From the NCBI RefSeq assembly GCF_007559025.1, contig NZ_CP041765.1:3531501-3595500 (forward strand): 64,000 nt of DNA. The letters run 5' to 3'. The translations under genes and the position numbers were made by a program. The stretch comes from Tomitella fengzijianii (GTDB lineage Bacteria > Actinomycetota > Actinomycetes > Mycobacteriales > Mycobacteriaceae). Positions 1 through 64,000 of the stretch are shown in pieces. The number at the start of each line of letters is the position of its first letter. The first letter of the stretch is position 1. The notes below the pieces were generated by a model. That model was not told where the DNA came from. It worked only from the letters and a program-made list of their open reading frames with translations, and made no database searches.

Positions 1-1236
1 CGTCCGGTACATCCCCAGCGCCACGCCCACCTCTTCCGTGGTGGTGACGGCGTTGACGATGTTCTGGTTGCCGATGTTGTTGAACGAGTTCGGGATGCCG
101 AGGATCATCGCGATTCCGACGATGGCTGCGATCGTGACCGTCGAATCCGCCACCGTCGCGAGCAGCGCACCGCCGACGACGAGTCCGACGGTGCCGACGA
201 GCAGCGCCGGCCGCGGCCCGTAGTTCGAGTAGACGCGGGTGGCCGTCACCGTGGAGGCGATGCTCACGAGCGCCAGCGGCAGCATGATCAGCCCTGCGTG
301 GCCGGCGTCCATGCCCCGCCCGCCCTGCAGCCACTGCGGCAGCCCGAAGTACACCAGGTAGAAGGCGGTGTAGGTGACGGTGGTCCGGCCGAGCGTCATC
401 GCCAGAGGCCGGTTGCGGAGCATCGCGCGCAGGTCGATGAACGGTTCGGGGGCGCGCAGCTCACGCCACACGAGCAGCGCTCCGGAAACCAGCATCACCG
501 GCAGGATCACCCACCGGGGCCGCTCCGCCAGCGACAGCAGGAACACCATCGTGGTGGTGATGAAGGCGAGGAACAGCACGGTGCCCGGCAGGTCCATTCG
601 GCGCAGTACGACGCGCGCTCCGGTGCGTTCGCGCGGCCCGTCGGGCGCGACCACACGCAGCACCCACAGGCCGGTCAGAGCCGCCATCGGCAGGTTGACC
701 CACATGATCGCCTGCCAACCGAAGGCGGTGGTCAGCAGTCCACCCAGGGTGGGCCCCAACGCCACCATCGACTGCGAGCACACCGTGAGCACCGCGAGTG
801 CGGTCCGCGTCTCCGCGCCCGTCTCCGCCGCCACCCGGCGCACGATCATCATGGCGGTGGGGTACTGCGTTGCGGTGCCGACGCCCAGCAGCGCCCGGGC
901 GACGATCAGCCAGGTCAGAGACGGGGCGAGGGCGCCGAACACCGACGACGCGGCGATGATCGCGAGCCCGGCCAGGTACATCCGCCGCGGGCCGAACAAC
1001 GCGCCCAGCCTGCCCGCCGCCGGCGAGACCACGGCGGTGGCGATGTACATCCCGGAGATCACCCAGGCGGTGCCGGCGAACGTGCCGAAGTCGTGGGCGA
1101 TGGCGATGACGGCGACGGCGATCATCGACGAGTTGAGCGGCTGCAGCATCGAACCGGTGCCCAGCCCCATCGACAGGGGCAGGGGCACCCGCGTGCGCTC
1201 CGGCTCCGCGCCGGCGGTCGATCTGTTCCGCAACAT
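1..1236 (-). CDS. MFS transporter (C-terminus off the left edge)
   Basis: Major facilitator superfamily permease, probably a proton-driven drug or metabolite exporter in the inner membrane. The visible 412 codons begin at an ATG preceded by a GGAGGG ribosome site. They run through alternating hydrophobic helices of the 14-TM DHA2 (EmrB/QacA) type. An early segment (about residues 35-60) reads AWVISGMYIATAVVSPAAGR, followed by LFGPRRMYLAG, the typical loop 2-3 signature. An internal LGPTLGGLLTTAFGWQAIMW matches the family motif C region. The stop codon lies outside the window. The gene diverges from the gluconokinase gene with about 80 bp between starts. The substrate cannot be read from the sequence. 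Confidence 0.85.
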   Translation of the reverse strand, partial: MLRNRSTAGAEPERTRVPLPLSMGLGTGSMLQPLNSSMIAVAVIAIAHDFGTFAGTAWVISGMYIATAVVSPAAGRLGALFGPRRMYLAGLAIIAASSVFGALAPSLTWLIVARALLGVGTATQYPTAMMIVRRVAAETGAETRTALAVLTVCSQSMVALGPTLGGLLTTAFGWQAIMWVNLPMAALTGLWVLRVVAPDGPRERTGARVVLRRMDLPGTVLFLAFITTTMVFLLSLAERPRWVILPVMLVSGALLVWRELRAPEPFIDLRAMLRNRPLAMTLGRTTVTYTAFYLVYFGLPQWLQGGRGMDAGHAGLIMLPLALVSIASTVTATRVYSNYGPRPALLVGTVGLVVGGALLATVADSTVTIAAIVGIAMILGIPNSFNNIGNQNIVNAVTTTEEVGVALGMYRT

Positions 1237-1319
1237 CGCCCTCCCCGCGCGCCGGTGCTGCACAGGGTCCGCGCTCCGGCACGTGCGTGCACGGCCCTGC
1301 GCGTGCCACGATCTCAACT

Positions 1320-1943
1320 ATGGCCCACAGTCCCCGCACAGGCGGGTCCGCCCCGCAGTCGCCGTCGCCGGATCGCCGGACGCTGATCGTCATGGGCGTA
1401 TCCGGTTCGGGGAAGACGACGGTGGCCAGGCTGCTGGCGGAGCGCCTGGGCCGGCCGATGCTGGAGGGCGACGACCTGCATTCGGACCAGGCCGTAGCCA
1501 AGATGAGCGCGGGGCGGGCGCTCACCGACGCCGACCGCCGGCCCTGGCTGCGCAGGATCCGGGCGTGGATCGTCGCCTCCGCCGCCGACGGGGCGCCGGG
1601 CGTGGTGGCCTGCTCCGCACTCCGGCGTTCCTACCGGGACCTGCTGCGCGGGGCGGACGACAAGGCGGGCACAAGGGCGGACGATGAGGCCGCCGACGGA
1701 CGCCCCGGTGCCGCCGCGACCGGGCCGGCACCCATCCTCTTCCTCCACCTGCATGTGGGCGGCGCGGAGCTGCGCAGGCGACTCGAGGTGCGCGTGGGCC
1801 ACTACATGAAGGTGCAGATGCTCGGCTCGCAACTGGCCACGCTTGAACCGCCGTCCGTGGGCGAGCCCGCGATCACGGTCGACGCCACCGGCAGCCCCGA
1901 CGCGATCGTCGACGAGCTCCTCCGGCGCCTCGCCGAGTACTGA
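1320..1943 (+). CDS. gntK: gluconokinase
   Basis: Phosphorylates D-gluconate with ATP to 6-phosphogluconate, feeding the pentose phosphate and Entner-Doudoroff routes. It is a P-loop kinase of the GntK/SKI fold. The Walker A motif GVSGSGKT lies at about residues 26-33. The downstream LEGDDLHSDQAVAKMSAGRALTD stretch is the classic gluconokinase substrate region, and the CSALRRSYRDLLR motif follows. At 207 aa it exceeds the usual 165-175 aa, because a Gly/Ala/Asp-rich insert sits near residues 120-145 before the conserved LHLHV strand. The start at 1320 is chosen because the longer ATG at 1287 only adds residues upstream of the conserved part; ATG 1392 would remove nothing conserved but leaves no N-terminal strand. 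It functionally complements zwf at the far end of the window. Confidence 0.9.
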   Translation: MAHSPRTGGSAPQSPSPDRRTLIVMGVSGSGKTTVARLLAERLGRPMLEGDDLHSDQAVAKMSAGRALTDADRRPWLRRIRAWIVASAADGAPGVVACSALRRSYRDLLRGADDKAGTRADDEAADGRPGAAATGPAPILFLHLHVGGAELRRRLEVRVGHYMKVQMLGSQLATLEPPSVGEPAITVDATGSPDAIVDELLRRLAEY

Positions 1944-2001
1944 CGGCGCGTTCCCACGGAAGGTGCACCGCCCGCGGGCCGATCCGCTCAGGAGCGGCCG
2001 C

Positions 2002-2322
2002 TCACCACCCGGGCACCGGCGGTTTGACCCACATGATCCGTTCTTCGGGGTGGGCGCGCGCCGCCTCCACGCGATCGGGGTTGCGTTCGGCCCATGCCTG
2101 TTTTCCCTCCAGGAGTTCCACCGTCGCCTCCCACGTGGCGCGCGAGCTCGGCGGGTGCACGCCGGCGGCCCGCGCGAAGCGGCGCAGCGTCGCCTCGTCG
2201 AGCGCCGCGAGCTCCGCGGCCGCGATGCGGCGGTCCCACGCGTACCGCGCCAGCGCCACCGCCTTCTCCCGCCGCCGTCGCTCGGCGAGCTCACTGTGCG
2301 CGAAGGCGTCCGGATCATCCAC
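2002..2322 (-). CDS. conserved hypothetical protein (106 aa)
   Basis: Small charged soluble protein, Arg/Ala/Glu rich, mostly helical, with no signal peptide or membrane segment. It starts at GTG and ends in a Trp. The middle has LAALDEATLRRFARAAGV, which resembles a short helical domain, and the C-terminus has HPEERIMWVKPPVPGW. I do not recognise a named family. It diverges from the exonuclease gene (start 2461) and is convergent with gntK. The main support is an intact reading frame with codon use like its neighbours, and absence of a better frame here. The function is unknown. Confidence 0.55.
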   Translation of the reverse strand: MDDPDAFAHSELAERRRREKAVALARYAWDRRIAAAELAALDEATLRRFARAAGVHPPSSRATWEATVELLEGKQAWAERNPDRVEAARAHPEERIMWVKPPVPGW

Positions 2323-2460
2323 GTGACCACACTATCCGCGGCCGCGCCTCGCCGTCCCGAATCACGCCGCTCACCTGGCCTTCGTCCGGACTTGTCGGTG
2401 GCGCGGCGCAGGGTGGGGCAAACTGATGTTCGCATGCTCGACCCCCATGGAAGAGGCCCC

Positions 2461-3156
2461 ATGAACCACTGGTCCGACCAGCCCGTCTGCGCGTTCGACT
2501 TGGAGACCACGGGCCCCGACCCCACCTCGGCGCGGATCGTCACGGCCTGCGTCGCCATGCTGGACCCCGCGCGGGAGTCCCCGGCCCCGGAGTCGGTACG
2601 CACGTGGCTGCTGGATCCGGGCATCCCCATCCCGCCCGGGGCCACGGCGGTACACGGCATCAGCACCGAGGCGGCGCGGTCCGGCGGGGCGGAGTACCGC
2701 AGCGGGTACACCGAGATCCGCGACGTGCTGCGGCAGGCGTGGGACGCGGGCGCGGTGGTGGTGGCCTTCAACGCCAGCTTCGACCTCACGCTGATGGACG
2801 CCGAGGGCCGGCGCCAGGGCTTCGACCCGCTCGTGCCGGCGCTGGTGGCGGACCCGTACGTGATCGACCGCGAAATGGACCGGTACCGGCGGGGCAAGCG
2901 GACGCTCGGCGACGTGTGCCGGCATTACGGTGTGCCGCTGGACAACTCGCACGAGGCACAGGCGGATGCCGTCGCGGCCGCGCACCTTCTCTCGGCGCTG
3001 GTGGGCAAGTATCCCGATCTGCGCACCCTCGACATCGTCGCCGAGCAGACGCGCTGGCATGCGGAACGCCAGCGTAGCTTCGCCGAGTACCTCGTGCGCA
3101 ATGGCCGCGACGCCTCCGACGTCAACGGGGAGTGGCCGATCCGCCGCTCCGCCTGA
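2461..3156 (+). CDS. DEDDh-family 3'-5' exonuclease (DnaQ-like)
   Basis: Predicted metal-dependent 3'-5' exonuclease of the DnaQ/epsilon superfamily, 231 aa. All three Exo motifs are visible: FDLETTGPDP near residues 10-20 (Asp and Glu), FNASFDLTLMD near residue 105 (Asp), and HEAQADAVAA near residue 165 (His plus Asp of ExoIIIepsilon). A PxxATAVHGIST segment is typical of this clade. The protein is free-standing, with no BRCT or UvrC nuclease domain, so a repair or proofreading accessory role is likely rather than a polymerase subunit. ATG 2461 follows GGAAGAGG; an in-frame ATG at 2434 would add nine residues. It converges on the MarR gene with 5 bp between stop codons. Confidence 0.87.
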   Translation: MNHWSDQPVCAFDLETTGPDPTSARIVTACVAMLDPARESPAPESVRTWLLDPGIPIPPGATAVHGISTEAARSGGAEYRSGYTEIRDVLRQAWDAGAVVVAFNASFDLTLMDAEGRRQGFDPLVPALVADPYVIDREMDRYRRGKRTLGDVCRHYGVPLDNSHEAQADAVAAAHLLSALVGKYPDLRTLDIVAEQTRWHAERQRSFAEYLVRNGRDASDVNGEWPIRRSA

Positions 3157-3161
3157 CCCCG

Positions 3162-3692
3162 TCACCCGCCCTGCGGGCCTGCCGGATCGGGGTTTCCGCG
3201 CACGTACTTGTCGGTGACCGCCACGTTGTAGCGGGCGAACATTCCGGCGAGCGTGGCCAGGTCGGACTCGGTCCAGCCCCGGAGCAGTTCGGCGATCTCG
3301 CGGCGACGGCGGAGCCGCGTGGCCCGCATCCGCTCGAGCCCGCCGGGTGTGGCTTCGACGACGGACCGGCGGCGGTCCTCCGCGGACGCCCCGCGCCGGA
3401 CCAGACCGTCGGCCGCCATCCCGGACACCTGCCGCCCGACGGTCGACGGATCCAGCCCCAGGGCTCCTGCCAGGGCCCCGATGGAGGACGGGCCGGACGC
3501 GTCGAGCTTCCGCAGCAGCAGGTAGCGGGCGTGGTCCAGCCCGTCGGCCGCGCCGCCCCGCCGCCGCAGCAGTTCGAAGTTGCGCACCAGCACGGCCGTC
3601 TGTTCCTCGATCCCGTCGAGGGCCGCACCCGCCGCGAAGTCGGAGTCCCTCCCGGTGTCGGAGTCCCTACCTGTGCCGTCCAAGACCCGCAC
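3162..3692 (-). CDS. MarR-family transcriptional regulator
   Basis: Winged-helix repressor of the MarR family, about 176 aa. The DNA-binding part reads SSIGALAGALGLDPSTVGRQVSGMAADGLVRR, followed by the wing ASAEDRRRSVVEATPGG; DRR is the signature wing sequence of the family. A long C-terminal helix supports dimerisation. The start is uncertain: GTG 3692 is used here, TTG 3683 is better placed behind AAGGGG, and TTG 3752 would give 196 aa but abuts the operator-like palindrome. It is divergent from the FUSC exporter gene, the arrangement expected of a repressor controlling its own promoter and the exporter. The ligand is unknown. Confidence 0.85.
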   Translation of the reverse strand: MRVLDGTGRDSDTGRDSDFAAGAALDGIEEQTAVLVRNFELLRRRGGAADGLDHARYLLLRKLDASGPSSIGALAGALGLDPSTVGRQVSGMAADGLVRRGASAEDRRRSVVEATPGGLERMRATRLRRRREIAELLRGWTESDLATLAGMFARYNVAVTDKYVRGNPDPAGPQGG

Positions 3693-3734
3693 CCCCTTCC
3701 GCCCTGTCGCCCCGGCGCCGCGCACGGAGCGGCG

Positions 3735-3779
3735 CCGGTAACATGGAGTCAATTACCGGCATAATACCGATACCTGTAA
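3735..3779. promoter_or_regulatory. MarR/FUSC divergent operator region
   Basis: The short gap between the MarR gene and the FUSC gene is AT-rich against the background and holds overlapping inverted repeats. CCGGTAA (3735-3741) pairs perfectly with TTACCGG (3753-3759). TTACCGGCAT (3753-3762) pairs with ATACCTGTAA (3770-3779), 8 of 10 positions. This is the size and placement expected for a MarR operator overlapping divergent promoters; binding by the adjacent regulator is inferred. Confidence 0.6.
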
Positions 3780-3790
3780 GGACCTGGTGG

Positions 3791-6088
3791 ATGGCGCTCG
3801 ACCTACGGCGATCCCTTGCGCGGCAGCGCAACGTGGTGCGGGGTTCCGACCCCGGATACGGGCGGCTGCGGCAGGCCGCCGCGGGCGCCGGGGCCATGGC
3901 CACCGCGCTGATTCCCGGCTATCTGTACGCGCTGCTCATCGGGGCCGACGCGAAGGTGCGGCTCATCTCGATGCTCCTCGCCGCGATCGTCGCGATGATG
4001 GGCGGAATGGCGCTGACTGGCAGCGCGCTGTGGCCCAAGGTCCGCACGGCGGTGTTCTTCCCCGTCGCGATCGGCGCCGGGATGACGGTCGGCGCCCTGC
4101 TCGCCGACCACACGGACGCGATGCTCGCGGTGTTCGTCCTGATCGTCTTCCTCGCCGTCTACATCCGCCGCTTCGGCCTGCCGTTCTTCTTCTACGGGTT
4201 CATGCTCTGGATCGGCTATTTCTTCGCCGCGCTCCTGCACCCGACGGTGGGGATGCTGCCGGAGCTGATCGGCGCCGCGGCGGTGGGGGCGGCGTGGGTG
4301 CTGCTGCTCACGGCGACGGTGCTGCGCACCAACCCCACGCGGGTGCTCGCGGACGTCCGGCGCACGTTCGAGGCCCGCGCGGTGGAGATGCTCTGGAGCT
4401 GCGCGTCCCTGCTCGATGCGGAGACGGAGCGCGCGCGGCGCCGCGCGGCCGACCGGATCGACGGCCGCCACGTGCGCCTGCAGGAGACCGCGCTGATGAT
4501 CGAGGCCTGGTCGGCGGAGGACTCCGCGCTGCCGGCGGGCTGGACCGCGTCCGGACTGCGCCGGCGCACCCTGGAGTGGACGCTGGCCCTCGACAGCCTG
4601 GCCGGGTGCACCGGCACCGTCTCGCACGGGCCGGCGGAACTGACCACGGCGGCGGCATCCCTGGTGCGCGCCCTCGCCGCGGAGGACCGCGACGCCGTCG
4701 CCTCCGGGGCGGCCGCTCTGCGCGACGCGGCACGCAGGCCCGATGCGCCCGGTTCGACGATCGCGCCCGGCCGCCTGCGGGTCGCCGCGCTGGGGCTGGC
4801 CGGGGCGGCCGAGGATCTCCTCGACCTCGTCGAGGACGACGGCCCGCCGCCCGCAGACCCGGCCGACGACGAGGATCCGGGCGCGTTCGAGCCTGCCGTG
4901 GCCCTCGCCATGGGCAACCTGCCCGGCAGCCCGTCGGTCGCGCGCGACGTGCCGCCCCGGGTCCGCCGGTGGAACCCCCTGGGCAGGCTCAGCTTCACCA
5001 GCCGGCAGGCCGTGCAGGTGGCGGTGGCGTGCGGCCTCGCGATCTGGATCGGCCGCGAGCTCGACGCCACCCGGTACTACTGGGCGGTGATCGCCGCGTT
5101 CATCGCGTTCACCGGCACCGGTACCCGGTCGGAGACGTTCATCAAATCGGCCAACCGCGTCATCGGCACGCTCGCCGGGCTCGTCATCGGCATCTGGATG
5201 GCGCACCTGACCGCCGGGAACACCCCGCTGATGGTCACCGTGATCGTGCTGAGCATGTTCTGCGGCCTCTACCTGGTGCGGGTCGGCTACGCGTACATGA
5301 TCTTCTTCGTCACGATCATGGTCAGCCAGCTCTACGGCATCTTGCACGAGTTCTCGGATCACCTGCTGATGCTGCGCCTCGAGGAGACGATCATCGGCGC
5401 GGCCTGCGGGATCGCGGTCGCCCTGGTGGTGGCGCCGCTCAGCACCCGGGACACGGTCGAACGCGCCCGGGCCGACCTGCTCACCACCCTGGCCGACCTC
5501 CTCGACGCCGCCGCGCTCGCGGGCGAGGGGAATCCGCGGGGCACCCGGGACCCGGCGGCCGGGCCGGAAGACGATGCGCCGCGCGGGACACCCGAGTTGA
5601 TCATCGAACTGGGCGACCGCCTGCGCCGGCTGCAGCTGGTGGCGAAGCCGCTGACGCGTCCGCTGCTGTGGGACAACAGCCCGCGCACCACCCGGCACCG
5701 ACTGACGGTCTACGGGGCGATGGTGCGCACCGCCCGCGCGGCCGTCGTCGCGCTTCCGCGCCCTCCTGCATCGGGCGCCCCCGCGACGCCGGGAGCCTCC
5801 GGCGCAGCAGAGGTGTACCGGCTGGTCGCGGAGGCGGCCCGGGTCGCGGCGGCGCATCCCGTGCCGTTGGGCGGCGGCCATGAACCCGACGGGGCGCTCA
5901 CCGCCGCGATCGAACGCACGGACCGGCGCATCGAGTCGCTGGCCGCGCAGGCGCCCGGCGACGACGTCCTGCGGCCGGTGTCGTTGGCGTCGCGGTTGAC
6001 CGAACTGCTCGCCGCGACCGGGCACGACGGCACCGTCCGCCATGCCGCCGGCCAGGGCGACGCCGCCCCGGCGGCCACCGCGGTGTGA
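3791..6088 (+). CDS. FUSC-family (aromatic acid exporter-like) membrane protein
   Basis: Predicted inner-membrane exporter of the FUSC superfamily (YccS/AaeB relatives), which in studied members exports aromatic carboxylic acids. At 765 aa it shows the expected two-part build. There is a cluster of about six hydrophobic helices at residues 35-180 and a cytoplasmic helical region to about 400. A second helix cluster at about 425-560 includes the characteristic FUSC segment RYYWAVIAAFIAFTGTGTRS followed by KSANRVIGTLAGLVIG. A C-terminal cytoplasmic domain completes it. ATG 3791 is preceded by AAGGA at good spacing. The ORF is open far upstream, but that part overlaps the MarR gene and is not used. 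It is probably controlled by the adjacent MarR protein. Confidence 0.85.
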   Translation: MALDLRRSLARQRNVVRGSDPGYGRLRQAAAGAGAMATALIPGYLYALLIGADAKVRLISMLLAAIVAMMGGMALTGSALWPKVRTAVFFPVAIGAGMTVGALLADHTDAMLAVFVLIVFLAVYIRRFGLPFFFYGFMLWIGYFFAALLHPTVGMLPELIGAAAVGAAWVLLLTATVLRTNPTRVLADVRRTFEARAVEMLWSCASLLDAETERARRRAADRIDGRHVRLQETALMIEAWSAEDSALPAGWTASGLRRRTLEWTLALDSLAGCTGTVSHGPAELTTAAASLVRALAAEDRDAVASGAAALRDAARRPDAPGSTIAPGRLRVAALGLAGAAEDLLDLVEDDGPPPADPADDEDPGAFEPAVALAMGNLPGSPSVARDVPPRVRRWNPLGRLSFTSRQAVQVAVACGLAIWIGRELDATRYYWAVIAAFIAFTGTGTRSETFIKSANRVIGTLAGLVIGIWMAHLTAGNTPLMVTVIVLSMFCGLYLVRVGYAYMIFFVTIMVSQLYGILHEFSDHLLMLRLEETIIGAACGIAVALVVAPLSTRDTVERARADLLTTLADLLDAAALAGEGNPRGTRDPAAGPEDDAPRGTPELIIELGDRLRRLQLVAKPLTRPLLWDNSPRTTRHRLTVYGAMVRTARAAVVALPRPPASGAPATPGASGAAEVYRLVAEAARVAAAHPVPLGGGHEPDGALTAAIERTDRRIESLAAQAPGDDVLRPVSLASRLTELLAATGHDGTVRHAAGQGDAAPAATAV

Positions 6089-6092
6089 GCCG

Positions 6093-6186
6093 CTACCCCC
6101 GAAGGTGCGCGTACCGCGGCGCGTGCTCCGGCATGATCAGCCCGCCCAGCAGCAGTCGCTGTCGCGCGGCGCCGTAGTCCCCGAGC
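6093..6186 (-). pseudogene. duplicated 3' tail of the TetR gene at 7154
   Basis: About 94 bp here match the last part of the tetR gene at 7154-7247 in the same orientation, roughly nine bases in ten, including the terminal codons for PEHAPRYAHL and the stop region. No start, HTH or N-terminal part is present, so this is a gene fragment. With the intact copy it forms a direct repeat flanking the LGFP lipoprotein gene. The rest of the 6089-6361 gap shows no other gene, only the upstream region of the lipoprotein. Confidence 0.8.
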
Positions 6187-6361
6187 AGACGCGCCGCCTG
6201 ATCCCGTCGCGTTCCCGCGGCGACACGCGGCCGGAAGCCCACTCGTACTGAACTATTTCCGTTTCGCTTTTACACTGACCGGAGGACGACCGGTTCGATC
6301 ATCGACCGCGGACGTGCGCCGATGATCGAAGCCGACACCATCGACACGGAAAGGCAAGCGA

Positions 6362-6970
6362 ATGCGCTTCACACACCGCAACTCGACGCTTCTCCGCAAG
6401 ACCGCCCTGACCATCACCTCCCTCGCGGCCGCCGGTGCACTCGCCGCCGGCTGCAGCAGTGACACCGTCGATTCGGCGAAGGACGCCGCCGGCGCGGCGA
6501 GCGACGCGGCCGATTCCGCCAAGGACGCCGCCGGCGCTGCGGGCGACAAGGCCAAGGACGCCGCCGGCCAGGACGGCGGCGGCGATGACGCGTCCGGTGG
6601 CGAGGCGACCGAGACGCAGATCCAGGGGCCGCAGGGCGAGATCACCGTGGTGGAGCCCATCGCGGACAAGTACCAGCAGGTCGGCGGGCCGGGCGGCCAC
6701 CTCGGCAACCCGGTGGGCGAGCAGCAGCAGGGTCCTGCCGGCGGCTACTTCGTCGACTTCGAGGGCGCATCGATCTACTGGAGCCCACAGACCGACGCGC
6801 ACTTCGTGCAGGGCAGGATCAAGGATGCCTGGCTCGCCGACGGCGGGGTCGAGGCTCTCGGCTACCCGACGAGTGATGAGCACCCGATCGAGACCGGGCT
6901 GCAAAGCGAGTTCGAGAACGCGCGGATCACGTTCATCAATGATCAGACCGAAGTGATCACGGAGAACTGA
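6362..6970 (+). CDS. LGFP-repeat lipoprotein
   Basis: Secreted, lipid-anchored cell envelope protein of 202 aa. The N-terminus is a lipoprotein signal: basic MRFTHRN, a hydrophobic core, and lipobox LAAGC with the acylated Cys at residue 31. Residues 34-70 form an Ala/Asp/Lys repeat (SAKDAAGAASDAADSAKDAAG), a flexible or helical tether. The C-terminal half carries an LGFP-like module (GGHLGNPVGE, then YFVDFEGASIYWSP, then VEALGYPTSDE). LGFP modules are found in mycolic-acid bacteria envelope proteins and are thought to bind the wall. AAGGCAAGCG precedes the ATG. It is flanked by the duplicated tetR tail, so it may have arrived or moved as a cassette. Confidence 0.85.
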   Translation: MRFTHRNSTLLRKTALTITSLAAAGALAAGCSSDTVDSAKDAAGAASDAADSAKDAAGAAGDKAKDAAGQDGGGDDASGGEATETQIQGPQGEITVVEPIADKYQQVGGPGGHLGNPVGEQQQGPAGGYFVDFEGASIYWSPQTDAHFVQGRIKDAWLADGGVEALGYPTSDEHPIETGLQSEFENARITFINDQTEVITEN

Positions 6971-6982
6971 TCGCACGACGCC

Positions 6983-7021
6983 GGGCGGTTCCGCAGGGGC
7001 ACCTGCTCCGCGGAGCCGCCC
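6983..7021 (+). terminator. hairpin after the LGFP lipoprotein gene
   Basis: GGGCGGTTCCGC and GCGGAGCCGCCC form an 11-of-12 bp stem with a 15-nt loop, 12 bases after the lipoprotein stop codon. There is no U tract, as is usual in high-GC actinobacteria. The remaining bases to 7153 hold nothing else that I can recognise. Confidence 0.55.
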
Positions 7022-7153
7022 GCCGCGTCCCCGGCCCCGCAGCGCCGCCCCGTCACTGAGCCGCGCACCTGATAGAGGAAACCGCCGCGGGAAACGGTGC
7101 GCGGCATGTCGAAACACCGCGCACACCGACGTCAGCCCGCCCGGCGGACCCCA

Positions 7154-7822
7154 CTACCCCAGCAGGTGCGCGTACCGCGGCGCGTGCTCCGGCACGATCA
7201 GCCCGCCCAGCAGCAGGCGCAGCTGCGCGGCGCCGTAGTCGCCGAGTTCCCACCGGGGCGAGAAGTGCCACCGCTTGAGGGCCCACGCGTGCGCGAGCAT
7301 CATCGCGTCGAAGGTCACCAGGTCCACGTCGACGTCGCCGACGGTGCCGGCCCGGATCGCGTCGGCCAGCGCGTCCCGCAGCGGGGCGGCCGTGGAGATC
7401 TCGAGCTCCTTGATGCGCGCGCGCCCCGCCGGGGTGAGCGTGCGGCTCTCCCTGTAGGTGAGCACCACCGCGTCGAGGTTTTCGTCGACGATCTCGATGT
7501 ACCGGCGGAATCCCGCGGCGAAGCGCTCCACCGGGTCGTCCCCGGCGCCGGCCATGGCGGGTTCGAGCATGTCCTGGAACGCGTCGAGGATGCCGACGAT
7601 CGTCCCGAGCAGCACGTCTTCCTTGCCGCCGAAGTACTTGTAGATCAGGCCCACGCTCACCTGCGCCTCGTCGGCGAGCGCCTGCATGGACATCTGATGG
7701 AACCCGGTGCGCTCCATCACCCGCACCGCGGCGTCGAGGATCTGCCGGCGCCGCGAGCTCACCCGGACCGCGCGGACCGCCTCGTCGACGGCCGCAGGGC
7801 CGATCCCCGTCGTTCGTGCCAT
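7154..7822 (-). CDS. TetR-family regulator of the acyl-CoA operon
   Basis: TetR-type repressor of 222 aa. The N-terminal HTH is clear at about residues 25-70: RRRQILDAAVRVMERTGFHQMSM, then QALADEAQVSVGLIYKYFGGKEDVL. The C-terminal ligand domain begins near residue 80. It is the last gene of a minus-strand operon, starting 47 bp after the acyl-CoA dehydrogenase stop behind a strong GGAAGGAGG site. Such regulators usually bind an acyl-CoA from the pathway and release the operon promoter. The GTGAATG-CC-CATTCAC palindrome upstream of the first gene is the likely target. Its last 94 bp are duplicated at 6093-6186. Confidence 0.88.
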   Translation of the reverse strand: MARTTGIGPAAVDEAVRAVRVSSRRRQILDAAVRVMERTGFHQMSMQALADEAQVSVGLIYKYFGGKEDVLLGTIVGILDAFQDMLEPAMAGAGDDPVERFAAGFRRYIEIVDENLDAVVLTYRESRTLTPAGRARIKELEISTAAPLRDALADAIRAGTVGDVDVDLVTFDAMMLAHAWALKRWHFSPRWELGDYGAAQLRLLLGGLIVPEHAPRYAHLLG

Positions 7823-7869
7823 CGTCTCCGCGCCTCCTTCCGCCGCTCACCGCATCGCCCCGCCGCCCG

Positions 7870-9057
7870 CTACAGCCCCAGGTCCTTGGCGACGATCGTC
7901 TTCATGATCTCGGTGGTGCCACCGTAGATGGTCTGGATGCGGGCATCGACGAACGCCCTGGACACCGGGTATTCGCGCATGTAGCCGTAGCCGCCGTGCA
8001 GCTGGAGGCAGCGGTCGGCCACCCGCACCTGCAGCTCGGTGGTCCACCATTTGAGCCGCGCCGCCCGCCCCGCGGTGAGCTCGCCGCGCACATGCGAGGC
8101 GATGCAGTCGTCGAGGTAGGTGCGCGCCAGGTCCAGCTCCGTCGCCAGCTCTGCCAGCACGAACCGCGTGTTCTGGAACCGCGAGACGGGCGCGCCGAAG
8201 GCGGTGCGCTCCTGCACGTAGCCGAGGGTCTGCTGCAGCACCCCCTCCGCGGCGGCCACCGCACCGACGGCCAGCGACAGCCGTTCCTGCGGGAGGTTGT
8301 GCACCAGCATGCCGAAGCCGTCGCCCTCGGCGCCCAGCCTGTTCGCCACCGGGACGCGCATGTTCTCGAAGGCCAGCTCGCTGGTGTCCTGCGCGTGCAG
8401 CCCGATCTTGTCCAGGTTGCGGCCGCGCACCAGGCCCGGGGTGTCCCCCTCGACCACGAGCAGCGTCAGGCCGCCGTGCCGATCCTCGCCGGTGCGCACG
8501 GCGACGACGAACAGGTCCCCGTTCTGCCCGTTGGAGATGAACGTCTTCGCCCCGTCCACCACGTACTCGTCGCCGTCGCGGACCGCGCCTGCCCGGATGC
8601 CGGCCAGGTCGCTGCCGGCGCCCGGTTCGGTCATGGCGATGCCCAGGATGGTCTCGCCGGTGACGACGCCCGGCAGCCAGCGGGCCCGCTGTTCATCGTT
8701 CGTCTGGTCGGTCAGATACGGCAGCACCACGTCGTTCTGCAGCGACAGCCCGATGGCGCAGGCCGCCGCGCCGACGCGTGCCACCTCGTCGACGACGATG
8801 GCGTTGTAGCGGTAGTCGCGCACACCCGGCCCGCCGTACTCCTCGGGGACCGGGAACCCCAGCATGCCCTGTGCACCTGCGCCCGTGAAGAACTCGCGCG
8901 GCAGCGTCGCGGCGTCCTCCCACCGCCGCTGTGCGGGCGCGACCCGGTCGCGGACGTATCCGCGCACCGCCGCACGGAAGTCGCGGTGCTCGTCGGTCTC
9001 GGCCAGCCGCGTCGGCGGCACCGACTGCGCCGCAACCGGATCGATCGTCGTGCCCAT
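7870..9057 (-). CDS. acyl-CoA dehydrogenase
   Basis: FAD-dependent acyl-CoA dehydrogenase of 395 aa, introducing an alpha-beta double bond into an acyl-CoA. Family signatures are present: GIAMTEPGAGSDLAGI (FAD/substrate loop, about residue 135), the CoA-facing GAKTFISNG, and GGYGYMREYPVSRAFVDAR near the C-terminus. These are followed by IYGGTTEIMK, whose Glu is in the catalytic-base position of most members. ATG 9057 overlaps the ligase stop codon (ATGA), showing translational coupling. In context it should act on the CoA ester made by the ligase next door. Confidence 0.9.
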   Translation of the reverse strand: MGTTIDPVAAQSVPPTRLAETDEHRDFRAAVRGYVRDRVAPAQRRWEDAATLPREFFTGAGAQGMLGFPVPEEYGGPGVRDYRYNAIVVDEVARVGAAACAIGLSLQNDVVLPYLTDQTNDEQRARWLPGVVTGETILGIAMTEPGAGSDLAGIRAGAVRDGDEYVVDGAKTFISNGQNGDLFVVAVRTGEDRHGGLTLLVVEGDTPGLVRGRNLDKIGLHAQDTSELAFENMRVPVANRLGAEGDGFGMLVHNLPQERLSLAVGAVAAAEGVLQQTLGYVQERTAFGAPVSRFQNTRFVLAELATELDLARTYLDDCIASHVRGELTAGRAARLKWWTTELQVRVADRCLQLHGGYGYMREYPVSRAFVDARIQTIYGGTTEIMKTIVAKDLGL

Positions 9058-10784
9058 CACTCGCCTCCGTCTCCGCCGCCGGGCCGAGCGAACAGCCCGC
9101 GGGCCATGTCGTCGCGCGCCGTCGCGGTCGCCTTGTAGTGCAGCTTCTTTCCCGTTGCGGACACTGGGAGCGCCTCCACCACCCGGTAGGCCCGGGGCCT
9201 TTTGAACCGGGAGAGCATGGGGTGCTCGCGGCAGTGCGCATCCAGCGCGTCGGCCGCCTCCTGCGGCTCGCTCAGCCCGTCCGCGCCATCGCGGGGGACG
9301 ACGTACGCCACCACAAGCTGGCCCCACGTGTCGTCGGGGACGCCCACCACCAGCGCGTCGGCGACCGCCGGATGCTCGCACAGCGCCGCCTCGACGCCCA
9401 CCGGGTGCACGTTCTCGCCGCCGGAAAGCAGCATGTCGTCGCGGCGGCCCACGATGGTCACGTACTCGCCTTCGTCCCAGGTGGCGAGGTCGCCGATGTG
9501 CAGCCAGCCGTCGTGGAACTTCGCCGCGTCCTGCTCGGGCTCGTCCGCGTACTGCCCCGCGCTCTTGGGGGAGCGGACGATCACCTCGCCCACCTCGCGG
9601 CCGTCCCGGGCCACCGTCTCGTGCGGCAGGGCCGGCCTGTCGTCGAACAGCTTGACCACCGCGACGTCGTCGTCGATGCACGCCCTCCCCGCGGTGCCGG
9701 CCATCTCCGGCAGATCCACCGGCCGCAGGAAGGTGTTCCAGAAGCCCTCGGTGCTGCCGTACCCGTTGAAGATCCGCGGGTGCAGCACGCGCTGGTACCG
9801 CAGCGCCGCCTCGCGGTCCAGCGGCGAGCCCATGGTGACAACCCCGCGCAGCGTCGAGAGGTCGCGGGCCCTGGCCTCCTGCGCGTCCGAGAGCATCGCC
9901 AGGTTGGTGGGCGCGCCGATGAGGAAGGTCAGCCCCTGCGTTTCGACCAGGTCCAGCACCGTATCGGCGTCGAACGTGCGCAGCGGCACCACCGAGGCGC
10001 CCACGTAGAACGACGGGTTGGGGCCGGCGCAGTACAGCCCGCCGCGGTGGAACCACGGCGACATGTTCAGCGTCTTGTCCTCCGGCGCGAGCGGGAACTG
10101 CATGATCACGTCGTGCGCGCTGAAGATCTCGATGGCGCTGTTCATCGGCACTCCCTTGGGCATGCCGGTGGTGCCGGAGGTGTAGAGCCGCGTGGTCTCC
10201 TCCCAGATCGTCCGGTCCACCTGCGGCGCAGGACCTGTCGACGCGGCGACGTCGTCGAAGCGCAGCACGCGGGCGCCGTCGGGGGCCGCGATCGGCTCGC
10301 CGGGCCCCACCGCCACGATGGTCTCCGGGACGTGGCCGCTGCGGCGCAGGGCCTCCGCCGTCATCGCCGCGTTGCCGGTGTCGTAGAAGAACACGCGCGG
10401 CCGGTTGCGGGTGAGGATGTAGGCGGTCTCGCCGGAGGCCAGGCGGAAGTTCATCGGCGAGCCGACGGCCCCGGCCACCTGGGTGGCCAGGTAGAGCTGC
10501 GCGAACTCCGGGCCGTTGAACAGCTGGTAGGCCACCACATCGCCGGCGGCGACGCCCAGCTCGGCGAGGCCCGCGGCCAGCCGGTCGACCGCCCCGCCCA
10601 GCTCCCGGTACGTCCACGAGCGGCCCGACGCCGGATCGTCGATGGCGGGCCGGTCCGCGAACCGCCGGAGGTTGCGGCGGAATCCGGTGATGTAGGTGAA
10701 CGCGTTCTCGAAGTACGTGCGGTACGCCAGCGCGTCGTAACCGCCGTCGGCCGCCACCGCCTGCGCCTGTTGCTGAGTTGCCAT
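9057..10784 (-). CDS. acyl-CoA synthetase (AMP-binding ligase)
   Basis: ANL-superfamily ligase of 575 aa that activates a carboxylic acid to its CoA thioester via an acyl-adenylate. The P-loop YTSGTTGMPKGV is at residues 201-212. The NGYGSTEG motif (A5) and HIGDLATW (A7) follow. The C-terminal lid has GRRDDMLLSGGENVHP and the adenylation lysine in SATGKKLHYKA. Substrate preference is not readable. The neighbouring BadH-like dehydrogenase and hydratase make an alicyclic or short/medium-chain acid plausible. It starts 15 bp after the SDR stop with GAAAGAGG as ribosome site, and its stop overlaps the dehydrogenase start. Confidence 0.88.
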   Translation of the reverse strand: MATQQQAQAVAADGGYDALAYRTYFENAFTYITGFRRNLRRFADRPAIDDPASGRSWTYRELGGAVDRLAAGLAELGVAAGDVVAYQLFNGPEFAQLYLATQVAGAVGSPMNFRLASGETAYILTRNRPRVFFYDTGNAAMTAEALRRSGHVPETIVAVGPGEPIAAPDGARVLRFDDVAASTGPAPQVDRTIWEETTRLYTSGTTGMPKGVPMNSAIEIFSAHDVIMQFPLAPEDKTLNMSPWFHRGGLYCAGPNPSFYVGASVVPLRTFDADTVLDLVETQGLTFLIGAPTNLAMLSDAQEARARDLSTLRGVVTMGSPLDREAALRYQRVLHPRIFNGYGSTEGFWNTFLRPVDLPEMAGTAGRACIDDDVAVVKLFDDRPALPHETVARDGREVGEVIVRSPKSAGQYADEPEQDAAKFHDGWLHIGDLATWDEGEYVTIVGRRDDMLLSGGENVHPVGVEAALCEHPAVADALVVGVPDDTWGQLVVAYVVPRDGADGLSEPQEAADALDAHCREHPMLSRFKRPRAYRVVEALPVSATGKKLHYKATATARDDMARGLFARPGGGDGGE

Positions 10785-10799
10785 CGTGCTCGCCTCTTT

Positions 10800-11558
10800 C
10801 TACCCGGCCATGGTGAGGCCGCCGCTGACGCTCAGCGTCTGGCCTGTGATGTAGGTGGTCTCGGGGGAGACGAAGAACGCCGCCGCCGCGGCGACCTCCT
10901 CCGGCTGCGCGAGCCGGCGGAACGGGATCGCTTTGACCAGCGCGCCCCGCAGCTTCTCCGGCAGCGAACCGAACAGCGGGGTGTCGGTGGGCCCGGGGCA
11001 CACGCAGTTGACGGTGATGCCGGAGCGGGCCATCTCGCGGGCCAGCGACTTGGTCAGCGCGATGACCCCGCCCTTGGCACCCGCGTAGATGGTCTCCCCC
11101 GCGCTGCCGACGCGCCCGGCGTCGCTGGCCAGGTTGACGACGCGGCCGCGGCCGGCCTCGGACATGGCGGGCAGGAACGCGCTGCACATGTTGACCGGGC
11201 CCAGATAGTTGATGGCCGTGACCTTCTGCGCGAACTCCGCGTCCGCCTCCAGGAACGGCGCGACGACGTCCCAGCCCGCGGCGTTGACGAGGATCGTGGG
11301 CACGCCCACCTCGTCGAGCACCCTGTCACGCAGGGCGTCGACCCTGCCTCGGTCGGCGATGTCCACGCCCATCACCGTGATCAGCTCCGGGTGGTGCTCG
11401 GCCGTCGCGGCGGCGCCGGCCTCGTCGAGGTCGGCGGCCACCACCCGCGCGCCGCCCGCGGCCAGCCGCAGGGCGATGGCGCGGCCGATGCCGGAACCCG
11501 CTCCGGTGACGACGGCGATGTCGGGGGCGGTGCTGTCCGAAACGGTGCGTTCGCTCAT
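10800..11558 (-). CDS. SDR oxidoreductase, BadH-like (2-hydroxycyclohexanecarboxyl-CoA dehydrogenase family)
   Basis: Short-chain dehydrogenase of 252 aa using NAD(P) to oxidise a hydroxyacyl-CoA. The nucleotide motif TGAGSGIG is at 18-25, NAAGWD near 92, and the catalytic Ser145-Tyr158-Lys162 triad sits in ASDAGRVGSAGETIYAGAK. The segments NAAGWD...PF, ASDAGRVGSAGE, VCPGPTDTPLF and a PEKL...IPFRRL region, with a terminal SVSGGLTMAG, recall BadH of cyclohexanecarboxylate degradation as known from Rhodopseudomonas. The assignment to that exact substrate is inference from remembered family features. ATG 11558 overlaps the hydratase stop (ATGA). Confidence 0.82.
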   Translation of the reverse strand: MSERTVSDSTAPDIAVVTGAGSGIGRAIALRLAAGGARVVAADLDEAGAAATAEHHPELITVMGVDIADRGRVDALRDRVLDEVGVPTILVNAAGWDVVAPFLEADAEFAQKVTAINYLGPVNMCSAFLPAMSEAGRGRVVNLASDAGRVGSAGETIYAGAKGGVIALTKSLAREMARSGITVNCVCPGPTDTPLFGSLPEKLRGALVKAIPFRRLAQPEEVAAAAAFFVSPETTYITGQTLSVSGGLTMAG

Positions 11559-12376
11559 CGCTGGCCCTCCTCGGCATCCGCTGCTGCCGAGGGGAACCGC
11601 GGTGCGCGCTTCTCCCGCAGCGCCGTGTAGCCCTCGACGACGTCCGGCGTCATGAAGCTGAGCATCTCGTAGGCCGCGGACTGGTCGAAGATGGGTCCGG
11701 CGTCGCGCACCCAGCTGTTCAGCGCCCGCTTGGTCCACCGGATCGCCTTCTGCGAGCCGGTGCCCAGCACGTCGGCCACGCGCAGTGCCTCGTCCAGCAC
11801 CTGCTCGCGCGGCAGTGCCTTGGAGACCAGGCCGATCCGCTCGGCCTCCGCGCCGGTGACCATCTCCCCGGTGAGCAGGTAGTACTTGGCCTTGGCCAGG
11901 CTGGCCAGCAGCGGCCAGACGATGGCGGCATGGTCGCCCGCCGCCACGCCAAGCTTGACGTGGCCGTCGCCGATCTTGGCGTCCTCGGCGACGATGGAGA
12001 TGTCCGCCAGCAGGCCCACCACGGTGCCGGCGCCCACGGCGACGCCGTTGATGGCGGAGACCACCGGCTTGTCGCAGTTGACGATCCCGTAGACCATCTC
12101 GCTCATCTCGTCGAGCATGTGCGCGACGGCATCGTGGTCGCCCGCCAGACGCTCGACCATCGCCAGGTCGCCGCCCGCGGAGAACGCCTTGCCCGCGCCG
12201 GTGACCACGACCGCGCGCGTCTCCTTGTCCTTGGCGACGTCGTGCCACACGCGGGCCAGCTCCCCGTGCATCTCCTCATCGGTGGCGTTGTACTTCTCCG
12301 GCCGGTTGAGGGTGATGAGCAGGACGCCGTTGTCCCGCCGCTCGAAGGTGAGCTGGTTGTAGTCGGAGTAATCCAT
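11555..12376 (-). CDS. enoyl-CoA hydratase/isomerase
   Basis: Crotonase-fold enzyme of 273 aa, first gene of the operon. The oxyanion-hole segments are [12 protein letters not shown] (about residues 62-73) and [17 protein letters not shown] (about 110-126). A conserved [21 protein letters not shown] follows, in which the usual catalytic Glu pair is not obvious (Gly and Asp occupy the region). Water addition to an enoyl-CoA is the default prediction. A hydrolase or isomerase role, as in BadI-type ring cleavage, is possible. It begins about 82 bp downstream of the TetR-type palindrome. Confidence 0.85.
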
Positions 12377-12457
12377 GGTGCCCCTTCCTGATCCGCCGAG
12401 TCGGGTGCGCCGTGCGGCGCATCGTCATCCGCCATGTTGAACCTGCGCTCACTTGAG

Positions 12458-12473
12458 GTGAATGCCCATTCAC
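12458..12473. promoter_or_regulatory. TetR-type operator upstream of the acyl-CoA operon
   Basis: GTGAATG-CC-CATTCAC is a perfect 7-bp inverted repeat with a 2-bp centre in the 190-bp gap between the divergent hydratase and pseudouridine synthase genes. Further half-site-like CACTC and GTGAAC elements follow to about 12488. TetR-family dimers bind such short palindromes; the operon encodes its own TetR as the last gene. Binding is inferred. Confidence 0.65.
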
Positions 12474-12566
12474 TCACTCTTAGTGAACCCCGTCACGCCG
12501 GATCCGTCAAGGGGCGCCGAGTCGACGACCGCACGCGGCGGGTACGCCGGCATCTACCCTGACGAG

Positions 12567-13541
12567 GTGCCCCGCCGTCCCCGCTCGCAGCGCCGCAGGC
12601 CGCCCCTGCCCGTGCGCGACGGGACGGGCCCCAGCCGGGTGCGGATGCCGCCGGAGATCGGACGGGCACCAGGGGCCGCCGCCGAGTCCGCCCCACCCGC
12701 CACGATCGCCGCATACCTGGCGGCGCGCTTCCCCGTCGACGCCGATCGGATCGCGGAGAAGATCGCCGCCGGCGAGGTGGTCGACGCCGACGGCGTGCCG
12801 GTCACCGCCCGGACGCCATTTGAGCCGGGGGCCGAGGTCTTCTACTACCGCGACCCACCGCGCGAAGACCCGGTGCCCTTCGGGCTGCGGGTCCTCCACC
12901 GCGACGAGCGGCTGCTGGTGGTGGACAAGCCGCATTTCCTGGCGTCGATGCCGCGCGGCCGGCACATCGCGGAGACGGCACTGGTGCGGCTGCGGCGCAG
13001 CACCGGGATCGACGCCGTGGCCCCGGCGCACCGGCTGGACCGGCTCACCGCCGGGGTGCTCGTGTTCACCGTGGATCCCGGCGTGCGGCGCGCCTACCAG
13101 GAGCTCTTCGCGGCCGGAGAGGTGCGCAAGACCTACGAGGCGGTGTGCGCCGCGCCCCCGTCCGTCCCACTGCCGGCGGTGCTGCGCAGCCGGATCGTCA
13201 AAGACCGCGGCGTGCACCGCGCCTATGAGACGCCGGGCGCGCCGAACGCCGAGACCGCGGTGGAGCGCGCACCCGGCGGGGAGCACGTCCGCGTGCGGGT
13301 GCGCCCCGCGACGGGGAAGACGCACCAGATCCGGGTGCACCTGGCGTCGATCGGCGCACCGATCATGTGGGACCCGCTGTACGGCACCGATCCGGACCCG
13401 GATCCCGCCGACGGCGATGACGCTGCGCGGCCGGACTTCTCACGCCCGTTGCAACTGCTGGCGCGGTCCCTGGAGTTCACCGACCCGTTCACCGGGGCCC
13501 GGCGGCGGTTCGTCAGCGAACGCGCGCTGGAGTTGTGGTAG
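12567..13541 (+). CDS. RluA-family pseudouridine synthase
   Basis: RNA pseudouridine synthase of 324 aa converting uridine in rRNA or tRNA. The catalytic Asp sits in PAHRLDRLTAGVLVF (about residue 155), the RluA-family motif II. VLHRDERLLVVDKPHFLASMP is motif I, and GKTHQIRVHLASIGAPIMWDPLYG is motif III. An N-terminal extension reads RPPLPVRDG, common to actinobacterial homologues. The start GTG 12567 is chosen because it precedes this conserved extension behind GACGAG. The frame is open further upstream but that part is unlike the family. It diverges from the acyl-CoA operon. Confidence 0.88.
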   Translation: MPRRPRSQRRRPPLPVRDGTGPSRVRMPPEIGRAPGAAAESAPPATIAAYLAARFPVDADRIAEKIAAGEVVDADGVPVTARTPFEPGAEVFYYRDPPREDPVPFGLRVLHRDERLLVVDKPHFLASMPRGRHIAETALVRLRRSTGIDAVAPAHRLDRLTAGVLVFTVDPGVRRAYQELFAAGEVRKTYEAVCAAPPSVPLPAVLRSRIVKDRGVHRAYETPGAPNAETAVERAPGGEHVRVRVRPATGKTHQIRVHLASIGAPIMWDPLYGTDPDPDPADGDDAARPDFSRPLQLLARSLEFTDPFTGARRRFVSERALELW

Positions 13542-13631
13542 CGCTCGCCCACTGGCGCCGACCGCGACACTGCTCTATCACATTGGTCTCACTGTTCACA
13601 CTGGTCACGTGCGTGTTGCTACCATGCGGCC

Positions 13632-14159
13632 ATGGACGCCCTGACCGATCTGCTGCAGACCTCCACCACGCTGTGGGCGGCCGGGCTGATCGGCATCGTC
13701 GTCGGGCTGATCGTGGGCGTCCTGCTGGGGCTCGTGCTCGGCAGACGTCGGCGCCGCGCCGACCGGCGCGCGGCGGGCCACGGGAAGACGCGCAGCACGA
13801 ACCCGGGCGCCGACGTCACTGGCGCGACGGTGCGGTTCATCGACGCCGCCGACACCGCGCACAACGCCCTGCTGGCCGTCGACCAGAAGGAGCTGGCGGA
13901 CACCGAACTCGAGGACGCTTTGCAGTCCGGGCAGCCGGCCATGCGGCGGCTGGCCGAGTCGATCATGACTCTCGCGGGCATCCACAACGAGCTGCGCGTG
14001 CGGGCGCCGAAGGCCGTACTCGACGCCGCGGAGTCCGTCTTCACCCACGTGACGTACAGCGCCATGGACGGGGTGGCCGACGGCGAGGCGTTCAGCGCCA
14101 CCTACCAGGAGCGCAAGACCGCGCTGGTGGACGCGGCCCGCGCCGAGGTGCGCGCCTGA
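13632..14159 (+). CDS. single-pass membrane protein of unknown function
   Basis: 175-aa protein with one strong transmembrane helix at about residues 15-37 (WAAGLIGIVVGLIVGVLLGL), immediately followed by an Arg-rich stop-transfer cluster (GRRRRRADRRA). The rest would therefore be cytoplasmic. The soluble part is helical and has SIMTLAGIHNELRVRAPKAV. I recognise no named domain. It lies 44 bp upstream of the acyl-CoA dehydrogenase on the same strand and may be cotranscribed with it. Confidence 0.7.
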   Translation: MDALTDLLQTSTTLWAAGLIGIVVGLIVGVLLGLVLGRRRRRADRRAAGHGKTRSTNPGADVTGATVRFIDAADTAHNALLAVDQKELADTELEDALQSGQPAMRRLAESIMTLAGIHNELRVRAPKAVLDAAESVFTHVTYSAMDGVADGEAFSATYQERKTALVDAARAEVRA

Positions 14160-14203
14160 CGTACGCCGCCGCATCCCGCCTCACCGCACCGGAGGAGCAG
14201 ACC

Positions 14204-15367
14204 ATGTCCGAGTACCTGGCAGACCTCGACGACGACGAGCGGATGCTGGTCGACACCGTGCGCCGGTTCATCGACCGCGACGTCAAACCCTCGGTGCGCG
14301 ACGTGGAGCACGCCGACGAGTACCCCGAGCGGTGGATCGAGCAGATGAAGGAGCTGGGGATCTACGGGCTCGCGGTGCCCGAGGAGTACGGCGGCACCCC
14401 CGTCTCGATGCCGTGTTACGTGCGGGTCACCGAGGAGCTGGCCCGCGGCTGGATGAGCCTGGCCGGGGCGATGGGCGGGCACACCGTGGTGGCGAAGCTC
14501 CTCGACCTCTTCGGTACCGAGGAGCAGCGCCGCCGCTACCTGTCGCGCATGGCCACCGGCGAGCTGCGCGCGACGATGGCGCTCACCGAGCCGGGCGGCG
14601 GATCCGACCTGCAGGCCATGACCACCGTCGCGCGCGCCGAGGGCGACGAGCTGGTGGTCTCCGGCGCCAAGACCTGGATCTCCAATGCCAAGCGGTCCGG
14701 GCTCATCGCGCTGCTGTGCAAGACCGACCCGGCGGCGGTGCCGCGGCACACCGGCATCTCGGTGCTGCTCGTCGAGCACGGGCCGGGCCTCACCGTCTCG
14801 CGGGAGCTGCCCAAGCTGGGATACAAGGGCGTCGAGACGTGCGAGCTGGTGTTCGACGGGTACCGCACGCCGGCCTCGTCCGTGCTGGGCGGCGAGCCCG
14901 GCCGCGGGTTCGGGCAGATGATGAAGGGCCTCGAGACCGGGCGCCTGCAGGTGGCGGCGCGGGCGCTCGGCGTGGCATCCGCCGCGTTCGAGGACGCCCT
15001 GGCCTACGCGCAGCAGCGGGAGAGCTTCGGCGTGCCCATCCACAAGCACCAGGCAGTGGGGAATCTGCTGGCCGACATGGCGACCAAGCTCACCGCGGCG
15101 CGTCAGCTCACCCGCTTCGCCGCCGAGAAGTACGACGCCGGCGAGCGCTGCGATATGGAGGCGGGCATGGCCAAGCTGTTCGCCTCCGAATCGGCCATGG
15201 AGATCGCGCTGTCCGCCGTCCGCGTCCACGGCGGCTACGGGTACTCCACCGAGTACGACGTGGAGCGCTACTTCCGCGACGCGCCGCTGATGATCGTCGG
15301 CGAGGGCACCAACGAGATCCAGCGCAACGTGATCAGCGCGCAGCTGGTGGCGCGCGGCGGGCTGTAG
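14204..15367 (+). CDS. acyl-CoA dehydrogenase
   Basis: Second acyl-CoA dehydrogenase of the window, 387 aa, FAD dependent. MALTEPGGGSDLQAM at about residue 125 is the FAD/acyl loop, SGAKTWISNA follows, and the C-terminal signature is VHGGYGYSTEYDVERYFRDA then IVGEGTNEIQRN, with Glu in the usual catalytic position. A very good GGAGGAG ribosome site lies 7 bases before ATG 14204. It is not part of the operon at 7-12 kb. No other pathway gene is adjacent, so substrate assignment is not possible. Confidence 0.9.
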   Translation: MSEYLADLDDDERMLVDTVRRFIDRDVKPSVRDVEHADEYPERWIEQMKELGIYGLAVPEEYGGTPVSMPCYVRVTEELARGWMSLAGAMGGHTVVAKLLDLFGTEEQRRRYLSRMATGELRATMALTEPGGGSDLQAMTTVARAEGDELVVSGAKTWISNAKRSGLIALLCKTDPAAVPRHTGISVLLVEHGPGLTVSRELPKLGYKGVETCELVFDGYRTPASSVLGGEPGRGFGQMMKGLETGRLQVAARALGVASAAFEDALAYAQQRESFGVPIHKHQAVGNLLADMATKLTAARQLTRFAAEKYDAGERCDMEAGMAKLFASESAMEIALSAVRVHGGYGYSTEYDVERYFRDAPLMIVGEGTNEIQRNVISAQLVARGGL

Positions 15368-15452
15368 CGGCGGGACGGGGCCGCCCTGGCAAAGCGCGCC
15401 TATAATCGCAGGTGGCACCCCTTGAGGTGGGGCGCATCCTGGAGGTGGCTCG

Positions 15453-15905
15453 ATGAGCGCGCGGCACCCCGTCTCCGCCCGCCGGTTCCTCGAGTGCGTC
15501 GAGACGGCGCTCGAGCCGCCCGCCCGCGCCCTCGACAGGGTGGGCATCATCCACGTCTCCTGGGTCGGCACCGCGCGCGACGGCGGCCCCTCCGCTCCCG
15601 CGTCGCTGCAGCCGCCGGAGGCGTCCGTGATCACCCGGCACATGCGGGACGGCGACGTGCTCGGGCGGCTCGGCCGGCGCGAGTACGCGGTGCTCACCAT
15701 CGCGCGGCCGGCCACGATCATCACGCGTGCGGCCGAGCTGGCATCCGCACTGCTGGGCCGCGCGGGGGTGACGGCCACCGTGGACGTCGCCATCACCACC
15801 GGCGGCTACGAGCCGGCGCGGCTGCTGATCGCCCGCGCACGGGCGGCGACCCCGCCGGACGACGACGCCGGCCCGACCACCGCGCCCATTCCCGTGGCGC
15901 GGTAG
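15453..15905 (+). CDS. mini-protein with a degenerate GGDEF-like segment
   Basis: 150-aa protein with GGAGG before ATG 15453. Residues about 60-115 follow the GGDEF fold pattern: ITRHMRDGDVLGRLGRREYA, then VLTI, then a helix (AAELASALLG), and VTATVDVAITTGG where diguanylate cyclases have the SxG strand. The active-site GGDEF is replaced by GRREY, so catalytic activity is not expected. The domain is also shortened at its N-terminus. It could be an effector-binding or dominant partner protein, or a decaying gene. It stands alone between the acyl-CoA dehydrogenase and the CRISPR-Cas locus. Confidence 0.6.
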   Translation: MSARHPVSARRFLECVETALEPPARALDRVGIIHVSWVGTARDGGPSAPASLQPPEASVITRHMRDGDVLGRLGRREYAVLTIARPATIITRAAELASALLGRAGVTATVDVAITTGGYEPARLLIARARAATPPDDDAGPTTAPIPVAR

Positions 15906-16245
15906 GCGAATGCGTGCCGCGGGAGAGCGACAGAGGTGCTCGCCGCATGTGTAGGGGATGAGGCAGACCGCTGACTAAATCGTCTGCACGACGCTCATGA
16001 AACTGTCGAATCGGCAGACGCACACCGCAGCCACGTCGCCGACCGTCTGAGAGATGCCGGGATTGCCGAGGTGCGCACCAGGATCGCCGGGCACGGGGTT
16101 GTCGGGGTGCTGCGCGGCGGTATGCCAGGGGGCCGGTGGTCACGTCGAGGCACTGGCAGCCGACCTTCACCCGGGGCCGTGCACTGGCAGTAGCTAACTG
16201 GCTCGCTTTGTGACGCAGCGTCCCGTTCGCCCTTATCGCCTTGGC

Positions 16246-16334
16246 GGCCCATCCCCGCCGTGACGGGGAACACGCTGTTTCCTGGTGGCCCTGCATGGGA
16301 AAAACCGGATCACCCCCAGGCGTCCGGGGAGAGG
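16246..16334 (-). CRISPR. cryptic mini-array: two degenerate type I-E repeats around one 33-nt spacer
   Basis: Read on the minus strand, 16334-16307 is a degenerate copy of the main array repeat: 18 of 28 positions match, including CTCCCCG near the start and TGATCC at the end. 16273-16246 is a second copy with 21 of 28, beginning GTGTTCCCCG and keeping a CCCCG/CGGGG stem. The 33 bases between them equal the spacer length of the main array, so the period is exactly 61 bp. No third copy is seen 61 bp to either side. The element points away from cas3. It may be a relic array or a crRNA-like regulatory RNA; the sequence alone does not decide. Confidence 0.65.
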
Positions 16335-16391
16335 GCTACTACTACAGCCATCCCATCCTCCCCTGAGATCCCGCGGTAGCCAAGCGGCAAT

Positions 16392-16421
16392 TTGACGGCA
16401 GTCATCGTCCTGACAAATAAT
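16392..16421 (+). promoter_or_regulatory. putative cas operon promoter
   Basis: TTGACG (16392-16397) and AATAAT (16416-16421), separated by 18 bp, form the best sigma-70-type promoter in the region, about 90 bp before the cas3 start. A weaker pair, TTGACT (16447) and TATACC (16468) with a 15-bp spacer, lies further down. The AT content contrasts with the surrounding 70% GC. Confidence 0.5.
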
Positions 16422-16507
16422 GTTTTCCCTATCCAGGCTCAATCCATTGACTTAGTTGACTACTCGCTATACCGTGATCTCACGCCCCCAAGAGAGGCAG
16501 GTCACAG

Positions 16508-19330
16508 ATGTATCAGCCGGGTACGACAAGTTCGACTCTTTCCGCCCCAGCGAGTTCCGCGTGGGCGAAGTCCGATCGTGACGGCAACTGGGCTCCACTC
16601 GCCCGCCACATGGCCGACTCCGCCGCGATCGCCGGGCTTCTCTGGGATGAGTTCCTCTCTCCCGCGGTGCGGCGGCTCGTCATCGACGCCATCGGCGACG
16701 AAGACCGCGCGCGCAGGGTCGCGGTGTGGATGGCGGGCGGCCACGACCTCGGCAAGTGCACCCCCGCCTTCGCGATCCAGGCCCCGGCGCTGTGCGACCG
16801 CATGATCGAGATGGACCTCGAGGTCCGCATCGGGATCGGGGACGGCGGACGCAAGGTCGTGCCGCACTCGCTCGCCGGCTTCACGCTGTGGACCGCGTGG
16901 CTCGAGGAGCGCGGCGTGAAGGCCACCCGGGCATGGACCTATGCGGCCGCATCGGGCGGCCATCACGGTGTGTACCCCGACGGCGGCGACGACACTCGGG
17001 CGATGCCCGGCACCCTCTTCACCGGCGAGTCCCAGACCTGGCGCGACACGCAATGGGAACTGGCGGACTTTGCGACCACTCTCGCGGGAATCACTGTGGA
17101 CGACATCGCCACGTTCGCGAAGAAGCCGCTTCCCCAGCAGGTGCAGGTGCTGCTCACCGGATTCACGATCATGGCCGACTGGCTCGCCTCCAATGAGCGC
17201 TGGTTCCCCCTCACCGACGGGGCCCGCACCTCCGAAGAGCGCGCCGATGCTGCGGTACGCGACCTCCGCTTCCCTGCCCCCTGGTCGCCCGAACCACCGC
17301 ACGAAGCAGACGAGCTGTTAAGGTCCCGATTCGGCCTCTCCGCCGGCCGTGTTCGCCCGGTCCAGGCTGCGGCTGTCGACGTCGCTCGAGCATGCGCCGG
17401 CGCCGAGCTGATGATCATCGAGGCACCCACCGGCGAGGGCAAGACATTCGCGGCACTCGCGGCTGCCGAAGTTCTCGCGGCGCGATTCGGTCTCGGCGGC
17501 CTCCAGTTCGCCCTGCCCACCTGCGCCACGTCGGATGGCATGTTCCCGACCATCGCCCGATGGCTGCCGACGACGATGCCTTCCGACACGAGGGCATCGC
17601 TCGCCCTCTCGCACGGCCGTGCCCAGTTCAACGATCAGTACCAGGGTCTGCTGGGGCGGCGTGGATTCCGCTCGACCGGTATCGGCGAGGGCACGGACCG
17701 CTGCGGCGGTGAAGTCGTCGCACACTGGTGGCTGTCGGGCCGCAAGTCGGCGGCGCTCGCCGACTTCGTCGTCTGCACCATCGACCAGATCCTGTTTTCG
17801 GCCCTGAGCTCCCGGCACGTCATGCTGCGCCACCTGGGCATGGCGGGCAAGGTTGTGGTGCTCGACGAAATCCATGCTGCCGACGCATTCATGTCCCAGT
17901 ACCTGCACCGGGCGCTGGAGTGGCTCGCCGCCTACGGGGTGCCGGTGATCGCGCTTTCTGCCACCCTTCCGCCCGCTCAACGCACCGAGCTGCTGACCGC
18001 CTACAACAAGGGCCGCGGGCGCAAGGTTCCCAGCGGCGCCTACCAGGCAAGCGCCGACGCCGCCGGCTATCCGCTGATCACGGTCACCGCCCCGGCAGGA
18101 GCCGCGTCCGTCGCCGTCGAACCTTCGTCCCGTCGGGTCCAGTACCAAGTCGAGTGGCACGAGGCAAACGACTCGGATGGCGCCGACGATGCTGCCGCCC
18201 TCGCCTCCGACGTCGCCGTCGCGGCAGCCGACAGCGGGTGCATCGCGGTCGTGTGCAACACAGTCAGGCGCGCGCAGGCTGTTTTCGGCGCCCTCCAGAC
18301 CGTACTCGGCGACGATGTCGTACTGCTCCATTCCCGGTTCGTCGCGCAGGAGCGCGCCCGCATTGAGAACCGGTTGCGGACCGGGCTGGGGCCAGACGCA
18401 GGCGACTCTCGCCCCAAACGCCTCGTTGTAGTCGCGACGCAGGTTGTGGAGCAGTCGCTCGACCTCGATTTCGACCTGATGTTCACTGACATCGCGCCGC
18501 TCGATCTCGTCATCCAGCGTGCAGGTCGGCTCCACCGCCACGCACGGGAGTCACGCCCCCGCGGGATGGAGCGTGCTCGGCTCGTGATCACCGGGACACG
18601 CCGCTCCGTGCAGGGAGACCCACGATTCGCGCCTGGGCTCACTTCGGTCTACCCGACGATCGCACTGCTGCGTTCCGTCGCCTGCCTCGACGCACACGGG
18701 CCGCTCATCCTCTCGCCCGCCGATGTCCCCGGGCTGGTTCGGTTCGCCTACGACGAGGGGCTCGAGCCTCCTGCCGACTGGCGGGCAGCTTGGGCGAAGG
18801 CCGAGGACCGGGATCGCGATCGCGTGGCGGACCAGGTCTCCAGGGCGAAGGTCTTCCGCATCGCCGCCCCCAAACGCGGCGGGAACATGCGCGGATGGAA
18901 CAGCCTGCGCGGCGCCGAAGGCTCCGACGACGCGCTCAGCCAGGCGCAGGTGCGCGACGCCGCCGACGCGCTCGAGGTGATCGTGGTGCAGCGCATCTCC
19001 GGCGCCATCGTGGGCCCGCCGTGGGCGGGCGAGCTCGCCGGTATGCCGCTGGAATCGGCGACCGTCGTCGATGACGACCTCGCCCGCACGATCGCCCGAT
19101 GGACTGTGCGCTTCCCCGCCTACATGGGCGACGGGAAGCTCGGTGACGCCGTCATCGACGCCCTCGAAGAGAACAAGATCGACTCTTGGCAGAACTCGCG
19201 ATGGCTCGGCGGCGCACTCGCGCTGGTGCTGGACGAGGATCTCCGTGCCGTAGTCGCCGGCTTCGACGTGGCCTACGACGTGCGCCGTGGGCTCATCGTG
19301 AAAAAATGCAGGAGGACCAGTGACGTTTAA
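16508..19330 (+). CDS. cas3: CRISPR-associated nuclease/helicase Cas3 (type I-E)
   Basis: Recruited by Cascade to degrade target DNA: an HD nuclease nicks the displaced strand and a superfamily 2 helicase pulls it through. The 940-aa protein has the HD part first (RHMADSAAIA near residue 34, GGHDLGK near 78, SGGHHGVYPD near 155). Then come Walker A EAPTGEGKTFAAL near 304, the DEAH-box variant VVLDEIHAADAF near 450, and motif VI QRAGRLHRH near 667. The C-terminal part is typical of Cas3e. ATG 16508 follows AGAGAGG. Its end overlaps the cas8e start by 11 nt. All catalytic motifs look intact. Confidence 0.95.
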   Translation: MYQPGTTSSTLSAPASSAWAKSDRDGNWAPLARHMADSAAIAGLLWDEFLSPAVRRLVIDAIGDEDRARRVAVWMAGGHDLGKCTPAFAIQAPALCDRMIEMDLEVRIGIGDGGRKVVPHSLAGFTLWTAWLEERGVKATRAWTYAAASGGHHGVYPDGGDDTRAMPGTLFTGESQTWRDTQWELADFATTLAGITVDDIATFAKKPLPQQVQVLLTGFTIMADWLASNERWFPLTDGARTSEERADAAVRDLRFPAPWSPEPPHEADELLRSRFGLSAGRVRPVQAAAVDVARACAGAELMIIEAPTGEGKTFAALAAAEVLAARFGLGGLQFALPTCATSDGMFPTIARWLPTTMPSDTRASLALSHGRAQFNDQYQGLLGRRGFRSTGIGEGTDRCGGEVVAHWWLSGRKSAALADFVVCTIDQILFSALSSRHVMLRHLGMAGKVVVLDEIHAADAFMSQYLHRALEWLAAYGVPVIALSATLPPAQRTELLTAYNKGRGRKVPSGAYQASADAAGYPLITVTAPAGAASVAVEPSSRRVQYQVEWHEANDSDGADDAAALASDVAVAAADSGCIAVVCNTVRRAQAVFGALQTVLGDDVVLLHSRFVAQERARIENRLRTGLGPDAGDSRPKRLVVVATQVVEQSLDLDFDLMFTDIAPLDLVIQRAGRLHRHARESRPRGMERARLVITGTRRSVQGDPRFAPGLTSVYPTIALLRSVACLDAHGPLILSPADVPGLVRFAYDEGLEPPADWRAAWAKAEDRDRDRVADQVSRAKVFRIAAPKRGGNMRGWNSLRGAEGSDDALSQAQVRDAADALEVIVVQRISGAIVGPPWAGELAGMPLESATVVDDDLARTIARWTVRFPAYMGDGKLGDAVIDALEENKIDSWQNSRWLGGALALVLDEDLRAVVAGFDVAYDVRRGLIVKKCRRTSDV

Positions 19331-20927
19331 CCTCATCGACGAACCGTGGATCGTCGTACGACGGATCGGAGGCGAGGCCGACACCGTCTCGCTGCGGACG
19401 CTGTTCGCGGAGGCGCCGCGCATTCGTCGCCTCGCCGGGGAATTGCCCACCCAGGACTTCGCGGTGCTGCGGATCGCGCTCGCCGTGTTGTACCGCGCGG
19501 TGGCATACGAGATCGACAGCGCGCCAACCACGGTAGCCGAAGAACTTTGGGAGGCCCCGGGACTTCCGCTGGATCAGGTCGACGCCTACCTCGACCAGTG
19601 GCATGACCGGTTCGAGTTGTTCGACGACCATGCGCCCTTCATGCAGGTAGCCGACCTCGCCTCACCGTCGGGTGCACAGGGCGATGTCAGACTGCTCCTG
19701 CCGGACGCGCCCCGCGGCGAGCCGCTGTTCACGATGCGATCGGCCGTCGACTCCCTGACCTTCGCCGAGGCCGCCCGCTGGTTGGCGCACTGCCAGGCCT
19801 ACGACTTTTCCGGAATCAAGACGGGCGCCGTCGGCGACCCACGAGTCAAGGGTGGCAAAGGCTACCCGATGGGAATCGGATGGGCCGGTTGGCTGGGCGG
19901 AGTCGTCGTCGAAGGCGACTCTCTGCACCACACATTGCTGCTCAATCTCGTACTCGAGGACGAGCTGCGCGACGACGACCTGCCGGTGTGGGAACATAAG
20001 CCCCTCACCGCCGCGCCGCGCCCCCCGCACGCGATACGGCCGCGGGGCCCGGCCGGGCTGTTCACCTGGCCGCAGCGCCGCATCCGGCTCTTCCGAACAG
20101 ACGACGCGGTCGACGCGGTGCTCGTGTGCAACGGCGACCCCGTCCCCTACACCTCCCAAATCCGCAACGAGCCGATGACTGCCTGGCGCTACTCCGAACC
20201 GCAGTCGAAGAAGTTCAAGTCGACGGTCTACATGCCGCGCGCGCATGATCCGGAGCGCTCGTTCTGGCGCGGGCTGGCAACGATTCTCAGCGGAGGGGAG
20301 CGCAGCGGCAGGGAGAACAAGACTCACGTCGCAGCCAGTGTGCCGCCCACCGTGGTCACCTGGGCCGGCGATCTCGTCGCGGCGGGAATCCTCCCCCGCG
20401 AGATGCTCATCCGTGCCTGCGCGGTGGGCATCGAATACGGCGCGCAGAGCTCCAGCTACGGCAATCTCATCGCAGACGACCTCGTCTTCCACCCCGTGAT
20501 CGCTCAACCCGGTGATGTACCGCAGAAGCTCGCGGTCCTCCAGGCCGTCGAGCACGCCGACAGGGCCGTCAGTGCCTTGGCATCGCTCGGCGGCGACATC
20601 GCGATCGCATCGGGCGGCGAGCGTGGACCCGCAGCGCAACGGGCGCGCGCCAGCGGCTATCACGCACTCGATTCCGCATTCCGCGAATGGGTCTCGACGG
20701 TGCGCCCCGACTCGGACGTCGCAGCACTGGATCGCCAGTGGTCCGATCGTTGCGGCGCGCTCATCCGCGCCGAGTCCGACGTCATCATCGCCGCGGCCGG
20801 TCCGGCGGCCTGGATCGGCCGTGAGCACGACGGAAAACCTCTCACCGTCGGCCACGCCGACGCCCGTTTCCGCAGGACGCTCGCGTCGATCCTACCGTTC
20901 ACCCCCACCGAGGAGCGTCCCGCATGA
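19320..20927 (+). CDS. cas8e: Cascade large subunit Cas8e (Cse1/CasA)
   Basis: Large subunit of the type I-E effector complex, which recognises the PAM and helps open target DNA before recruiting Cas3. 535 aa. The N-terminus FNLIDEPWIVVRR is diagnostic for Cse1. The segments GIKTGAVGDPRVKGGKGYPMGIGW and PAGLFTWPQRRIRL with YTSQIRNEPMTAWRYSEPQ match the family's conserved core and loop regions. GTG 19320 lies inside the cas3 3' end behind GGAGG at 19311. The stop overlaps the cas11 start (ATGA), indicating coupled translation. Confidence 0.95.
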   Translation: MTFNLIDEPWIVVRRIGGEADTVSLRTLFAEAPRIRRLAGELPTQDFAVLRIALAVLYRAVAYEIDSAPTTVAEELWEAPGLPLDQVDAYLDQWHDRFELFDDHAPFMQVADLASPSGAQGDVRLLLPDAPRGEPLFTMRSAVDSLTFAEAARWLAHCQAYDFSGIKTGAVGDPRVKGGKGYPMGIGWAGWLGGVVVEGDSLHHTLLLNLVLEDELRDDDLPVWEHKPLTAAPRPPHAIRPRGPAGLFTWPQRRIRLFRTDDAVDAVLVCNGDPVPYTSQIRNEPMTAWRYSEPQSKKFKSTVYMPRAHDPERSFWRGLATILSGGERSGRENKTHVAASVPPTVVTWAGDLVAAGILPREMLIRACAVGIEYGAQSSSYGNLIADDLVFHPVIAQPGDVPQKLAVLQAVEHADRAVSALASLGGDIAIASGGERGPAAQRARASGYHALDSAFREWVSTVRPDSDVAALDRQWSDRCGALIRAESDVIIAAAGPAAWIGREHDGKPLTVGHADARFRRTLASILPFTPTEERPA

Positions 20928-21625
20928 CATCACCATCGCCCCAGTCGACGGGCAAATCGGCAGAACTCGGCACCGCTGACATCGCGCAGAAGGTGCGGCG
21001 CCTGCAAAAGCCGCGCACCGACCTTGGCCGGCACGCCTCCCGGCTGATCCACGTCCTGCAGAAGCGTGCCCTCGCCCGCGGCGGCGATTCCTGGTCCAAT
21101 GCCACGCTGGCGCGCCTTCGCCGCGCGGTGCAGCATCCTGTGGGCGCCGACCCGGCCGTGTGGGAGTTCCTCTTCGAGGACCTCCCCGAGCACTGTTTCG
21201 GCAAAGGTGACGACCCGTCACCCGACGAGCGTGCCGTCCACGCCGCGGCAACTCTGTACGCCGTTCACCAGCAGTCAAAGGACCGTCCGATGCACGTCGA
21301 CGGCGAGGGATTCGGCACGGCGATCCGCCGGCTGGCCAATCCGCAAGACGCGGCCGAACTGGCGATGCCGGTGCTGCGCCGCTTCAACGCGCTGGCCACC
21401 GCCGACAACCTCGACGAGCAGCTGCATCACGCACGGGGGCTGGTCCAGCTGATGCGCCGTGAGTCGATCGGTTTCGACTACGGCACCTTCGCCGAAGACC
21501 TGGCCCGGCTGCAAGACCCCGCCCACGCCGACGCGGTGCGGCTCCGGTGGGCCCGCCAGTTCCATCGGAGCATTCGGCCTGCCGCGCGCGCCGACAAGAC
21601 GGAGTCCGCACCGCAGCCTGCCTGA
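20924..21625 (+). CDS. cas11: Cascade small subunit Cas11 (Cse2/CasB)
   Basis: Small helical subunit, two copies of which normally line the belly of type I-E Cascade and stabilise the R-loop. 233 aa, somewhat longer than E. coli CasB. The conserved helical text includes ATLARLRRAVQHPVG, VHAAATLYAVHQQ and FGTAIRRLANPQDAAELAMPVLRRFNAL, and RQFHR close to the C-terminus. It overlaps cas8e by four bases and is followed by a 42-bp gap before cas7. Confidence 0.92.
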   Translation: MTSPSPQSTGKSAELGTADIAQKVRRLQKPRTDLGRHASRLIHVLQKRALARGGDSWSNATLARLRRAVQHPVGADPAVWEFLFEDLPEHCFGKGDDPSPDERAVHAAATLYAVHQQSKDRPMHVDGEGFGTAIRRLANPQDAAELAMPVLRRFNALATADNLDEQLHHARGLVQLMRRESIGFDYGTFAEDLARLQDPAHADAVRLRWARQFHRSIRPAARADKTESAPQPA

Positions 21626-21667
21626 CCGAATACCACCCGACTCACCCGCATACAGGAGCCAAACATC

Positions 21668-22807
21668 ATGAACCGCAGCCTCATCGACGTCCACATCCTG
21701 CAGACCCTGCCGCCGTCGAACGTCAACCGCGACGACACCGGCAGCCCCAAGAGCGCCGTCTATGGCGGCGTGCGGCGTGCCCGCGTGTCCAGCCAGGCGT
21801 GGAAGCGCGCGACCCGCCAGGCTTTCCACGACCATCTCGACGAGTCCGAGCTGGGCGAGCGCACCAAGTTCGTCGTCGAGAAGATCGCCATGAAAATCAC
21901 CGAGCTCTCCCCCCACCTGGAGAACGCGCCGAAGCTCGCTGAGGAGGTGCTGGCTGCGACCGGCATCAAAGTTACGCCCGCCAAGAAGGCGAAGAAGTCG
22001 GAGGAACAGGAAGAGCAGGCCGCCACCGGTTACCTGCTGTTCCTCGCTCGCCGCCAGATCGAAGGGCTGGCCGCGCTGGCCGTCGAGGCGGGCGCGTCCA
22101 GCGCCAGGATCGAGAAGAAGGCGGCGAAGGCGGTACTCCAGGAGGGCAACAGCATCGACCTGGCGCTGTTCGGCCGAATGGTGGCCGATGCGCCCGATCT
22201 TAATGTCGACGCGTGCTGCCAGGTGGCACACGCGATCAGCGTGCACGGCGTACAGAACGAGTTCGACTACTTCACCGCAGTCGATGACAACGGCAGCGAG
22301 GACCACGCCGGCGCCGGGATGATCGGCACCGTCGAGTTCAATTCGTCTACCCTCTACCGGTACGCCACCATCGATGTCGATGAGCTGGCGAAGTCCCTCG
22401 GCTCGGTCGAGGCGGCAGCACGCGCCGTGGACGCGTTCCTCACCGCGTTCGTCACCTCGATGCCTACCGGCAAGCAGAACACCTTCGCCAACCGCACCCG
22501 TCCCGACTTCGTCATGGTGACGATCCGTGACGATCAGCCCGTCAACCTCGTCGGCGCGTTCGAGACGCCGATCGAGTCGAACGACGGCCGGATGCTCCGC
22601 GCCGCCCAGACACTGGTGGAGTACGCCGCGCGGCAGGACGACGCATACCGCACCGCACCGCACGCCCAGTACGCCCTCGCTGTGGGCATGGCCGATTCCG
22701 ACGAGCTGAGTGAGGCACTCGCGCAGCGGGCCGAGCTGGTTGATCTTCCCTCAATGATCGAGCGCACCGTCGCCACGATCGGCGACCGGGCGGCGGTGCC
22801 GGCGTGA
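21668..22807 (+). CDS. cas7: Cascade backbone subunit Cas7 (Cse4/CasC)
   Basis: RAMP-fold backbone protein that polymerises along the crRNA spacer. 379 aa. The start NRSLIDVHILQTLPPSNVNRDDTGSPKSAVYGG followed by RRARVSSQAWKRATR is the hallmark of Cse4. A charged Lys/Glu insertion (KKAKKSEEQEEQ) near residue 115 is specific to this sequence. The central GTVEFNSSTLYRYATIDVDEL and PTGKQNTFANRTRPDFV motifs are conserved. AGGAG precedes ATG 21668, and the stop overlaps the cas5 GTG. Confidence 0.95.
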   Translation: MNRSLIDVHILQTLPPSNVNRDDTGSPKSAVYGGVRRARVSSQAWKRATRQAFHDHLDESELGERTKFVVEKIAMKITELSPHLENAPKLAEEVLAATGIKVTPAKKAKKSEEQEEQAATGYLLFLARRQIEGLAALAVEAGASSARIEKKAAKAVLQEGNSIDLALFGRMVADAPDLNVDACCQVAHAISVHGVQNEFDYFTAVDDNGSEDHAGAGMIGTVEFNSSTLYRYATIDVDELAKSLGSVEAAARAVDAFLTAFVTSMPTGKQNTFANRTRPDFVMVTIRDDQPVNLVGAFETPIESNDGRMLRAAQTLVEYAARQDDAYRTAPHAQYALAVGMADSDELSEALAQRAELVDLPSMIERTVATIGDRAAVPA

Positions 22808-23499
22808 CCACCCTGGTGATCCCGTTGCGCGGACCGATGCAAGCGTGGGGCGGGTCGAGCCGGTTTTCCCGGCGTGAAACCGGACCGGTCCCCACCAAGA
22901 GCGGCATCGTGGGGTTGCTGGGGGCAGCGCTCGGTCGTCGGCGCACCGACCCGATCGAAGACCTCGCCCAACTGCGCTTCGGCGTGCGCACCGACCAGCA
23001 GGGCTCGCTCGAGCGCGATTTCCAAACCGCCAAGCCGCACGGCGAGCCGCACTCGAAGCTCTCCTACCGCTTCTACCTCGCAGACGCCTTGTTCCTGGCC
23101 GCGGTTGAGGGCCCCGACGAGGTCATCGGCGGGCTCGCAGGCGCACTCCAGAACCCGAAGTTCCCGCTGTTCCTCGGCCGGAGGTCTTACCCGCCCGCCG
23201 GGCCGATCCGCGGCGAGGTCGTCGACACGCCGATGCCCGAGCTCCTGCGTACGCACCCGTGGCATGCCGCCGAGTGGTATCGGAGACGCCAATCCAGGCA
23301 GGTGTCACTGCCGATCGTCCGCGATCCGCTGCCGGAAGAAGACAAGCACGAGGTAGTGCGCGACCTTCCCTTCAGTTTCGATCCGCGGCACCGTGAGTAC
23401 GGCTGGCGGGAGGTCCATCACGAGCGGACCGACCAGTTTGACAACCCGCTCGGCAGGCGCGCCGTCCACGATCCACTCGCACTCCTCGGGGGAGCCTGA
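22804..23499 (+). CDS. cas5e: Cascade subunit Cas5 (CasD)
   Basis: RAMP protein that caps the 5' handle of the crRNA. 231 aa. The N-terminus reads TLVIPLRGPMQAWGGSSRFSRRETGPVPTKSGIVGLLGAALGRRR, with the family-wide MQAWG and PTKSG motifs. LGRRSYPPAGPI near the middle is also characteristic. GTG 22804 overlaps the cas7 stop. The stop codon shares its final base with the cas6 ATG, so the subunits are tightly coupled. Confidence 0.95.
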   Translation: MTTLVIPLRGPMQAWGGSSRFSRRETGPVPTKSGIVGLLGAALGRRRTDPIEDLAQLRFGVRTDQQGSLERDFQTAKPHGEPHSKLSYRFYLADALFLAAVEGPDEVIGGLAGALQNPKFPLFLGRRSYPPAGPIRGEVVDTPMPELLRTHPWHAAEWYRRRQSRQVSLPIVRDPLPEEDKHEVVRDLPFSFDPRHREYGWREVHHERTDQFDNPLGRRAVHDPLALLGGA

Positions 23500-24176
23500 T
23501 GTACCTGACCCGCATGTTCCTCAATCCACGCCGGCGCGGAGCCATGAAGCTCCTCGGATCTCCGCAGGCAATGCACGCGGCGGTCATGGCGGGCTTCCCT
23601 CCGGGCACCGAGACCACGACGCCTCGGGGCCGCGTGCTGTGGCGGGTCGACAGGCCGGCACCCGAGCAGGTGGCGCTCTTCATCGCCAGCCCACACGAGC
23701 CGTGCCTCGTGCACCTCAAAGAGCAGGCCGGGTGGAGCACCGCGGACGCCTGGCACACCCGCGACTACCGCCCCCTGCTCGACGGGCTCTGTGCCGGCGA
23801 CCAGTACAACTTCCGTCTCGTCGGCAACCCGACCCATCGCGGCAAGGATTCTCGTGGTGTCACCAAGGTTTTCGCGCACGTGACGGTGGCGCAGCAGGAG
23901 CATTGGCTGCTGCGCAAGGCAGAGCTGCACGGGTTCAGCCTGACCGCGCCCGCCGCCGAGGGGGACGGTTCGGGTTTTCCGGGGCCGATGATGGTCGCCG
24001 ACCGGCAGACGCGGCGGTTCCGGCGCTCCGGATCCAGCGTCGAGGTCGGCACGGCGCGCTTCGACGGCGTTCTCGAAGTCACTGATCCCGACGCGCTGCG
24101 CATGGCGCTCTGTCACGGCATCGGCCGGGCGAAGGCCTACGGCTGCGGCCTGATGACCTTGGCCCCGGTCGGATGA
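23499..24176 (+). CDS. cas6e: crRNA endoribonuclease Cas6e (Cse3/CasE)
   Basis: Cleaves the array transcript at the base of the repeat hairpin and stays bound to the 3' handle. 225 aa. The start MYLTRMFLNPRRRGAMKLLGSPQAMHAAVMAGF is diagnostic, with a His in the catalytic region (AMHAAV). The C-terminal glycine-rich loop GIGRAKAYGCGLMTLAPV is complete. The strong CCCCGCG...CGCGGGG stem in the main repeats is a suitable substrate. The cas5 stop overlaps its start. Confidence 0.95.
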   Translation: MYLTRMFLNPRRRGAMKLLGSPQAMHAAVMAGFPPGTETTTPRGRVLWRVDRPAPEQVALFIASPHEPCLVHLKEQAGWSTADAWHTRDYRPLLDGLCAGDQYNFRLVGNPTHRGKDSRGVTKVFAHVTVAQQEHWLLRKAELHGFSLTAPAAEGDGSGFPGPMMVADRQTRRFRRSGSSVEVGTARFDGVLEVTDPDALRMALCHGIGRAKAYGCGLMTLAPVG

Positions 24177-24183
24177 GGCGGCA

Positions 24184-25155
24184 GTGAACACACCCGGCAT
24201 GAGGCCCGCCCGGCCGCAGGAGCTGACCAGAGTCGAAGATCGACTTTCGTTCGTTTACGTGGAACGATGCACGATCGGACGCGATTCGAACGCGATCACC
24301 GCGACGGACGACCGCGGCGTAGTGCACATCCCCGCAGCGTCACTGGGCACACTGCTGCTCGGCCCCGGCACCCGTGTGACTCACCAAGCCATGGTGCTGC
24401 TTGCCGACAGCGGCAGCACCGCCGTGTGGGTGGGTGAGCACGGCATCCGCTATTACGCGCATGGCCGTGGCCTCTCGCGTACCACCCGGATGCCGGAGGC
24501 GCAGGCTGCTGCTGTGTCGAATACGCGATCGCGCCTTGCCGTGGCACGAGCGATGTATTCGATGCGGTTCCCGGGCGAAGACGTCGGCAGGCTCAGCATG
24601 CACCAGCTACGCGGCCGCGAGGATGCACGTGTACGGAGGATCTACCGGGACGAGTCCGAGCGGACCGGCGTCGAGTGGCATCGGCGCGATTACGACCCGG
24701 CGGATTTCGCTGCGTCAGACGAGATCAATCAGGCGCTGTCGGCGGCGCATACGAGCCTGTACGGCGTGGTGCACGCGGTGATCGTGGGCCTGGGCTGTTC
24801 GCCGGGGCTCGGCTTCGTCCACACCGGGCACGATCGCGCATTCGTCTACGACATCGCTGATCTGTACAAGGCCGACGTCACGATTCCGATCGCATTCTCG
24901 GTGGTCGCGGACCTGCTAGCGCGAAGGGACGACGCAGATACCGGCGCGATCGACGTTCCATCGGCCACCCGACGCGCAGTGCGTGACGCGATGAAGGGAC
25001 ACCGTGTGATCTCCCGTTGCGTCGCCGACCTACGGCGTCTTCTGCTGCCGGACGACGACGGTGCCGGAGCGGAGGCCGAGATCCTCGAACTGTGGGATGA
25101 CAGGGTCGGCCGCGTCGCGGGCGGAGTCAACTACGAGGAAGACGTGCCTTGGTAG
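24184..25155 (+). CDS. cas1: CRISPR adaptation integrase Cas1 (type I-E)
   Basis: Integrase that, with Cas2, inserts new spacers at the leader end. 323 aa. The N-terminal beta domain contains RVEDRLSFVYVERCTIGRD and the helical domain has NQALSAAHTSLYGVVHAVIVGLG. FVHTGHDRAFVYDIADLYK carries the conserved His and Asp of the metal site. GTG 24184 is used; ATG 24199 is an alternative giving a start nearer to the usual PRPQELTR. It overlaps cas2 by seven bases. Confidence 0.94.
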   Translation: MNTPGMRPARPQELTRVEDRLSFVYVERCTIGRDSNAITATDDRGVVHIPAASLGTLLLGPGTRVTHQAMVLLADSGSTAVWVGEHGIRYYAHGRGLSRTTRMPEAQAAAVSNTRSRLAVARAMYSMRFPGEDVGRLSMHQLRGREDARVRRIYRDESERTGVEWHRRDYDPADFAASDEINQALSAAHTSLYGVVHAVIVGLGCSPGLGFVHTGHDRAFVYDIADLYKADVTIPIAFSVVADLLARRDDADTGAIDVPSATRRAVRDAMKGHRVISRCVADLRRLLLPDDDGAGAEAEILELWDDRVGRVAGGVNYEEDVPW

Positions 25156-25490
25156 TTTTCATCCTCACCGCCTGCCCTGCCGGCCTCCGGGGGCATCTGA
25201 CCCGGTGGCTCATGGAGGTCAGTGCCGGCGTGTTCGTAGGGCATGTCTCCAACCGCGTGCGCGAACACCTGTGGAGCCAAGTGGTCGATCTGGTCAAAGA
25301 CGGGAAGGTGATCATGGTCTATCCCGAGGACAACGAGCAAGGGCTTGCCTTCCGGACACACCGGCACGAATGGACGCCGGTCGACCTTGACGGCATCACC
25401 TTGATGAGCCGCCCGATGGACACTCAAGCAACTCGAGGCCGGGTTCGCCGTGGATGGAGCACCGCATCCCGACGACGTCGCCACTCGTAG
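25149..25490 (+). CDS. cas2: CRISPR adaptation protein Cas2e
   Basis: Partner of Cas1 in the spacer integration complex. 113 aa, starting at TTG 25149 inside the end of cas1. VVFILTACPAGLRGHLTRWLMEVSAGVFVGHVSNRVREHLW is a typical Cas2e opening. The core ends at DLDGITLMSRP. The Arg-rich tail, GWSTASRRRRHS, resembles tails of other actinobacterial Cas2e proteins, so the frame is accepted as intact. The array starts 58 bp after its stop. Confidence 0.93.
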   Translation: MVVFILTACPAGLRGHLTRWLMEVSAGVFVGHVSNRVREHLWSQVVDLVKDGKVIMVYPEDNEQGLAFRTHRHEWTPVDLDGITLMSRPMDTQATRGRVRRGWSTASRRRRHS

Positions 25491-25548
25491 CAGATCCAAA
25501 CTGCTCCTCGATTCAGTAATGACATAGAATTCGTACTGGTCAGCAAGT
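25491..25548 (+). promoter_or_regulatory. CRISPR leader
   Basis: The 58 bp between cas2 and the first repeat are AT-rich compared with the surroundings (GATTCAGTAATGACATAGAA). The intact repeats lie on this side and the decayed ones at the far end. That polarity, and the adjacency to cas1-cas2, make this the leader. A TAGAAT hexamer near 25525 could be a -10 box; no convincing -35 was found. Confidence 0.6.
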
Positions 25549-26056
25549 GTGCTCCCCGCGAACGCGGGGATGATCCCGCGGCCTCTTCGATGACCTGCGT
25601 CCGCTCCAGGTGCTCCCCGCGAACGCGGGGATGATCCGACGGACAAGATCATCGCACCGATCATCCGACGGTGCTCCCCGCGAACGCGGGGATGATCCCA
25701 TCTTGAGGGCGCCGACTATCTTCTCGATACGGTGCTCCCCGCGAACGCGGGGATGATCCCCAGGCTTCAATTACGTAATCGGGAGTGGCACCGTGCTCCC
25801 CGCGAACGCGGGGATGATCCGTCGCCGAGAGCCCGTGCGCGCGCGATGTTCTTGTGCTCCCCGCGAACGCGGGGATGATCCGCACAAGATCAAACCGTCG
25901 ACGCGCAACGGGTAGTGCTCCCCGCGAACGCGGGGATGATCCGTCCGTGGTGATGGGACTCTGAAACTCAAAGACGTGCTCCCCGCGAACGCGGGGATGA
26001 TCCGGTAGTCACTCACTGCGCTTCACCACCCCACGGGTGCTCCCCGCGAACGCGGG
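25549..26056 (+). CRISPR. type I-E CRISPR array, leader-proximal part (8 spacers)
   Basis: Eight complete 28-bp repeats start at 25549 and recur every 61 bp, each beginning GTGCTCCCCGCG and ending GGGGATGATCC with an internal CCCCGCG/CGCGGGG stem. The ninth, from 26037, is cut after 20 bases by an IS30-family insertion. Spacers are 33 bp. Repeats here are identical to one another, which fits the young, leader-proximal end. Confidence 0.97.
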
Positions 26057-27152
26057 GGCAGTGTCAACTCGTGGAAGCAATCGGCTCGGCCAGTAGCTTC
26101 GTGAACACCTCCCGCGGGGTGAGGAAGCCGAGTACCGCGCGTGGCCGGTCGTTGAGCTCGTCGGCGATCGTGTCCAGGTAGGGCTGGTGGTCGGTGATCT
26201 CGATGCCCTTCGGCAGGTACTCGCGGATCAGCCCGTTCGTGTTCTCGTTGGTGCCGCGCTCCCACGGCGAGTGCGGATGAGCGAAGTACACCTTCAGGTC
26301 CGTGGCCGTGGTCAGCGCGGCATGCCGGGCCATCTCGGTCCCCTGATCCCAGGTCAGGGAACCGAGGATGTGCCGGGGCATGCCGCTGACCGTATCGATG
26401 AGCACATCTGCGAGGCCGTCGGCGTTCTTACCTGCGGGAAGACCGCAGATCAGGGTGAACCTGCTGGTGCGCTCGACCAAGGTGGCGGCCGCGGACTTGC
26501 CGCCCTTCCCGATGATCAGATCGCCTTCCCACGATCCAGGAACCCTGCGGTCGGAGGCCTGCTCGGGCCGGTCGTCGATCGAGACCATGCCGACGATCTT
26601 CGCGCCGGTGCGCTCGCCGAGCGCCTTACGGGGCTTGCGGCGGGTGCGCTTGGAGCGCAACAGGATCCCGGACTTGGCGAGCTCGCCCTTGGGCAGCGCG
26701 TAGATCCACTGGTAGATGGCCTCGTGTGAGATGGTTCGGCCTCCGGCGTCAGGGGAATGCACCATGGTGTCCACGCTGTCGTCGGTAGCTTCACGGTGCA
26801 ACCTGCCGGCGATCTGGCGGGGCGTGCGTGAGTGGCGCAGATCGGTGCGGACCCGCAGCTCAAGCTGCGGGTCCGCGTCGATCTTGCGGGTCTGTGGTCT
26901 GCTACGGCGCCCTCGTGCTGCGCGGTCGGCGGCCACTGGCCGGTAGCCGCCGGCCGCGCTGGCGTTGCGTTTGCGTTCGCGCCAGATCACCGTCGGGTTC
27001 CGGCCGATGTCCTCACCGATCTCCGCGTCGGACAGACCGGCCTTGATCCCGACCGCGATCTGCACTCTGTCGTCCAGCGTCAGCTGCCGCCGCCCCAACC
27101 CACCACTCCTACCGTGTCACCAGCATCATTGCTACGACGCTATGACACCGCC
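26057..27152 (-). mobile_element. IS30-family insertion sequence inside CRISPR repeat 9
   Basis: About 1.1 kb with imperfect terminal inverted repeats. The left end reads GGCAGTGTCAACTCGTGGAA and the right end, read inward, GGCGGTGTCATAGCGTCGTA; both continue to AGCAAT. Most of the first 25 bases agree. The split repeat has three G residues on the left and four on the right, consistent with a 3-bp GGG target duplication (2-4 bp possible because the site is a G run). One transposase gene fills the element. Confidence 0.9.
26064..27098 (-). CDS. IS30-family transposase
   Basis: DDE transposase of 344 aa for the element in which it lies. The N-terminal HTH reads LTLDDRVQIAVGIKAGLSDAEIG then IGRNPTVIWRE. 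The catalytic domain has GSWEGDLIIGK (Asp), TWDQGTEMARH (Asp) and NENTNGLIREYLPKG (Glu), the IS30 DDE set with the usual spacing. Its stop lies within the left terminal repeat. The gene looks intact, so the element may be active. It is oriented against array transcription. Confidence 0.95.
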   Translation of the reverse strand: MGRRQLTLDDRVQIAVGIKAGLSDAEIGEDIGRNPTVIWRERKRNASAAGGYRPVAADRAARGRRSRPQTRKIDADPQLELRVRTDLRHSRTPRQIAGRLHREATDDSVDTMVHSPDAGGRTISHEAIYQWIYALPKGELAKSGILLRSKRTRRKPRKALGERTGAKIVGMVSIDDRPEQASDRRVPGSWEGDLIIGKGGKSAAATLVERTSRFTLICGLPAGKNADGLADVLIDTVSGMPRHILGSLTWDQGTEMARHAALTTATDLKVYFAHPHSPWERGTNENTNGLIREYLPKGIEITDHQPYLDTIADELNDRPRAVLGFLTPREVFTKLLAEPIASTS

Positions 27153-28443
27153 GGGGATGATCCGTTGATCCCCGTACTCGTGGTGAGCGCGGAAATGTGC
27201 TCCCCGCGAACGCGGGGATGATCCCCACCGTGGCCTGCATGTGTGCGCGATGGGCATGTGCTCCCCGCGAACGCGGGGATGATCCGCCGAGGTCCCAGAG
27301 GAGCTGCGACCATTCCGGGTGCTCCCCGCGAACGCGGGGATGATCCGGTCCGCGTGTTGTCCGTTCGGCGCGCAGGAAAGTGCTCCCCGCGAACGCGGGG
27401 ATGATCCGTACGTGCCCGCCTTCGTGATGCCCGAATCAGAGTGCTCCCCTCGAACGCGGGGATGATCCTCGCGGCCACATCATCCGCGTGCTTCAAGTCC
27501 AGTGCTCCCCGCGAACGCGGGGATTATCCTTGTAATTAGTTATCGTTAATTGGAATTGCAAAGTGCTCCCCTCGAACGCGGGGATGATCCGCGGCGGCAT
27601 CCGGCCGGTAAGCTTCGTGACCCGTGCTCCCCGCGAACGCGGGGATGATCCGTTGATCCCCGTACTGGAGGTGAGCGCGGCAATGTGCTCCCCGCGAACG
27701 CGGGGATGATCCGAAACCCGCTGGTCGGCGAACTACACGCGTGTGGTGCTCCCCGCGAACGCGGGGATGATCCCTCCACACCAGACGGAGTCCTGTAGTC
27801 GTCCAAGTGCTCCCCGCGAACGCGGGGATGATCCTTACTGGGTCGTCGCGGGTGACACCTGGTTGACGTGCTCCCCGCGAACGCGGGGATGATCCTGTAG
27901 TCAATTGCTGACTTGCGTCCACGCTTGCGTGCTCCCCGCGAACGCGGGGATGATCCTCGTATGAGTCCGCATTAGCACAATTGTCGTGGGTGCTCCCCGC
28001 GAACGCGGGGATGATCCTTACGTAATCGGGCGTAGCACCACGGCCAAGCGGTGCCCCCGCGAACGCGGGGATGATCCCAGTCCGACACTCTTCGAGTCCG
28101 AGCCGATCCGGTGCTCCCCGCGAACGCGGGGATGATCCGCTGCGGCACCGGTTCGCGACGCGCGCGTACGCGTGCTCCCCGCGAACGCGGGGATGATCCG
28201 GTGAACGCCTGGTCCCTGCCGGGTGTGCTGGGGTGCTCCCCGCGAACGCGGGGATGATCCCCCTGCCGGATCCCAGACGATGTTCGGTGCCGAGTGCTCC
28301 CCGCGAACGCGGGGATGATCCCAAGTCCCCGGATCCGTTCGTGCAGGGCAAGGCGTGCTTTCCGCGAACGCGGGAATGATCCTGGTCGCAGCTGCTCTGG
28401 GACTTGGGCTTCCGGGTACTCCTCGCGAACCCGGGGATGATCT
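27153..28443 (+). CRISPR. type I-E CRISPR array, distal part (21 spacers)
   Basis: This begins with the right half of the split repeat (GGGGATGATCC to 27163). Full repeats follow from 27197 at 61-bp steps to 28051, then 28111, 28172, 28233, 28294, 28355 and 28416. Together with the proximal part there are 30 repeats and 29 spacers. Variants: CCCCTCG in repeats at 27441 and 27563, GATTATCC at 27502, a one-base deletion at 28051 (27-bp repeat), and several changes in the last two repeats, as expected for the old end. The next 80 bp to 28523 hold no gene. Confidence 0.97.
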
Positions 28444-28505
28444 CATGGGCGACGCCTGCCCCGCACCCCGCAAATCGGGACGTCATCCAAATTCGCGGGG
28501 CTACC

Positions 28506-28525
28506 GAGGGCTTCAGTTCGCCCTC
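28506..28525 (-). terminator. small hairpin at the end of the DUF4190/MmpS-like gene
   Basis: GAGGGC-TTCAGTTC-GCCCTC is a 6-bp stem overlapping the stop codon of the minus-strand gene and following the last CRISPR repeat. It could stop transcription from either side; the stem is short, so support is weak. Confidence 0.3.
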
Positions 28526-29468
28526 AGCCCCCCACGTCCGCATTGCAGATGGCCACTGCGAAGACGCCCTGCGCGGTGTTCTGGGCGAGCACGTCGCCGT
28601 CGTCGCCGAGGATCCGGCAGGTGACGCTCCCGCCGTCGGCACCGGACATCACGGACAGGAACGCGCCGTACAGGTTCGACGCGTCCGCGTCCTTCGACCA
28701 CGGGGTCTGCACGTCGTTGCTCAGCGACGTGCCCGAGTTCGATCCGACGTCGTAGCTGACGGTCGCCTGGCCGCCTGATGAATCGGCCTGGTAGGTGACC
28801 GGCGTAGTCCCGGTTGCGTTGTCCACGGCCGCGTCGATCACCAGGAACAGCAGCACTGACGTCACGATGCCCGCGAGGATCGCCAGTCCGGACAGCACGA
28901 GCCCCGCGATCGATACGCCCTTGTTGTCCGCGTCTCCGCTGCGCACCTTCGACAACGCGACGATGCCGAGTACGACGCCGATGACGCCGAGCACGATCCC
29001 GCCCAGCCCGATGAACGGGATGATGCCGAACAGCAGCGCGATGATGCCGACGACCAGCGCCGCGATGCCGATGCCGTTGCGCGGCGGCCGTGTCGGCGGC
29101 TGGCCCGGGTAGCCGTACGGCCCGTACCCCGGAGGCGCGGGCGGAACGGATCCGGGCGGTGGCGGGTATCCCGGCTGCCCCGGCGGCGGATACCCCTGCG
29201 CCCCGCGCGGCGGATAGGCCTGCTGCCCGTGCCCCGCATAGGCCGGCCCCACGGGCGGCGGATAGCCCTGCCCGGCGCCCGGCGGCGGATAGCCGCCCTG
29301 CCCCGGCGGCGGGTACCCCTGCCCGGCGCCCGGCGGCGGTGGCGGCGGATAACCTCCCGGCGCCGCCTGCCCGCCCTGCCCCGGACGCTCCTGCGACCTG
29401 TCGGCCGAGGAGTCGTCACCGCGTGGGCGATCGGACTGCCCGTCCTGCGGATCCTGCGGATCACTCAT
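28524..29468 (-). CDS. proline-rich DUF4190 membrane protein with MmpS-like C-terminal domain
   Basis: 314 aa from ATG 29468. The first 130 residues are a low-complexity Gly/Pro/Tyr tail built from repeats such as GYPPPGQ and QGYPPPG. Two or three membrane helices follow (GIGIAALVVGIIALLFGIIPF and GLVLSGLAILAGIVTSVLLFLV), the DUF4190 arrangement. The exported C-terminal domain TPVTYQADSSG...ATVSYDVG, then TPWSKDADAS, then SVTCRILGDDGDVLAQNTA resembles the MmpS fold, including the conserved Cys pair. MmpS proteins assist lipid or siderophore export in mycobacteria. No MmpL partner is adjacent. A GTG nine bases upstream is an alternative start. Confidence 0.8.
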   Translation of the reverse strand: MSDPQDPQDGQSDRPRGDDSSADRSQERPGQGGQAAPGGYPPPPPPGAGQGYPPPGQGGYPPPGAGQGYPPPVGPAYAGHGQQAYPPRGAQGYPPPGQPGYPPPPGSVPPAPPGYGPYGYPGQPPTRPPRNGIGIAALVVGIIALLFGIIPFIGLGGIVLGVIGVVLGIVALSKVRSGDADNKGVSIAGLVLSGLAILAGIVTSVLLFLVIDAAVDNATGTTPVTYQADSSGGQATVSYDVGSNSGTSLSNDVQTPWSKDADASNLYGAFLSVMSGADGGSVTCRILGDDGDVLAQNTAQGVFAVAICNADVGG

Positions 29469-29637
29469 CGCCGGCACCTTCCCTCCACGTTTCCGACGGC
29501 CGAAGCCTCGAACGTCCCCGTCGGCTCTTCATCCTAAGGATCGGGAACGCGTCGCCGCGTGCAACCACGGTTACCGAATCGTTACGGCAGCGCCGCTTTT
29601 CGCGAATGCACCGGACACGCGAAACTACGACCTGTAT

Positions 29638-30522
29638 TCACGCTTCGTCCCGACGCCGCCCGATGAGCACCGGGCATGTGGCATTACGCAGCACGCGGGC
29701 CGCCGTGGCCCCCAACTGCAGCCCCGGCACCCCGCCGCGTCCGCGCGCTCCCAGGATCAGCAGCTGCGCGATTTCGCCCCACTGGATGAGCACCTCCTGC
29801 GGGCTGTCCTGCACCACCACCCGCTGCACCTCGACGTCCGGATAGTCGGCGCCGAATCCGGCCAGCCTCTCGCCCAGCACGGCCTGCGCGATGCTCGTCT
29901 CGTCGTACCAGCTGGTCACGTCGGCGGCAGAGAAGATCGACAGCGGCACGTCGCTCCACGAGTGCACCGCCACCAGCGGCACCTGCCGCAGCGATGCCTC
30001 GATGAACGCCGCCTCGACGGCGGTGGCGCCGTTCTCCGAGCCGTCGACCCCCACGACCACCGGCCGCGAGTCGCGGTACACATCACCGTCCATGGCGCGC
30101 ACCACGACGACCTGGCACGTCGCCAGCCGCACCAGAAGTGAACTCAGGGAGCCCAGCAGCCCGCGGGCCACACTGCCCCGGCCGCTCTCCCCGACGACGA
30201 TGGTGCCGGCCTTCTGCGCATACTCCAGCATGGTCTTGCCCACCGGGCCGGACGTCACCTCCGTGTCCACCTCGAGGCCGGCGGCGGATTCGTGCGCCTG
30301 CGCGACGGCGGAGTCGGCGATCTCCTGTGCGGGCCGGTCGAGCGAATCGACCACCCTGCTGAGCAGCCGCCCGGTGAACCCCACACCGATCGGGGTGGGG
30401 ATGACGACCACGATGTGCAACGGAACCCTGTGCAGCCGCGCGAAATCCGCCGCCCACCGCACCGCGCTCTCGGCATGATCCGAACCGTCCGTCCCGACGA
30501 TCACGGGCCCGAAGGTCCTCAT
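29638..30522 (-). CDS. tandem universal stress protein (two UspA domains)
   Basis: 294-aa cytoplasmic protein with two UspA domains. The first begins VIVGTDGSDHAESAVRWAADFAR and contains VVGESGRGSVARGLLGSLSSLLVRLA. The second begins VVVGVDGSENGATAVEAAFIEAS and has LILGARGRGGVPGLQLGATAARVLRNATCPVLI. The G-2x-G-9x-G(S/T) nucleotide-binding pattern is present in both, so ATP binding is likely. Tandem Usp proteins in mycobacteria respond to hypoxia and stationary phase. ATG 30522 follows GAGAGGAG. No regulon palindrome is seen upstream. Confidence 0.9.
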   Translation of the reverse strand: MRTFGPVIVGTDGSDHAESAVRWAADFARLHRVPLHIVVVIPTPIGVGFTGRLLSRVVDSLDRPAQEIADSAVAQAHESAAGLEVDTEVTSGPVGKTMLEYAQKAGTIVVGESGRGSVARGLLGSLSSLLVRLATCQVVVVRAMDGDVYRDSRPVVVGVDGSENGATAVEAAFIEASLRQVPLVAVHSWSDVPLSIFSAADVTSWYDETSIAQAVLGERLAGFGADYPDVEVQRVVVQDSPQEVLIQWGEIAQLLILGARGRGGVPGLQLGATAARVLRNATCPVLIGRRRDEA

Positions 30523-30666
30523 CAACAACTCCTCTCGCGCGCGGGGTGCAGCGTTGCGTCTCTACTGCCACCGAGACTAGGGCCCATCGTCCCAGTGCAC
30601 CGGCATTCGGGCGGACCTGCGTCCCGCGCCTGCGCGACAGCCGCGCCCCCGGCGCCAGGACGGCCG

Positions 30667-31449
30667 CTAACCGTAGACGCGCGCGTCGTCCTCGTGCGCC
30701 AGCGCGAAGTCCGCGAGTGCCCCGCCCTCGGGTCCGGGGCCCGAGTCCGCCGCCAGCCGCTTCTCTAGCTTCTCCACCCACCGCGCCGGCAGCAGCTCCG
30801 CGGCCGTCAGTACCCGCTCGATCCCCGCCACGTCGCGCTTGTCCACGTTCATCACGCGGTTCACCTCGAAGGCCGTCACCCCGTGCCGCGCCCGCTCCAC
30901 CACCTGGACGGCGTCCCCCGCGCGCACCTCGCCCGGCTCCAGCACCGCCAGGTAGAAGCCGGTGCGCCCCGTGGCCTGCACGCGCACGGGCATCTCCGTG
31001 ATCCCGTGCGCCAGGCCCAGTTTGTAGCAGGGGCGGCGCGGCGCGGTCACCCGTACCAGCGCGGTGCCGATGCGGTAGACGTCCCCCGGCATCACTGTGC
31101 GCTCGTTCCAGGCGACCCCGTCCGTGCCCTCGACGCGGAGGTTCTCCCCCAGCCCCCGGTCGCTGATATCCCGGCCCAGCTCGCGTTCCCACTCGGGGTA
31201 ATGCTCGGCCGGATACACCAGCACCGCCTTCTCTGTGCCGCCGTGGTTCTTCCCGTCCGCCTGGGCGTCGCCGCCGAATCCGATCTCCCCCAGCGGCACA
31301 GCGCCGTCGCGCGGGCGTTTCCCCAACGCCGACGGGACGGTGCCGCTGCGTCCCACCGTGGCCCGATCCAGCTCGCCGACATTGCCGGTGCGCACCTGCA
31401 GCACCCGCGCCACGGCGTCATCACCCGAACCCGCAACCGCCCCGCCCAT
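30667..31449 (-). CDS. MOSC-domain protein
   Basis: 260 aa. The central MOSC domain (molybdenum cofactor sulfurase C-terminal fold) is recognised from GFGGDAQADGKNHGGTEKAVLVYP then YPEWERELGRDIS, GLGENLRVEG, and the family Cys in APRRPCYKLGLAHG near residue 145. YiiM-like proteins of this class reduce N-hydroxylated compounds or handle sulfur on Mo cofactor. The C-terminal helical extension reads AFEVNRVMNVDKRDVAG, the usual YiiM tail. ATG 31449 has AGGAAGG in front. Confidence 0.85.
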   Translation of the reverse strand: MGGAVAGSGDDAVARVLQVRTGNVGELDRATVGRSGTVPSALGKRPRDGAVPLGEIGFGGDAQADGKNHGGTEKAVLVYPAEHYPEWERELGRDISDRGLGENLRVEGTDGVAWNERTVMPGDVYRIGTALVRVTAPRRPCYKLGLAHGITEMPVRVQATGRTGFYLAVLEPGEVRAGDAVQVVERARHGVTAFEVNRVMNVDKRDVAGIERVLTAAELLPARWVEKLEKRLAADSGPGPEGGALADFALAHEDDARVYG

Positions 31450-31549
31450 ACCGGCCTTCCTGTTCCGGGACCGCCCACGCCGGTGCGCCGCGCGTGGCCG
31501 GTCGCCTCCTCGCCACGTCACGCAGTTTATCGCCGCCCGGTACCGGGCC

Positions 31550-32845
31550 TCACGAGCCCGCATGGCCGACGGGCGGCGTCGTGGCGGCATCGCCACCCGC
31601 CGCGGTGCGCGCCGCGAGCTCCCGCGCACGCCGGTCCAGAGCGTCCCACCTTTCCGGCGGCGCGATGGCCCGCACCTCGGCGAGCATCGCCGCGATGCGG
31701 GCGTGCACGCTGCGGATCGAGCGCATCCCGTCGAACAGCTCGTCCACGGCGTAGCCGACGAACTGATCCCACGTGGGTGTCTCGAAGACCAGCCGGAGCT
31801 CGCCGTCCGCGTCGCAGAGCTCGCCGATGCGCAGCTCCCGCGTGGCCAGCGCGCGCAGCAGCGCCTCGATCTCGTCGATCGCCTGGATCGCCGTGTACGG
31901 GTCGTTGACCGCCGACGAGAGTGCGCGCAACGCGATGTCGTTGAGCAGTCGGAATCCGAAGGTGGGGTCCTGATCGAAGTTGCGTTCCAGGCCAACCTCG
32001 AAGTACAAGAGCAGCTCGTCGGCGATCCGCACGCATGAGTCGCCATGCACTTGGAGCACGACGTCGCCCTCTCTCAGCAATTTCCCCGGCCCCGCCACCA
32101 TGCGGGCCCGGCAACCGTTCTCGCCGAGCCTGCGGACCAGAGCCGGAAAATCCACCTGCCGCAGCCGGGCGGTCCTGTTGGGCCACCGCACCGTGCAGCA
32201 GGGCTTGTCCTCGAATCCCGACGCCGACGGCACGGAGACGCTCCCCGCCTCGGGGTACAGCGCGTCGATCACGTCGCGCGCCCGAGCACCCACCGCCTCC
32301 AGGATCGGCGCCAGCTGCACCGCCCTGATCGCGGCGACCTGCACGACACGGAGCAGCAGCAGGGAGACGATAAGCAGCACGATGACCACTGCGGGAACGG
32401 CGACCGAGACCGTCGGCTTCTGGTAGACCATCGCTCCCGCGACCACCACGTTGACCAGCACGCCCAGCATCAGCGCGTACAGGTGCGTGATCAGCGGGTT
32501 GTCCCGGAACAGGTTCAGGCGCGGCGACTGCGCCGTCACCGCGAACTGGACCACCAGGAACAGCAGCGAGATGACGATGCCGATGAGGGTGAGCAGGCCG
32601 CCCGCCACGGCCGCCAACAACTGGACGACGGGGTCGACCTGCACCATCGGCCCGGTGCGGATGCTCCCGGCCGCGACCCCGATACCGGCGCCCGCGGCCA
32701 CGTAGACCACGGTCACCACGCTCGCGCGGACGCGTCGGCGCCGCTGGATCATCCGCAGGACCGGGCGCTTGCCCTTCGGCACCCGCCCCAAGTCGAGGAC
32801 TGCGCGCTGCACTCTCACACGAGCCCCGATCCGTGCACCGGTCAC
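31550..32845 (-). CDS. DUF2254-like membrane protein
   Basis: 431 aa, GTG start. Four hydrophobic helices lie in the first 170 residues (VVTVVYVAAGAGIGVAAG, LLAAVAGGLLTLIGIVISLLFLVVQF, HLYALMLGVLVNVVVAGAMV, VVIVLLIVSLLLL). A large soluble domain follows, with FQxNRF-like GLERNFDQDPTFGFRLLNDIALRALSSAVNDPYTA, a signature of DUF2254. Function is unknown. It is downstream of the SHOCT gene on the same strand (47-bp gap) and could be the last gene of the DUF6325-SHOCT unit. Confidence 0.8.
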   Translation of the reverse strand: MTGARIGARVRVQRAVLDLGRVPKGKRPVLRMIQRRRRVRASVVTVVYVAAGAGIGVAAGSIRTGPMVQVDPVVQLLAAVAGGLLTLIGIVISLLFLVVQFAVTAQSPRLNLFRDNPLITHLYALMLGVLVNVVVAGAMVYQKPTVSVAVPAVVIVLLIVSLLLLRVVQVAAIRAVQLAPILEAVGARARDVIDALYPEAGSVSVPSASGFEDKPCCTVRWPNRTARLRQVDFPALVRRLGENGCRARMVAGPGKLLREGDVVLQVHGDSCVRIADELLLYFEVGLERNFDQDPTFGFRLLNDIALRALSSAVNDPYTAIQAIDEIEALLRALATRELRIGELCDADGELRLVFETPTWDQFVGYAVDELFDGMRSIRSVHARIAAMLAEVRAIAPPERWDALDRRARELAARTAAGGDAATTPPVGHAGS

Positions 32846-32892
32846 CGTTCCGTCAATCCAGCAGGTTCGCTTTCAACTCAGCAGGTGCGCAG

Positions 32893-33279
32893 TCAACCCA
32901 GCAGCTTGGCCTTCGCCGTGGCGAACTCCTCGTCGGTGAGCGCGCCGGCCTCGCGCAGGCGCTGCAGTTGCTGCAGCTGGCCGACCAGGTCGTCGCCTGG
33001 TTCCGGCACCGCCCGCGCGGCCTGCTGCGGCGGATACTGGGCTTGCTGCTGGTGCTGGGCCTGCTGGTACTGCTGTTGCTCGTACGCCTGTTCCTGCTGC
33101 TGCGTGTAGGCCTGCTGCTCGGCCGACCGCTGCGCGGACCTCCTGTTGACGGCATTCGACGTCGCCTGCGCCGTCCCCGCCACCACTGCGGTGCGAGCGA
33201 CAGTGCCCAGCAGCCCCGGTCGCCCCACCCTTCCGCCGCGGAACCCGCCGCGCCGGACACCTCCACCTCTGAAGACCAT
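32893..33279 (-). CDS. SHOCT-domain protein
   Basis: 128 aa. A basic Gly/Arg-rich N-terminus (RRGGFRGGRVGRPG) is followed by a short hydrophobic stretch and a Gln/Tyr-rich linker (YTQQQEQAYEQQQYQQ). The C-terminal SHOCT motif LQQLQRLREAGALTDEEFATAKAKLLG is the oligomerisation module found in short envelope-associated proteins. It begins 13 bp after the DUF6325 stop and is presumably in the same operon, under the palindrome at 33840. Confidence 0.85.
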   Translation of the reverse strand: MVFRGGGVRRGGFRGGRVGRPGLLGTVARTAVVAGTAQATSNAVNRRSAQRSAEQQAYTQQQEQAYEQQQYQQAQHQQQAQYPPQQAARAVPEPGDDLVGQLQQLQRLREAGALTDEEFATAKAKLLG

Positions 33280-33292
33280 GATCGATACTCCT

Positions 33293-33739
33293 TCACTCCG
33301 CCGCGCGCACCGCGCGCGCCAGCACGTCACGCGGGACCTGGATGTGCAGGGCGACTTCGCCGCCCTGTTCGCGGACCTGACCGGCCAACCGGCGCGCCCA
33401 GGTCTCCTCGTACACGATGAGCGCCGCAGAGGTGCCCGGCTGCAGGGATTCCTGCACGACCTCGAGGTCCTCGTCGCTGATCAGCGCCCGCGCCTCCAAC
33501 GACAGACCGCCGAGTCCCGCGTCGTCCAGGTTCTCGTCGACGTCGATCTGGGTCAGCACCCCGTGCTCGTCCCGCGCGAGGTAGACGAGGTCCAGCAGGG
33601 TCACGTATCCGCGATCGACGATCGCCTGGATCTCCGCCACCGTCGCCGGGTCGATGCGTGTACCGGGAAACGTGAGGACGACGAGTTCCACCGGACCGAG
33701 GTCCGGCATGGAATCCGTCACCGGCATCGCTTCCGTCAT
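33293..33739 (-). CDS. DUF6325-family protein
   Basis: 148 aa, no membrane segment. Conserved text includes GPVELVVLTFPGTRIDP, LDLVYLARDEHGVL, ALISDEDLEVV and SAALIVYEETWARRLAGQVREQGGEVALHIQVPRDV. This is the DUF1269/DUF6325-like pattern seen in actinobacterial stress clusters next to SHOCT proteins. AGGAGGATCCC precedes ATG 33739. A copy of the regulon palindrome is centred 109 bp upstream of its start, inside the end of the AI-2E gene. Confidence 0.78.
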   Translation of the reverse strand: MTEAMPVTDSMPDLGPVELVVLTFPGTRIDPATVAEIQAIVDRGYVTLLDLVYLARDEHGVLTQIDVDENLDDAGLGGLSLEARALISDEDLEVVQESLQPGTSAALIVYEETWARRLAGQVREQGGEVALHIQVPRDVLARAVRAAE

Positions 33740-33829
33740 GGGATCCTCCTTTCCGCTGCACAACCGGTCACTTTCGTCCTCCTCGATTATCGGCGCGCCC
33801 ACCATGCGCGGCGACGGGTTCGCGCGCTT

Positions 33830-35035
33830 TCACGCCGATTCACCCGGATCGGGTGAGCGCCCCTCGCCCACGGCCGGCGCCGTGCCGGCGATCCCGGGTT
33901 CCTCGCCGAACGCCCGGTACTGCTCCTCCTTCGACGGCCCGCCGGAGATCATCCCCGACAACCAGCGCGTCGACGGATCGATGTCCAGCAGCAACGCCTT
34001 GACGAACAGCGTCAGCGGGATGGCGAGCAGCGCGCCCAACGGGCCCAGCACCCATGACCAGAACACGAGAGACACGAACGTCAACGTCACGGACAGGCCC
34101 ACGGCGTCGCCGACGAACTTCGGCTGGATCACCGACTGCAGGATCAGGTTGATGACGCTGTACACGACGATGACCAGCAGCATCATCTCCGGCCCGCTCT
34201 CGAGCAGCGCCAGCACTGCGGGCGGGACCAGCCCGATGACGAATCCGATGTTGGGAATGTAGTTGGTGATGAACGACAGCAACGCCCACAGGATCGGCAG
34301 CGGAACGCCCATGGCCCACAACGCGAAACCGTCCAGCACCGCGACGATGAGCCCGAACACCGTCGAGACCAGAAGGTAGCTGCGCACCCCGGCCGCGAAG
34401 GACGCCAACCCCTCGATGACGTGCGGGCGCACGCGTGCGGCGTCCCTCATGCGGTCGGGGAAGCCGGCGGCGTCGACGGCCATGAACAGCATCAGCGCCA
34501 GGATGAACACCAGGTGCGAGCCCGCTCCCAGGAGCCCGCGCACCAGGTCGACCACCAGGTGCATAAGCCGTTCCGGGTCGATGGAGGCCACCAGGCCCTG
34601 CACCTGCCCCGCGTCGATGCCCCAGCCGACGAGCAGATCACGCACCCCGGACAACAGGTCCTGCGCCTTGTCCGCGTAGTCGGGCAGGATCGTCACCAGC
34701 TGCTCGATCGAGACCGCCAACGCGAGCACGAGTCCCAGCAGAATGGCGTAGGCGACGACGATCGCGGCCAGCATCGCCAGCCAGCCCGGGGCCCGCCTGG
34801 CGCGCAGCCACACCTGCACCGGGCCCACTGCGATGGTGATCATGAGAGCCAGCGCGGTGGGGGCGAGAACGCTCGCGAACGCCTTCATCCCCGCGACGGC
34901 GACGACGGCCGCGGCCACGCTGAGCAGGACGATCAGCCCCCGCGGCAACGGCCAGCGGGGAGAGCCCGCGTCCCCGTCGACCACGCCCCCGGAGTTCGCA
35001 TCCCCCGCGCCCGCGTCCCCGGCACTCACAGTCAT
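33830..35035 (-). CDS. AI-2E family transporter
   Basis: 401-aa inner membrane protein of the AI-2E (PerM/TqsA) family, members of which export autoinducer-2 or exchange ions. About eight helices are visible. The family's conserved C-terminal block includes ITNYIPNIGFVIGLVPPAVLALL, and QSVIQPKFVGDAVGLSVTLTFVSLVFWSWVLGPLGALLAIPLT. A hydrophilic N-terminus precedes the first helix (GLIVLLSVAAAVVAVAGM). ATG 35035 begins 35 bp after the glycosyltransferase stop, so it probably closes the sulfatase-sqdB-bcsB-GT2 operon. Confidence 0.88.
   Translation of the reverse strand: MTVSAGDAGAGDANSGGVVDGDAGSPRWPLPRGLIVLLSVAAAVVAVAGMKAFASVLAPTALALMITIAVGPVQVWLRARRAPGWLAMLAAIVVAYAILLGLVLALAVSIEQLVTILPDYADKAQDLLSGVRDLLVGWGIDAGQVQGLVASIDPERLMHLVVDLVRGLLGAGSHLVFILALMLFMAVDAAGFPDRMRDAARVRPHVIEGLASFAAGVRSYLLVSTVFGLIVAVLDGFALWAMGVPLPILWALLSFITNYIPNIGFVIGLVPPAVLALLESGPEMMLLVIVVYSVINLILQSVIQPKFVGDAVGLSVTLTFVSLVFWSWVLGPLGALLAIPLTLFVKALLLDIDPSTRWLSGMISGGPSKEEQYRAFGEEPGIAGTAPAVGEGRSPDPGESA
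33840..33856. promoter_or_regulatory. regulon palindrome, site 1
   Basis: TCACCCG-GAT-CGGGTGA, perfect 7-3-7 palindrome. It lies in the last codons of the AI-2E gene and 109 bp (centre) upstream of the DUF6325 start. It shares its form with sites at 42099, 45138, 46321 and 48750. Confidence 0.65.
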
Positions 35036-35070
35036 ACTGTTCACGGTGGCCCACCGGGGCCTGCCGCGGA

Positions 35071-36897
35071 TCATCCGCCGCGGATGAGAACCCGCGGCAG
35101 GCGCGTGCGCGGACGCATCGGCGGGAACACCAGGCTGAGCGCCGCCGCCAGCGTGAAGTAGCTACGCAGCACCCGGAAACACAGGTATGCCGGGACGTAC
35201 CGGAGCGCCCGGGGCGACCAGAGCAGGCAGACGAACACGGTCATGATCAGCGGCATGCCCAGCACCGTGGCCACCACCGGCTGCCACTGCAGCTCCGTGA
35301 ACGTAGCCCGGAACCCGGCGAACGCGATGACCGCGAACAGCAGCAGCGGCGCCAGCATCGCGCGGCGCGCCGCGTTGACCAGCTGGAACGGCAGCACGAA
35401 CGCCCCGGTCATCGACCTGCGGTCCAGCAGCGAGCCCCGGTTGTGCGCGGCGATGTGGTAGATGCTGCGGAACCAGCGGGTGCGCTGCTCGCGCAGGTGC
35501 GCGTAGGTCCGCGGGGTCTCGCTGTAGTACACGGCCTTCGGGTCGGCCACGGTGTAGAACCCGGCGGAGCCGAGCCGGATGCAGATGTCGGTGTCCTCCC
35601 CGTTCATGCCCTGGACCATCCCCCCCACCGCCACGACGGCGCTGCGCCGGTAGATCGCGAACATGCCGGGAACACCGAGCACCCCGCGGTAACCGTCCAG
35701 CGAAACCTGAAAGAACCCGTGCCGCAGGTACACCTCCACCAGGCGCACCTTGTCGATCCACGTCTTCTCCTCCGCGGGCAACGGCATCCCGCCCACCGAC
35801 CCCACGCGCGGATCCGCGAAGTGCGACATAGCGGTGCGGATGCATCCCGGACCGATCACCGTGTCCGCGTCGATGCGGACGACGAACTCCTCGGAGATCC
35901 TGGCGATCCCCAGGTTCAGCGCCACCGCCTTGCCGGGCGTCGGGCACTTCAGCACCTCGCCGGTGATCGTTGCGCAGGCCGCGATGGCGCGCTCGGCGGC
36001 GCCGGTGGTCCCGTCCGTCGAGGCGTTGTCGACGACGTAGAGGCGGACGGTTCCCCTGTAGCTCTCCGCGGCCCGGTCCACGGCGGCGATCGTGTCGGCG
36101 ATGTCGTGCGCCTCGTTGTGCGCGGGCACGAGCACGGCGACGGGCGGCGCGAAGCGGGCCCGGCGTGACCGCCTCACCGCGCGCCACCCGAACAGTGCCG
36201 TCGACGCTGCGAACACCTGCTGGACCAGGAAGACGCCCGGGCCGATGCCGCCGAGCAGGGCCCACTGCCGCAGGTCGACGACGGCGCGGAAGAACACCTC
36301 GACGGCGACGACCGCGGCGATGACGGCCACGACGAGGCAGAGCACGAGGCACACGTACGCGCCTGCCGGCGTGTACGGCGAGGTGGCGCTCGTGTCCCTG
36401 GACGGCAGCCGCGCCTGCCGCAGGATGGTGTGCGGCAGGATCGCCAGGGCGACCAGTGCCGACGCCAACTGCTGGGCGAACGGTGGCAGGCTCACGAGCT
36501 GCACGCTGTGCAACAGCCAGGCGAGCACGTCGAATCCGATGCTGACCGCCGCGAACTTGCCGATCAGCGACGCGCCGATCCACAGGCGCCGCCACCCGTT
36601 GGTGTAGGCGTACGCGGCGTAGGTCACGAAGAACACGACGACGAACAGCCGGGTCGGCACGGCCACGTCGCCCCGGTCCTCGCCGAGGAGGATGAGGTCG
36701 TGCTTGTCGGTGACGCCGGTGTGCACCAGGTAGGTCATCACCAGCATCGCCACGATGCACAGCCCCGCGAAGGTGACGAGGAACCCGTTGGCGGCGCTCG
36801 GCGGGCGGTTGACCGAGATGCCCGCGGGAGCGCTGTCGACCGAGCGGAAGTGGTCGCTGATCGCGGTCGGCGCGGCCCCGCCCGGCCCGGCGGTCAT
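35071..36897 (-). CDS. processive family 2 glycosyltransferase (cellulose/hyaluronan synthase-like)
   Basis: 608-aa membrane synthase. Six or so helices occupy residues 30-230. The GT2 catalytic domain then shows PVAVLVPAHNEAHDI, YVVDNASTDGTT (UDP-sugar Asp), VVRIDADTVIGPG (DxD), GMNGEDTDICIRL (the acid-base Asp region) and LREQRTRWFRS, the QxxRW signature of processive synthases. Three more helices follow. It should polymerise a sugar and extrude the chain. ATG 36897 overlaps the stop of the BcsB-like gene. The sugar substrate is unknown; the adjacent SqdB-like epimerase suggests an unusual nucleotide sugar. Confidence 0.87.
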   Translation of the reverse strand: MTAGPGGAAPTAISDHFRSVDSAPAGISVNRPPSAANGFLVTFAGLCIVAMLVMTYLVHTGVTDKHDLILLGEDRGDVAVPTRLFVVVFFVTYAAYAYTNGWRRLWIGASLIGKFAAVSIGFDVLAWLLHSVQLVSLPPFAQQLASALVALAILPHTILRQARLPSRDTSATSPYTPAGAYVCLVLCLVVAVIAAVVAVEVFFRAVVDLRQWALLGGIGPGVFLVQQVFAASTALFGWRAVRRSRRARFAPPVAVLVPAHNEAHDIADTIAAVDRAAESYRGTVRLYVVDNASTDGTTGAAERAIAACATITGEVLKCPTPGKAVALNLGIARISEEFVVRIDADTVIGPGCIRTAMSHFADPRVGSVGGMPLPAEEKTWIDKVRLVEVYLRHGFFQVSLDGYRGVLGVPGMFAIYRRSAVVAVGGMVQGMNGEDTDICIRLGSAGFYTVADPKAVYYSETPRTYAHLREQRTRWFRSIYHIAAHNRGSLLDRRSMTGAFVLPFQLVNAARRAMLAPLLLFAVIAFAGFRATFTELQWQPVVATVLGMPLIMTVFVCLLWSPRALRYVPAYLCFRVLRSYFTLAAALSLVFPPMRPRTRLPRVLIRGG

Positions 36898-38882
36898 CGC
36901 GGCGGCGCCGCTCGCGGGGCGCCGCCGTCGACCACCGCACCGGCCGCATCCAAGGTGAACCCGCCCCCGGCGGTGACGACGGCCGTGCATTCATCGCCGA
37001 ACCCGGGGGCCGTGTACGCACCCGTCTCCCCGAAAGGCTCGATCCCCAGCCCCCGGGCGCCGGACGCACCGGTGGCGCACTGCACCATCACGCCGCCGGC
37101 GGGCGCCGTCAGGTCCAGCATGGGGCCGTCACCCGCGGTGAGCCGCCCGTCGGAGACACGCGCAGGCGTGTCGATCCCGGGCGCGGAGCCGACGAGGATG
37201 AACGGTTCCCGGGCCGCGGGCGGGGCGCCCCAGAAGAAAGGCGGCGTGTAGTCCGCGGGCACGAACCGGGCGAGGATCGGCACGACGGACGTCAGCATCG
37301 CGTTCATCTCACCCGGGATCGGATTCGTGGCGGACGGAACCACCGCTGCATGCGGATCGTTCACGTAGACGGTGAAACCGGGCGCGAGGGCGCCTGGCAC
37401 CCCGGTGAGTCCCGTGCCGGGATCCGCGCCGAGCGTGAGCGCAGACGGTCCGAGCAGCTGGAACGGGTACGAGGTGACCCGTACGTCGCATCCGCCCAGA
37501 TCCCTGTCGCGCTGCACCGTCAGCACCACCTCGTTGTCCAGCCGCTGGCCCCCTGGCGGCAGCGGGATGTCGATCGGACCCCCGTCCCGCTGCAATCGCC
37601 GGCTGTCGACGAGGTTCCCGTTGACCAGGGTGTCGAGCACCCACACGACGTCGTCAGGCGTGGCGGGCACGCTGAAATCCACGTGCACACCGTCCGGCAG
37701 CCGCCCGCCGGGCAGGTCGGCCGTCGAGTAGCGCACCCGCCAGCTGTGCTCCTCGCGCACCTGCACCACCGCGTCGTCGGCGCCCAGCCCGTACAGCCCC
37801 ACCGCGTCGCCCGACGGTCCCGTGGTCGCTACCGCCCGCGGATCGGTATGCGGCGCGTCGCCGGACACCACAGCCGGGCTCGTAAGGTACTGCGCGAGAA
37901 CATCGCCCCGCGGCTGGACGACCGCGAGCAGCGGCGTGCCGTCGACGGTGCCGACCGTCAGCCCCGCGCCCGCGTCGCGTTCTTCAGCGTCTCCCACGTC
38001 TCCCGCGTCCAGCCCGTACTCGGCGGACAGGGCGCCGGGCGGGCCGATCAGTACGGAGTCCTCGCGATCCGAGTCCGGCACGGCGTCGGCGTACGCGACG
38101 TCGTGGCCGGCCTGGGTCAGTGCAAGTCCCACCTGCGCCGCCGTCGTCCTCCACTCGTCGGAACCGTCCGCCGTCACCAGCGTCATATCGTGGTCCCACG
38201 CGGAGACCGCGTCCCGCACCGTGTGCACCGGCTCGTCCAGCGCGGCCTCGACGAGCGTGCCGCCGTCGAGGTGCACCCGCATCCCGGCCGAGTGGTCGGG
38301 CATGCACACGCCCTCGTGCAGGGCGCCCTGCACGCTCACACGTACCCGCACCGTCCCGTCGGCGGCAAGCGATTCCGGCACCGGCACCACCTCGTCCAGG
38401 TCGTGCTCTCCGGAGGGCAGCTGCGCCTTGTACACCTGGCTGCCGTCGACAGCGACAGTGAGGAACACGGTGCTGGCATCGGCGATCTGCGTCGTCCCCG
38501 ACATCCGGATCTGCGTCTTCTCCCGCCCGGAGTCGACGGGCAGGGAGACGGCGAACGTCGACGACGATGCGTCGTCGGTCAGCCGCACGCCATCCTCGTA
38601 TCCCAGGCCGCCGAGCGTCTTGCTGAAATGCCTGTCGGGCGGGACGTTCAGCGCAGTCGGATCGGCCGGCTCGGTGAACCAGACCGGCCGTGCGATGAGG
38701 AACCCCGCGAGCACGACGCACGCGATGCCGAGCACCCACCACGCCGAGCGCGGCGCCCGGCGCCCCCGCTCGCCCGGGAAATACTCTTCGTCCGACGGCT
38801 TCCCGTTGTCCGAAACCTCGCCGGGCTCACCGGAGCCTTCCGGGTGATCGCCACCCGGCCGTTCGCCACCGTCCTCAGCCAT
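36894..38882 (-). CDS. BcsB-like polysaccharide synthase partner
   Basis: 662 aa from ATG 38882. A single N-terminal membrane helix (WWVLGIACVVLAGFLIARPVW, about residues 50-70) anchors a large exported domain. The first exported part has SLPVDSGREKTQIRMSGTTQ and VFLTVAVDGSQVYKAQL, followed by a long beta-rich region with Cys at VTVQ...GGCDVRVTS. This is the arrangement of BcsB, the partner of BcsA that guides a nascent glucan. No C-terminal helix is obvious, unlike proteobacterial BcsB. It overlaps the epimerase by 8 nt and the GT2 by 4 nt, so all three are coupled. Confidence 0.72.
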   Translation of the reverse strand: MAEDGGERPGGDHPEGSGEPGEVSDNGKPSDEEYFPGERGRRAPRSAWWVLGIACVVLAGFLIARPVWFTEPADPTALNVPPDRHFSKTLGGLGYEDGVRLTDDASSSTFAVSLPVDSGREKTQIRMSGTTQIADASTVFLTVAVDGSQVYKAQLPSGEHDLDEVVPVPESLAADGTVRVRVSVQGALHEGVCMPDHSAGMRVHLDGGTLVEAALDEPVHTVRDAVSAWDHDMTLVTADGSDEWRTTAAQVGLALTQAGHDVAYADAVPDSDREDSVLIGPPGALSAEYGLDAGDVGDAEERDAGAGLTVGTVDGTPLLAVVQPRGDVLAQYLTSPAVVSGDAPHTDPRAVATTGPSGDAVGLYGLGADDAVVQVREEHSWRVRYSTADLPGGRLPDGVHVDFSVPATPDDVVWVLDTLVNGNLVDSRRLQRDGGPIDIPLPPGGQRLDNEVVLTVQRDRDLGGCDVRVTSYPFQLLGPSALTLGADPGTGLTGVPGALAPGFTVYVNDPHAAVVPSATNPIPGEMNAMLTSVVPILARFVPADYTPPFFWGAPPAAREPFILVGSAPGIDTPARVSDGRLTAGDGPMLDLTAPAGGVMVQCATGASGARGLGIEPFGETGAYTAPGFGDECTAVVTAGGGFTLDAAGAVVDGGAPRAAPPR

Positions 38883-40074
38883 GCGCCGCCACCGCACTCA
38901 CCGAGCGTCGCCGACGATTCCAGTACGACGTGCAGGGGATCCGGGCGGGGTCGACCCGGTCGATGTGCTTGTGCGCCACCTCCACCGCGTCCTTCAGCAG
39001 AGCCGTGGAGAGGAGCGTCGGTTCGAGCCCCAGCCCCAGCAGCTGGTCGTTGCGCACCTGCAGCTCGTTCTGGTCCGCCTCCGCACGGGGGTTGTCCACC
39101 AGGTCGATCCCGGCGCCGGTCTCCGCCTGGATCATCCGCGCCAGGTCGATGACCCGGTGCACCTCCGTCATCTGGTTCATCACCCGCACGCGGCCGGACA
39201 CGCGGCCGCCCGACTCCACCGCCAGACGCACGCAGCGGACGGAGTCCCGGATGCTGATGAACGCGCGGGTCTGACCGCCCGTCCCGTGCACGGTCAGCGG
39301 GTGGCCGACGGCCGCCTCCACCACGAACCGGTTGAGCACCGTGCCGTAGTCGCCGTCGTAGTCGAATCTGTTGACCAGGCGCGGGTCCCGCGCAGTCTCC
39401 TCGGTCTGCGTGCCCCACACGATCCCCTGGTGCAGATCGGTGACGCGGACCCCGTCGTTCTGCGCGTAGAACTGGAAGAGCAGCTGGTCGAGGGACTTCG
39501 TCAAGTGGTAGACGCTGCCGGGACGGGTTGGGTACAGCACCTCGGCGCTGTGCACGTCACCGTGCCGGTCGGGGTAGTTGACCGTGAGGTACCCCTCCGG
39601 CAGGTCCAGCGGTATCGAGTCGTACCCGTAGACGCCCATGGTGCCCAAGTGCACCAGGTGCGTGTCCCGCCCGACCTCCGTCATCGCTGCCAGCAGGTTG
39701 TGGGTGGCGTTGATGTTGTTGTCCACGGTGTAGCGCTTATGCCGCGGCGACTTCATCGAGAACGGCGCGGACCGTTGCTCCGCGAAGTGCACGACAGCGT
39801 CCGGACGCAGATCCGCCAGTAGGCCGACAAGGCGCTCGTAGTCGCGCGCGACGTCGAGTTCGACGAATCCGATTCCCTCGCCCGTCACCTCGCGCCACGC
39901 ACGCAGCCTCTCAGTCGTCGACGCGATCGGCGTGAGAGATCGGACGCCCAGCTCCTCGTCGATGCGCCGCCGCACCAGGCTGTCGACGATCGTCACCTCG
40001 TGTCCGTGCGCCGAGAGGTGCAGTGCGCTGGGCCAGCCGCAGAACCCGTCGCCGCCGAGAACCATCACCCGCAT
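38875..40074 (-). CDS. SQD1/SqdB-like NAD-dependent epimerase (UDP-sulfoquinovose synthase family)
   Basis: 399 aa, extended SDR. The N-terminus MRVMVLGGDGFCGWPSALHLSAHGHEV is nearly the SQD1 signature (GGDGYCGW). DSLVRRRIDEELGVRSLTPIA then follows, with VHFAEQRSAPFSM, GTMGVYGYD, GSVYHLTKSLDQLL (Tyr and Lys of the catalytic YxxxK), and TDLHQGIVWG. SQD1/SqdB makes UDP-sulfoquinovose from UDP-glucose and sulfite. Whether this one uses sulfite or is a divergent epimerase is inference. It starts 50 bp after the alkylsulfatase stop behind GGGAGAG. Confidence 0.82.
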   Translation of the reverse strand: MRVMVLGGDGFCGWPSALHLSAHGHEVTIVDSLVRRRIDEELGVRSLTPIASTTERLRAWREVTGEGIGFVELDVARDYERLVGLLADLRPDAVVHFAEQRSAPFSMKSPRHKRYTVDNNINATHNLLAAMTEVGRDTHLVHLGTMGVYGYDSIPLDLPEGYLTVNYPDRHGDVHSAEVLYPTRPGSVYHLTKSLDQLLFQFYAQNDGVRVTDLHQGIVWGTQTEETARDPRLVNRFDYDGDYGTVLNRFVVEAAVGHPLTVHGTGGQTRAFISIRDSVRCVRLAVESGGRVSGRVRVMNQMTEVHRVIDLARMIQAETGAGIDLVDNPRAEADQNELQVRNDQLLGLGLEPTLLSTALLKDAVEVAHKHIDRVDPARIPCTSYWNRRRRSVSAVAAHG

Positions 40075-40124
40075 GTCGCTCTCCCGTCCGAATGCCGCTG
40101 CGGCCGCCGGTACCGTCGTCGGTC

Positions 40125-42023
40125 CTACGGCGTGACGATCGCGAAGTCCGGATCGGGCGAGTCGAGGTAGCCGACGAGCTCGGCCAGCTTCCCTGCGTCG
40201 CCCTCGGCCGTCACGCGCCCGTCCGCGACCATCTGTTCCAGATCCCCGCCGCCGACGACCGCGGCGATCAGGTCGGCCCGGGTCAACGTGAACGCCGCGT
40301 CCGGCGCCGGCAACACCGCGCCCGCCTCGACGTCGAAGTGAACCAGCAGGCCGTTGCGCAGTTCCGTGCGGTGCACCCCGCCGGAGTCGGTCAACCGCCA
40401 GTCGATGGCCACGCGCGCGTCCCATGCCCGCGGGCCGTCGATACGCAGCGCGGCCGCGTCGAAGACCTGCTCCACGCTGAGAGCGCCGGCGATGTCCGGC
40501 GACGCCGTCTGAGTCGGGGTGCCGACGGGCCCGTTGCGCAGCTCATAGGCGCCCATCAGGAAGAAGTTGCGCCACGTGCCGTTCTCGGAGCCGAAGCCGA
40601 GCTGCTCGAGCGTGTCCGCCTGCAGCGCCTTCGCCTCCGCGTTGCCCGGGTCGGCGAAGACGACGTAGTTGAGCACCTGGGCGACCCACCGGAAGTCGCC
40701 CGCTTCGAAGGACTCGCGCGCCTTGGCGATCACCGCGTCGGTCCCGCCCATGAACTCCACGTGCCTCTTGGCCGATTCGACCGGCGGATGCTGCCACAGC
40801 GAGGACGGGTTGCCGTCGAACCAGCCCATGTAGCGCTGATAGATCGCCTTCACATTGTGGCTCACCGACCCGTAGTAGCCGTGGGTGTGCCACGCCTGCT
40901 CGATCGCGGGCGGCAGCACGAGTTCCTCTGCGATTTCCATCCCCGTGGCGCCCTTGTTGAGCGCACGCAGCGTCTGGTCGTGCAGGTAGCCGTAGAGGTC
41001 GCGTTGCAGCGACAGGAACTCGGTGAGCCGCTCGGTGCCCCAGGTGGGCCAATGGTGCGAGGCGAAGACGACGTCGGACCGTCCCGCGAAGGCGTTGATC
41101 GACTCGGTGAGGTACTTCGACCACACGTGCGGGTCGCGGACCAGCGCCCCGCGCAGCGTGAGCAGGTTGTGGAGCGTGTGCGTGGCGTTCTCCGCCATGC
41201 ACAGCGCGCGCCGGGCGGGGAAGTAGAAGTTCATCTCCGACGGCGCCTCGGTGCCCGGCGTCAGCTGGAACTCGATCTCTACGCCGTCGACCGTCTCGGT
41301 CTGCCCGGTGCGGCCGATGTGCACGGTGGGCGGGATCAGCGTCGGCGTGCCCGTGGACGTGGTGGGCCCCAGACCGGCACCGATGCTGCCCACCGGGCCG
41401 CGAGGCAGCGCGGCGCCGTACATGTAGGCCGCCCGGCGCGCCATCGCCGTTCCCGCATAGACGTTCTCCGCCACCGCGTGCTCGACGAAGCCCACCGGCG
41501 CGAGGATCGGACAACGGCCCGCCGCCACGTCCTTGTCCGTCGTGACCCCCTTGACACCGCCGAAGTGGTCGATGTGCGAATGCGTGTAGATGACCCCGGT
41601 GACCGGCCGCTCTCCCCGGTGCCGGCGGTACAGCTCCAGTCCGGCGGCGGCGGTCTCCGCGGAGATCAGCGGGTCGATCACCACCACGCCGGCGTCGCCT
41701 TCGACCAACGTCATGTTCGACAGGTCCAGGCCGCGCACCTGGTAGATGCCGTCGGTGACCTCGTAGAGGCCCTGCATCGCGCACAGCCGGGACTGCCGCC
41801 ACAGGCTCGGGTGCACGGAATCCGGGCACTCTTCCTCGAGGAAGGCGAACCCGTCGCCGTCCCACACCGTCTTCCCCGCCGCATCCGTCACCACGCCGGG
41901 CTCCAGCGCGCCGAGGAACCCGCGCTGCGCATCGGCGAAATCCTGCTCGTCCGTGAAGGGCAGATCCTGCATCGCCTGCCCGTTCTGGGTCTTCACCGTG
42001 GCACTCACATCCGCTTGAGACAC
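40125..42023 (-). CDS. SdsA1-like alkylsulfatase (metallo-beta-lactamase fold)
   Basis: Predicted secondary or primary alkylsulfatase, about 632 aa. The MBL zinc motif is in YTHSHIDHFGGVKG (HxHxDH), with MAENATHTLHNLLTLRGALVRD and FASHHWPTWGTE completing the site. The dimerisation domain has GYYGSVSHNVKAIYQRYMGWFDGNP, a hallmark of SdsA1. The C-terminal SCP2-like domain begins near residue 510. GTG 42023 has a good AAAGGAC site; ATG 42053 would add ten residues. No signal peptide is seen, whereas SdsA1 is secreted. A perfect regulon palindrome is centred 84 bp upstream. Confidence 0.88.
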   Translation of the reverse strand: MSQADVSATVKTQNGQAMQDLPFTDEQDFADAQRGFLGALEPGVVTDAAGKTVWDGDGFAFLEEECPDSVHPSLWRQSRLCAMQGLYEVTDGIYQVRGLDLSNMTLVEGDAGVVVIDPLISAETAAAGLELYRRHRGERPVTGVIYTHSHIDHFGGVKGVTTDKDVAAGRCPILAPVGFVEHAVAENVYAGTAMARRAAYMYGAALPRGPVGSIGAGLGPTTSTGTPTLIPPTVHIGRTGQTETVDGVEIEFQLTPGTEAPSEMNFYFPARRALCMAENATHTLHNLLTLRGALVRDPHVWSKYLTESINAFAGRSDVVFASHHWPTWGTERLTEFLSLQRDLYGYLHDQTLRALNKGATGMEIAEELVLPPAIEQAWHTHGYYGSVSHNVKAIYQRYMGWFDGNPSSLWQHPPVESAKRHVEFMGGTDAVIAKARESFEAGDFRWVAQVLNYVVFADPGNAEAKALQADTLEQLGFGSENGTWRNFFLMGAYELRNGPVGTPTQTASPDIAGALSVEQVFDAAALRIDGPRAWDARVAIDWRLTDSGGVHRTELRNGLLVHFDVEAGAVLPAPDAAFTLTRADLIAAVVGGGDLEQMVADGRVTAEGDAGKLAELVGYLDSPDPDFAIVTP

Positions 42024-42098
42024 TGCGACGTCCTTTCGCCATCTGCCGACCATCCCGGACTGCGCCTACGAGCGTGGATCATGCAGGATGCCGCGACG

Positions 42099-42115
42099 TC
42101 ACCCGGCGCGGGTGA
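42099..42115. promoter_or_regulatory. regulon palindrome, site 2
   Basis: TCACCCG-GCG-CGGGTGA, a perfect 7-3-7 palindrome between the LuxR stop and the alkylsulfatase start, centred 84 bp upstream of GTG 42023. It is identical in half-sites to site 1. Confidence 0.68.
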
Positions 42116-42131
42116 AACCGACCGCCGAGCT

Positions 42132-44762
42132 TTAAGAAAGCAGGCCGATTCCACGCGCCGAGGCGACAGCGTCGCGCCGCGAGGAGACGTCGAGCTTGCG
42201 GTAGATGCTGCGCAGATGCGTCTTCACCGTGTTCACCGAGACGTACAGCGAACCGGCGATCTCCTCGGTGGTCCGCATCGACGGCAGTTCGACGAGCAAC
42301 TCCAGCTCGCGCGGCGTGAGCAGCACGGTGCACCCCGCTCCGGCACGGCCGAGCCTTTCGAGCACCAGCTGCGCGAATCCGTCCCGGTGCCCGTAGCGTC
42401 CGAGCCCCTCCGCGAGCAGCCGCGCCGCCGCGGGGCCCCCGTCTCGGAACGGGCGGACGAGAGTGTCCGGCATTGCCTTATCCAGCGCCTGCGTCATGGC
42501 CTGGTGCGCCCCCGCGGCGTCGCCGTCGTCGGCGGCAAGCGCGGCGGCCAGGACCAGCGCGTCGACGGGCACCCGGCGGGTCAGCCCCGGAGCCCCGTCC
42601 CGCAGCGCCGAGTCGAGCCGTGCGCGCGCCGCGGCATGGCGCCCCCGCTGCAGCTGCATCCCGGTGTGCACCAGGACCGCCTCCATCGTCCCGGGGACGA
42701 GCTGCTCGACGCGCGCGACGCTCTCCGCCGCCCAGTTGAGTTCCCCCACCCGTAAGGCCGTGCGCAGCTGAATCAGAAGCGCGTAACCGGTGGCGCGCAA
42801 AGGCATCCGCGACCAGTCCACCGTGCGCACCACCTCATGCAGCTCCAGCGCCGCCTGGTAGGGACGCTCGGCGCCGTCGAGCTCGATCACGGCCCGGATG
42901 CCGCGGGTCAGCCCCGCCAGCGCCGGAGGCGTGCCCGGGCCGGTGGCACGCACCGCCGCGGCGATCCGCTCCTCCGCCGCGCCGAACTCGCACCGCTGAT
43001 ACGCCACCCATGCGGCCACCACGTGCGCCGTCACCGCCGCCGGGTCGTCCAGAAGTCCCTTGGCGCGCGCGTATTCGAGGGCGGCGCCGCTGCGGCGGTC
43101 CATCGCGACGACGGTGTCCGCGGCCACCGCGGCCATCGCCAACGCCGACAGCGCGGCCAGCGCCACCCGCCCGGCCCCCGCGACCCGCGCCACCGCGTCG
43201 GCCCGCTCGAGCTCGGCCGTCGCCCGGGTCAGGTCGCCGCGGATCAGCAGCAACCACCCCTGGCACAGCAGCCGCTGCGCGTCGATGAGCCCGTGGCCGT
43301 CGGAGCCGGATCCGGGCACCGGCGGCGGAGAGGCGACCTCGAACGCCGCGCCGCTCCACAGCGCGCGCTGCAACCGGATCGAATCCGCGATCGCTCGAAC
43401 CGTGGGGGAGGCGTCGTCCTCCGCGAACCTCTCAAGGGCCACGTCTGCCGCCGTGGCGTCGCCGCAATCCAGTTGCGCGGCCGCCTGTGCCAGCACCGCG
43501 CCGGGCAACACCACCGTCTCCGCCGGCAGCGTGGCGATGAACGCGAGCAGCGCGGGCGCGTGCCCGTCCGCCACCGCGCCGGCACCCTCTCTCGCCAGCA
43601 TGTCCGACAGCCGCGCTGCTGTGAATCCGGCCGTCGCCGCGTGCTCGAGCGCCCGCAGGTGCGCGCCCTCCGCGATGAACCAGTCGACCGCGCGGGCGTG
43701 GATTGCGGCGCGCACCGCATAGGGTTGTCGGACCAGCTCGGCCACAAGGTAACTCCGCATAAGCGGGTGGTATCGGAAACCGGGCTCGGGCCCTTCTTGC
43801 CGGGTGACCATGCAATTGCGGCGGGCGAGCTGGTCGAGCATTCGGCCGGCGTCCGGCTGCCCGCTCAGGGCTTCGGCGCAGCGCACGGAGAAGTGCTCCT
43901 CGTGCGCGGTGGCCAGCAGGACACTCCGCACGTCCTCCGGCAGCGCGGCGAGGATCTCGTCCGTCAGATAGTCTGCGACGGTGCGGGTGTCGCCGGAGAA
44001 CTCCGCGAGCCGAGCGCCGATGTCGTCGCACCCGGCCAGCATCACCGCTGCCATGCGCACGCCCGCCGCCCATCCCCCGGTGCGGGTCATGAGCAGGTCG
44101 AGATCGCCTGATTCGAGCGTCAGCGCATGCTGGGCAAGGATCTCCCGGGCTTCGGCGTGTGTGAAGGCGAGGTCGCCGGAGTCCAGCGCAACCAGGGTGC
44201 CGTCGAGATGCAGGCGGTGCAGGCCGATCGCGGACTGGAATCGCCCGGACAGCACCAGCGTCACCCGCTCCGGCAGGAACCGGCCCGCGTGGACGAGAAG
44301 GTCGAGCGCCGCACGCTCGTGGAGCTGCTGGACGTCGTCGACCACGACGAACAGGTGACCTGCCACGCGGCGCGCGGCTCCGGCGATCGCTGAGACGACA
44401 TCCTCCGGCGCCGACCCGGCGCGGCGCGCGTCCATCCCGCCGAGCACGGCGCACAGTTCGTCGGCGAGGACGTGCGGGTCGTTGTCCGCCGGCACCAGCG
44501 TCAACCACGCCGTGTACTCGGACCGCTCGACAGCACCCGCCGCCCACTGCGCCAGCGCCGCGGTCTTACCCGCGCCCGCGGGCGCCGTCACGCTCACCAC
44601 CGCCGGCCTGCGCGCCGAGTCTCGGGACGCGAGCGCCTCCTCCACCCGGCTGCGGGGGATGAGACCGCAGCCGAACGACGGCGGGCGCGCGCGTGCGGCA
44701 ATCCGTTCCGGCACCGCAGAATCACGTACGGCCTCGACTCCGGGCGAAGTATGCATATCCAC
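42132..44762 (-). CDS. MalT-like (LAL-type) LuxR regulator
   Basis: 876-aa ATP-dependent transcriptional activator. The N-terminal STAND ATPase has Walker A APAGAGKTAALAQWAA near residues 60-67 and Walker B HLFVVVDDVQQLHE near 138. The middle is a long helical repeat region of TPR type. The C-terminal LuxR HTH reads LTPRELELLVELPSMRTTEEIAGSLYVSVNTVKTHLRSIYRKLDV. Such regulators bind an inducer and ATP, oligomerise and activate neighbouring promoters. It is surrounded by five copies of a 7-3-7 palindrome, so these are proposed targets. The start may be ATG 44756 instead of 44762. Confidence 0.9.
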   Translation of the reverse strand: MDMHTSPGVEAVRDSAVPERIAARARPPSFGCGLIPRSRVEEALASRDSARRPAVVSVTAPAGAGKTAALAQWAAGAVERSEYTAWLTLVPADNDPHVLADELCAVLGGMDARRAGSAPEDVVSAIAGAARRVAGHLFVVVDDVQQLHERAALDLLVHAGRFLPERVTLVLSGRFQSAIGLHRLHLDGTLVALDSGDLAFTHAEAREILAQHALTLESGDLDLLMTRTGGWAAGVRMAAVMLAGCDDIGARLAEFSGDTRTVADYLTDEILAALPEDVRSVLLATAHEEHFSVRCAEALSGQPDAGRMLDQLARRNCMVTRQEGPEPGFRYHPLMRSYLVAELVRQPYAVRAAIHARAVDWFIAEGAHLRALEHAATAGFTAARLSDMLAREGAGAVADGHAPALLAFIATLPAETVVLPGAVLAQAAAQLDCGDATAADVALERFAEDDASPTVRAIADSIRLQRALWSGAAFEVASPPPVPGSGSDGHGLIDAQRLLCQGWLLLIRGDLTRATAELERADAVARVAGAGRVALAALSALAMAAVAADTVVAMDRRSGAALEYARAKGLLDDPAAVTAHVVAAWVAYQRCEFGAAEERIAAAVRATGPGTPPALAGLTRGIRAVIELDGAERPYQAALELHEVVRTVDWSRMPLRATGYALLIQLRTALRVGELNWAAESVARVEQLVPGTMEAVLVHTGMQLQRGRHAAARARLDSALRDGAPGLTRRVPVDALVLAAALAADDGDAAGAHQAMTQALDKAMPDTLVRPFRDGGPAAARLLAEGLGRYGHRDGFAQLVLERLGRAGAGCTVLLTPRELELLVELPSMRTTEEIAGSLYVSVNTVKTHLRSIYRKLDVSSRRDAVASARGIGLLS

Positions 44763-44827
44763 CCCCGACGGTGAACGATCGTGCCCAGATCGTTACACGA
44801 ATGTGCCGCGCGCGTCATACGTTCGGA

Positions 44828-45064
44828 TCAAATTCGGGGCCGGCCCGTCGTGCCTGGCGCCACCGACGGCAGCTGCCGGACCTCGATGATCTCGAACGCC
44901 ATCGTGTCCAGGCGCGCCATGATGCTGCGCAGCTGACTCTGGTCGACGATCGTGCCGAAAAGCGACGTCGTACCGCGCGCCCTGGAGTACTCGGCGACGA
45001 GCTCCGGGAAGGCCGATGCTGCTCGGTCCGACATCCGGGCCCGAACGACGAACACGTACTCCAC
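44828..45064 (-). CDS. small conserved hypothetical protein (78 aa)
   Basis: Short soluble protein. From GTG 45064 it reads VEYVFVVRARMSDRAASAFPELVAE, then ARGTTSLFGTIVDQSQLRSIMARLDTMAFEIIEVRQLP. The ferredoxin-like beta-alpha-beta rhythm and this text resemble small proteins common in mycobacterial genomes, of unknown role. AAGAGG sits 8-9 bases before the GTG; ATG 45085 would add seven residues. Regulon site 3 is centred 82 bp upstream. Confidence 0.65.
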   Translation of the reverse strand: MEYVFVVRARMSDRAASAFPELVAEYSRARGTTSLFGTIVDQSQLRSIMARLDTMAFEIIEVRQLPSVAPGTTGRPRI

Positions 45065-45137
45065 GCCGATCACCTCTTGCACCATCGGAAGGTATTCCAC
45101 TGCAATGAAAGAATGCCGGAAGCACGGCGGCGCGCCA

Positions 45138-45154
45138 TCACCCGCACAGGATGA
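45138..45154. promoter_or_regulatory. regulon palindrome, site 3
   Basis: TCACCCG-CAC-AGGATGA, 5 of 7 pairs, same 7-3-7 spacing. It lies between the divergent 78-aa gene and the GAP gene, centred 82 bp and 115 bp from their starts. Confidence 0.5.
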
Positions 45155-45260
45155 TCCCGTTCCGGCGCCGCCCGCCCACACTGCAAGCACGAGCCGGTCC
45201 CGGCACCGGCGACGCAGAGCCGTGACGAATCCACGCGGCGACCGACGGAGGCGGGCAGTC

Positions 45261-45923
45261 ATGGGTGGAACAATCGGCGATCTGCTCCCCTTCGCCATCG
45301 GGATCGCACTCTCACCGGTGCCGATCATCGCGGTCGTACTCATGCTGCTCGCCCCCGACGCGAGGAACACCGGCGTCACCTTCGCGGCGGGATGGTCGGT
45401 GGGCATCGTCGCGGTCGCCGCCATCACCTCCGCGATCTCCGCTGCCGGCGGCGCCTCCGCCACCGATGGCCCGTCCACCGGGTCCGCGGTGGCCCGGCTC
45501 GTGGTGGGACTGCTCCTGCTCGCGCTCGCCGGCAGGCAGTGGCAGAGCCGCTCATCGCAATCCGAGCCGAAATGGCTCGCCTCGATCGACAAGCTGACGC
45601 CGGCGCGGGGCGGCCTCATCGGGTTCGGGCTGGCCGCGGTGAACCCCAAGAACCTGCTCCTGTGTATCGCGGCGGGGATCGCGGTGGGCTCGGCGGGGAT
45701 CGGTCTGGGGCCGAGCATCGTCGCGCTCGCTGTTTTCACCGTGCTCGCCGCAGCATCGGTCGTCGTCCCGGTCCTGGGCTTCCTGCTCGCCGCAGACCGG
45801 CTCCGCAGGCCGCTCGACCGGTTTCGGGAATGGATCCAGGCCAGCAGCGCTCAGGTTACCTTCGCGTTGTTGCTCGTGTTCGGCACCTTGCTCATCGGCA
45901 AGGGCATCGGCGGCCTGACGTAG
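45261..45923 (+). CDS. GAP-family membrane protein
   Basis: 220-aa, six-helix inner membrane protein of the GAP (Sap, sulfolipid-1-addressing protein) family. MGGTIGDLLPFAIGIALSPVPIIAVVLMLLAPDAR is the diagnostic opening, and GLIGFGLAAVNPKNLLLCIAAGIAVG is the second conserved repeat. Mycobacterial relatives help place glycopeptidolipids or sulfolipid-1 at the cell surface. The presence of this family next to a sulfosugar synthase-like gene is suggestive. ATG 45261 starts the conserved region; it is preceded by GGAGGCGGG. Site 3 lies upstream. Confidence 0.85.
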   Translation: MGGTIGDLLPFAIGIALSPVPIIAVVLMLLAPDARNTGVTFAAGWSVGIVAVAAITSAISAAGGASATDGPSTGSAVARLVVGLLLLALAGRQWQSRSSQSEPKWLASIDKLTPARGGLIGFGLAAVNPKNLLLCIAAGIAVGSAGIGLGPSIVALAVFTVLAAASVVVPVLGFLLAADRLRRPLDRFREWIQASSAQVTFALLLVFGTLLIGKGIGGLT

Positions 45924-45964
45924 GACGGGCACCGACAGGCACCCAGGCGCAGCGCCTGCCGTCC

Positions 45965-46213
45965 CTACTCGACCTTCCCTCTGCGTCTCTTGCGCATGGT
46001 CAGGACCCCGGTGAGCCAGCCGACGGCGAACACCAGGATGAGCGTCAACCAGAGCGGGGCGCTGACGGTGACCCCGAAGAAGCTGATCGAGGTGGTGTCG
46101 CGATTCATCAGCACGAAGATGATCGCCAAGATCGCCAGCACAACGGCGATCCACTGCGTGAAGGAGAGCCGGGACAGGAACGAACTCCTGTCGGATACTG
46201 CGCGCTCACTCAT
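45965..46213 (-). CDS. LapA-domain membrane protein
   Basis: 82 aa with two transmembrane helices (WIAVVLAILAIIFVLMN and LWLTLILVFAVGWLTGVLTM) joined by RDTTSISFFGVTVSAP, the LapA domain pattern. It ends in a basic MRKRRRGK tail. Its role in actinobacteria is unknown. It converges with the GAP gene and diverges from the DUF7144 gene, with regulon site 4 between, 116 bp upstream of its ATG. Confidence 0.82.
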   Translation of the reverse strand: MSERAVSDRSSFLSRLSFTQWIAVVLAILAIIFVLMNRDTTSISFFGVTVSAPLWLTLILVFAVGWLTGVLTMRKRRRGKVE

Positions 46214-46320
46214 GACAGGTACCCCGATCGTCCGGCGGAATCGAACCATGCTCAAGCTGCCGTCACTGTAAGCCGGACCGGTCCGTGCACGGCACCCCCG
46301 ACGCCACTTACGCAGCCGAT

Positions 46321-46337
46321 TCACCCGCGACGGATGA
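46321..46337. promoter_or_regulatory. regulon palindrome, site 4
   Basis: TCACCCG-CGA-CGGATGA, 6 of 7 pairs, 7-3-7. It sits midway between the divergent LapA and DUF7144 genes. A TATGAG -10-like box follows at 46364, which would put the site near position -45 for the DUF7144 gene. Confidence 0.6.
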
Positions 46338-46438
46338 GGACCGGGGGTCTGCCGCCACAGCACTATGAGCATGGTGGCCCAGCACACCGATCCGCGGCCA
46401 CTCCCGCATCACCGCACAGCGTCGAAGGGAGTTTCGTC

Positions 46439-46879
46439 ATGACAACCGCTCACACCGCCGAGGCAGGGGGAGGCGGCGTTGCACAAGGGGGCGGAGTCCG
46501 GCAGGGATTCGCCGCGTTCGGCGTGATCGCCGCAGGGATCGTCCTCGTGGCGAACGGCACGCTGCAACTGCTCGAGGGGATCACCGCGATCGCCGCGGAC
46601 GACCTGATCGTCGTCGGCCAGCAGTACACCTACCAGTGGAACACCACCGGGTGGGGATGGGTGCACGTCGTCATCGGCGCGCTGGTCATCATCGGCGGCT
46701 TCGCCCTGATGACGGGCGCCACGTGGGCGCGCATCCTCGCGGTGGTCCTGGCGACGGTCGCGATCATCGCCAACTTCCTGTGGCTGCCCTACTACCCGTG
46801 GTGGTCGCTGATCCTCATCGCGCTCTACCTCTACGTGATCTGGGCCGTGGCCAACTGGACGCCTCGCGAAACCCCCTGA
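46439..46879 (+). CDS. DUF7144-family membrane protein
   Basis: 146 aa with four helices: GFAAFGVIAAGIVLVANGTLQLL, GWVHVVIGALVIIGGFALMTG, ARILAVVLATVAIIANFLWLP and WSLILIALYLYVIWAVANW. A conserved ADDLIVVGQQYTYQWNTTGWGWVH loop sits between helices 1 and 2, typical of this actinobacterial family. Function unknown. It is preceded by GAAGGGAG and by regulon site 4. Confidence 0.82.
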   Translation: MTTAHTAEAGGGGVAQGGGVRQGFAAFGVIAAGIVLVANGTLQLLEGITAIAADDLIVVGQQYTYQWNTTGWGWVHVVIGALVIIGGFALMTGATWARILAVVLATVAIIANFLWLPYYPWWSLILIALYLYVIWAVANWTPRETP

Positions 46880-46924
46880 CCACCCGGACTCTGATCACCC
46901 GGCCTTGTCCCGGTTGACACCGAT

Positions 46925-46958
46925 GCCGCCGGCGCCCCGGTCCCGGGGCGCCGGCGGC
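46925..46958. terminator. bidirectional terminator hairpin
   Basis: GCCGCCGGCGCCCCGG and its exact complement are separated by only TC, giving a perfect 16-bp stem between the convergent DUF7144 and SulP genes. There is no U tract. The location and perfection support a two-way terminator. Confidence 0.75.
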
Positions 46959-46986
46959 CTGCCTTCCCGCGGACCCTCCCGGGCGT

Positions 46987-48684
46987 CTACCGTTCCGGAT
47001 CGGTACGGGGCCACGCCACCGCCTCGTTCACCGTCGTGAAGACCTCGAAGGACCCGCCTCCGACCGCATCGACCACGTCCCGGACCTGCCCGATGTTCCG
47101 GGCGATCCGGAACGCGATCCCGCGCCGGGCCAGGTTTTCATGCACCGTCGTCAGCATCGACATGGCTGTGACATCGACGGTCGGCGTCGACTTCGCGTCG
47201 AGCACCACGATCCGCGTATCGTCACCGCACATCGCAGCGATCGCCTTACGGACCGTGTCGGCGTTGGCGAAGAACAATCCCGATTCGACCCGTGCCACCA
47301 CGATCCTTTCGCTCACGCGGGCCTGCGGGTGACGTTCGACGTCCACCCATTCACCGTCGAGTGCCCCCAGCCGCGCCACGTGCGGGCGCGCCGACCGGTA
47401 CACCAGCAGCGCCATCGACACGACGATCCCCATGACGAGGCCCGGCAGCGCACCGAAGACCAGCACTCCGAACAGCGCCACCAACGCCGCCAGGAAGTCC
47501 GGCCGCGCGGCCACACCGTAGATGCCGCCGAGCCTGCGGGACCACACGCCGTACAGCCGCCGCAGGGCCGCGAAATCGACCAGCTCGACCACCGCCGCGA
47601 TCACCACGGCGGCCAGGGTCGACTCCGGGAGCTTCTCGAACATCCCGGTCAGGAAGAGCAGTGTCAGCACCGTCAGCGCCGCCGCGACCAGGCCGCTCAG
47701 CTGCGTCCGCGCGCCGGCCTCGCCGTTGACCGCCGTCTTCGAAAGACTGCCGTTGACGACCATGCCCGAGCCGAGGCCCGACGCGAGATTCGCCGCGCCG
47801 AGCCCGACGAGTTCGCGGTTGGCGTCCACCTCGTACCCGTCGCGTTCGGCGAAGGTCTTCGCCGCGCCCAGCCCCTGCGCGAACCCGATCAGCAGCACGC
47901 CGAAAGCCGGGCCGGCGAGCTCGTAGAAGTCGCGCCACGCAAGGCCGTCCGGGAGCCCCAGCGTGGGCATGCCCGCGTCGATGTGCCCGACGATCGCGAC
48001 CCCGTGTTCGTCGAGCGAGAGCACGCTGACGGCCACGATCCCCAGCACCACCACCACGAGCGCGCCCGGGACCAACGGCAACCACCGTCGGAGAACCAGC
48101 AGCACCACCAGGCTGCACCCGCCGATCAGCAGCGTCCGCCACTCCGCGTCCCCCAGGCGCGAGAGAATCCCCCATGCTTGCGCGAAGAAGCCGCCGTCGG
48201 ACTTGCCGACCCCCAGCAGCTTCGGCACCTGGCCGGCGATGATCGTCAACGCCAGGCCGACGATGAACCCCTTCAGCACGGGTTCGGAGATGAACGCCGC
48301 GATGAATCCCAGCCGGCACAGGCCCGCGAGCAGCCCGGCGACACCGGTCACGATCGCCAACGCAGCGGTCAACGAGAGGAAACGCCCGCCGTCGGCACCC
48401 GCGACCGGCGCGACGATAGCGGCCGACAGTACGGCCGTGCCGGACATCGGCCCCACCATCAGATGCCGGGAGCTGCCCGCCGCCGCGTAGAGGACCAGCG
48501 CCGGCACGGAGGCGTAGAGGCCCACCACCGGCGCCACGCCCGCGATGGTCGCATAGGCGAGCGCCTCCGGGACGAGCACCGCCCACACAGTCAGGCCCGC
48601 GATCGCATCCGGACGGATCCACGATGCGCGGTAGCCCTGCAGCGAGGCGAATATCCACCATTGTCGAGCCCGTCCGGCGCTCAC
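46987..48684 (-). CDS. SulP-family anion (sulfate) transporter with STAS domain
   Basis: 565-aa inner membrane transporter. The sulfate-transporter signature is near the start (GLTVWAVLVPEALAYATIAGVAPVVGLYASVPALVLYAAAGSSRHLMVGP), followed by a dozen helices and the NRELVGLGAANLASGLGSGMVVNGSLSKTAVN segment. The C-terminal STAS domain (about residues 450-555) includes VVARVESGLFFANADTVRKAI and VLDAKSTPTVDVTAMSML. Likely substrates are sulfate or bicarbonate. GTG 48684; regulon site 5 is centred 74 bp upstream. Sulfate supply would fit the nearby sulfosugar genes. Confidence 0.9.
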   Translation of the reverse strand: MSAGRARQWWIFASLQGYRASWIRPDAIAGLTVWAVLVPEALAYATIAGVAPVVGLYASVPALVLYAAAGSSRHLMVGPMSGTAVLSAAIVAPVAGADGGRFLSLTAALAIVTGVAGLLAGLCRLGFIAAFISEPVLKGFIVGLALTIIAGQVPKLLGVGKSDGGFFAQAWGILSRLGDAEWRTLLIGGCSLVVLLVLRRWLPLVPGALVVVVLGIVAVSVLSLDEHGVAIVGHIDAGMPTLGLPDGLAWRDFYELAGPAFGVLLIGFAQGLGAAKTFAERDGYEVDANRELVGLGAANLASGLGSGMVVNGSLSKTAVNGEAGARTQLSGLVAAALTVLTLLFLTGMFEKLPESTLAAVVIAAVVELVDFAALRRLYGVWSRRLGGIYGVAARPDFLAALVALFGVLVFGALPGLVMGIVVSMALLVYRSARPHVARLGALDGEWVDVERHPQARVSERIVVARVESGLFFANADTVRKAIAAMCGDDTRIVVLDAKSTPTVDVTAMSMLTTVHENLARRGIAFRIARNIGQVRDVVDAVGGGSFEVFTTVNEAVAWPRTDPER

Positions 48685-48749
48685 GCGGCTCCTCCCCGCC
48701 GTCGGTTTCCTGCCTGGGCCGAGCCTGGCACTTCACGCACGCCGACGAT

Positions 48750-48766
48750 TCACCCCGCGGGGGTGA
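48750..48766. promoter_or_regulatory. regulon palindrome, site 5
   Basis: TCACCCC-GCG-GGGGTGA, perfect 7-3-7, between the divergent SulP and PLDc_N/SHOCT genes, centred 74 bp and 92 bp from their starts. GATT precedes it and GGACCG follows, as at site 4. Confidence 0.65.
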
Positions 48767-48849
48767 GGACCGCATCGGATCAGCGCGCGAGGCTGAAGGT
48801 GCCGGACAGACGTGCGGTGTGCGTACCCCTTTGAAGAGGAGTGACTACC

Positions 48850-49233
48850 ATGTCGTCGTCGACATTCCTGGACGTGTTCTGGCTGATCCTCATCAGCGTC
48901 GCCTTCGTCGTCTACCTGATGCTGCTGTTCACGATCTTCGGGGACCTGTTCCGGGACCACGAGACGTCAGGTTGGGTCAAGGCGATCTGGGTGGTCGTCC
49001 TGATCATCTTCCCGCTGATCTCGTCGCTGGTGTACCTGGTGGTCCGCGGCGGCGGGATGGCCGGGCGGTCGCGCGCGGCGGCGGCCAGGATGATGGACGC
49101 GCAGGACGCCTACATCAAGCAGACTGCCGGCACCTCACCGGCGCAGCAGATCTCGGACGCGCAGCAGCTGCTCGACGCGGGATCGATCACCGCCGAGGAG
49201 TTCGCGGCGCTCAAGGCCAAGGCGCTCGCCTGA
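48850..49233 (+). CDS. PLDc_N and SHOCT domain membrane protein
   Basis: 127 aa. Two N-terminal helices (FWLILISVAFVVYLMLLFTIFGDLF and GWVKAIWVVVLIIFPLISSLVYLVV) form a PLDc_N-type membrane hairpin. The C-terminal SHOCT motif is DAQQLLDAGSITAEEFAALKAKALA. Such proteins are common in actinobacterial stress clusters. AAGAGGAG precedes ATG 48850; GTG 48841 is a possible earlier start. Confidence 0.87.
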   Translation: MSSSTFLDVFWLILISVAFVVYLMLLFTIFGDLFRDHETSGWVKAIWVVVLIIFPLISSLVYLVVRGGGMAGRSRAAAARMMDAQDAYIKQTAGTSPAQQISDAQQLLDAGSITAEEFAALKAKALA

Positions 49234-49238
49234 CACAT

Positions 49239-49292
49239 GACGGTCCGGCCGCCGCGCACCCCGCTCCCGGGGTACGCGGCGGCCGGACCGTC
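49239..49292. terminator. bidirectional terminator hairpin
   Basis: An exact 18-bp inverted repeat (GACGGTCCGGCCGCCGCG at 49239-49256, complement at 49275-49292) with an 18-nt loop lies between convergent genes. A two-way terminator is the natural reading. Confidence 0.75.
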
Positions 49293-49313
49293 GTCCAGTG
49301 CCGTTGACCGCCG

Positions 49314-49943
49314 TCAGTGCCCCCGGTCGATCCACTCCTGCAGGTGCGGGGCCTCGGCGCCGATCGACGTGCCCTCGCCGTGCCCGGTGTGCACCTGCAC
49401 CTCGCCGGGGAGGGTGAGCAGCCGCTCGCTGATCGACGCGATGATCGTGGGGAAGTCCGAGTAGGACCGGCCCGTCGCCCCGGGGCCGCCCTGGAACAGC
49501 GTGTCGCCGCTGAAAAGCGCCGCCTTCGCCGGCTGGTACAGGCACACCGAACCGGGCGAGTGCCCCGGGGTGTGCATGACCTCCAGCGACGTGCCGGCCA
49601 CGGGGATCCGCTGGCCGTCGTGCAGCGGCTTGTACTCCACGCCCGGGTGGGTCTTGCGCCACAGCACGTCGTCGTCGGGGTGCAGCAGGATCGTCGCGCC
49701 GAAGCGGCGGGCCAGCTCCGGCGCCACGGTGATGTGGTCGTTGTGCGCGTGCGTGCACAGCACCCCCGTCACCTTGCGGTTGCCGACGGCCGCCGCGATG
49801 GGGGCCGCGTCGTGCGCCGCGTCGATGACGAGCACCTCGGCGCCGTCGCCCACCAGCCAGATGTTGTTGTCGACGTCCCAGCAGCCGCCGTCCAGGCAGA
49901 ACTGCCCGGACGTGACCACACGGTCGATGCGCAACGCGCTCAC
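49314..49943 (-). CDS. MBL-fold metallohydrolase, likely thioesterase of formaldehyde detoxification
   Basis: 209 aa, metallo-beta-lactamase fold. Zinc ligands are in [14 protein letters not shown] (HxHxDH), [25 protein letters not shown] and HTGHGEGTS. It starts at GTG 49943 overlapping the MscR stop (GTGA). In many actinobacteria this hydrolase is linked to mscR and probably hydrolyses S-formylmycothiol, the MscR product, to formate and mycothiol. That substrate is inferred from context. Confidence 0.87.
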
Positions 49944-51025
49944 AGGACCACCACCGATCGCAGTACCGTGCCCTCGTGCACCGCAGCGAAGGCCTGCTCC
50001 ACGTCGCCGAGCCCGATGCGCTCGGTGACGAACTTGTCCAGCGGCAGCCGCCCCTGCAGGTGCAGGTCCACGTACCGGGGGAAGTCGCGCTCGGGCAGGC
50101 AATCCCCGTACCAGGCGGACTTGAGCGCGCCGCCGCGGGAGAAGAAGTCCACCAGCGGCATGTCCAGCCGCATGTCCGGGGTGGGCACGCCCACCAGCAC
50201 CACGGTGCCGGCGAGGTCCCGCGCGTAGAAGGCCTGCTCGTAGGTCTCCGGCCGGCCGACGGCCTCGACGACGACGTCCGCGCCGAACCCGCCGGTGAGG
50301 TCCTGCACGGCCTGCACCACGTCGACCGACGAGGCGTCGATGGTGTGCGTGGCGCCGAGATCCTTCGCCCACTCGAGCTTCTTGGGGTCGCGGTCGACCG
50401 CGATGATCGTCGACGCCCCCGCCAGCCGTGCACCCATCACCGCGGCGTCGCCGACGCCCCCGCAGCCGATGACGGCGACCGTGTCGCCCAACGAGACACC
50501 GCCGGTATTGACCGCGGCGCCGAGGCCCGCCATCACTCCGCAGCCCAGCAGGCCCGCCACCGCCGGATCCGCCTGCGGGTCCACCTTGGTGCACTGGAGT
50601 TCGTGGACCAGCGTCTTCTCCGCGAATGCGCCGATGCCGAGGGCCGGGGTCAGTGCGGTGCCGTCGGCGAGGGTCATCGACTTGGAGGCGTTGAACGTGT
50701 CGAAGCAGTACCACGGGCGACCGCGCTTGCAGGCCCGGCACTCGCCGCACACGGCCCGCCAGTTGAGGACGACGAAGTCGCCGACGGCCACGTGCCCCAC
50801 CTCGGAGCCGACCGTCTCCACGATCCCCGCGGCCTCGTGGCCCAGCAGGAACGGGAACTCGTCGTTGATGCCGCCGTCCCGGTACGTCACATCCGTATGG
50901 CAGACGCCGCACGCCTGCACGCGCACCACCACGTCATGCGGGCCCGGATCCGGGATCGTGATCGGGACGAGCTCGACGGGCGCATCCTTGGCGCGCGCGA
51001 TGACACCCTGAACCTGCTGCGACAC
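49940..51025 (-). CDS. mscR: S-(hydroxymethyl)mycothiol dehydrogenase / nitrosomycothiol reductase
   Basis: Zinc alcohol dehydrogenase of 361 aa oxidising the formaldehyde-mycothiol adduct with NAD, and able to reduce S-nitrosomycothiol. Catalytic zinc ligands are [13 protein letters not shown] (Cys), LLGHEAAG (His) and the later [10 protein letters not shown] (Cys). Structural zinc cysteines are in [15 protein letters not shown]. The NAD motif is [20 protein letters not shown]. The text [16 protein letters not shown] is typical of the mycothiol enzyme. It supports a mycothiol-producing host. GTG 51025 start; operon with the MBL hydrolase. Confidence 0.92.
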
Positions 51026-51207
51026 TGGTGTGGACCTCCAAGACGGTCGGACGGGGCCAGCCGCGGGGGCGTACCCGGGCTGCTCATCGTCATCGTCTCA
51101 TCACCGGAGGGCCCGCGCCACGGCCTTGCGAGACCCCACCGCGCGGTCTAAGGTGCCGCGCCCGCTCGCCTCAGAAGCAGCTCAGGCTGCGGGCTCAGGC
51201 TGTACGT

Positions 51208-51864
51208 TCAGGCTGCGCCTGCGTCCTGCTTGCAGCCGAGGCTGAGCACGGCGGTCAGCAGCGGCACCAGAACGTCCGTCACCTCGGACAGCGGCGACCG
51301 CGGCTCCCCCTTGGCCCAGTCGGCCACCACCGCGTTGACCGCGCCGGCGTAGGCGACCATGGCCGTGTGGTAGCCGCCCAGCGGCGTACTCCCCTCCGGC
51401 ATGATCTCCCGGCCCGCGGTCTCGATCAGCACCGTCCACTCCGCGCGCTGACGCTCCCGCTCGTGGTCGACGTTCTGGTTGACGCCCACGGCCTCGGTGA
51501 GGGCCACGCGGGCGCGGCGCGGGTCGTCGCCGAGCGCCCGGATGTAGGCGGTGACCCCGGCGACCACGTGCGCTCGCACGTCCTCGCCGTCCACCTGGCG
51601 CATCGCCTGCGAGACCAGGCTGCGCGCCTCCTCGTTGATGCGCTGGAACAGATCCAGCAGCAGGCCCTCGCGTGAGGTGAACTCCTCGTAGAACTGGCGG
51701 GTGGACAACCCCGCGACGCGGCAGATCTCCGGCACGGACGAGCTCATGTAGCCGGCATCGGAGAACACATCGAGCCCGGCCTCCCGGAATCGTCGACGAC
51801 GGTCCGCCTGCCGCACCTCTGGCGGAAGCCCACGATATCGACGCTCGGAAAGACGCTCGGTCAT
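51208..51864 (-). CDS. TetR-family transcriptional regulator
   Basis: 218 aa. The N-terminal HTH is RRRFREAGLDVFSDAGYMSSSVPEICRVAGLSTRQFYEEFTSREGLLLDLF, a standard TetR fold. The C-terminal part has long helices for ligand binding. It lies 180 bp downstream of mscR's start, on the same strand, and 128 bp from the acyl-CoA dehydrogenase stop. Its target is unclear. Upstream 51026-51207 contains three TCAGGCTG-type short repeats near 51180-51215 and no gene. Confidence 0.87.
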   Translation of the reverse strand: MTERLSERRYRGLPPEVRQADRRRRFREAGLDVFSDAGYMSSSVPEICRVAGLSTRQFYEEFTSREGLLLDLFQRINEEARSLVSQAMRQVDGEDVRAHVVAGVTAYIRALGDDPRRARVALTEAVGVNQNVDHERERQRAEWTVLIETAGREIMPEGSTPLGGYHTAMVAYAGAVNAVVADWAKGEPRSPLSEVTDVLVPLLTAVLSLGCKQDAGAA

Positions 51865-51992
51865 GATCTCAGGTTACGGCACAAAGCGGACAAAGTCAGT
51901 ACTTAACGAGACGGACGTCCAACCCAATTTCGAAGCGCCGTCCCCGCGGACCGCACGAGGCGGCACGCGGGAACGGCCGCACCGGGAATTCC

Positions 51993-53231
51993 TTACGCGA
52001 GCAGCCCCTTGGCGATGTGCGTCACCTGGATCTCGTTGCTCCCCGCGTAGATCATCAGCGACTTGGCATCGCGCGCCAGCTGCTCCACCTTGTACTCGCT
52101 CATGTAGCCGTTGCCGCCGAACAGCTGCACGGCCTCCATGGCGACCTCGGTGGCGGCGCGCGATGCGTAGAGCTTCATCGCGGACGCCTCGGACAGCGTG
52201 ATCCTGTGGCCGTCGTTCATCCGCTCGATCGCGCTGAAGACCATGTTCTGCACGTTGATACGCGCGATCTCCATCTCCGCCAGCTTGAGCTGGATGAGCT
52301 GGAAGCTGCCGATGGGGTTGCCCCAGAGCGTGCGGGCCTTCGCGTACTCGATGCACAGACCGTGGCACTCCTCGATGATGCCCAGGCCCAGCGACGCGAT
52401 GCCCACCCGCTCGGCGACGAAGCTGTCCTTGGCCGAATCCTTGCCCGAGCTCTTGGCCACCTCCTCGCTCTCCCCCAGCAGCCGGTCCGGGGTCAGCCGC
52501 ACGCTGTCGAAGAACAGCTCGCCGGTGGGCGAGGAGTTCATGCCCATCTTCTTCATCGGCTTCGACTGCGCGAACCCCTCCATGCCGGAGTCCAGTACGA
52601 AGGTGAGCACCTTGCGGTCGCGCGGGTCCACCGACTTGTCGCCCTCGTCGAGCTTCGCGAACACGACGACGGTGTCCGCGTAGGGGCCGTTGGTGATGAA
52701 GGTCTTCTGACCGGTGAGGATGTAGTCCTCGCCGTCGCGGCGCACCGTCGACTTCATCCCGCCGAAGGCGTCCGAGCCCGAGTCCGGCTCCGTGATCGCC
52801 CACGCGCCGACCTTCTCGAACGTGACGAGCTCCGGCAGCCAGCGCTTCTTCTGCGCGAGCGTGCCGCGGCTGCGGATGGTCCCCACCGTCAGGCCCACCG
52901 ACACGCCCATCGACGCGACCAGCCCCAGGCTCACCTTGGCCAGCTCGCTGTTGAGGATCACGCTCATCGAGCTGCCGCCGCCGCCGTAGCCGCCCTGCCC
53001 GGAATCGTCCTCCGGAACCGGCTCGCCGGCCTCCTTGGCCAGCGCACGCTCCAGGGCGGTGCGCGCCATGTCCGCCAGCCCGAACGTCTCGTACAGCTTG
53101 CGGAGCACGTCGAACGGGGGCAACTCGCCGCTCTCAAGGCGGTCGGAGATCGGCTTGATCTCCTTGTCGATGAAACCGCGCACCGTGTCGCGCACCATCA
53201 AGTCGGTCTCGGACCACTCGTACATCTGCAT
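51993..53231 (-). CDS. acyl-CoA dehydrogenase (long, with Gly-rich insert)
   Basis: 412 aa, third acyl-CoA dehydrogenase of the window. WAITEPDSGSDAFGGM is the FAD/acyl loop, TGQKTFITNGPYAD the CoA-side strand, and the C-terminal signature is LFGGNGYMSEYKVEQLARDAKSLMIYAGSNEIQ with Glu in the catalytic position. An insert near residues 65-90 (EPVPEDDSGQGGYGGGGSS) is specific to this subgroup. The start at ATG 53231 retains the conserved YEWSETDLMVRDTVRGF opening. Confidence 0.9.
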   Translation of the reverse strand: MQMYEWSETDLMVRDTVRGFIDKEIKPISDRLESGELPPFDVLRKLYETFGLADMARTALERALAKEAGEPVPEDDSGQGGYGGGGSSMSVILNSELAKVSLGLVASMGVSVGLTVGTIRSRGTLAQKKRWLPELVTFEKVGAWAITEPDSGSDAFGGMKSTVRRDGEDYILTGQKTFITNGPYADTVVVFAKLDEGDKSVDPRDRKVLTFVLDSGMEGFAQSKPMKKMGMNSSPTGELFFDSVRLTPDRLLGESEEVAKSSGKDSAKDSFVAERVGIASLGLGIIEECHGLCIEYAKARTLWGNPIGSFQLIQLKLAEMEIARINVQNMVFSAIERMNDGHRITLSEASAMKLYASRAATEVAMEAVQLFGGNGYMSEYKVEQLARDAKSLMIYAGSNEIQVTHIAKGLLA

Positions 53232-53383
53232 CCGCTCCGCTCGCCGAAGGCCGGGCGCGGGTGGCCCGGCGTGAACACCGTCACCCCGGATTAGAACACG
53301 TTCACCTCGGTGCGCGCACCCTCCGGGGTAGCCCGGACCGCCGGTCGGGCCGCCTCTGCCCACTCCCCCTCACCGCGCAGCGT

Positions 53384-53731
53384 TCACCCCTCGTCGCGCG
53401 GCGGGAACCCGGCGACGAGCGCCGTATCGACCCCCGTCGGCCCGGTTTTCGCGGCGCCGCCGGGCGACCCCAGGGGTGCGTCGCGCCCGGGGAGCGCCTC
53501 CTCGAAGAAGCGGCCGTTGTCCGCAACGTAGTCGTTCCACTCCCCGGGGACATCGTCCTCGTAGAAGATGGCCTCGACGGGGCACACCGGCTCGCAGGCG
53601 CCGCAGTCGACGCACTCGTCCGGGTGGATGTAGAGCGACCTGCCGCCCTCGTAGATGCAGTCGACGGGGCACTCCTCGACGCAGGCACGGTCCATCACAT
53701 CGATGCACGGTTCTGCGATGACGTACGCCAT
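53384..53731 (-). CDS. fdxA: 7Fe ferredoxin
   Basis: Small electron carrier, 115 aa, with one [3Fe-4S] and one [4Fe-4S] cluster. [30 protein letters not shown] and [21 protein letters not shown] carry the cysteines of the FdxA/seven-iron pattern. The C-terminal 40 residues are a nonconserved tail. ATG 53731 begins the canonical N-terminus. It is divergent from an HTH regulator with a cysteine pattern, across an unusually AT-rich 96-bp gap. Confidence 0.93.
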
Positions 53732-53827
53732 GGGGCCGACCTCCTCCGGGGCCGGCTGCACCGTCGACCCGACGCCGATTTTACTCAATAAAGATCATAT
53801 TTAAAACTTGTGGTGCAGAATAAACAC
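53732..53827. promoter_or_regulatory. AT-rich divergent promoter region of fdxA and the HTH regulator
   Basis: From about 53778 to 53825 the sequence drops far below the local GC content (TTTTACTCAATAAAGATCAT, TATTTAAAACTTG). It must hold both start regions. No clean palindrome was identified, so the operator is not assigned. Confidence 0.5.
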
Positions 53828-54529
53828 ATGGCTGCTTCATCTCGCGCCAGGACCCACTCGGCGCTCGCATCGCCGAGCCGCGTAGCGCTGCTCGATCACA
53901 TCCGCGGCGCCGACGAACCTCTCGATGCGCACCGCCTCGCCGAAGAGTGCGACCTGCACGTCACCACAGTGCGTTTTCACCTCGATGCGCTGATCGGCGC
54001 CGGGCTCATCACCTCACGCCCGGCACCGAGCAACGGCCGCGGGCGGCCGCGGCTGATGTACTCGCCGGTGGCCCAGGCGCGCCCGGAGGAAGAAGACCCG
54101 TACATCGAGCTGTCGCGGTTGCTGCTCATCGCGCTCGACGCCGAGGACGGCGCCAGCGCCGCGGACAGGGCCGAGATCGCGGGCTACCGGTGGGCGGAGC
54201 AGAGCCTGAACGGCAGCGCACTCGATGACGGCCCCGCCGGACTGGGGGCCGCGGCCGGCAAGATCAACGCGCTGTTCACCGAGCTCGGGTTCGAGGCCGA
54301 CCACACGATGGACGCCGACGAGGACTCCGCGGAGATCACCCTGCACGAATGCCCCTTCGGCGCGGTGGCCCGGGAGAAACCCGCCATCGTCTGCCGCATC
54401 CACCTGGGGCTGCTGCGCGGGGCGCTCGACCACCTCAAGGTCGACCACCACACCGAGGAGATCGAACCGTGGGTCACCCCCACCACGTGCCGGGCCGTCA
54501 TCCGCGGGGGCGGCGCCGCGGACGCGTAG
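53828..54529 (+). CDS. ArsR/SufR-like winged-helix regulator, possible Fe-S sensor
   Basis: 233 aa from ATG 53828. The N-terminal winged helix (SPSRVALLDHIRGADEPLDAHRLAEECDLHVTTVRFHLDALIGAGLI, then a GRGRPRLMY wing) is complete. The C-terminal half has three spaced cysteines: HECPFGAVAREKPAIVCRIHLGLLRGAL and TPTTCRAVI. SufR-type repressors bind an Fe-S cluster through C-terminal cysteines in similar settings, so this protein may sense cluster or iron status. It diverges from the ferredoxin gene, a fitting target. Confidence 0.82.
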   Translation: MAASSRARTHSALASPSRVALLDHIRGADEPLDAHRLAEECDLHVTTVRFHLDALIGAGLITSRPAPSNGRGRPRLMYSPVAQARPEEEDPYIELSRLLLIALDAEDGASAADRAEIAGYRWAEQSLNGSALDDGPAGLGAAAGKINALFTELGFEADHTMDADEDSAEITLHECPFGAVAREKPAIVCRIHLGLLRGALDHLKVDHHTEEIEPWVTPTTCRAVIRGGGAADA

Positions 54530-54544
54530 GCATCGCGCAGTCCG

Positions 54545-55483
54545 TCACACCAGCCGCACGCCCCACACGGAGATGAACCGCTCCCCCGGCTCCAGCCGCA
54601 CCACCGACTCGCCGGTGGCCAACGCGTTCGGCGGGGCCGTCATCGGCTCGGCGGCCAGCGCCGTGCGCCGACGCCCCGGTGCCAGCGTGTCACCGCTGAA
54701 GAGTTGCAGGCAGCCGAAGGCCGCGTCCGCCCATTGCTCGACGGTGCGCCCGTCGCCCCCGGTCAGCCGGACCCACGAGAGCCCGCGCCCGTCGCGCCGC
54801 AGATCGGTGAACGGGTCGTCCAGCCGCAGCGCACCCAGGATCCGGCCCCCGCGGAAGTCGTAGTCGGTGCATTCGGTGGGTTCGGACCCGGACGGCAGCG
54901 CCCGCCGGTCATCGACGAGGATCCGCGTGGCGGCGTCGAACTCGAGCACGCACCGGTCCAGGGTGCCCGTCCCCGCGGACAGGTAGGGGTGCTGGCCGTG
55001 CGCGTAGGGCAGCGCGTCCGGGCCTACGTTGCGGGCGGTCGTCGCCACCGTGAGGCCGCCGTCGTCCAGCCGGTACTCGATCTCCACGTCGAGCGCGAAG
55101 GGGTACCCCGGCGAAGGGTGGACGACAGCGCCCACCGTCACCGCGTCCGCGGCCTCCCGGCGCAGGGCGTACGGCCGCCAGCGCAGCAGCCCGTGGATCG
55201 CGTTGCCGCGGGCCGGTTCGGTGAGCGCCGTCCGATGCTCCGCGCCGTCGAAGGTGTAGCGCCCGTCGGCCAGCCGGTTGGGCCACGGGATCAGCGGCGC
55301 CCCGTGCGCGCCGTCGCACATCGCCCCGACCGGATACCCCTCGAGCACGTCGCGCTCGCCGGAGGTCAACGTGCGGATGCCGCCGCCGACCTCCACGATC
55401 ACCGCGCGCAGGCCGGCGTGGCGGATCTCCCACTGCCGTCCCGACGGCACGAACCGTGGCAGCGCCCCGGGCCCGTCAGGCAT
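54545..55483 (-). CDS. aldose 1-epimerase family protein
   Basis: 312-aa beta-sandwich enzyme expected to interconvert alpha and beta aldoses. AMCDGAHGAPLIPWPNRLADGRYTFDG carries the conserved Arg region. NAIHGLLRWRPY has the catalytic His, PYAHGQHPYLS the second His, and the Glu lies in the EP.. segment before FISVWGVRLV. It follows the aldo/keto reductase by three bases, so the two genes are cotranscribed and likely act on a sugar. Confidence 0.87.
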   Translation of the reverse strand: MPDGPGALPRFVPSGRQWEIRHAGLRAVIVEVGGGIRTLTSGERDVLEGYPVGAMCDGAHGAPLIPWPNRLADGRYTFDGAEHRTALTEPARGNAIHGLLRWRPYALRREAADAVTVGAVVHPSPGYPFALDVEIEYRLDDGGLTVATTARNVGPDALPYAHGQHPYLSAGTGTLDRCVLEFDAATRILVDDRRALPSGSEPTECTDYDFRGGRILGALRLDDPFTDLRRDGRGLSWVRLTGGDGRTVEQWADAAFGCLQLFSGDTLAPGRRRTALAAEPMTAPPNALATGESVVRLEPGERFISVWGVRLV

Positions 55484-55486
55484 CGC

Positions 55487-56500
55487 TCACGCCAGCCTGT
55501 GCGACGGGCTCTTGGTCTTCGCCGGGTCGCGCTCGATCACCTGCGCCCCGTCGAGCTCCAGTGCACGGTCGACGGCCGCCAGAACCTCGTCGGTGAGCGT
55601 CACCTCCGCTGCCTTGACGTTCTCGGCGATCTGCTCCGGCCGCGACGCCCCGACAAGCGCCGACGCCACGTTGTCGTTGGCCAGCACCCACGCGACGGCC
55701 AGCTGCGACATGGTCACGCCCAGGTCGTCGGCCACGGGACGCAGGCGCTGCACCGCGCTGAGCACCTCCGGCTCCAGGAAGCGGGCGATCATGTCCCGGC
55801 CGCCCTTGTCGTCGGTGGCGCGCGAACCCGCCGGCGGCGCGGAGCCGGGCCGGTACTTGCCCGTCAGCACCCCCTGCGCCATCGGCGACCACACCACCTG
55901 CGAGATCCCGAGTGAGCGGGATACAGGCACCACCCGGTCTTCAATCACCCGCCAGAGCATCGAGTACTGCGGCTGGTTGGACACGATGCGGAAGCCCGCC
56001 TGCCGGGCCAGCTCCTGCCCCGCGCCGAGCTGCTCGGCCGACCACTCCGACACGCCGATGTAGAGCGCCTTCCCCGAGCGGACGACGTGCGCGAACGCCT
56101 CGATGGTCTCCTCCAGCGGCGTCTCATGGTCGTAGCGGTGCGCCTGATACAGGTCCACGTAGTCCATGCCCAGCCTGCGCAGCGAGCCGTCGATGCCCTC
56201 GAGGATGTGTTTGCGCGACAGCCCGGTCGCGTTGGGTCCGCGGCCCATCGGGAAGTACACCTTGGTGAAGACCTCCAGCGCTTCGCGCCGCTGCCCCGCC
56301 AGCGCCGCGCCGAGCACCTCCTCCGCGCGCCCGGCCGCGTAGACGTCGGCGGTGTCGAAGGTGGTGATGCCCGCGTCGAGCGCCGCGTGCACGCACTCGG
56401 TGGCCACCTCGTTCTCCACCTGCGAGCCGTGCGTGAGCCAGTTGCCGTAGACGATCTCCGACACCTTCAGCCCGCTGTCGCCCAAGAACCTGTAGCCCAT
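55487..56500 (-). CDS. aldo/keto reductase (Kv-beta/YghZ-like)
   Basis: 337-aa NADPH-dependent TIM-barrel oxidoreductase. The tetrad residues are seen in ITTFDTADVYAAGRAEEVLG (Asp and Tyr), VFTKVYFP (Lys) and LYQAHRYDHETPLEET (His). IVSNQPQYSMLWRVIE and VVWSPMAQGVLTGKYRPG are characteristic of the voltage-gated-channel beta-subunit-like group. ATG 56500 fits the conserved MGYRFLGDSGLKVSEI start. The substrate is unknown; a sugar or aldehyde is likely given the epimerase neighbour. Confidence 0.9.
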   Translation of the reverse strand: MGYRFLGDSGLKVSEIVYGNWLTHGSQVENEVATECVHAALDAGITTFDTADVYAAGRAEEVLGAALAGQRREALEVFTKVYFPMGRGPNATGLSRKHILEGIDGSLRRLGMDYVDLYQAHRYDHETPLEETIEAFAHVVRSGKALYIGVSEWSAEQLGAGQELARQAGFRIVSNQPQYSMLWRVIEDRVVPVSRSLGISQVVWSPMAQGVLTGKYRPGSAPPAGSRATDDKGGRDMIARFLEPEVLSAVQRLRPVADDLGVTMSQLAVAWVLANDNVASALVGASRPEQIAENVKAAEVTLTDEVLAAVDRALELDGAQVIERDPAKTKSPSHRLA

Positions 56501-56674
56501 CCGTCCCTCTCCCTTCACCGCTGCCGCGTCTCTCTGCTTCTCTGACCGTCTCTGCGCGTCTCTGTCCGTCGTCACCCACCCGTATACCTCCCCGCCGACC
56601 ACGGTAATCACGGTCACGCCCGGCAGGCGGCGAATAGTCATGACCGCGGGCCCGCATGCGGCATGCTGGAAGCC

Positions 56675-57304
56675 ATGCAGACTCTGCCGATGTTCCCGCT
56701 CGGCGGCGTGGCGCTCCCCGGCGAACGCCTGCCGCTGCACGTCTTCGAGCCGCGCTACCGGCAGTTGCTCGAGGACTGCCTGGACGCCCCCGGCGGCCCA
56801 CTGTTCGGCAGCGTGCTCATCGAACGCGGTTCCGAGGTGGGCGGCGGCGACGCACGCATGGCCGTCGGCTCCCGGATGCGGATCACCGGGCACCGCGGCA
56901 TCGCGCCCGGGCGGCACCTTGTCGAGTGCATCGCAGAGTCCCGCATCACCGTGGTCCGCTGGCTCGACGACGACCCCTATCCGCGCGCGGAGGTGCGCGA
57001 CTGGCCCGACGAGCCCGGCCCGCCCCACGTGGACATGAGTTCCCTCGTCTCCGACATCGCGGACCTCTACAGCGCCATCGACAGGCTGGCGCAGAAGCAG
57101 GACGCGCAGTCGCCCCCGCCGCCCCGGTTCGACGAGCTGCCTATGGACCCCGGCGACCGCCTCTACGCGCTGGCCGCCCAGGTGCCGATGGGGCAGTCGG
57201 ACCGGCAGTCGGTGCTGGCCGCGCCCGGCATCGTGGAACGCCGCGACGCGCTGCGCGAGGCTGTCGCCGGCGTGCAGTCCATCGTCGACTTCCAGCTGGC
57301 CTGA
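56675..57304 (+). CDS. LON substrate-binding domain protein
   Basis: 209 aa, homologous to the N-terminal substrate-recognition domain of Lon protease but without ATPase or protease. MFPLGGVALPGERLPLHVFEPRYRQLLEDCL is the domain signature, with FGSVLIERGSEVGGGD and VGSRMRITGH following. Free-standing LON-domain proteins are common in actinobacteria and their function is unclear. ATG 56675 is chosen because the conserved part starts there; ATG 56663 would add four residues. Confidence 0.87.
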   Translation: MQTLPMFPLGGVALPGERLPLHVFEPRYRQLLEDCLDAPGGPLFGSVLIERGSEVGGGDARMAVGSRMRITGHRGIAPGRHLVECIAESRITVVRWLDDDPYPRAEVRDWPDEPGPPHVDMSSLVSDIADLYSAIDRLAQKQDAQSPPPPRFDELPMDPGDRLYALAAQVPMGQSDRQSVLAAPGIVERRDALREAVAGVQSIVDFQLA

Positions 57305-57328
57305 CTTTCCCGGACCCGTGCGGTCGAC

Positions 57329-57349
57329 CGGATTCTTCGCGCGAATCCG
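57329..57349 (+). terminator. hairpin after the LON-domain gene
   Basis: CGGATTC-TTCGCGC-GAATCCG is a perfect 7-bp stem, 25 bp after the stop codon. No other structure was found in the 155-bp gap before the membrane protein. Confidence 0.45.
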
Positions 57350-57460
57350 CCGAGGCCCTTCCATCGCCGCCCCCGGTGCGCAATAATTCAAGCCGAATAG
57401 CCTTCATGCGACGAGTCTGCAGTCAGCCGCTCACATTCCGACCCACGTACGGGGAACCCC

Positions 57461-58333
57461 ATGAGCTCCGAACCCGCGGTCTCCGGGCGCGCAACCGGTG
57501 ACGCGCCCGGCACCGGCGCACACACACTCCGCACGCGCCTGGATCAGGCGCTTTCCGGCCCCTTCGTCGGGATGGTGCCGTGGATCATCCTCGGCGTCTT
57601 CGAGGGCCCCGGCCGCACGCAGTGGGCCGTACTCGTCGGCCTGCTGTTCGCCATCGGCTTCCTCATCCTCGACCGGGTCCAGGGGCGGTCGGTCAAGCTG
57701 CTCACCTCGGTCAGCGCGCTGTACTTCCTGATCCTGCTGATCGTCGTGTTCACGGTCGGCGACCAGACGGTGGACTGGCTGGAGATCTGGCTGGGCGAGA
57801 TCTCCAACATCTCGCTGACCGTCATCGTCCTGGGCTCGATGGCCATCCGCCTGCCGTTCACCCTGCAATACGCGCGCGAGCAGACGCCCCGCGAACTCTG
57901 GGACAGCCCGGTGTTCCTGCGCATCAACTACGTGATCACCGGGGCGTGGGCGCTCGCGTTCCTCGTCTCCTCCGCGGCGGGGTTCTACGGCGACTACGTG
58001 CTGGGCGACAACAACGACATCTGGACCGGCTGGGTCATCCAGGTCGGCGCCATGCTGATGGCCGTGGAGTTCACCGCCTGGTACCCGGACCACGCCCGTG
58101 CCCACGCCATAACCCGAGCGGGCGGCACGCCCGACCAGCCCGCACCCCCGGTGACCGAGCTGTTCGCGCCGCTCACCGTGTGGTTCATCCCCATCGGCAT
58201 CATCAGCCTCGTCCTGGACGCGGCGCCGACGTGGCTGGGCATCGCCTTCATCGTCGTCGGCGTCGTGCTGTCCGGGGTCCTGCGGCGCGACCTCGAGAAG
58301 GAGCGCACCACTGACGCGGGAGACGGCCGCTGA
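57461..58333 (+). CDS. multi-pass membrane protein of unknown function
   Basis: 290 aa. About seven helices are visible, including PFVGMVPWIILGVFEG, WAVLVGLLFAIGFLILDRV, LTSVSALYFLILLIVVFTV, ISLTVIVLGSMAIRLPFTL, YVITGAWALAFLVSSAAGFYGD and FAPLTVWFIPIGIISLVL. No ATP-binding or channel motif is obvious and I do not recognise a family. A hydrophilic N-terminus of 30 residues lies in the cytoplasm. It converges on the MFS gene 61 bp away. Confidence 0.8.
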   Translation: MSSEPAVSGRATGDAPGTGAHTLRTRLDQALSGPFVGMVPWIILGVFEGPGRTQWAVLVGLLFAIGFLILDRVQGRSVKLLTSVSALYFLILLIVVFTVGDQTVDWLEIWLGEISNISLTVIVLGSMAIRLPFTLQYAREQTPRELWDSPVFLRINYVITGAWALAFLVSSAAGFYGDYVLGDNNDIWTGWVIQVGAMLMAVEFTAWYPDHARAHAITRAGGTPDQPAPPVTELFAPLTVWFIPIGIISLVLDAAPTWLGIAFIVVGVVLSGVLRRDLEKERTTDAGDGR

Positions 58334-58394
58334 CGGGGCGCGCCTGCCCGTCGACCAAGTTCCACTCGGTCGGCGAGATCCGGCGCCGCCCGCT

Positions 58395-59981
58395 CTACGA
58401 CTGCACGAAGTCCCGCGCCCGGATGAGCACGAACGCGAGCACCGCCCCCACCAGCGCCACGATCCCGCCGGTGAGCAGCAGGTCGTCCATCGAGGTGGCG
58501 AATCCGCCCAGCAGTTCGTGAGCCAGCGACTCCTGCTGCTCCGGCGGTGCGGAGCCGACGATCGCGTCGACGCTGCCGTGCTGCACCGCACCGGCCAGTT
58601 CCGCGCCCCGGCCGGCCTCGCCGGCACCCTCCAGCGCGTCGCGCATGGACGTGGCGAAGATCGTGCCGTACACCGCAGTGCCCACGGCGATGCCGACCTG
58701 ACGGCAGGTGTTGTTGATACCGGAGGCCATGCCCGAGCGCTGCGGCGCGACCACTCCGATCGCCGTGGACGCCAGCGGCGGGTTCACCAGACCCGCGCCC
58801 AGGCCCGCCACCAGGAACCCGGCGATGAAATGCGTCCAGTCGCTGCCGGCGTCGAGCCCCAGCATCAGGAACATGCCCACGGCCACCAGCGCCAGGCCCG
58901 GCCCGATGAGCCACTTGGTGGACAGATGCGCCGACGCGCGCCCCGCGATGGTGGCGGCCACCAACGTCATGCCGGAGACCAGGAGCATCCGCACGCCGGT
59001 CTCGAACGCGGAGTAGCCCAGGCCGTTCTGCAGGTAGATGACGATGTAGAGGAACATCGCGAACAGCGAGCCGTTCATCGCGAACGCGGCGATCGAGCCG
59101 CCGAGGAACGTCGGGATCCGCAGCAGCGACAGGTCGAACATCGGATGCGCGACGCGCCGTTCCACGACGACGAAGGCCACCAGCAGCACCACCGCAGCCG
59201 CGAAGCAGCCGAGCACCGCACCGTCCGTCCAGCCCTCCTGGCCCGCGCGGATCAACCCGTACACCAGCGCCACCAGGCCGGCCGTGAACGTGGCGGCGCC
59301 GGCCCAGTCCGGGCGGGCCGCGTGCGGGCTTTTGGTCTCCGACAAGTAGCGCAGCGTCGCCACGATCGCGATGACCCCGATGGGAATGTTGATCCAGAAG
59401 ATGGCGCGCCAGCTGACCCCCGTGGTGAGCGCCCCGCCCAGGACCGGCCCCAGCGAGGTGGCGACCCCCGTGACGGCGCCCCACACGCCGAACGCGATGC
59501 CCCGCGCCTTGCCGTGGAAATTCACCGCCAGCAGCGCCAGCGACGTGGCGAACAGGATCGCGCCGCCGATGCCCTGGACCGCGCGCGAGATCACCAGCAT
59601 CGTCGGGTCCAGCGCCCCCGCACACAACGCGGAGCCCCCCGTGAACACGGCCAGGCCGATGGTGAACACCTTCCGCAGGCCGAAGCGGTCGGCGAGCGAG
59701 CCGGACACCAGCAGCAGGGCCGCGAGGGTGAGCGAGTAGGCGTCGATCACCCACTGCACTTCCGTGAAGCTCGCCGACAGCTCGTGCTGGATGTCCGGCA
59801 GCGCCACCGTCACGATCGTCACGTCCAGCAGCAGCATGAACGTGGCGGCGCAGACCACCAGCAGGGTCCAGATGTTGTGGCGCCCGATCGTGGTGCCCGA
59901 CGCCCCGGAACCGCGCGCCGCAGCAGCGTCCTTCCCTGCATCGGAACCGTGCGCCACGCCACCCACCTTTGTATTGTCCAC
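58395..59981 (-). CDS. DHA2-family MFS exporter (EmrB/QacA type)
   Basis: 528-aa, 14-helix proton antiporter. TFMLLLDVTIVTVALPDIQHELSASFTEVQWVIDAYSL is the family's signature first helix and loop. GSLADRFGLRKVFTIGL is motif A, and AVTGVATSLGPVLGGALTTGVSWRAIFWINIPIG is motif C. A 30-residue hydrophilic N-terminus precedes helix 1. GTG 59981 start. It is divergent from the Lrp/AsnC-type regulator, which may control it. Confidence 0.9.
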   Translation of the reverse strand: MDNTKVGGVAHGSDAGKDAAAARGSGASGTTIGRHNIWTLLVVCAATFMLLLDVTIVTVALPDIQHELSASFTEVQWVIDAYSLTLAALLLVSGSLADRFGLRKVFTIGLAVFTGGSALCAGALDPTMLVISRAVQGIGGAILFATSLALLAVNFHGKARGIAFGVWGAVTGVATSLGPVLGGALTTGVSWRAIFWINIPIGVIAIVATLRYLSETKSPHAARPDWAGAATFTAGLVALVYGLIRAGQEGWTDGAVLGCFAAAVVLLVAFVVVERRVAHPMFDLSLLRIPTFLGGSIAAFAMNGSLFAMFLYIVIYLQNGLGYSAFETGVRMLLVSGMTLVAATIAGRASAHLSTKWLIGPGLALVAVGMFLMLGLDAGSDWTHFIAGFLVAGLGAGLVNPPLASTAIGVVAPQRSGMASGINNTCRQVGIAVGTAVYGTIFATSMRDALEGAGEAGRGAELAGAVQHGSVDAIVGSAPPEQQESLAHELLGGFATSMDDLLLTGGIVALVGAVLAFVLIRARDFVQS

Positions 59982-60104
59982 CTGACGGCCCCTCCTCGCG
60001 TGACCTCGGCGCGCGGCGGCTCACCGGCGCTTCTCCGACGAACCAGTGTCCGCGCCCATCGCCACCCGAACCGCACTGAGGGCCTGTTTGCGACAATTTC
60101 CGCC

Positions 60105-61190
60105 ATGGGCGACGAACGGATGCACGTTTCCGCAGACCTGGACACGGTGGACAAGCAGATCGTGCGCGCGTTGCAGCTCCGGCCGCGCGCGCCGTTCAGC
60201 CTCATCGGCAGCGCGCTGGGGCTCTCCGAGCAGACCGCGGCGCGCAGGTTCCGGCGCCTGAACCGTGCAGGACTGATGCGGGTGACCGCCGGTTTCCACG
60301 CGCGCGCCCTCGGGTTCACCACGTGGATCGTGCGGGTCCGCTGCCGCCCGGAGGGGGCGCAAGCGGTGGCGGAGGCCCTCGCCCGGCGCGACGACGTCTC
60401 CTGGGTGACGATCATCTCCGGCGGCTGGGAGGTGACGTTCAACCTCAGCGCACACAGCGACCGTGACGCGGAGGACCTGCTGGTACGGCTACTGCCGAAG
60501 ACCACCCCCGTCATCGACGTGTCCGCGGCGGCCATCCTCCACTCGTTCGCCGGCGAGGACCCCGCGGACTGGCAGGGCTGGCGCGACATGCTCACCGCGG
60601 ATCAGGTGCGGCACGTGCGGGCCGCGCCCGTGCCGGCGGCCGGCCAGGCCACGCGCCGCCCGCGCCATGCCTGGTCGCCGGACGACGGGGACGCGGCGAT
60701 ACTCGACGCCCTGGTGCTCGACGGGCGCGCCGAATACTCCGCGCTCGCCCGGGCCGCGGGCACCACGCTGGGCAAGGCGCGCCGCCGCGTCGACGCCCTC
60801 CTGGCCTCGGGCGTGATCTATCTGGACGTGGACATCGCACCGGCCGCCACCGGCAATGCCGCGCCGGTGGTGGTGTGGCTGACCGTCGCGCCCGGACGGC
60901 TCGACGCCGTCGGCCACGCGATCGCCGCGCACCCCGCGGTCCCGTTCGCCGCGGCCCTGACCGGGCCCGCGAACATCATGGCGACGCTCTCCACCGCCAC
61001 ACTCGACGACGCCTACCGCTTCGTCACCGACTCACTGGGACCGCTCGACGGGATCACCGGCTACGAGGTGACACCGATGCTGCGGCACGTCAAACAGGCC
61101 GGTGCGTACGTCGTGGACGGCAGGCTCTCGGTCAGTCCGGCAGGCCCGGCTCGCCCAGCCAAGGCTCCTGCCAGGAGGGGTAACCGCTGA
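60105..61190 (+). CDS. double Lrp/AsnC-family regulator
   Basis: 361-aa protein with two Lrp/AsnC modules in tandem. The first HTH is VDKQIVRALQLRPRAPFSLIGSALGLSEQTAARRFRRLNRAGLM. The second, near residue 195, is DAAILDALVLDGRAEYSALARAAGTTLGKARRRVDALLASGVI. Each is followed by a ferredoxin-like ligand domain (WIVRVRCRPEGAQAVAEALA and VVVWLTVAPGRLDAVGHAI). Fused pairs of this kind are known in actinobacteria. It diverges from the MFS gene, and its last 59 bp overlap the zwf 3' end on the opposite strand. Confidence 0.88.
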   Translation: MGDERMHVSADLDTVDKQIVRALQLRPRAPFSLIGSALGLSEQTAARRFRRLNRAGLMRVTAGFHARALGFTTWIVRVRCRPEGAQAVAEALARRDDVSWVTIISGGWEVTFNLSAHSDRDAEDLLVRLLPKTTPVIDVSAAAILHSFAGEDPADWQGWRDMLTADQVRHVRAAPVPAAGQATRRPRHAWSPDDGDAAILDALVLDGRAEYSALARAAGTTLGKARRRVDALLASGVIYLDVDIAPAATGNAAPVVVWLTVAPGRLDAVGHAIAAHPAVPFAAALTGPANIMATLSTATLDDAYRFVTDSLGPLDGITGYEVTPMLRHVKQAGAYVVDGRLSVSPAGPARPAKAPARRGNR

Positions 61191-62571
61191 CCAGGTCGTC
61201 GGCCTCCGGCGGACCCCAACTGCCGGGGGCGTACTCGACGACCGCCGGCGGCGCATCGATCAGCGGCTCCAGCACCCGCCAGGTCTCCTCCACCGCGTCT
61301 TGCCGGGCGAACAGCCGATGGTCGCCGGTGAGCGCCGCGTGCAGAAGCCGCTCGTAGGGTTCCAGAGGTTCGCCGAGCTCCCGCGCGAACGCCGTCTCCA
61401 GCGGCACCTTCTTCCAGGTGCCGTCGTCGTAGGCCACCAGCTCGAGCCGCATCGCCGCGTCCGGGTCGATGCGCAGCACCACCTGGTTGTCGGCCGCCGA
61501 GTCGAGGCCCGGCAGGAACGGCAGGCGCGGGGTGTTGCGCAGGAACAGGCGCACCTCGGTGGCGGTGGCGGCCAGGCGTTTCCCCGCGCGGATGAACACC
61601 GGCACGCCCTCCCAGCGCCAGTTGTCGATCGCCAGCTTCAGCGCGATGAACGTCTCCGTGGTCGACCCGTCCGCCACCCCGTCGATCCGCCGGTAGCCCG
61701 AGTACTGTCCGCGCACCGCCTCCGACGCCAGGACGGCGGGCATCGCGCGGAAGACCTCGCTCTTCTTGTCGCGCAGATCGTCATCGGATGCACCCGTCGG
61801 CGGGTCCATCGTCACCAGGGCCAGGACCTGCATCAGGTGGTTCTGCACCACGTCGCGCAGCGCTCCCACCGGGTCGTAGAAGTGGCCCCGGTCCTCCACG
61901 CCGAAGGTCTCGCCCAGCGTGATCTGGATGCAGGTGACCGAATCGCGATCCCACAGCCGCGACAACGCGAGGTTGGCGAACCGCATGAACTCGAGCTCGA
62001 TCACCGGCTCCTTGCCCAGGAAGTGGTCCACGCGCAGCAGCTGCCCCTCGTCGACCGCCCGGTGCAGCCGCTCGTTCAGGGCGCGCGCCGACTCCAGGTC
62101 GTGACCGAAGGGCTTCTCCACCGCGATGGACGCGCCCTCGGTGAGGCCGGCCTGCGCCAGGTGCTCCACGATGGTGCCGAACAGGCTCGGCGGCATCTCC
62201 AGGTAGAACAGGGCGCCGGGCCGCCGTTGCACCCGTACGCGTGCCATCTCCTCACCGAGGCGGCGGTACACCTCGGGGGTGGTCACGTCACCGGCCAGGT
62301 AACTCCAGCGGGAGGCGAACCGCGCGAACACGTCCTCGTCCAGCTCCTCGCCGGTGTCGGCGATGGCCGAGCGGGCGCGGTCCATCAGCTGATCCACAGT
62401 CCACTCGTCGGCCGCAACGCCGATCAGCGGATAGTCCAGCAGTCCCCGGCGCTCGAGCCGGTACAGCGAGCGGAACGTCATCTTCTTCGCCAGGTCGCCG
62501 GTGATGCCGAAGATGACGAACACCCCCGCCCGGCCCCGCCCCCCGTCGACTGCGCCCTCCGGATTCGACAC
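61132..62571 (-). CDS. zwf: glucose-6-phosphate dehydrogenase
   Basis: 479-aa enzyme oxidising glucose-6-phosphate with NADP+ (or F420-independent NAD+) at the start of the pentose phosphate pathway. FGITGDLAKKMTFRSLYRLERRG is the nucleotide motif. RVDHFLGKEPVIELEFMRFANL contains the active-site Asp-His-Lys signature. GALRDVVQNHLMQVLALVTMDPP and IRAGKRLAATATEVRLFLRNTP are also conserved. GTG 62571 start. It is convergent with the Lrp-type gene and has a 59-bp 3' overlap. No gnd or opcA is adjacent here. Confidence 0.92.
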   Translation of the reverse strand: MSNPEGAVDGGRGRAGVFVIFGITGDLAKKMTFRSLYRLERRGLLDYPLIGVAADEWTVDQLMDRARSAIADTGEELDEDVFARFASRWSYLAGDVTTPEVYRRLGEEMARVRVQRRPGALFYLEMPPSLFGTIVEHLAQAGLTEGASIAVEKPFGHDLESARALNERLHRAVDEGQLLRVDHFLGKEPVIELEFMRFANLALSRLWDRDSVTCIQITLGETFGVEDRGHFYDPVGALRDVVQNHLMQVLALVTMDPPTGASDDDLRDKKSEVFRAMPAVLASEAVRGQYSGYRRIDGVADGSTTETFIALKLAIDNWRWEGVPVFIRAGKRLAATATEVRLFLRNTPRLPFLPGLDSAADNQVVLRIDPDAAMRLELVAYDDGTWKKVPLETAFARELGEPLEPYERLLHAALTGDHRLFARQDAVEETWRVLEPLIDAPPAVVEYAPGSWGPPEADDLVSGYPSWQEPWLGEPGLPD

Positions 62572-62649
62572 GCTGACCTCCGCTTTCGGCTCGACTGCCG
62601 CCCACAGTAATCACCGGGCCGCGTCCGCGCAGGCGCTCGCGCCGGTTCC

Positions 62650-62845
62650 CCGCGCCCGTTGCCCGCGCCGGCTCCCCCTGCCGCGCGCCTGTTGCCGGGA
62701 GCCGGCTCCCCCTGCCGCGCGCTGGTTGCCGGGAGCCGGCTCCCCCTGCCGCGCGCCTCTTGCCGCGCCGCGCGCTGGTTGTCGGGAGCCGGCTCCCCCT
62801 GCCGCGCGCCTCTTGCCGCGCCGCGCGCTGGTTGCCGCGACACGC
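62650..62845. repeat. GC-rich tandem/interspersed repeat region
   Basis: A 22-bp unit beginning GCCGGCTCCCCCTGCC and ending in CGCGCGC occurs four times, starting at 62667, 62701, 62735 and 62788 (steps 34, 34, 53). It alternates with TTGCCGGGA-type and CTCTTGCCGCGCCG stretches. No convincing reading frame runs through it. It separates zwf from the VIT1 gene. Confidence 0.75.
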
Positions 62846-62874
62846 CGGGACAATGCGCGCGCATGAGGATGATC

Positions 62875-62945
62875 GGCGCGCGGCACAAGGGCAGCCAGGC
62901 GAAACGGCGCGCGGAACAAGGGCAGCCAGGCCAAACGGCGCGCGC
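62875..62945. repeat. 31-bp direct repeat (two copies plus a partial third)
   Basis: GGCGCGCGGCACAAGGGCAG-type units start at 62875 and 62906, each 31 bp and differing at a few positions. A third start of GGCGCGCG is at 62937. The unit contains AAGGGCAGCCAGGCGAAAC. It lies just after the 3' end of the VIT1 gene. Confidence 0.7.
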
Positions 62946-62977
62946 CGCGGAGGAGGGCCGCACCAAGAACGGCCGCC

Positions 62978-64000
62978 TCAGCCGACGACCCCGCCGATCC
63001 CGAGCCCCAGCCCGTAGGTGACCAGCGCGGCGGCGAGCCCGATAGCCAGCTGCCGCACCCCCCGACGCAGCGGCGGCCCACCGGAGAGCATCCCGCCGAT
63101 GGCGCCCGTCATCATCAACGCCAGCGAGGCCAACACCACTCCGACGGCGATCGCGGTCCAGCCCGTCAGACCGAACAGGTACGGCAGCACGGGGACGAGG
63201 GCGCCGAATCCGAAGGCGCAGAAGCTCGACACCGCCGCCCCGCCCGCCGAGCCCACCACATCCGGCTCGTCGTCTCCGGCACCCGCGTCCACATCGCCGG
63301 GCCGGACTCCGCGCAGCAGCCGCACGGCCGCGGACCTGCTGATCTTCCCGGCGCGCTTGCCGCCGCCGCGCTTGCGGCCGGTCCCGTGCAGCCGCGCCAG
63401 CACGTCGTCGGCGTGCGCCTGCGCCTCGTCCGCGTCCATGCCGCGCGCCCGGTACACCAGCGGCAGTTCGTTGGCGTCCACGTCCAGGTGCTCGAGCACT
63501 TCGACGGTGTCGTAGTTGGGCTGCGACGCCTCGATCAGCTCGCGCTGCGACCGGATGGACAGGAACTCGCCCGCGGCCATCGACAACGCCCCGGACAGCA
63601 GTCCGGCGATGCCCGTGAGCAGGACCGTCCCCGCCGCCACCCCGCCTGCGCTCACGCCGAGGATGAGCGCGAGGTTGCTCACCAGTCCGTCGTTGGCGCC
63701 GAACACCAGGGCCCGGAAGGTGCCGGACACCTGCGCGCGGCCGCGCGCCGCGAGCCCGCGCAGCACCTCCTCGTGGACGCGCTCGTCGGCGGCCATCGCG
63801 GGCGTGGCGTCGGGGTCCACGTCGTACGGCGAGCGGTTCTCGGCCCGCTGCGCCAGCGCCAGGATGAACACCGAACCGAACCATCGGGCCAGCCACCCCA
63901 GCACGCGCAGCCGCACGCCCCCGCGGCCCACGGGCCCGGCCTCGTCGCCCAGCAACTGCTCCCAGTGCGCGATGTGCCGTTCTTCGGCTTCGGCGAGCGC
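62978..64000 (-). CDS. VIT1-family iron/manganese transporter with ferritin-like N-terminus (partial)
   Basis: Membrane transporter of the CCC1/VIT1 family, 340 codons visible; the start lies beyond the right edge. ALVFGANDGLVSNLALILGVSAGG is the signature helix, followed by SGALSMAAGEFLSIRSQRELIE, a cytoplasmic metal-binding region, and three more helices ending GLGIGGVVG. Upstream the frame stays open to the edge and reads AEAEERHIAHWEQLLGDEAG; the ExxH is typical of ferritin-like erythrin domains. Together this suggests an Erythrin-VIT1 (MbfA-like) exporter of Fe2+ or Mn2+. Confidence 0.85.
   Translation of the reverse strand, partial: ALAEAEERHIAHWEQLLGDEAGPVGRGGVRLRVLGWLARWFGSVFILALAQRAENRSPYDVDPDATPAMAADERVHEEVLRGLAARGRAQVSGTFRALVFGANDGLVSNLALILGVSAGGVAAGTVLLTGIAGLLSGALSMAAGEFLSIRSQRELIEASQPNYDTVEVLEHLDVDANELPLVYRARGMDADEAQAHADDVLARLHGTGRKRGGGKRAGKISRSAAVRLLRGVRPGDVDAGAGDDEPDVVGSAGGAAVSSFCAFGFGALVPVLPYLFGLTGWTAIAVGVVLASLALMMTGAIGGMLSGGPPLRRGVRQLAIGLAAALVTYGLGLGIGGVVG

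Follow-up and report, generated by a model that had tools for sequence, protein, structure and literature searches.

The window analysed here, a stretch of 64,000 nucleotides of the Tomitella fengzijianii genome, carries a type I-E CRISPR-cas locus in which all the genes of this type are present as open frames with NCBIfam matches, followed by an array whose 28-nt repeat is GTGCTCCCCGCGAACGCGGGGATGATCC. The array is interrupted by an IS30-like transposase (HTH_38 + rve; 26064-27098), several near-identical copies of which lie elsewhere in the genome. Three pairs of its spacers (25760/28018, 27286/28383 and 27163/27652) each derive from a shared protospacer or from related ones that differ slightly, a pattern suggestive of repeated sampling of a single phage family. 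Upstream of cas3 lies a mini-array, i.e., two degenerate type I-E repeats around a 33-nt spacer, read on the minus strand from 16334 to 16246. The features of the locus, in order of position, are:

16246-16273, minus strand: psi-R2, the downstream degenerate repeat, GTGTTCCCCGTCACGGCGGGGATGGGCC, 21/28 identical to the array repeat, with a full stem
16253-16313, minus strand: predicted mature crRNA-like RNA of 61 nt, placed by a presumed Cas6e cut at the stem base, on the analogy of type I-E crRNAs
16274-16306, minus strand: the 33-nt spacer, GGTTTTTCCCATGCAGGGCCACCAGGAAACAGC, with its match to the cas3 promoter at nt 2-21
16307-16334, minus strand: psi-R1, the upstream degenerate repeat, CCTCTCCCCGGACGCCTGGGGGTGATCC, 18/28 identical to the array repeat, with a full stem
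16392-16421, plus strand: candidate cas promoter P1 (TTGACG, 18 nt, AATAAT), a consensus match only
16419-16421, plus strand: PAM AAT, the final three bases of the -10-like box; the AAN class is supported by relatives
16422-16453, plus strand: protospacer, matched at 13/16 and 15/20 of its proximal and 0/12 of its distal positions
16447-16475, plus strand: alternative cas promoter P2 (TTGACT, 17 nt, TACCGT), picked by eye and under the scan threshold
16508-19330, plus strand: cas3, the first gene downstream of the targeted promoter
19320-25490, plus strand: cas8e (cse1), cse2, cas7, cas5, cas6e, cas1e and cas2e, the type I-E operon, as open frames
25549-28443, plus strand: main CRISPR array with a 61-bp unit, split by the IS30-like element at about 26064-27098

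The anatomy given in the preliminary description, namely two degenerate minus-strand repeats (18/28 and 21/28) placed exactly 61 bp apart and framing a 33-bp spacer, was recovered in full at its coordinates. Its impression that the repeat stems are partly preserved proved too cautious: both stems are complete, by pairing as well as by folding, which yields a hairpin in each repeat. In psi-R1, the stem comprises T5-G22, four C-G pairs, G10-T17 and G11-C16, while in psi-R2 it comprises T5-A22, four C-G pairs, G10-C17, T11-G16 and C12-G15; several pairs have been retained through compensated or G-U changes. The last 7 nt of psi-R1, GTGATCC, form the prospective 5' handle of a guide and differ from the array repeat by a single base, and psi-R2 would supply its 3' hairpin. 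A canonical CRISPR array unit has near-identical repeats behind a leader; the mini-array, with its 18/28 and 21/28 repeats, is not of this kind, and no similarity longer than 9 nt links it to the leader of the main array. Outside the main array, no second repeat pair of like quality occurs in the 64-kb window and no array-type repeat (three or fewer mismatches) in the genome, and simulation of 7.3 million positions under a third-order Markov model fitted to the window produced no such pair by chance. A promoter consensus scan found no strong promoter for the mini-array, and the mini-array together with the region upstream of cas3 had 0 matches to Rfam families.

The spacer points to the cas operon itself. 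Its nt 2-21 match plus-strand positions 16422-16441 at 15/20 positions, with mismatches at 6, 9, 12, 17 and 18 (counted from the second base of the spacer; its first base is equivalent to repeat base 29 / PAM -1 of the E. coli scheme). Of these, 6, 12 and 18 are not read by Cascade. The match over the whole protospacer is 15/32, and the 32-nt protospacer, ending at 16453, also spans the -35-like TTGACT of P2. Across both strands of the whole 64-kb window, this site is the top match of the spacer at 16 as well as 20 nt. Dinucleotide-shuffled spacers equal the match within the 173-bp stretch between the element and cas3 with a probability of 0.0017, or 5e-5 with an AAN PAM, and the 27 array spacers compared with this stretch all fall short of it. 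Across the 4.0-Mb genome, 13/16 matches occur at eight sites, counting the one in the cas3 promoter and excluding the spacer itself; hence, it is the location rather than the match alone that is notable.

One array spacer (28139-28171), counting one repeat base, is perfectly matched over 32 nt in the integrase gene of the Gordonia phage Bakery, where the flank in the register chosen here is ACG; the imperfect homolog of this protospacer in a Mycobacterium phage is flanked by AAG. Three degenerate patterns searched against IMG/VR returned no protospacers of the array. The PAM of the system is thus deduced from the imperfect homolog and, for the most part, from relatives of the locus.

These relatives were surveyed through the sequences preceding cas3 homologs in genomes of its family, order and class, together with five loci from genome_contigs; the scans covered 121 regions. 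An any-PAM scan without array masking was overwhelmed by repeats and was superseded by a masked one, in which no PAM was imposed and shuffles served as the control. This first scan, which counted positions 6 and 12, found the PAM AA in 12/121 regions against 2/1210 shuffles, and its mismatches gather at these two positions, which take 13 of the 25 mismatches lying between positions 6 and 16 (one match per lineage; P 1.5e-5). A relaxed scan that ignored both positions recovered 26/121 regions, or 25 distinct loci with L031 and L158 counted as the single locus they represent, against 2/2420 shuffles. Although its settings were adjusted once the first examples had been seen, and although related genomes do not count as independent cases, the signal is still far over the control. 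When the PAM requirement was dropped, AA was found in 26 loci, with a background share of 3.2%, followed by CC in five. A second repeat was no requirement of the scan, yet one with all six stem pairs comes next in 24 of the 26 hits, the exceptions being L047 with five pairs and L092 with three. Two loci, L115 and L132, were found in the first scan alone. The closest Cas3 relatives, L112 and L114, were missed by the first scan because it required a canonical stem; read by eye, they also bear the element, and L112 has the PAM AAT and mismatches at 6, 9 and 12, as in the window.

Several loci of the survey show variations on this arrangement. In L044, one CreR-like spacer apparently has two targets, at -98 and -299 from cas3, both with the PAM AAC, and two targets (AAC and TAC) are likewise possible for one CreR-like spacer in L113. 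In L050, L093 and L100, the targets are on the strand opposite to cas3, some 190-400 bp before the gene; here, the repressed promoter may serve another gene, making these possible CreA/CrePA-like cases. A near-intact repeat-spacer-repeat is also seen upstream of cas3 in Leucobacter sp. wl10 (L012, about 2770-2860), where no promoter target was detected.

Selection on the element can be read from three Corynebacterium-like orthologs (L029, L129 and L130), in which the alignment proposed in the preliminary description was carried out. There, 83/88 columns of the element are invariant, as against 108/154 between the element and cas3 and 101/186 in the left flank, and the changes in the repeats sit in the loop. 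The first 17 spacer bases differ in only two places, seed positions 2 and 5, each a C to T change, and both are matched in the target, where ACGTC becomes ATGTT. Conservation of the element thus exceeds that of its flanks, and its seed covaries with its target.

Within the genus, no cas3 was found in the other species examined. In one of them (G002), the sequences that flank the island in the window (15908 and 28521) are separated by about 430 bp containing neither cas genes nor the element; in another (G003), the gap measures about 6.5 kb and is occupied by other sequence. Thus, the element and the cas genes come and go as one island, which is absent from both sisters. A segment of the window at 16004-16117 matches G003 sequence located between its two flanks.

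These patterns bear directly on the possibility, raised in the preliminary description as the simpler one, that the mini-array is a functionless relic, i.e., the decaying leftover of an old repeat-spacer-repeat. The degeneracy of its repeats and their distance from the main array are what such a relic would display. However, decay does not sit well with two complete stems held by compensated pairs, with a spacer that matches the adjacent cas promoter, with relatives that retain the same logic in other sequences, or with orthologs in which the element varies less than its flanks and the seed changes covary; the relic is accordingly regarded as very unlikely. A slightly smaller chance still is given to the other alternative named there, an antitoxin of the CreA type (CreTA/CrePA), in which the guide would repress a toxin gene or toxic RNA expressed from the targeted promoter. 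Its anatomy is identical to that of the mini-array, and a small RNA toxin of a novel type could be accommodated in the 80-nt leader before cas3. Against it, the targeted promoter runs straight into cas3, the frames starting between the target and cas3 have TTG or GTG starts alone with no clear ribosome-binding site, and no Rfam family matches this interval, in which no likely toxin frame was found. Least probable of all is an accidental autoimmune spacer, which the locus would have taken up from its cas promoter in the past and which mismatches would since have inactivated, since, for all the resemblance of the spacer to that promoter, a 15/32 match with 0/12 distal positions is unlike a decayed 32/32 copy, the mismatches fall at unread positions across many independent cases, and the repeats of the mini-array are not part of any array.

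Judged from its sequence, the element is thus very probably a mini-CRISPR of the CreR type, whose crRNA-like product would repress the cas operon that supplies its own effector, and a probable member of that already described class. The preliminary description had raised this reading without naming a target; it is now strongly supported by the PAM-flanked promoter match, the recurrence in relatives and the covariation of the seed. The anatomy that characterizes CreR is found at this locus: a mini-CRISPR by the cas genes, a partial match with a PAM in the own promoter, and intact Cas6 and Cascade genes.

The mechanism may be envisaged as follows. A minus-strand transcript would be cut by Cas6e into the 61-nt crRNA-like RNA and loaded into Cascade, which would bind at the AAT PAM within the -10 box of P1 and open about 16-20 bp across the P1 start site, reaching the -35 of P2. 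In PMC5904413, E. coli Cascade is described as binding with a PAM and about 5 bp of seed, as having every sixth position flipped out, and as reaching its top affinity with 18 or fewer proximal base pairs, with interference needing wider pairing; according to PMC9718816, R-loop locking and Cas3 recruitment require the R-loop to extend to the PAM-distal end. Since the spacer matches at 15/20 proximal but 0/12 distal positions, its R-loop should halt before the locked, Cas3-recruiting state, such that the bound Cascade would block RNA polymerase and leave the chromosome uncut. Free Cascade would thereby repress its own operon, while extra crRNAs or a Cascade-removing anti-CRISPR would relieve the repression; cas expression is therefore predicted to rise when crRNAs or anti-CRISPRs occupy Cascade. 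In this high-GC actinomycete, the locus lends itself to direct tests of how a CRISPR system may regulate itself. Moreover, the comparative set joins natural covariation of the seed, a PAM in the -10 box and mismatches where Cascade cannot read, and in these features evolution may be said to have written out the binding rules of Cascade.

A parallel may be struck with several known systems. CreR RNAs (Liu et al., 2023, Cell Host Microbe, doi 10.1016/j.chom.2023.08.005), as described in PMC13131331 and PMC12737573, are reported to autorepress types I-B, I-E and V-A. Like the mini-array, they are mini-CRISPRs beside cas genes and partly complementary to the promoter of those genes, type I-E being among those reported, and the lack of a visible toxin gene is a further likeness. 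Set against CreR as so described, the mini-array, characterized here from its sequence, has as its own traits an orientation divergent from cas3 and a PAM in the -10-like box, to which may be added the 33-nt and 21-nt spacer classes of its relatives. CreA of CreTA/CrePA (Li et al., 2021; PMC9458426; PMC10097628) shares the two degenerate repeats and a spacer partly complementary to a promoter, but targets the promoter of a toxin rather than that of the cas genes. With the canonical array of its own locus, the mini-array has in common the 28-nt repeat, the 33-nt spacer and the repeat hairpin, whereas it consists of a single unit with degenerate repeats on the opposite strand, and matches its own promoter in part. 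Finally, in the autorepression of SpyCas9 (Workman et al., as outlined in PMC13131331), an effector likewise represses itself and is relieved by anti-CRISPRs, though Cas9 is a type II protein and no type I mini-array is involved.

The spacers of the relaxed-scan hits fall largely into two lengths, 21 nt in nine hits (eight distinct loci) and 33 nt in seven, the latter being the class of the window element; 32 nt is seen in three related loci, and 20, 22, 24, 28, 31, 34 and 39 nt once each. The 12 nt that separate the two classes equal two 6-nt Cas7 modules. In type I-E Cascade with spacers 6 or 12 nt shorter, Cas3-mediated degradation persists at a markedly lower rate, according to PMC7296934. 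A tentative proposal, held at somewhat less than even confidence, is that CreR is common in actinobacterial type I-E systems in two forms, with 33-nt and 21-nt spacers, the short form giving a smaller Cascade with weakened cutting that acts as a dedicated repressor. Any novelty would lie in the 21-nt class, which, if true, points to length-tuned Cascade repressors built from the same proteins. Spacers of exactly 21 nt were observed in L031, L039, L044, L056, L100, L126, L128 and L131, and the 39-nt spacer belongs to L055, where it corresponds to 33 plus 6 nt.

Follow-up and report, generated by a model that had tools for sequence, protein, structure and literature searches.

A 17-bp palindrome with a strict 5-bp spacer outlines a putative LAL regulon of envelope genes in Tomitella fengzijianii and its relatives

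A stretch of Tomitella fengzijianii DNA (64,000 nucleotides, hereafter the window) carries repeated palindromes around a gene for a LuxR-class regulator of the LAL type, which raises the question of what protein reads these palindromes and which genes they serve. A first-pass annotation had described five copies with an invariant 3-bp centre. All five were confirmed in the sequence, and their half-sites pair as claimed (7/7 at 33840, 42099 and 48750, 6/7 at 46321 and 5/7 at 45138). The centre is constant in length but not in sequence (GAT, GCG, CAC, CGA, CGC), and the count was incomplete, as another perfect palindrome that matches TCAYCC-N5-GGRTGA exactly, the sixth site, had been overlooked. 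The six sites are:

33840..33856, no strand: palindrome TCACCCGGATCGGGTGA, upstream of DUF6325 (minus)
35071..35087, no strand: sixth palindrome TCATCCGCCGCGGATGA, upstream of AI-2E (minus)
42099..42115, no strand: palindrome TCACCCGGCGCGGGTGA, between the LAL stop and alkylsulfatase
45138..45154, no strand: palindrome TCACCCGCACAGGATGA, between p78 and SfLAP
46321..46337, no strand: palindrome TCACCCGCGACGGATGA, between LapA and DUF7144
48750..48766, no strand: palindrome TCACCCCGCGGGGGTGA, between SulP and PLDc_N/SHOCT

The idea of a local regulon would have been refuted by a motif frequent or scattered genome-wide, and this is not what the host genome holds: the exact pattern has 7 matches in 4.01 Mb (reversed control, 0), with 6 inside 14.9 kb, and the chance of such clustering has an upper bound of 3e-11. 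Allowing two mismatches in the window alone gave 9 matches against a shuffle mean of 4.49, a number reached by 6 of 100 shuffles; this count is only mildly unusual and ambiguous by itself, and it was the exact genome-wide count that settled the question of chance. The seventh host site (C1:312413, L001) was dropped as a regulon member, having no complete A-N3-T at the spacing described below; it adjoins a DUF2254-like remnant, read by eye without a domain search.

The sites are promoter elements. At 159 of 198 unique sites, a -10 core (A-N3-T) stands exactly 32 or 33 bp from the site centre on at least one side, and in 195 oriented site-gene pairs the count of an A and a T four apart is 84 at +32 and 57 at +33, other offsets averaging 4.9. 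Three gene clusters resembling wrong-frame ORFs had been excluded before the -10 count. Restricted to the named target families without LAL rows, the -10 is found in 132 of 164 pairs. No consensus -35 was seen between site and -10. Given the fixed A-N3-T at 32/33 bp, the site would be centred near -43, like that of a class II activator; the class II criterion (operator near -42, a -10 and no consensus -35) is fulfilled from sequence, with transcription starts unmeasured. The -10-like elements in the host are:

35043-35048: CACCGT, towards AI-2E (minus), site 35071
42071-42076: CACGCT, towards alkylsulfatase, site 42099
45110-45115, minus: CATTCT, site 45138
45177-45182, plus: CACACT, site 45138
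46361-46366: CACTAT, towards DUF7144 only, site 46321
48722-48727, minus: CAGGCT, site 48750
48789-48794, plus: GAGGCT, site 48750

Site and -10 combined are matched exactly in 7 directions in the host genome, all at this locus, while reversed controls at no more than one mismatch gave 1 and 1. The six sites offer nine gene directions, of which two, LapA (46321, minus) and DUF6325, are without a -10 at regulon spacing. The DUF6325 site, 33840, has none at +32/33 on either side and is not intergenic, as it falls inside the AI-2E gene at its 3′ end. Three sites between divergent genes had been proposed to serve two promoters each, which holds for 45138 and 48750 but not for 46321. The earlier distance of 74-116 bp to start codons fits if counted from the site centre; from the site edge, with start codons picked by script, the gaps are 65-106 bp for the eight named genes. 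The LapA gap is 71 bp with an alternative start and 107 from the ATG at 46213, and the AI-2E gene begins 35 bp from the sixth site. The genes of the locus, with predicted targets marked, are:

31550-32845, minus: DUF2254 protein, after DUF6325 and SHOCT
32893-33330 (start uncertain), minus: SHOCT protein, after DUF6325
33293..33739, minus: DUF6325 protein (PF19850, E 4.3e-14), presumed target of 33840
33830..35035, minus: AI-2E family transporter (PF01594, E 1.8e-49 on a longer ORF), sixth-site target
40125..42023, minus: alkylsulfatase, 632 aa (Alkyl_sulf_dimr, E 9e-64; start picked by script), target
42132..44762, minus: LAL (MalT-type STAND) regulator, 876 aa, C-terminal GerE HTH, proposed binder
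44828..45064, minus: p78, 78-aa companion protein (family profile; predicted ferredoxin-like fold)
45261..45923, plus: SfLAP/GAP-family membrane protein (PF11139, E 1.9e-46), target
45965..46213, minus: LapA-like protein, possible target without a -10 at regulon spacing
46439..46879, plus: DUF7144 membrane protein (PF23636, E 2.6e-39), target
46987..48684, minus: SulP-family anion transporter with STAS domain (PF00916, E 1.8e-94), target
48850..49233, plus: PLDc_N/SHOCT protein (PLDc_N 27.5 bits, cut-off 23.3), target

Two of these assignments rest on domain matches below threshold (LapA_dom, 23 bits against a cut-off of 28; SHOCT in the PLDc_N/SHOCT protein, 24.7 against 27). The start codon of the AI-2E gene is inferred and leaves almost no leader. 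DUF6325 is the largest target family in other genomes, and the SHOCT and DUF2254 genes (31550..33330) are possible members of its operon, by adjacency only.

The candidate binder named in the first-pass annotation, the LAL protein, has the MalT-type architecture of NTPase, helical repeat region and GerE HTH, as judged from sequence matches and a structure model. Its GerE HTH (PF00196) scores 44.5 bits (cut-off 23.5), it aligns with MalT 8bob residues 41-418 at E 1.5e-23, and in the Walker A and B motifs of its STAND NTPase G63, G65, K66 and D142 are invariant in 24 sequences, with T67 in at least 90%. The structure model matches MalT 8bob and 1hz4, the latter (MalT domain III-like repeats) at E 1e-5 and a TM by target of 0.66. 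The Pfam NTPase models match below their cut-offs, and TPR_MalT reaches 23.7 bits against a cut-off of 45.

Does the motif follow this regulator beyond the host? Under the computational tests proposed at the outset, the local regulon and the LAL protein as its binder are both supported, direct binding remaining an inference: of 26 taxa examined, 17 have the motif close to a LAL homologue, and the motif tracks the gene across 61 genomes of the family. At least four sites occur in 18 of 23 genomes with a full-length LAL versus 0 of 38 without, and the mean number of sites is 5.43 (n=23) versus 0.95 (n=38; Mann-Whitney p 2.5e-8). These counts are uncorrected for phylogeny and some genomes are shared by both tests; a genome counted as LAL-positive if a single match, or two collinear ones, spanned approximately residues 60 to 870, a rule fixed after the site counts had been seen, and G074 (two partial matches, 714-aa frame) was classed as negative. 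Exceptions are present: one LAL-positive genome has no exact site (G334) and two have one each (G081, G311), LAL-positive genomes of genera g5 and g90 have no more sites than negative ones, and LAL-negative genomes have up to 3.

The spacer is strict. In 79 LAL loci retrieved through the LAL protein, a sample taken from the best 80 of 538 relatives, the 5-bp spacer accounts for 96 sites in 55 loci, whereas other spacers from 0 to 14 give 0-2 sites each and the reversed pattern 0; spacer 4, the BldM Group I form TCACcC-N4-GgGTGA, is among those with 0. The alignment used for fetching these loci (A1) includes three LALs (L127, L044, L041) that were found via motif clusters. Under 119 permutations of the half-site, variants admitting TCACCC scored 96, 77 and 69, and the next 12. 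Of the 24 loci in this set without an exact site, 19 have a one-mismatch site near LAL; the other five (L200, L211, L212, L219, L228) lack even that within the ranges searched, and in three of these five the flank on one side is scant. Across the 61 family genomes the spacer-4 form shows no LAL-dependent difference (p 0.24). Many of its copies resemble tetraloop hairpins, and this form was set aside. A wider sample of the order has at least one site in 208 of 298 genomes, and isolated single sites there are partly background: 13 of 20 fetched regions (L045-L057) had no regulon gene near the site except weak dehydrogenase matches, and first-hit loci had a -10 in 11 of 86 directions, some places being counted twice.

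Sites just upstream of LAL genes are mostly directed to the neighbouring gene and not to LAL. Autoregulation as a general rule was rejected, as only 2 of 26 site-gene pairs pointing at a LAL gene have a -10 towards it. Among the neighbours in the 79 loci (from the best 80 of 538 relatives), p78 ranks second in how widely it occurs, and a family profile finds it in 18 of the 61 family genomes, every one of them LAL-positive. In two loci (L203, L209) the scripted choice of start codon concealed an exact p78 site, and in the p78 survey a site with a -10 was given an advantage of half a mismatch when sites were chosen. The protein has no Pfam match, a PDB sequence search found nothing below E 0.04, and Foldseek gave no match at E <= 0.001; its model (pLDDT 84) has the order E-H-E-E-H-E, and the best rows of a fold comparison (Z 6-8) are mixed and tied among ribosomal S6, RAM/FFRP, ACT, CutA and others. 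As p78 and LAL lie on one strand 65 bp apart in the host, an operon with positive feedback is possible, and likely from this arrangement. By analogy with the inhibitors that act on MalT, p78, as a small RAM/ACT-like protein whose synthesis the palindrome would control, might bind the STAND activator or its ligand, close the feedback loop and set the output of an actinobacterial envelope-stress regulon, making the pair a dedicated two-protein signalling module; we offer this inferred role tentatively, as somewhat less likely than not.

Taken together, the features established by computation (the sites with their strict 5-bp spacer, the constant promoter geometry, and LAL co-occurrence and adjacency) lead us to read the locus, with a probability of roughly 0.88, as a local copy of a regulon present in many actinobacteria, in which LAL binds the palindrome and activates envelope-gene promoters; binding and activation are inferred, there being no binding or expression data. 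LAL would bind TCAYCC(G)-N3-(C)GGRTGA (17 bp), very probably as a GerE HTH dimer, dimerisation being likewise an inference, placing the site centre some 43-44 bp before the transcription start, and would recruit RNA polymerase to promoters having a -10 core (A-N3-T) and no consensus -35. Targets would comprise p78, anion transporters, sulfatases and small proteins of membrane and envelope, and in most relatives examined the site serves p78 or another neighbour rather than LAL itself. What induces the regulon can only be guessed from its targets, which bring to mind envelope, acid/anion or anionic-surfactant stress.

That LAL activates in a ligand- and ATP-dependent manner is inferred only, and it could instead repress, or act in both senses: the 3′ half-site extends to roughly -35, a position at which a bound repressor might equally obstruct polymerase. 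We consider this quite unlikely, as promoters without a consensus -35 between site and -10 are expected to be weak unaided, and LAL proteins typified by MalT are activators (PMC3282765). Another LuxR/NarL-type protein could also read the sites, LAL being merely a co-inherited neighbour. The half-site is shared with the response regulator BldM, which binds it as a homodimer (PMC4125116), and the host has 17 GerE-domain places that were not identified singly, with no specific search for BldM. This is decidedly unlikely: the spacer is 5 and not 4, the spacer-4 form is absent from the LAL loci and independent of LAL, a site lies within about 1.5 kb of a GerE-domain place only at LAL, and among the 40 most widespread neighbour families (79 loci from the best 80 of 538) no other regulator, judged by eye, is found in more than 3 taxa (a LysR-type).

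The fixed distance from motif to -10 core would also suit a motif that forms part of an alternative sigma factor promoter. The -35/-10 spacing is normally 16-19; the gap from half-site to -10, at about 22 bp, is too long for such a pair, and sigma factors would not be expected to recognise a symmetric site of 17 bp, which makes this very improbable. Chance or RNA hairpins are hardly tenable. The spacer-4 form, a perfect tetraloop stem, does occur in 60 of 61 family genomes with or without LAL, so that some such palindromes have another origin, but only spacer 5 gathers around LAL, the bound on clustering is minute, and the sites, lying upstream of the -10, would not be transcribed from that promoter.

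LAL regulators are common in actinobacteria, and to our knowledge few have a defined operator. Under activation by LAL, operator, spacer, promoter geometry, regulator and recurrent gene set are all readable from DNA alone, the regulon becomes predictable in Rhodococcus, Nocardia, Lentzea, Jiangella, Streptomyces and Nitriliruptor relatives, and the DUF6325, DUF7144, DUF6069, SHOCT and p78 families, of unknown function, gain one shared regulatory context. A literature search, with most subscription journals outside it, found no description of this regulon among the matches listed, and the accessible parts of PMC6767563, PMC3282765 and PMC6921075 do not describe this site.

Among known systems, MalT of E. 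coli (8bob, 1hz4) shares with LAL the STAND NTPase, domain III-like repeats and C-terminal GerE HTH. MalT boxes are asymmetric GGGGAKGAGG-type sites and the inducer is maltotriose, whereas the host site is palindromic and its inducer unknown. In class II activation by LuxR, the lux box is a palindrome centred near -42.5 that overlaps the -35 region, as does the host palindrome near -43; the half-site sequence is different, however, and LuxR has an acyl-homoserine-lactone receptor domain. The LAL regulators SCO0877 and SCO7173 of Streptomyces coelicolor, involved in phosphate starvation and antibiotic control, likewise have a Walker A motif and a LuxR-like HTH and affect many genes (PMC3282765), and a search of the main text found no ‘palindrom’, ‘consensus’ or ‘GGGTGA’. 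The closest relative of the site is the BldM Group I operator of Streptomyces, 5′-TCACcCgnncGgGTGA-3′, at which a BldM homodimer activates (PMC4125116); the suggestion that no regulon with this site had been described thus overlooked a very similar one. Both are palindromes with the identical half-site TCACCC(G), and the reader of the BldM site is of the LuxR/NarL class. The BldM site has 16 bp and a spacer of 4, the host site 17 bp and a spacer of 5, and BldM, an orphan response regulator, acts in development, whereas the host regulator is a MalT-type STAND protein with envelope and anion-transport targets. The comparison raises the question of how two LuxR-class regulators that share a half-site are distinguished by one base of spacing.

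All five palindromes reported in the first-pass annotation were found exactly where it had placed them (window 33840, 42099, 45138, 46321 and 48750), with a sixth, TCATCCGCCGCGGATGA, at 35071. The shared 17-bp pattern, TCAYCC-N5-GGRTGA (the site), occurs 7 times in the Tomitella fengzijianii genome (4,013,250 bases, 2 contigs) and its reversed control not once. With 6 of the 7 copies clustered inside 15 kb of the window (chance bounded at 3e-11), the motif is rare and clustered rather than random in position. A two-mismatch search, confined to the window, was not discriminating (9 found against 4.49 expected). The features referred to below are as follows.

Window 44828-45064, minus strand: gene of the 78-residue protein p78
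Window 42132-44762, minus strand: gene of the MalT-type LuxR regulator LAL, starting at 44762, 65 bp from p78 on the same strand
Window 44771-44791, minus strand: AACGATC-N7-GATCGTT, an inverted repeat in the gap separating the p78 stop from the LAL start
Host contig C1 at 312413 (fetched locus L001, 1501-1517): seventh copy of the site, at the 3′ end of a glycosyltransferase-like gene (by eye)

The seventh copy precedes a fragment that by eye resembles the terminal part of a DUF2254 gene, and no complete -10 at the regulon spacing (A-N3-T at +32 or +33 from the site centre) was found there.

The site accompanies LAL across 61 genomes of the same family as the host, a genome counting as LAL-positive if a single match, or two collinear ones, covered the window LAL nearly end to end. 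Without correction for phylogeny, the mean number of sites per genome was 5.43 in LAL-positive (n = 23) against 0.95 in LAL-negative genomes (n = 38; Mann–Whitney p 2.5e-8), and at least four sites were present in 18 of 23 against 0 of 38. Where a genus has both kinds of genome, positive members clearly exceed negative ones in g1 (7 and 2 sites against 0 and 0), g4 (7 and 5 against 0), g9 (7 against 0) and g84 (5 and 8 against 2); the excess is only weak in g79 (4 against 1 and 3), and g5 (1 against 1 and 3) and g90 (1 against 1) show none. Half-sites at spacer 4 showed no difference between LAL-positive and LAL-negative family genomes (p 0.24). This TCAYCC-N4-GGRTGA form occurs about 5 times per genome in 60 of the 61, LAL or not, with a reversed control near zero, and many copies resemble tetraloop hairpins. 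In genome G317 the LAL gene (C1:1126890-1129488; locus L121, 8888-11528) is broken into two overlapping frames, either a frameshift or a sequencing error, and ten exact sites are kept.

For a second test, loci were picked by LAL protein without use of the motif. Species genomes were searched with an alignment of 23 LAL proteins, three of them from motif clusters. The best 80 of 538 relatives yielded 79 loci (1.56 Mb), which include Rhodococcus, Nocardia, Lentzea, Amycolatopsis, Jiangella, Streptomyces, Kitasatospora, Kribbella, Geodermatophilus, Nitriliruptoraceae and one Clostridium and fall, grouped by title, into 26 taxa, mostly genera. The two tests overlap, as several genomes enter both. 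In these 79 loci (best 80 of 538) the site occurs 96 times, in 55 loci; every other spacer from 0 to 14 gave 0-2 copies, the reversed pattern none at any spacer, and control half-site permutations not admitting TCACCC at most 12. Among the same best 80 of 538, site density peaks within a few kb of LAL, and 17 of 26 taxa have at least one locus with an exact copy no more than 5 kb from the LAL homologue. Exact sites are missing from 24 loci, again among the best 80 of 538: 19 of these carry a one-mismatch site close to one end of LAL, and in the other 5, the Clostridium locus included, none was found in the ranges checked.

The window and all loci together supplied 198 unique sites, which we pooled with the genes pointing away from them. 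Across 195 oriented, de-duplicated site–gene pairs from families of four or more, A-N3-T stands at +32 84 times and at +33 57 times, other offsets averaging 4.9. This -10 core lies on one side of 141 of the 198 sites, on both sides of 18 and on neither side of 39; the named target families minus LAL have it in 132 of 164 pairs (190 less 26 LAL pairs). Only positions +9 to +11 between site and -10 carry more than 0.12 bits, and they spell no consensus -35. When the A of the core is set as position -11, the site centre falls at -43 or -44 of the predicted transcription starts, a position that we take to be that of a class II activator. Exact composites of site and -10 occur in the host genome in 7 directions, all inside the window locus (AI-2E, alkylsulfatase, p78, SfLAP, SulP, PLDc_N/SHOCT and DUF7144); one mismatch adds three host matches, of which the locus has two and the seventh site one, and reversed composite controls gave one match per search.

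The recurrent target families are an envelope, anion-transport and sulfatase set: DUF6325 (30 pairs), DUF7144 (28), p78 (15), alkylsulfatase (14), PLDc_N/SHOCT (11), AI-2E, SfLAP, SulP and DUF308 (9 each) and, more rarely, DUF6069 (8), arylsulfatase (6) and LapA, GH15 and DUF2252 (4 each). For the DUF6325 and LapA directions in the window no -10 at the regulon spacing was found; the whole set has the core in 24 of 30 and 3 of 4 pairs, respectively.

The window regulator is an LAL protein, because its Walker residues are invariant in 24 sequences, its best PDB sequence match is MalT, the fold matches of its model (pLDDT 88) include MalT (8bob) and MalT domain III (1hz4), and a GerE HTH is present. 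As to other regulators that might read the sites, the host has 17 GerE-domain places, with a site within about 1.5 kb only at LAL, and inspection by eye of the 40 most widespread neighbour families in the 79 loci (best 80 of 538) revealed no other regulator in more than 3 taxa. A -10 faces LAL in only 2 of the 26 pairs pointing at its gene, and at sites beside LAL it is usually on the opposite side, towards e.g. DUF7144, p78, SHOCT, LapA or DUF308. Since p78 precedes LAL in the window on the same strand at 65 bp, its promoter may drive LAL there. The order p78 then LAL recurs in family genomes G341, G317 and G289 and in five Nocardia loci (L202, L203, L204, L206, L209); in Rhodococcus loci p78 is mostly downstream instead. 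The inverted repeat between the two genes is a possible attenuator or second operator.

Profile searches found p78 in 18 family genomes out of 61, every one of them LAL-positive (Fisher p 2.6e-11), and in 38 of the 79 LAL loci (39 genes; best 80 of 538 relatives); no profile match was found in five LAL-positive genomes (G311, G322, G081, G326, G340). In most of the 18 genomes p78 and an LAL are at most a few hundred bases apart; a second p78 adjoins a second LAL in G315, and in G160 the two are on separate contigs, LAL at a contig end. Within the best 80 of 538, 35 of the 39 genes have an upstream site with at most two mismatches, 34 of these 35 with the -10 at +32 or +33, site choice being biased towards the -10 by half a mismatch. 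Among the p78 promoters of loci L152-L199, asymmetric half-sites recur, TCACCA in Rhodococcus relatives and TCACCT in Streptomyces and others, with the -10 still at +32; these may mark weaker, graded promoters. No Pfam family matches the protein at E ≤ 0.01. The model (pLDDT 84) has a beta-alpha-beta-beta-alpha-beta order, and its structural matches are mixed and tied, stand-alone RAM and ACT modules (Z about 7) among them. That p78 is a ligand-binding or inhibitory partner of LAL is a guess.

Taken together, the first-pass observation stands, and the main points of its interpretation, a regulon run by LAL, have support; one correction is the missing -10 in the DUF6325 and LapA directions. Not shown are LAL binding, the sense of the control, the signal and what p78 does. 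No description of this LAL regulon was found in open-access full text, most subscription journals being outside coverage. A further correction concerns the statement that no described site was known: BldM Group I promoters of Streptomyces carry the operator TCACcCgnncGgGTGA (PMC4125116). It is the closest described operator found, with half-sites identical to those of the LAL-locus site but one base fewer between them. The 79 LAL loci (best 80 of 538) contain no spacer-4 copy, so a BldM operator is ruled out as the identity of the LAL-locus site, and a half-site common to two LuxR-class regulators is notable.
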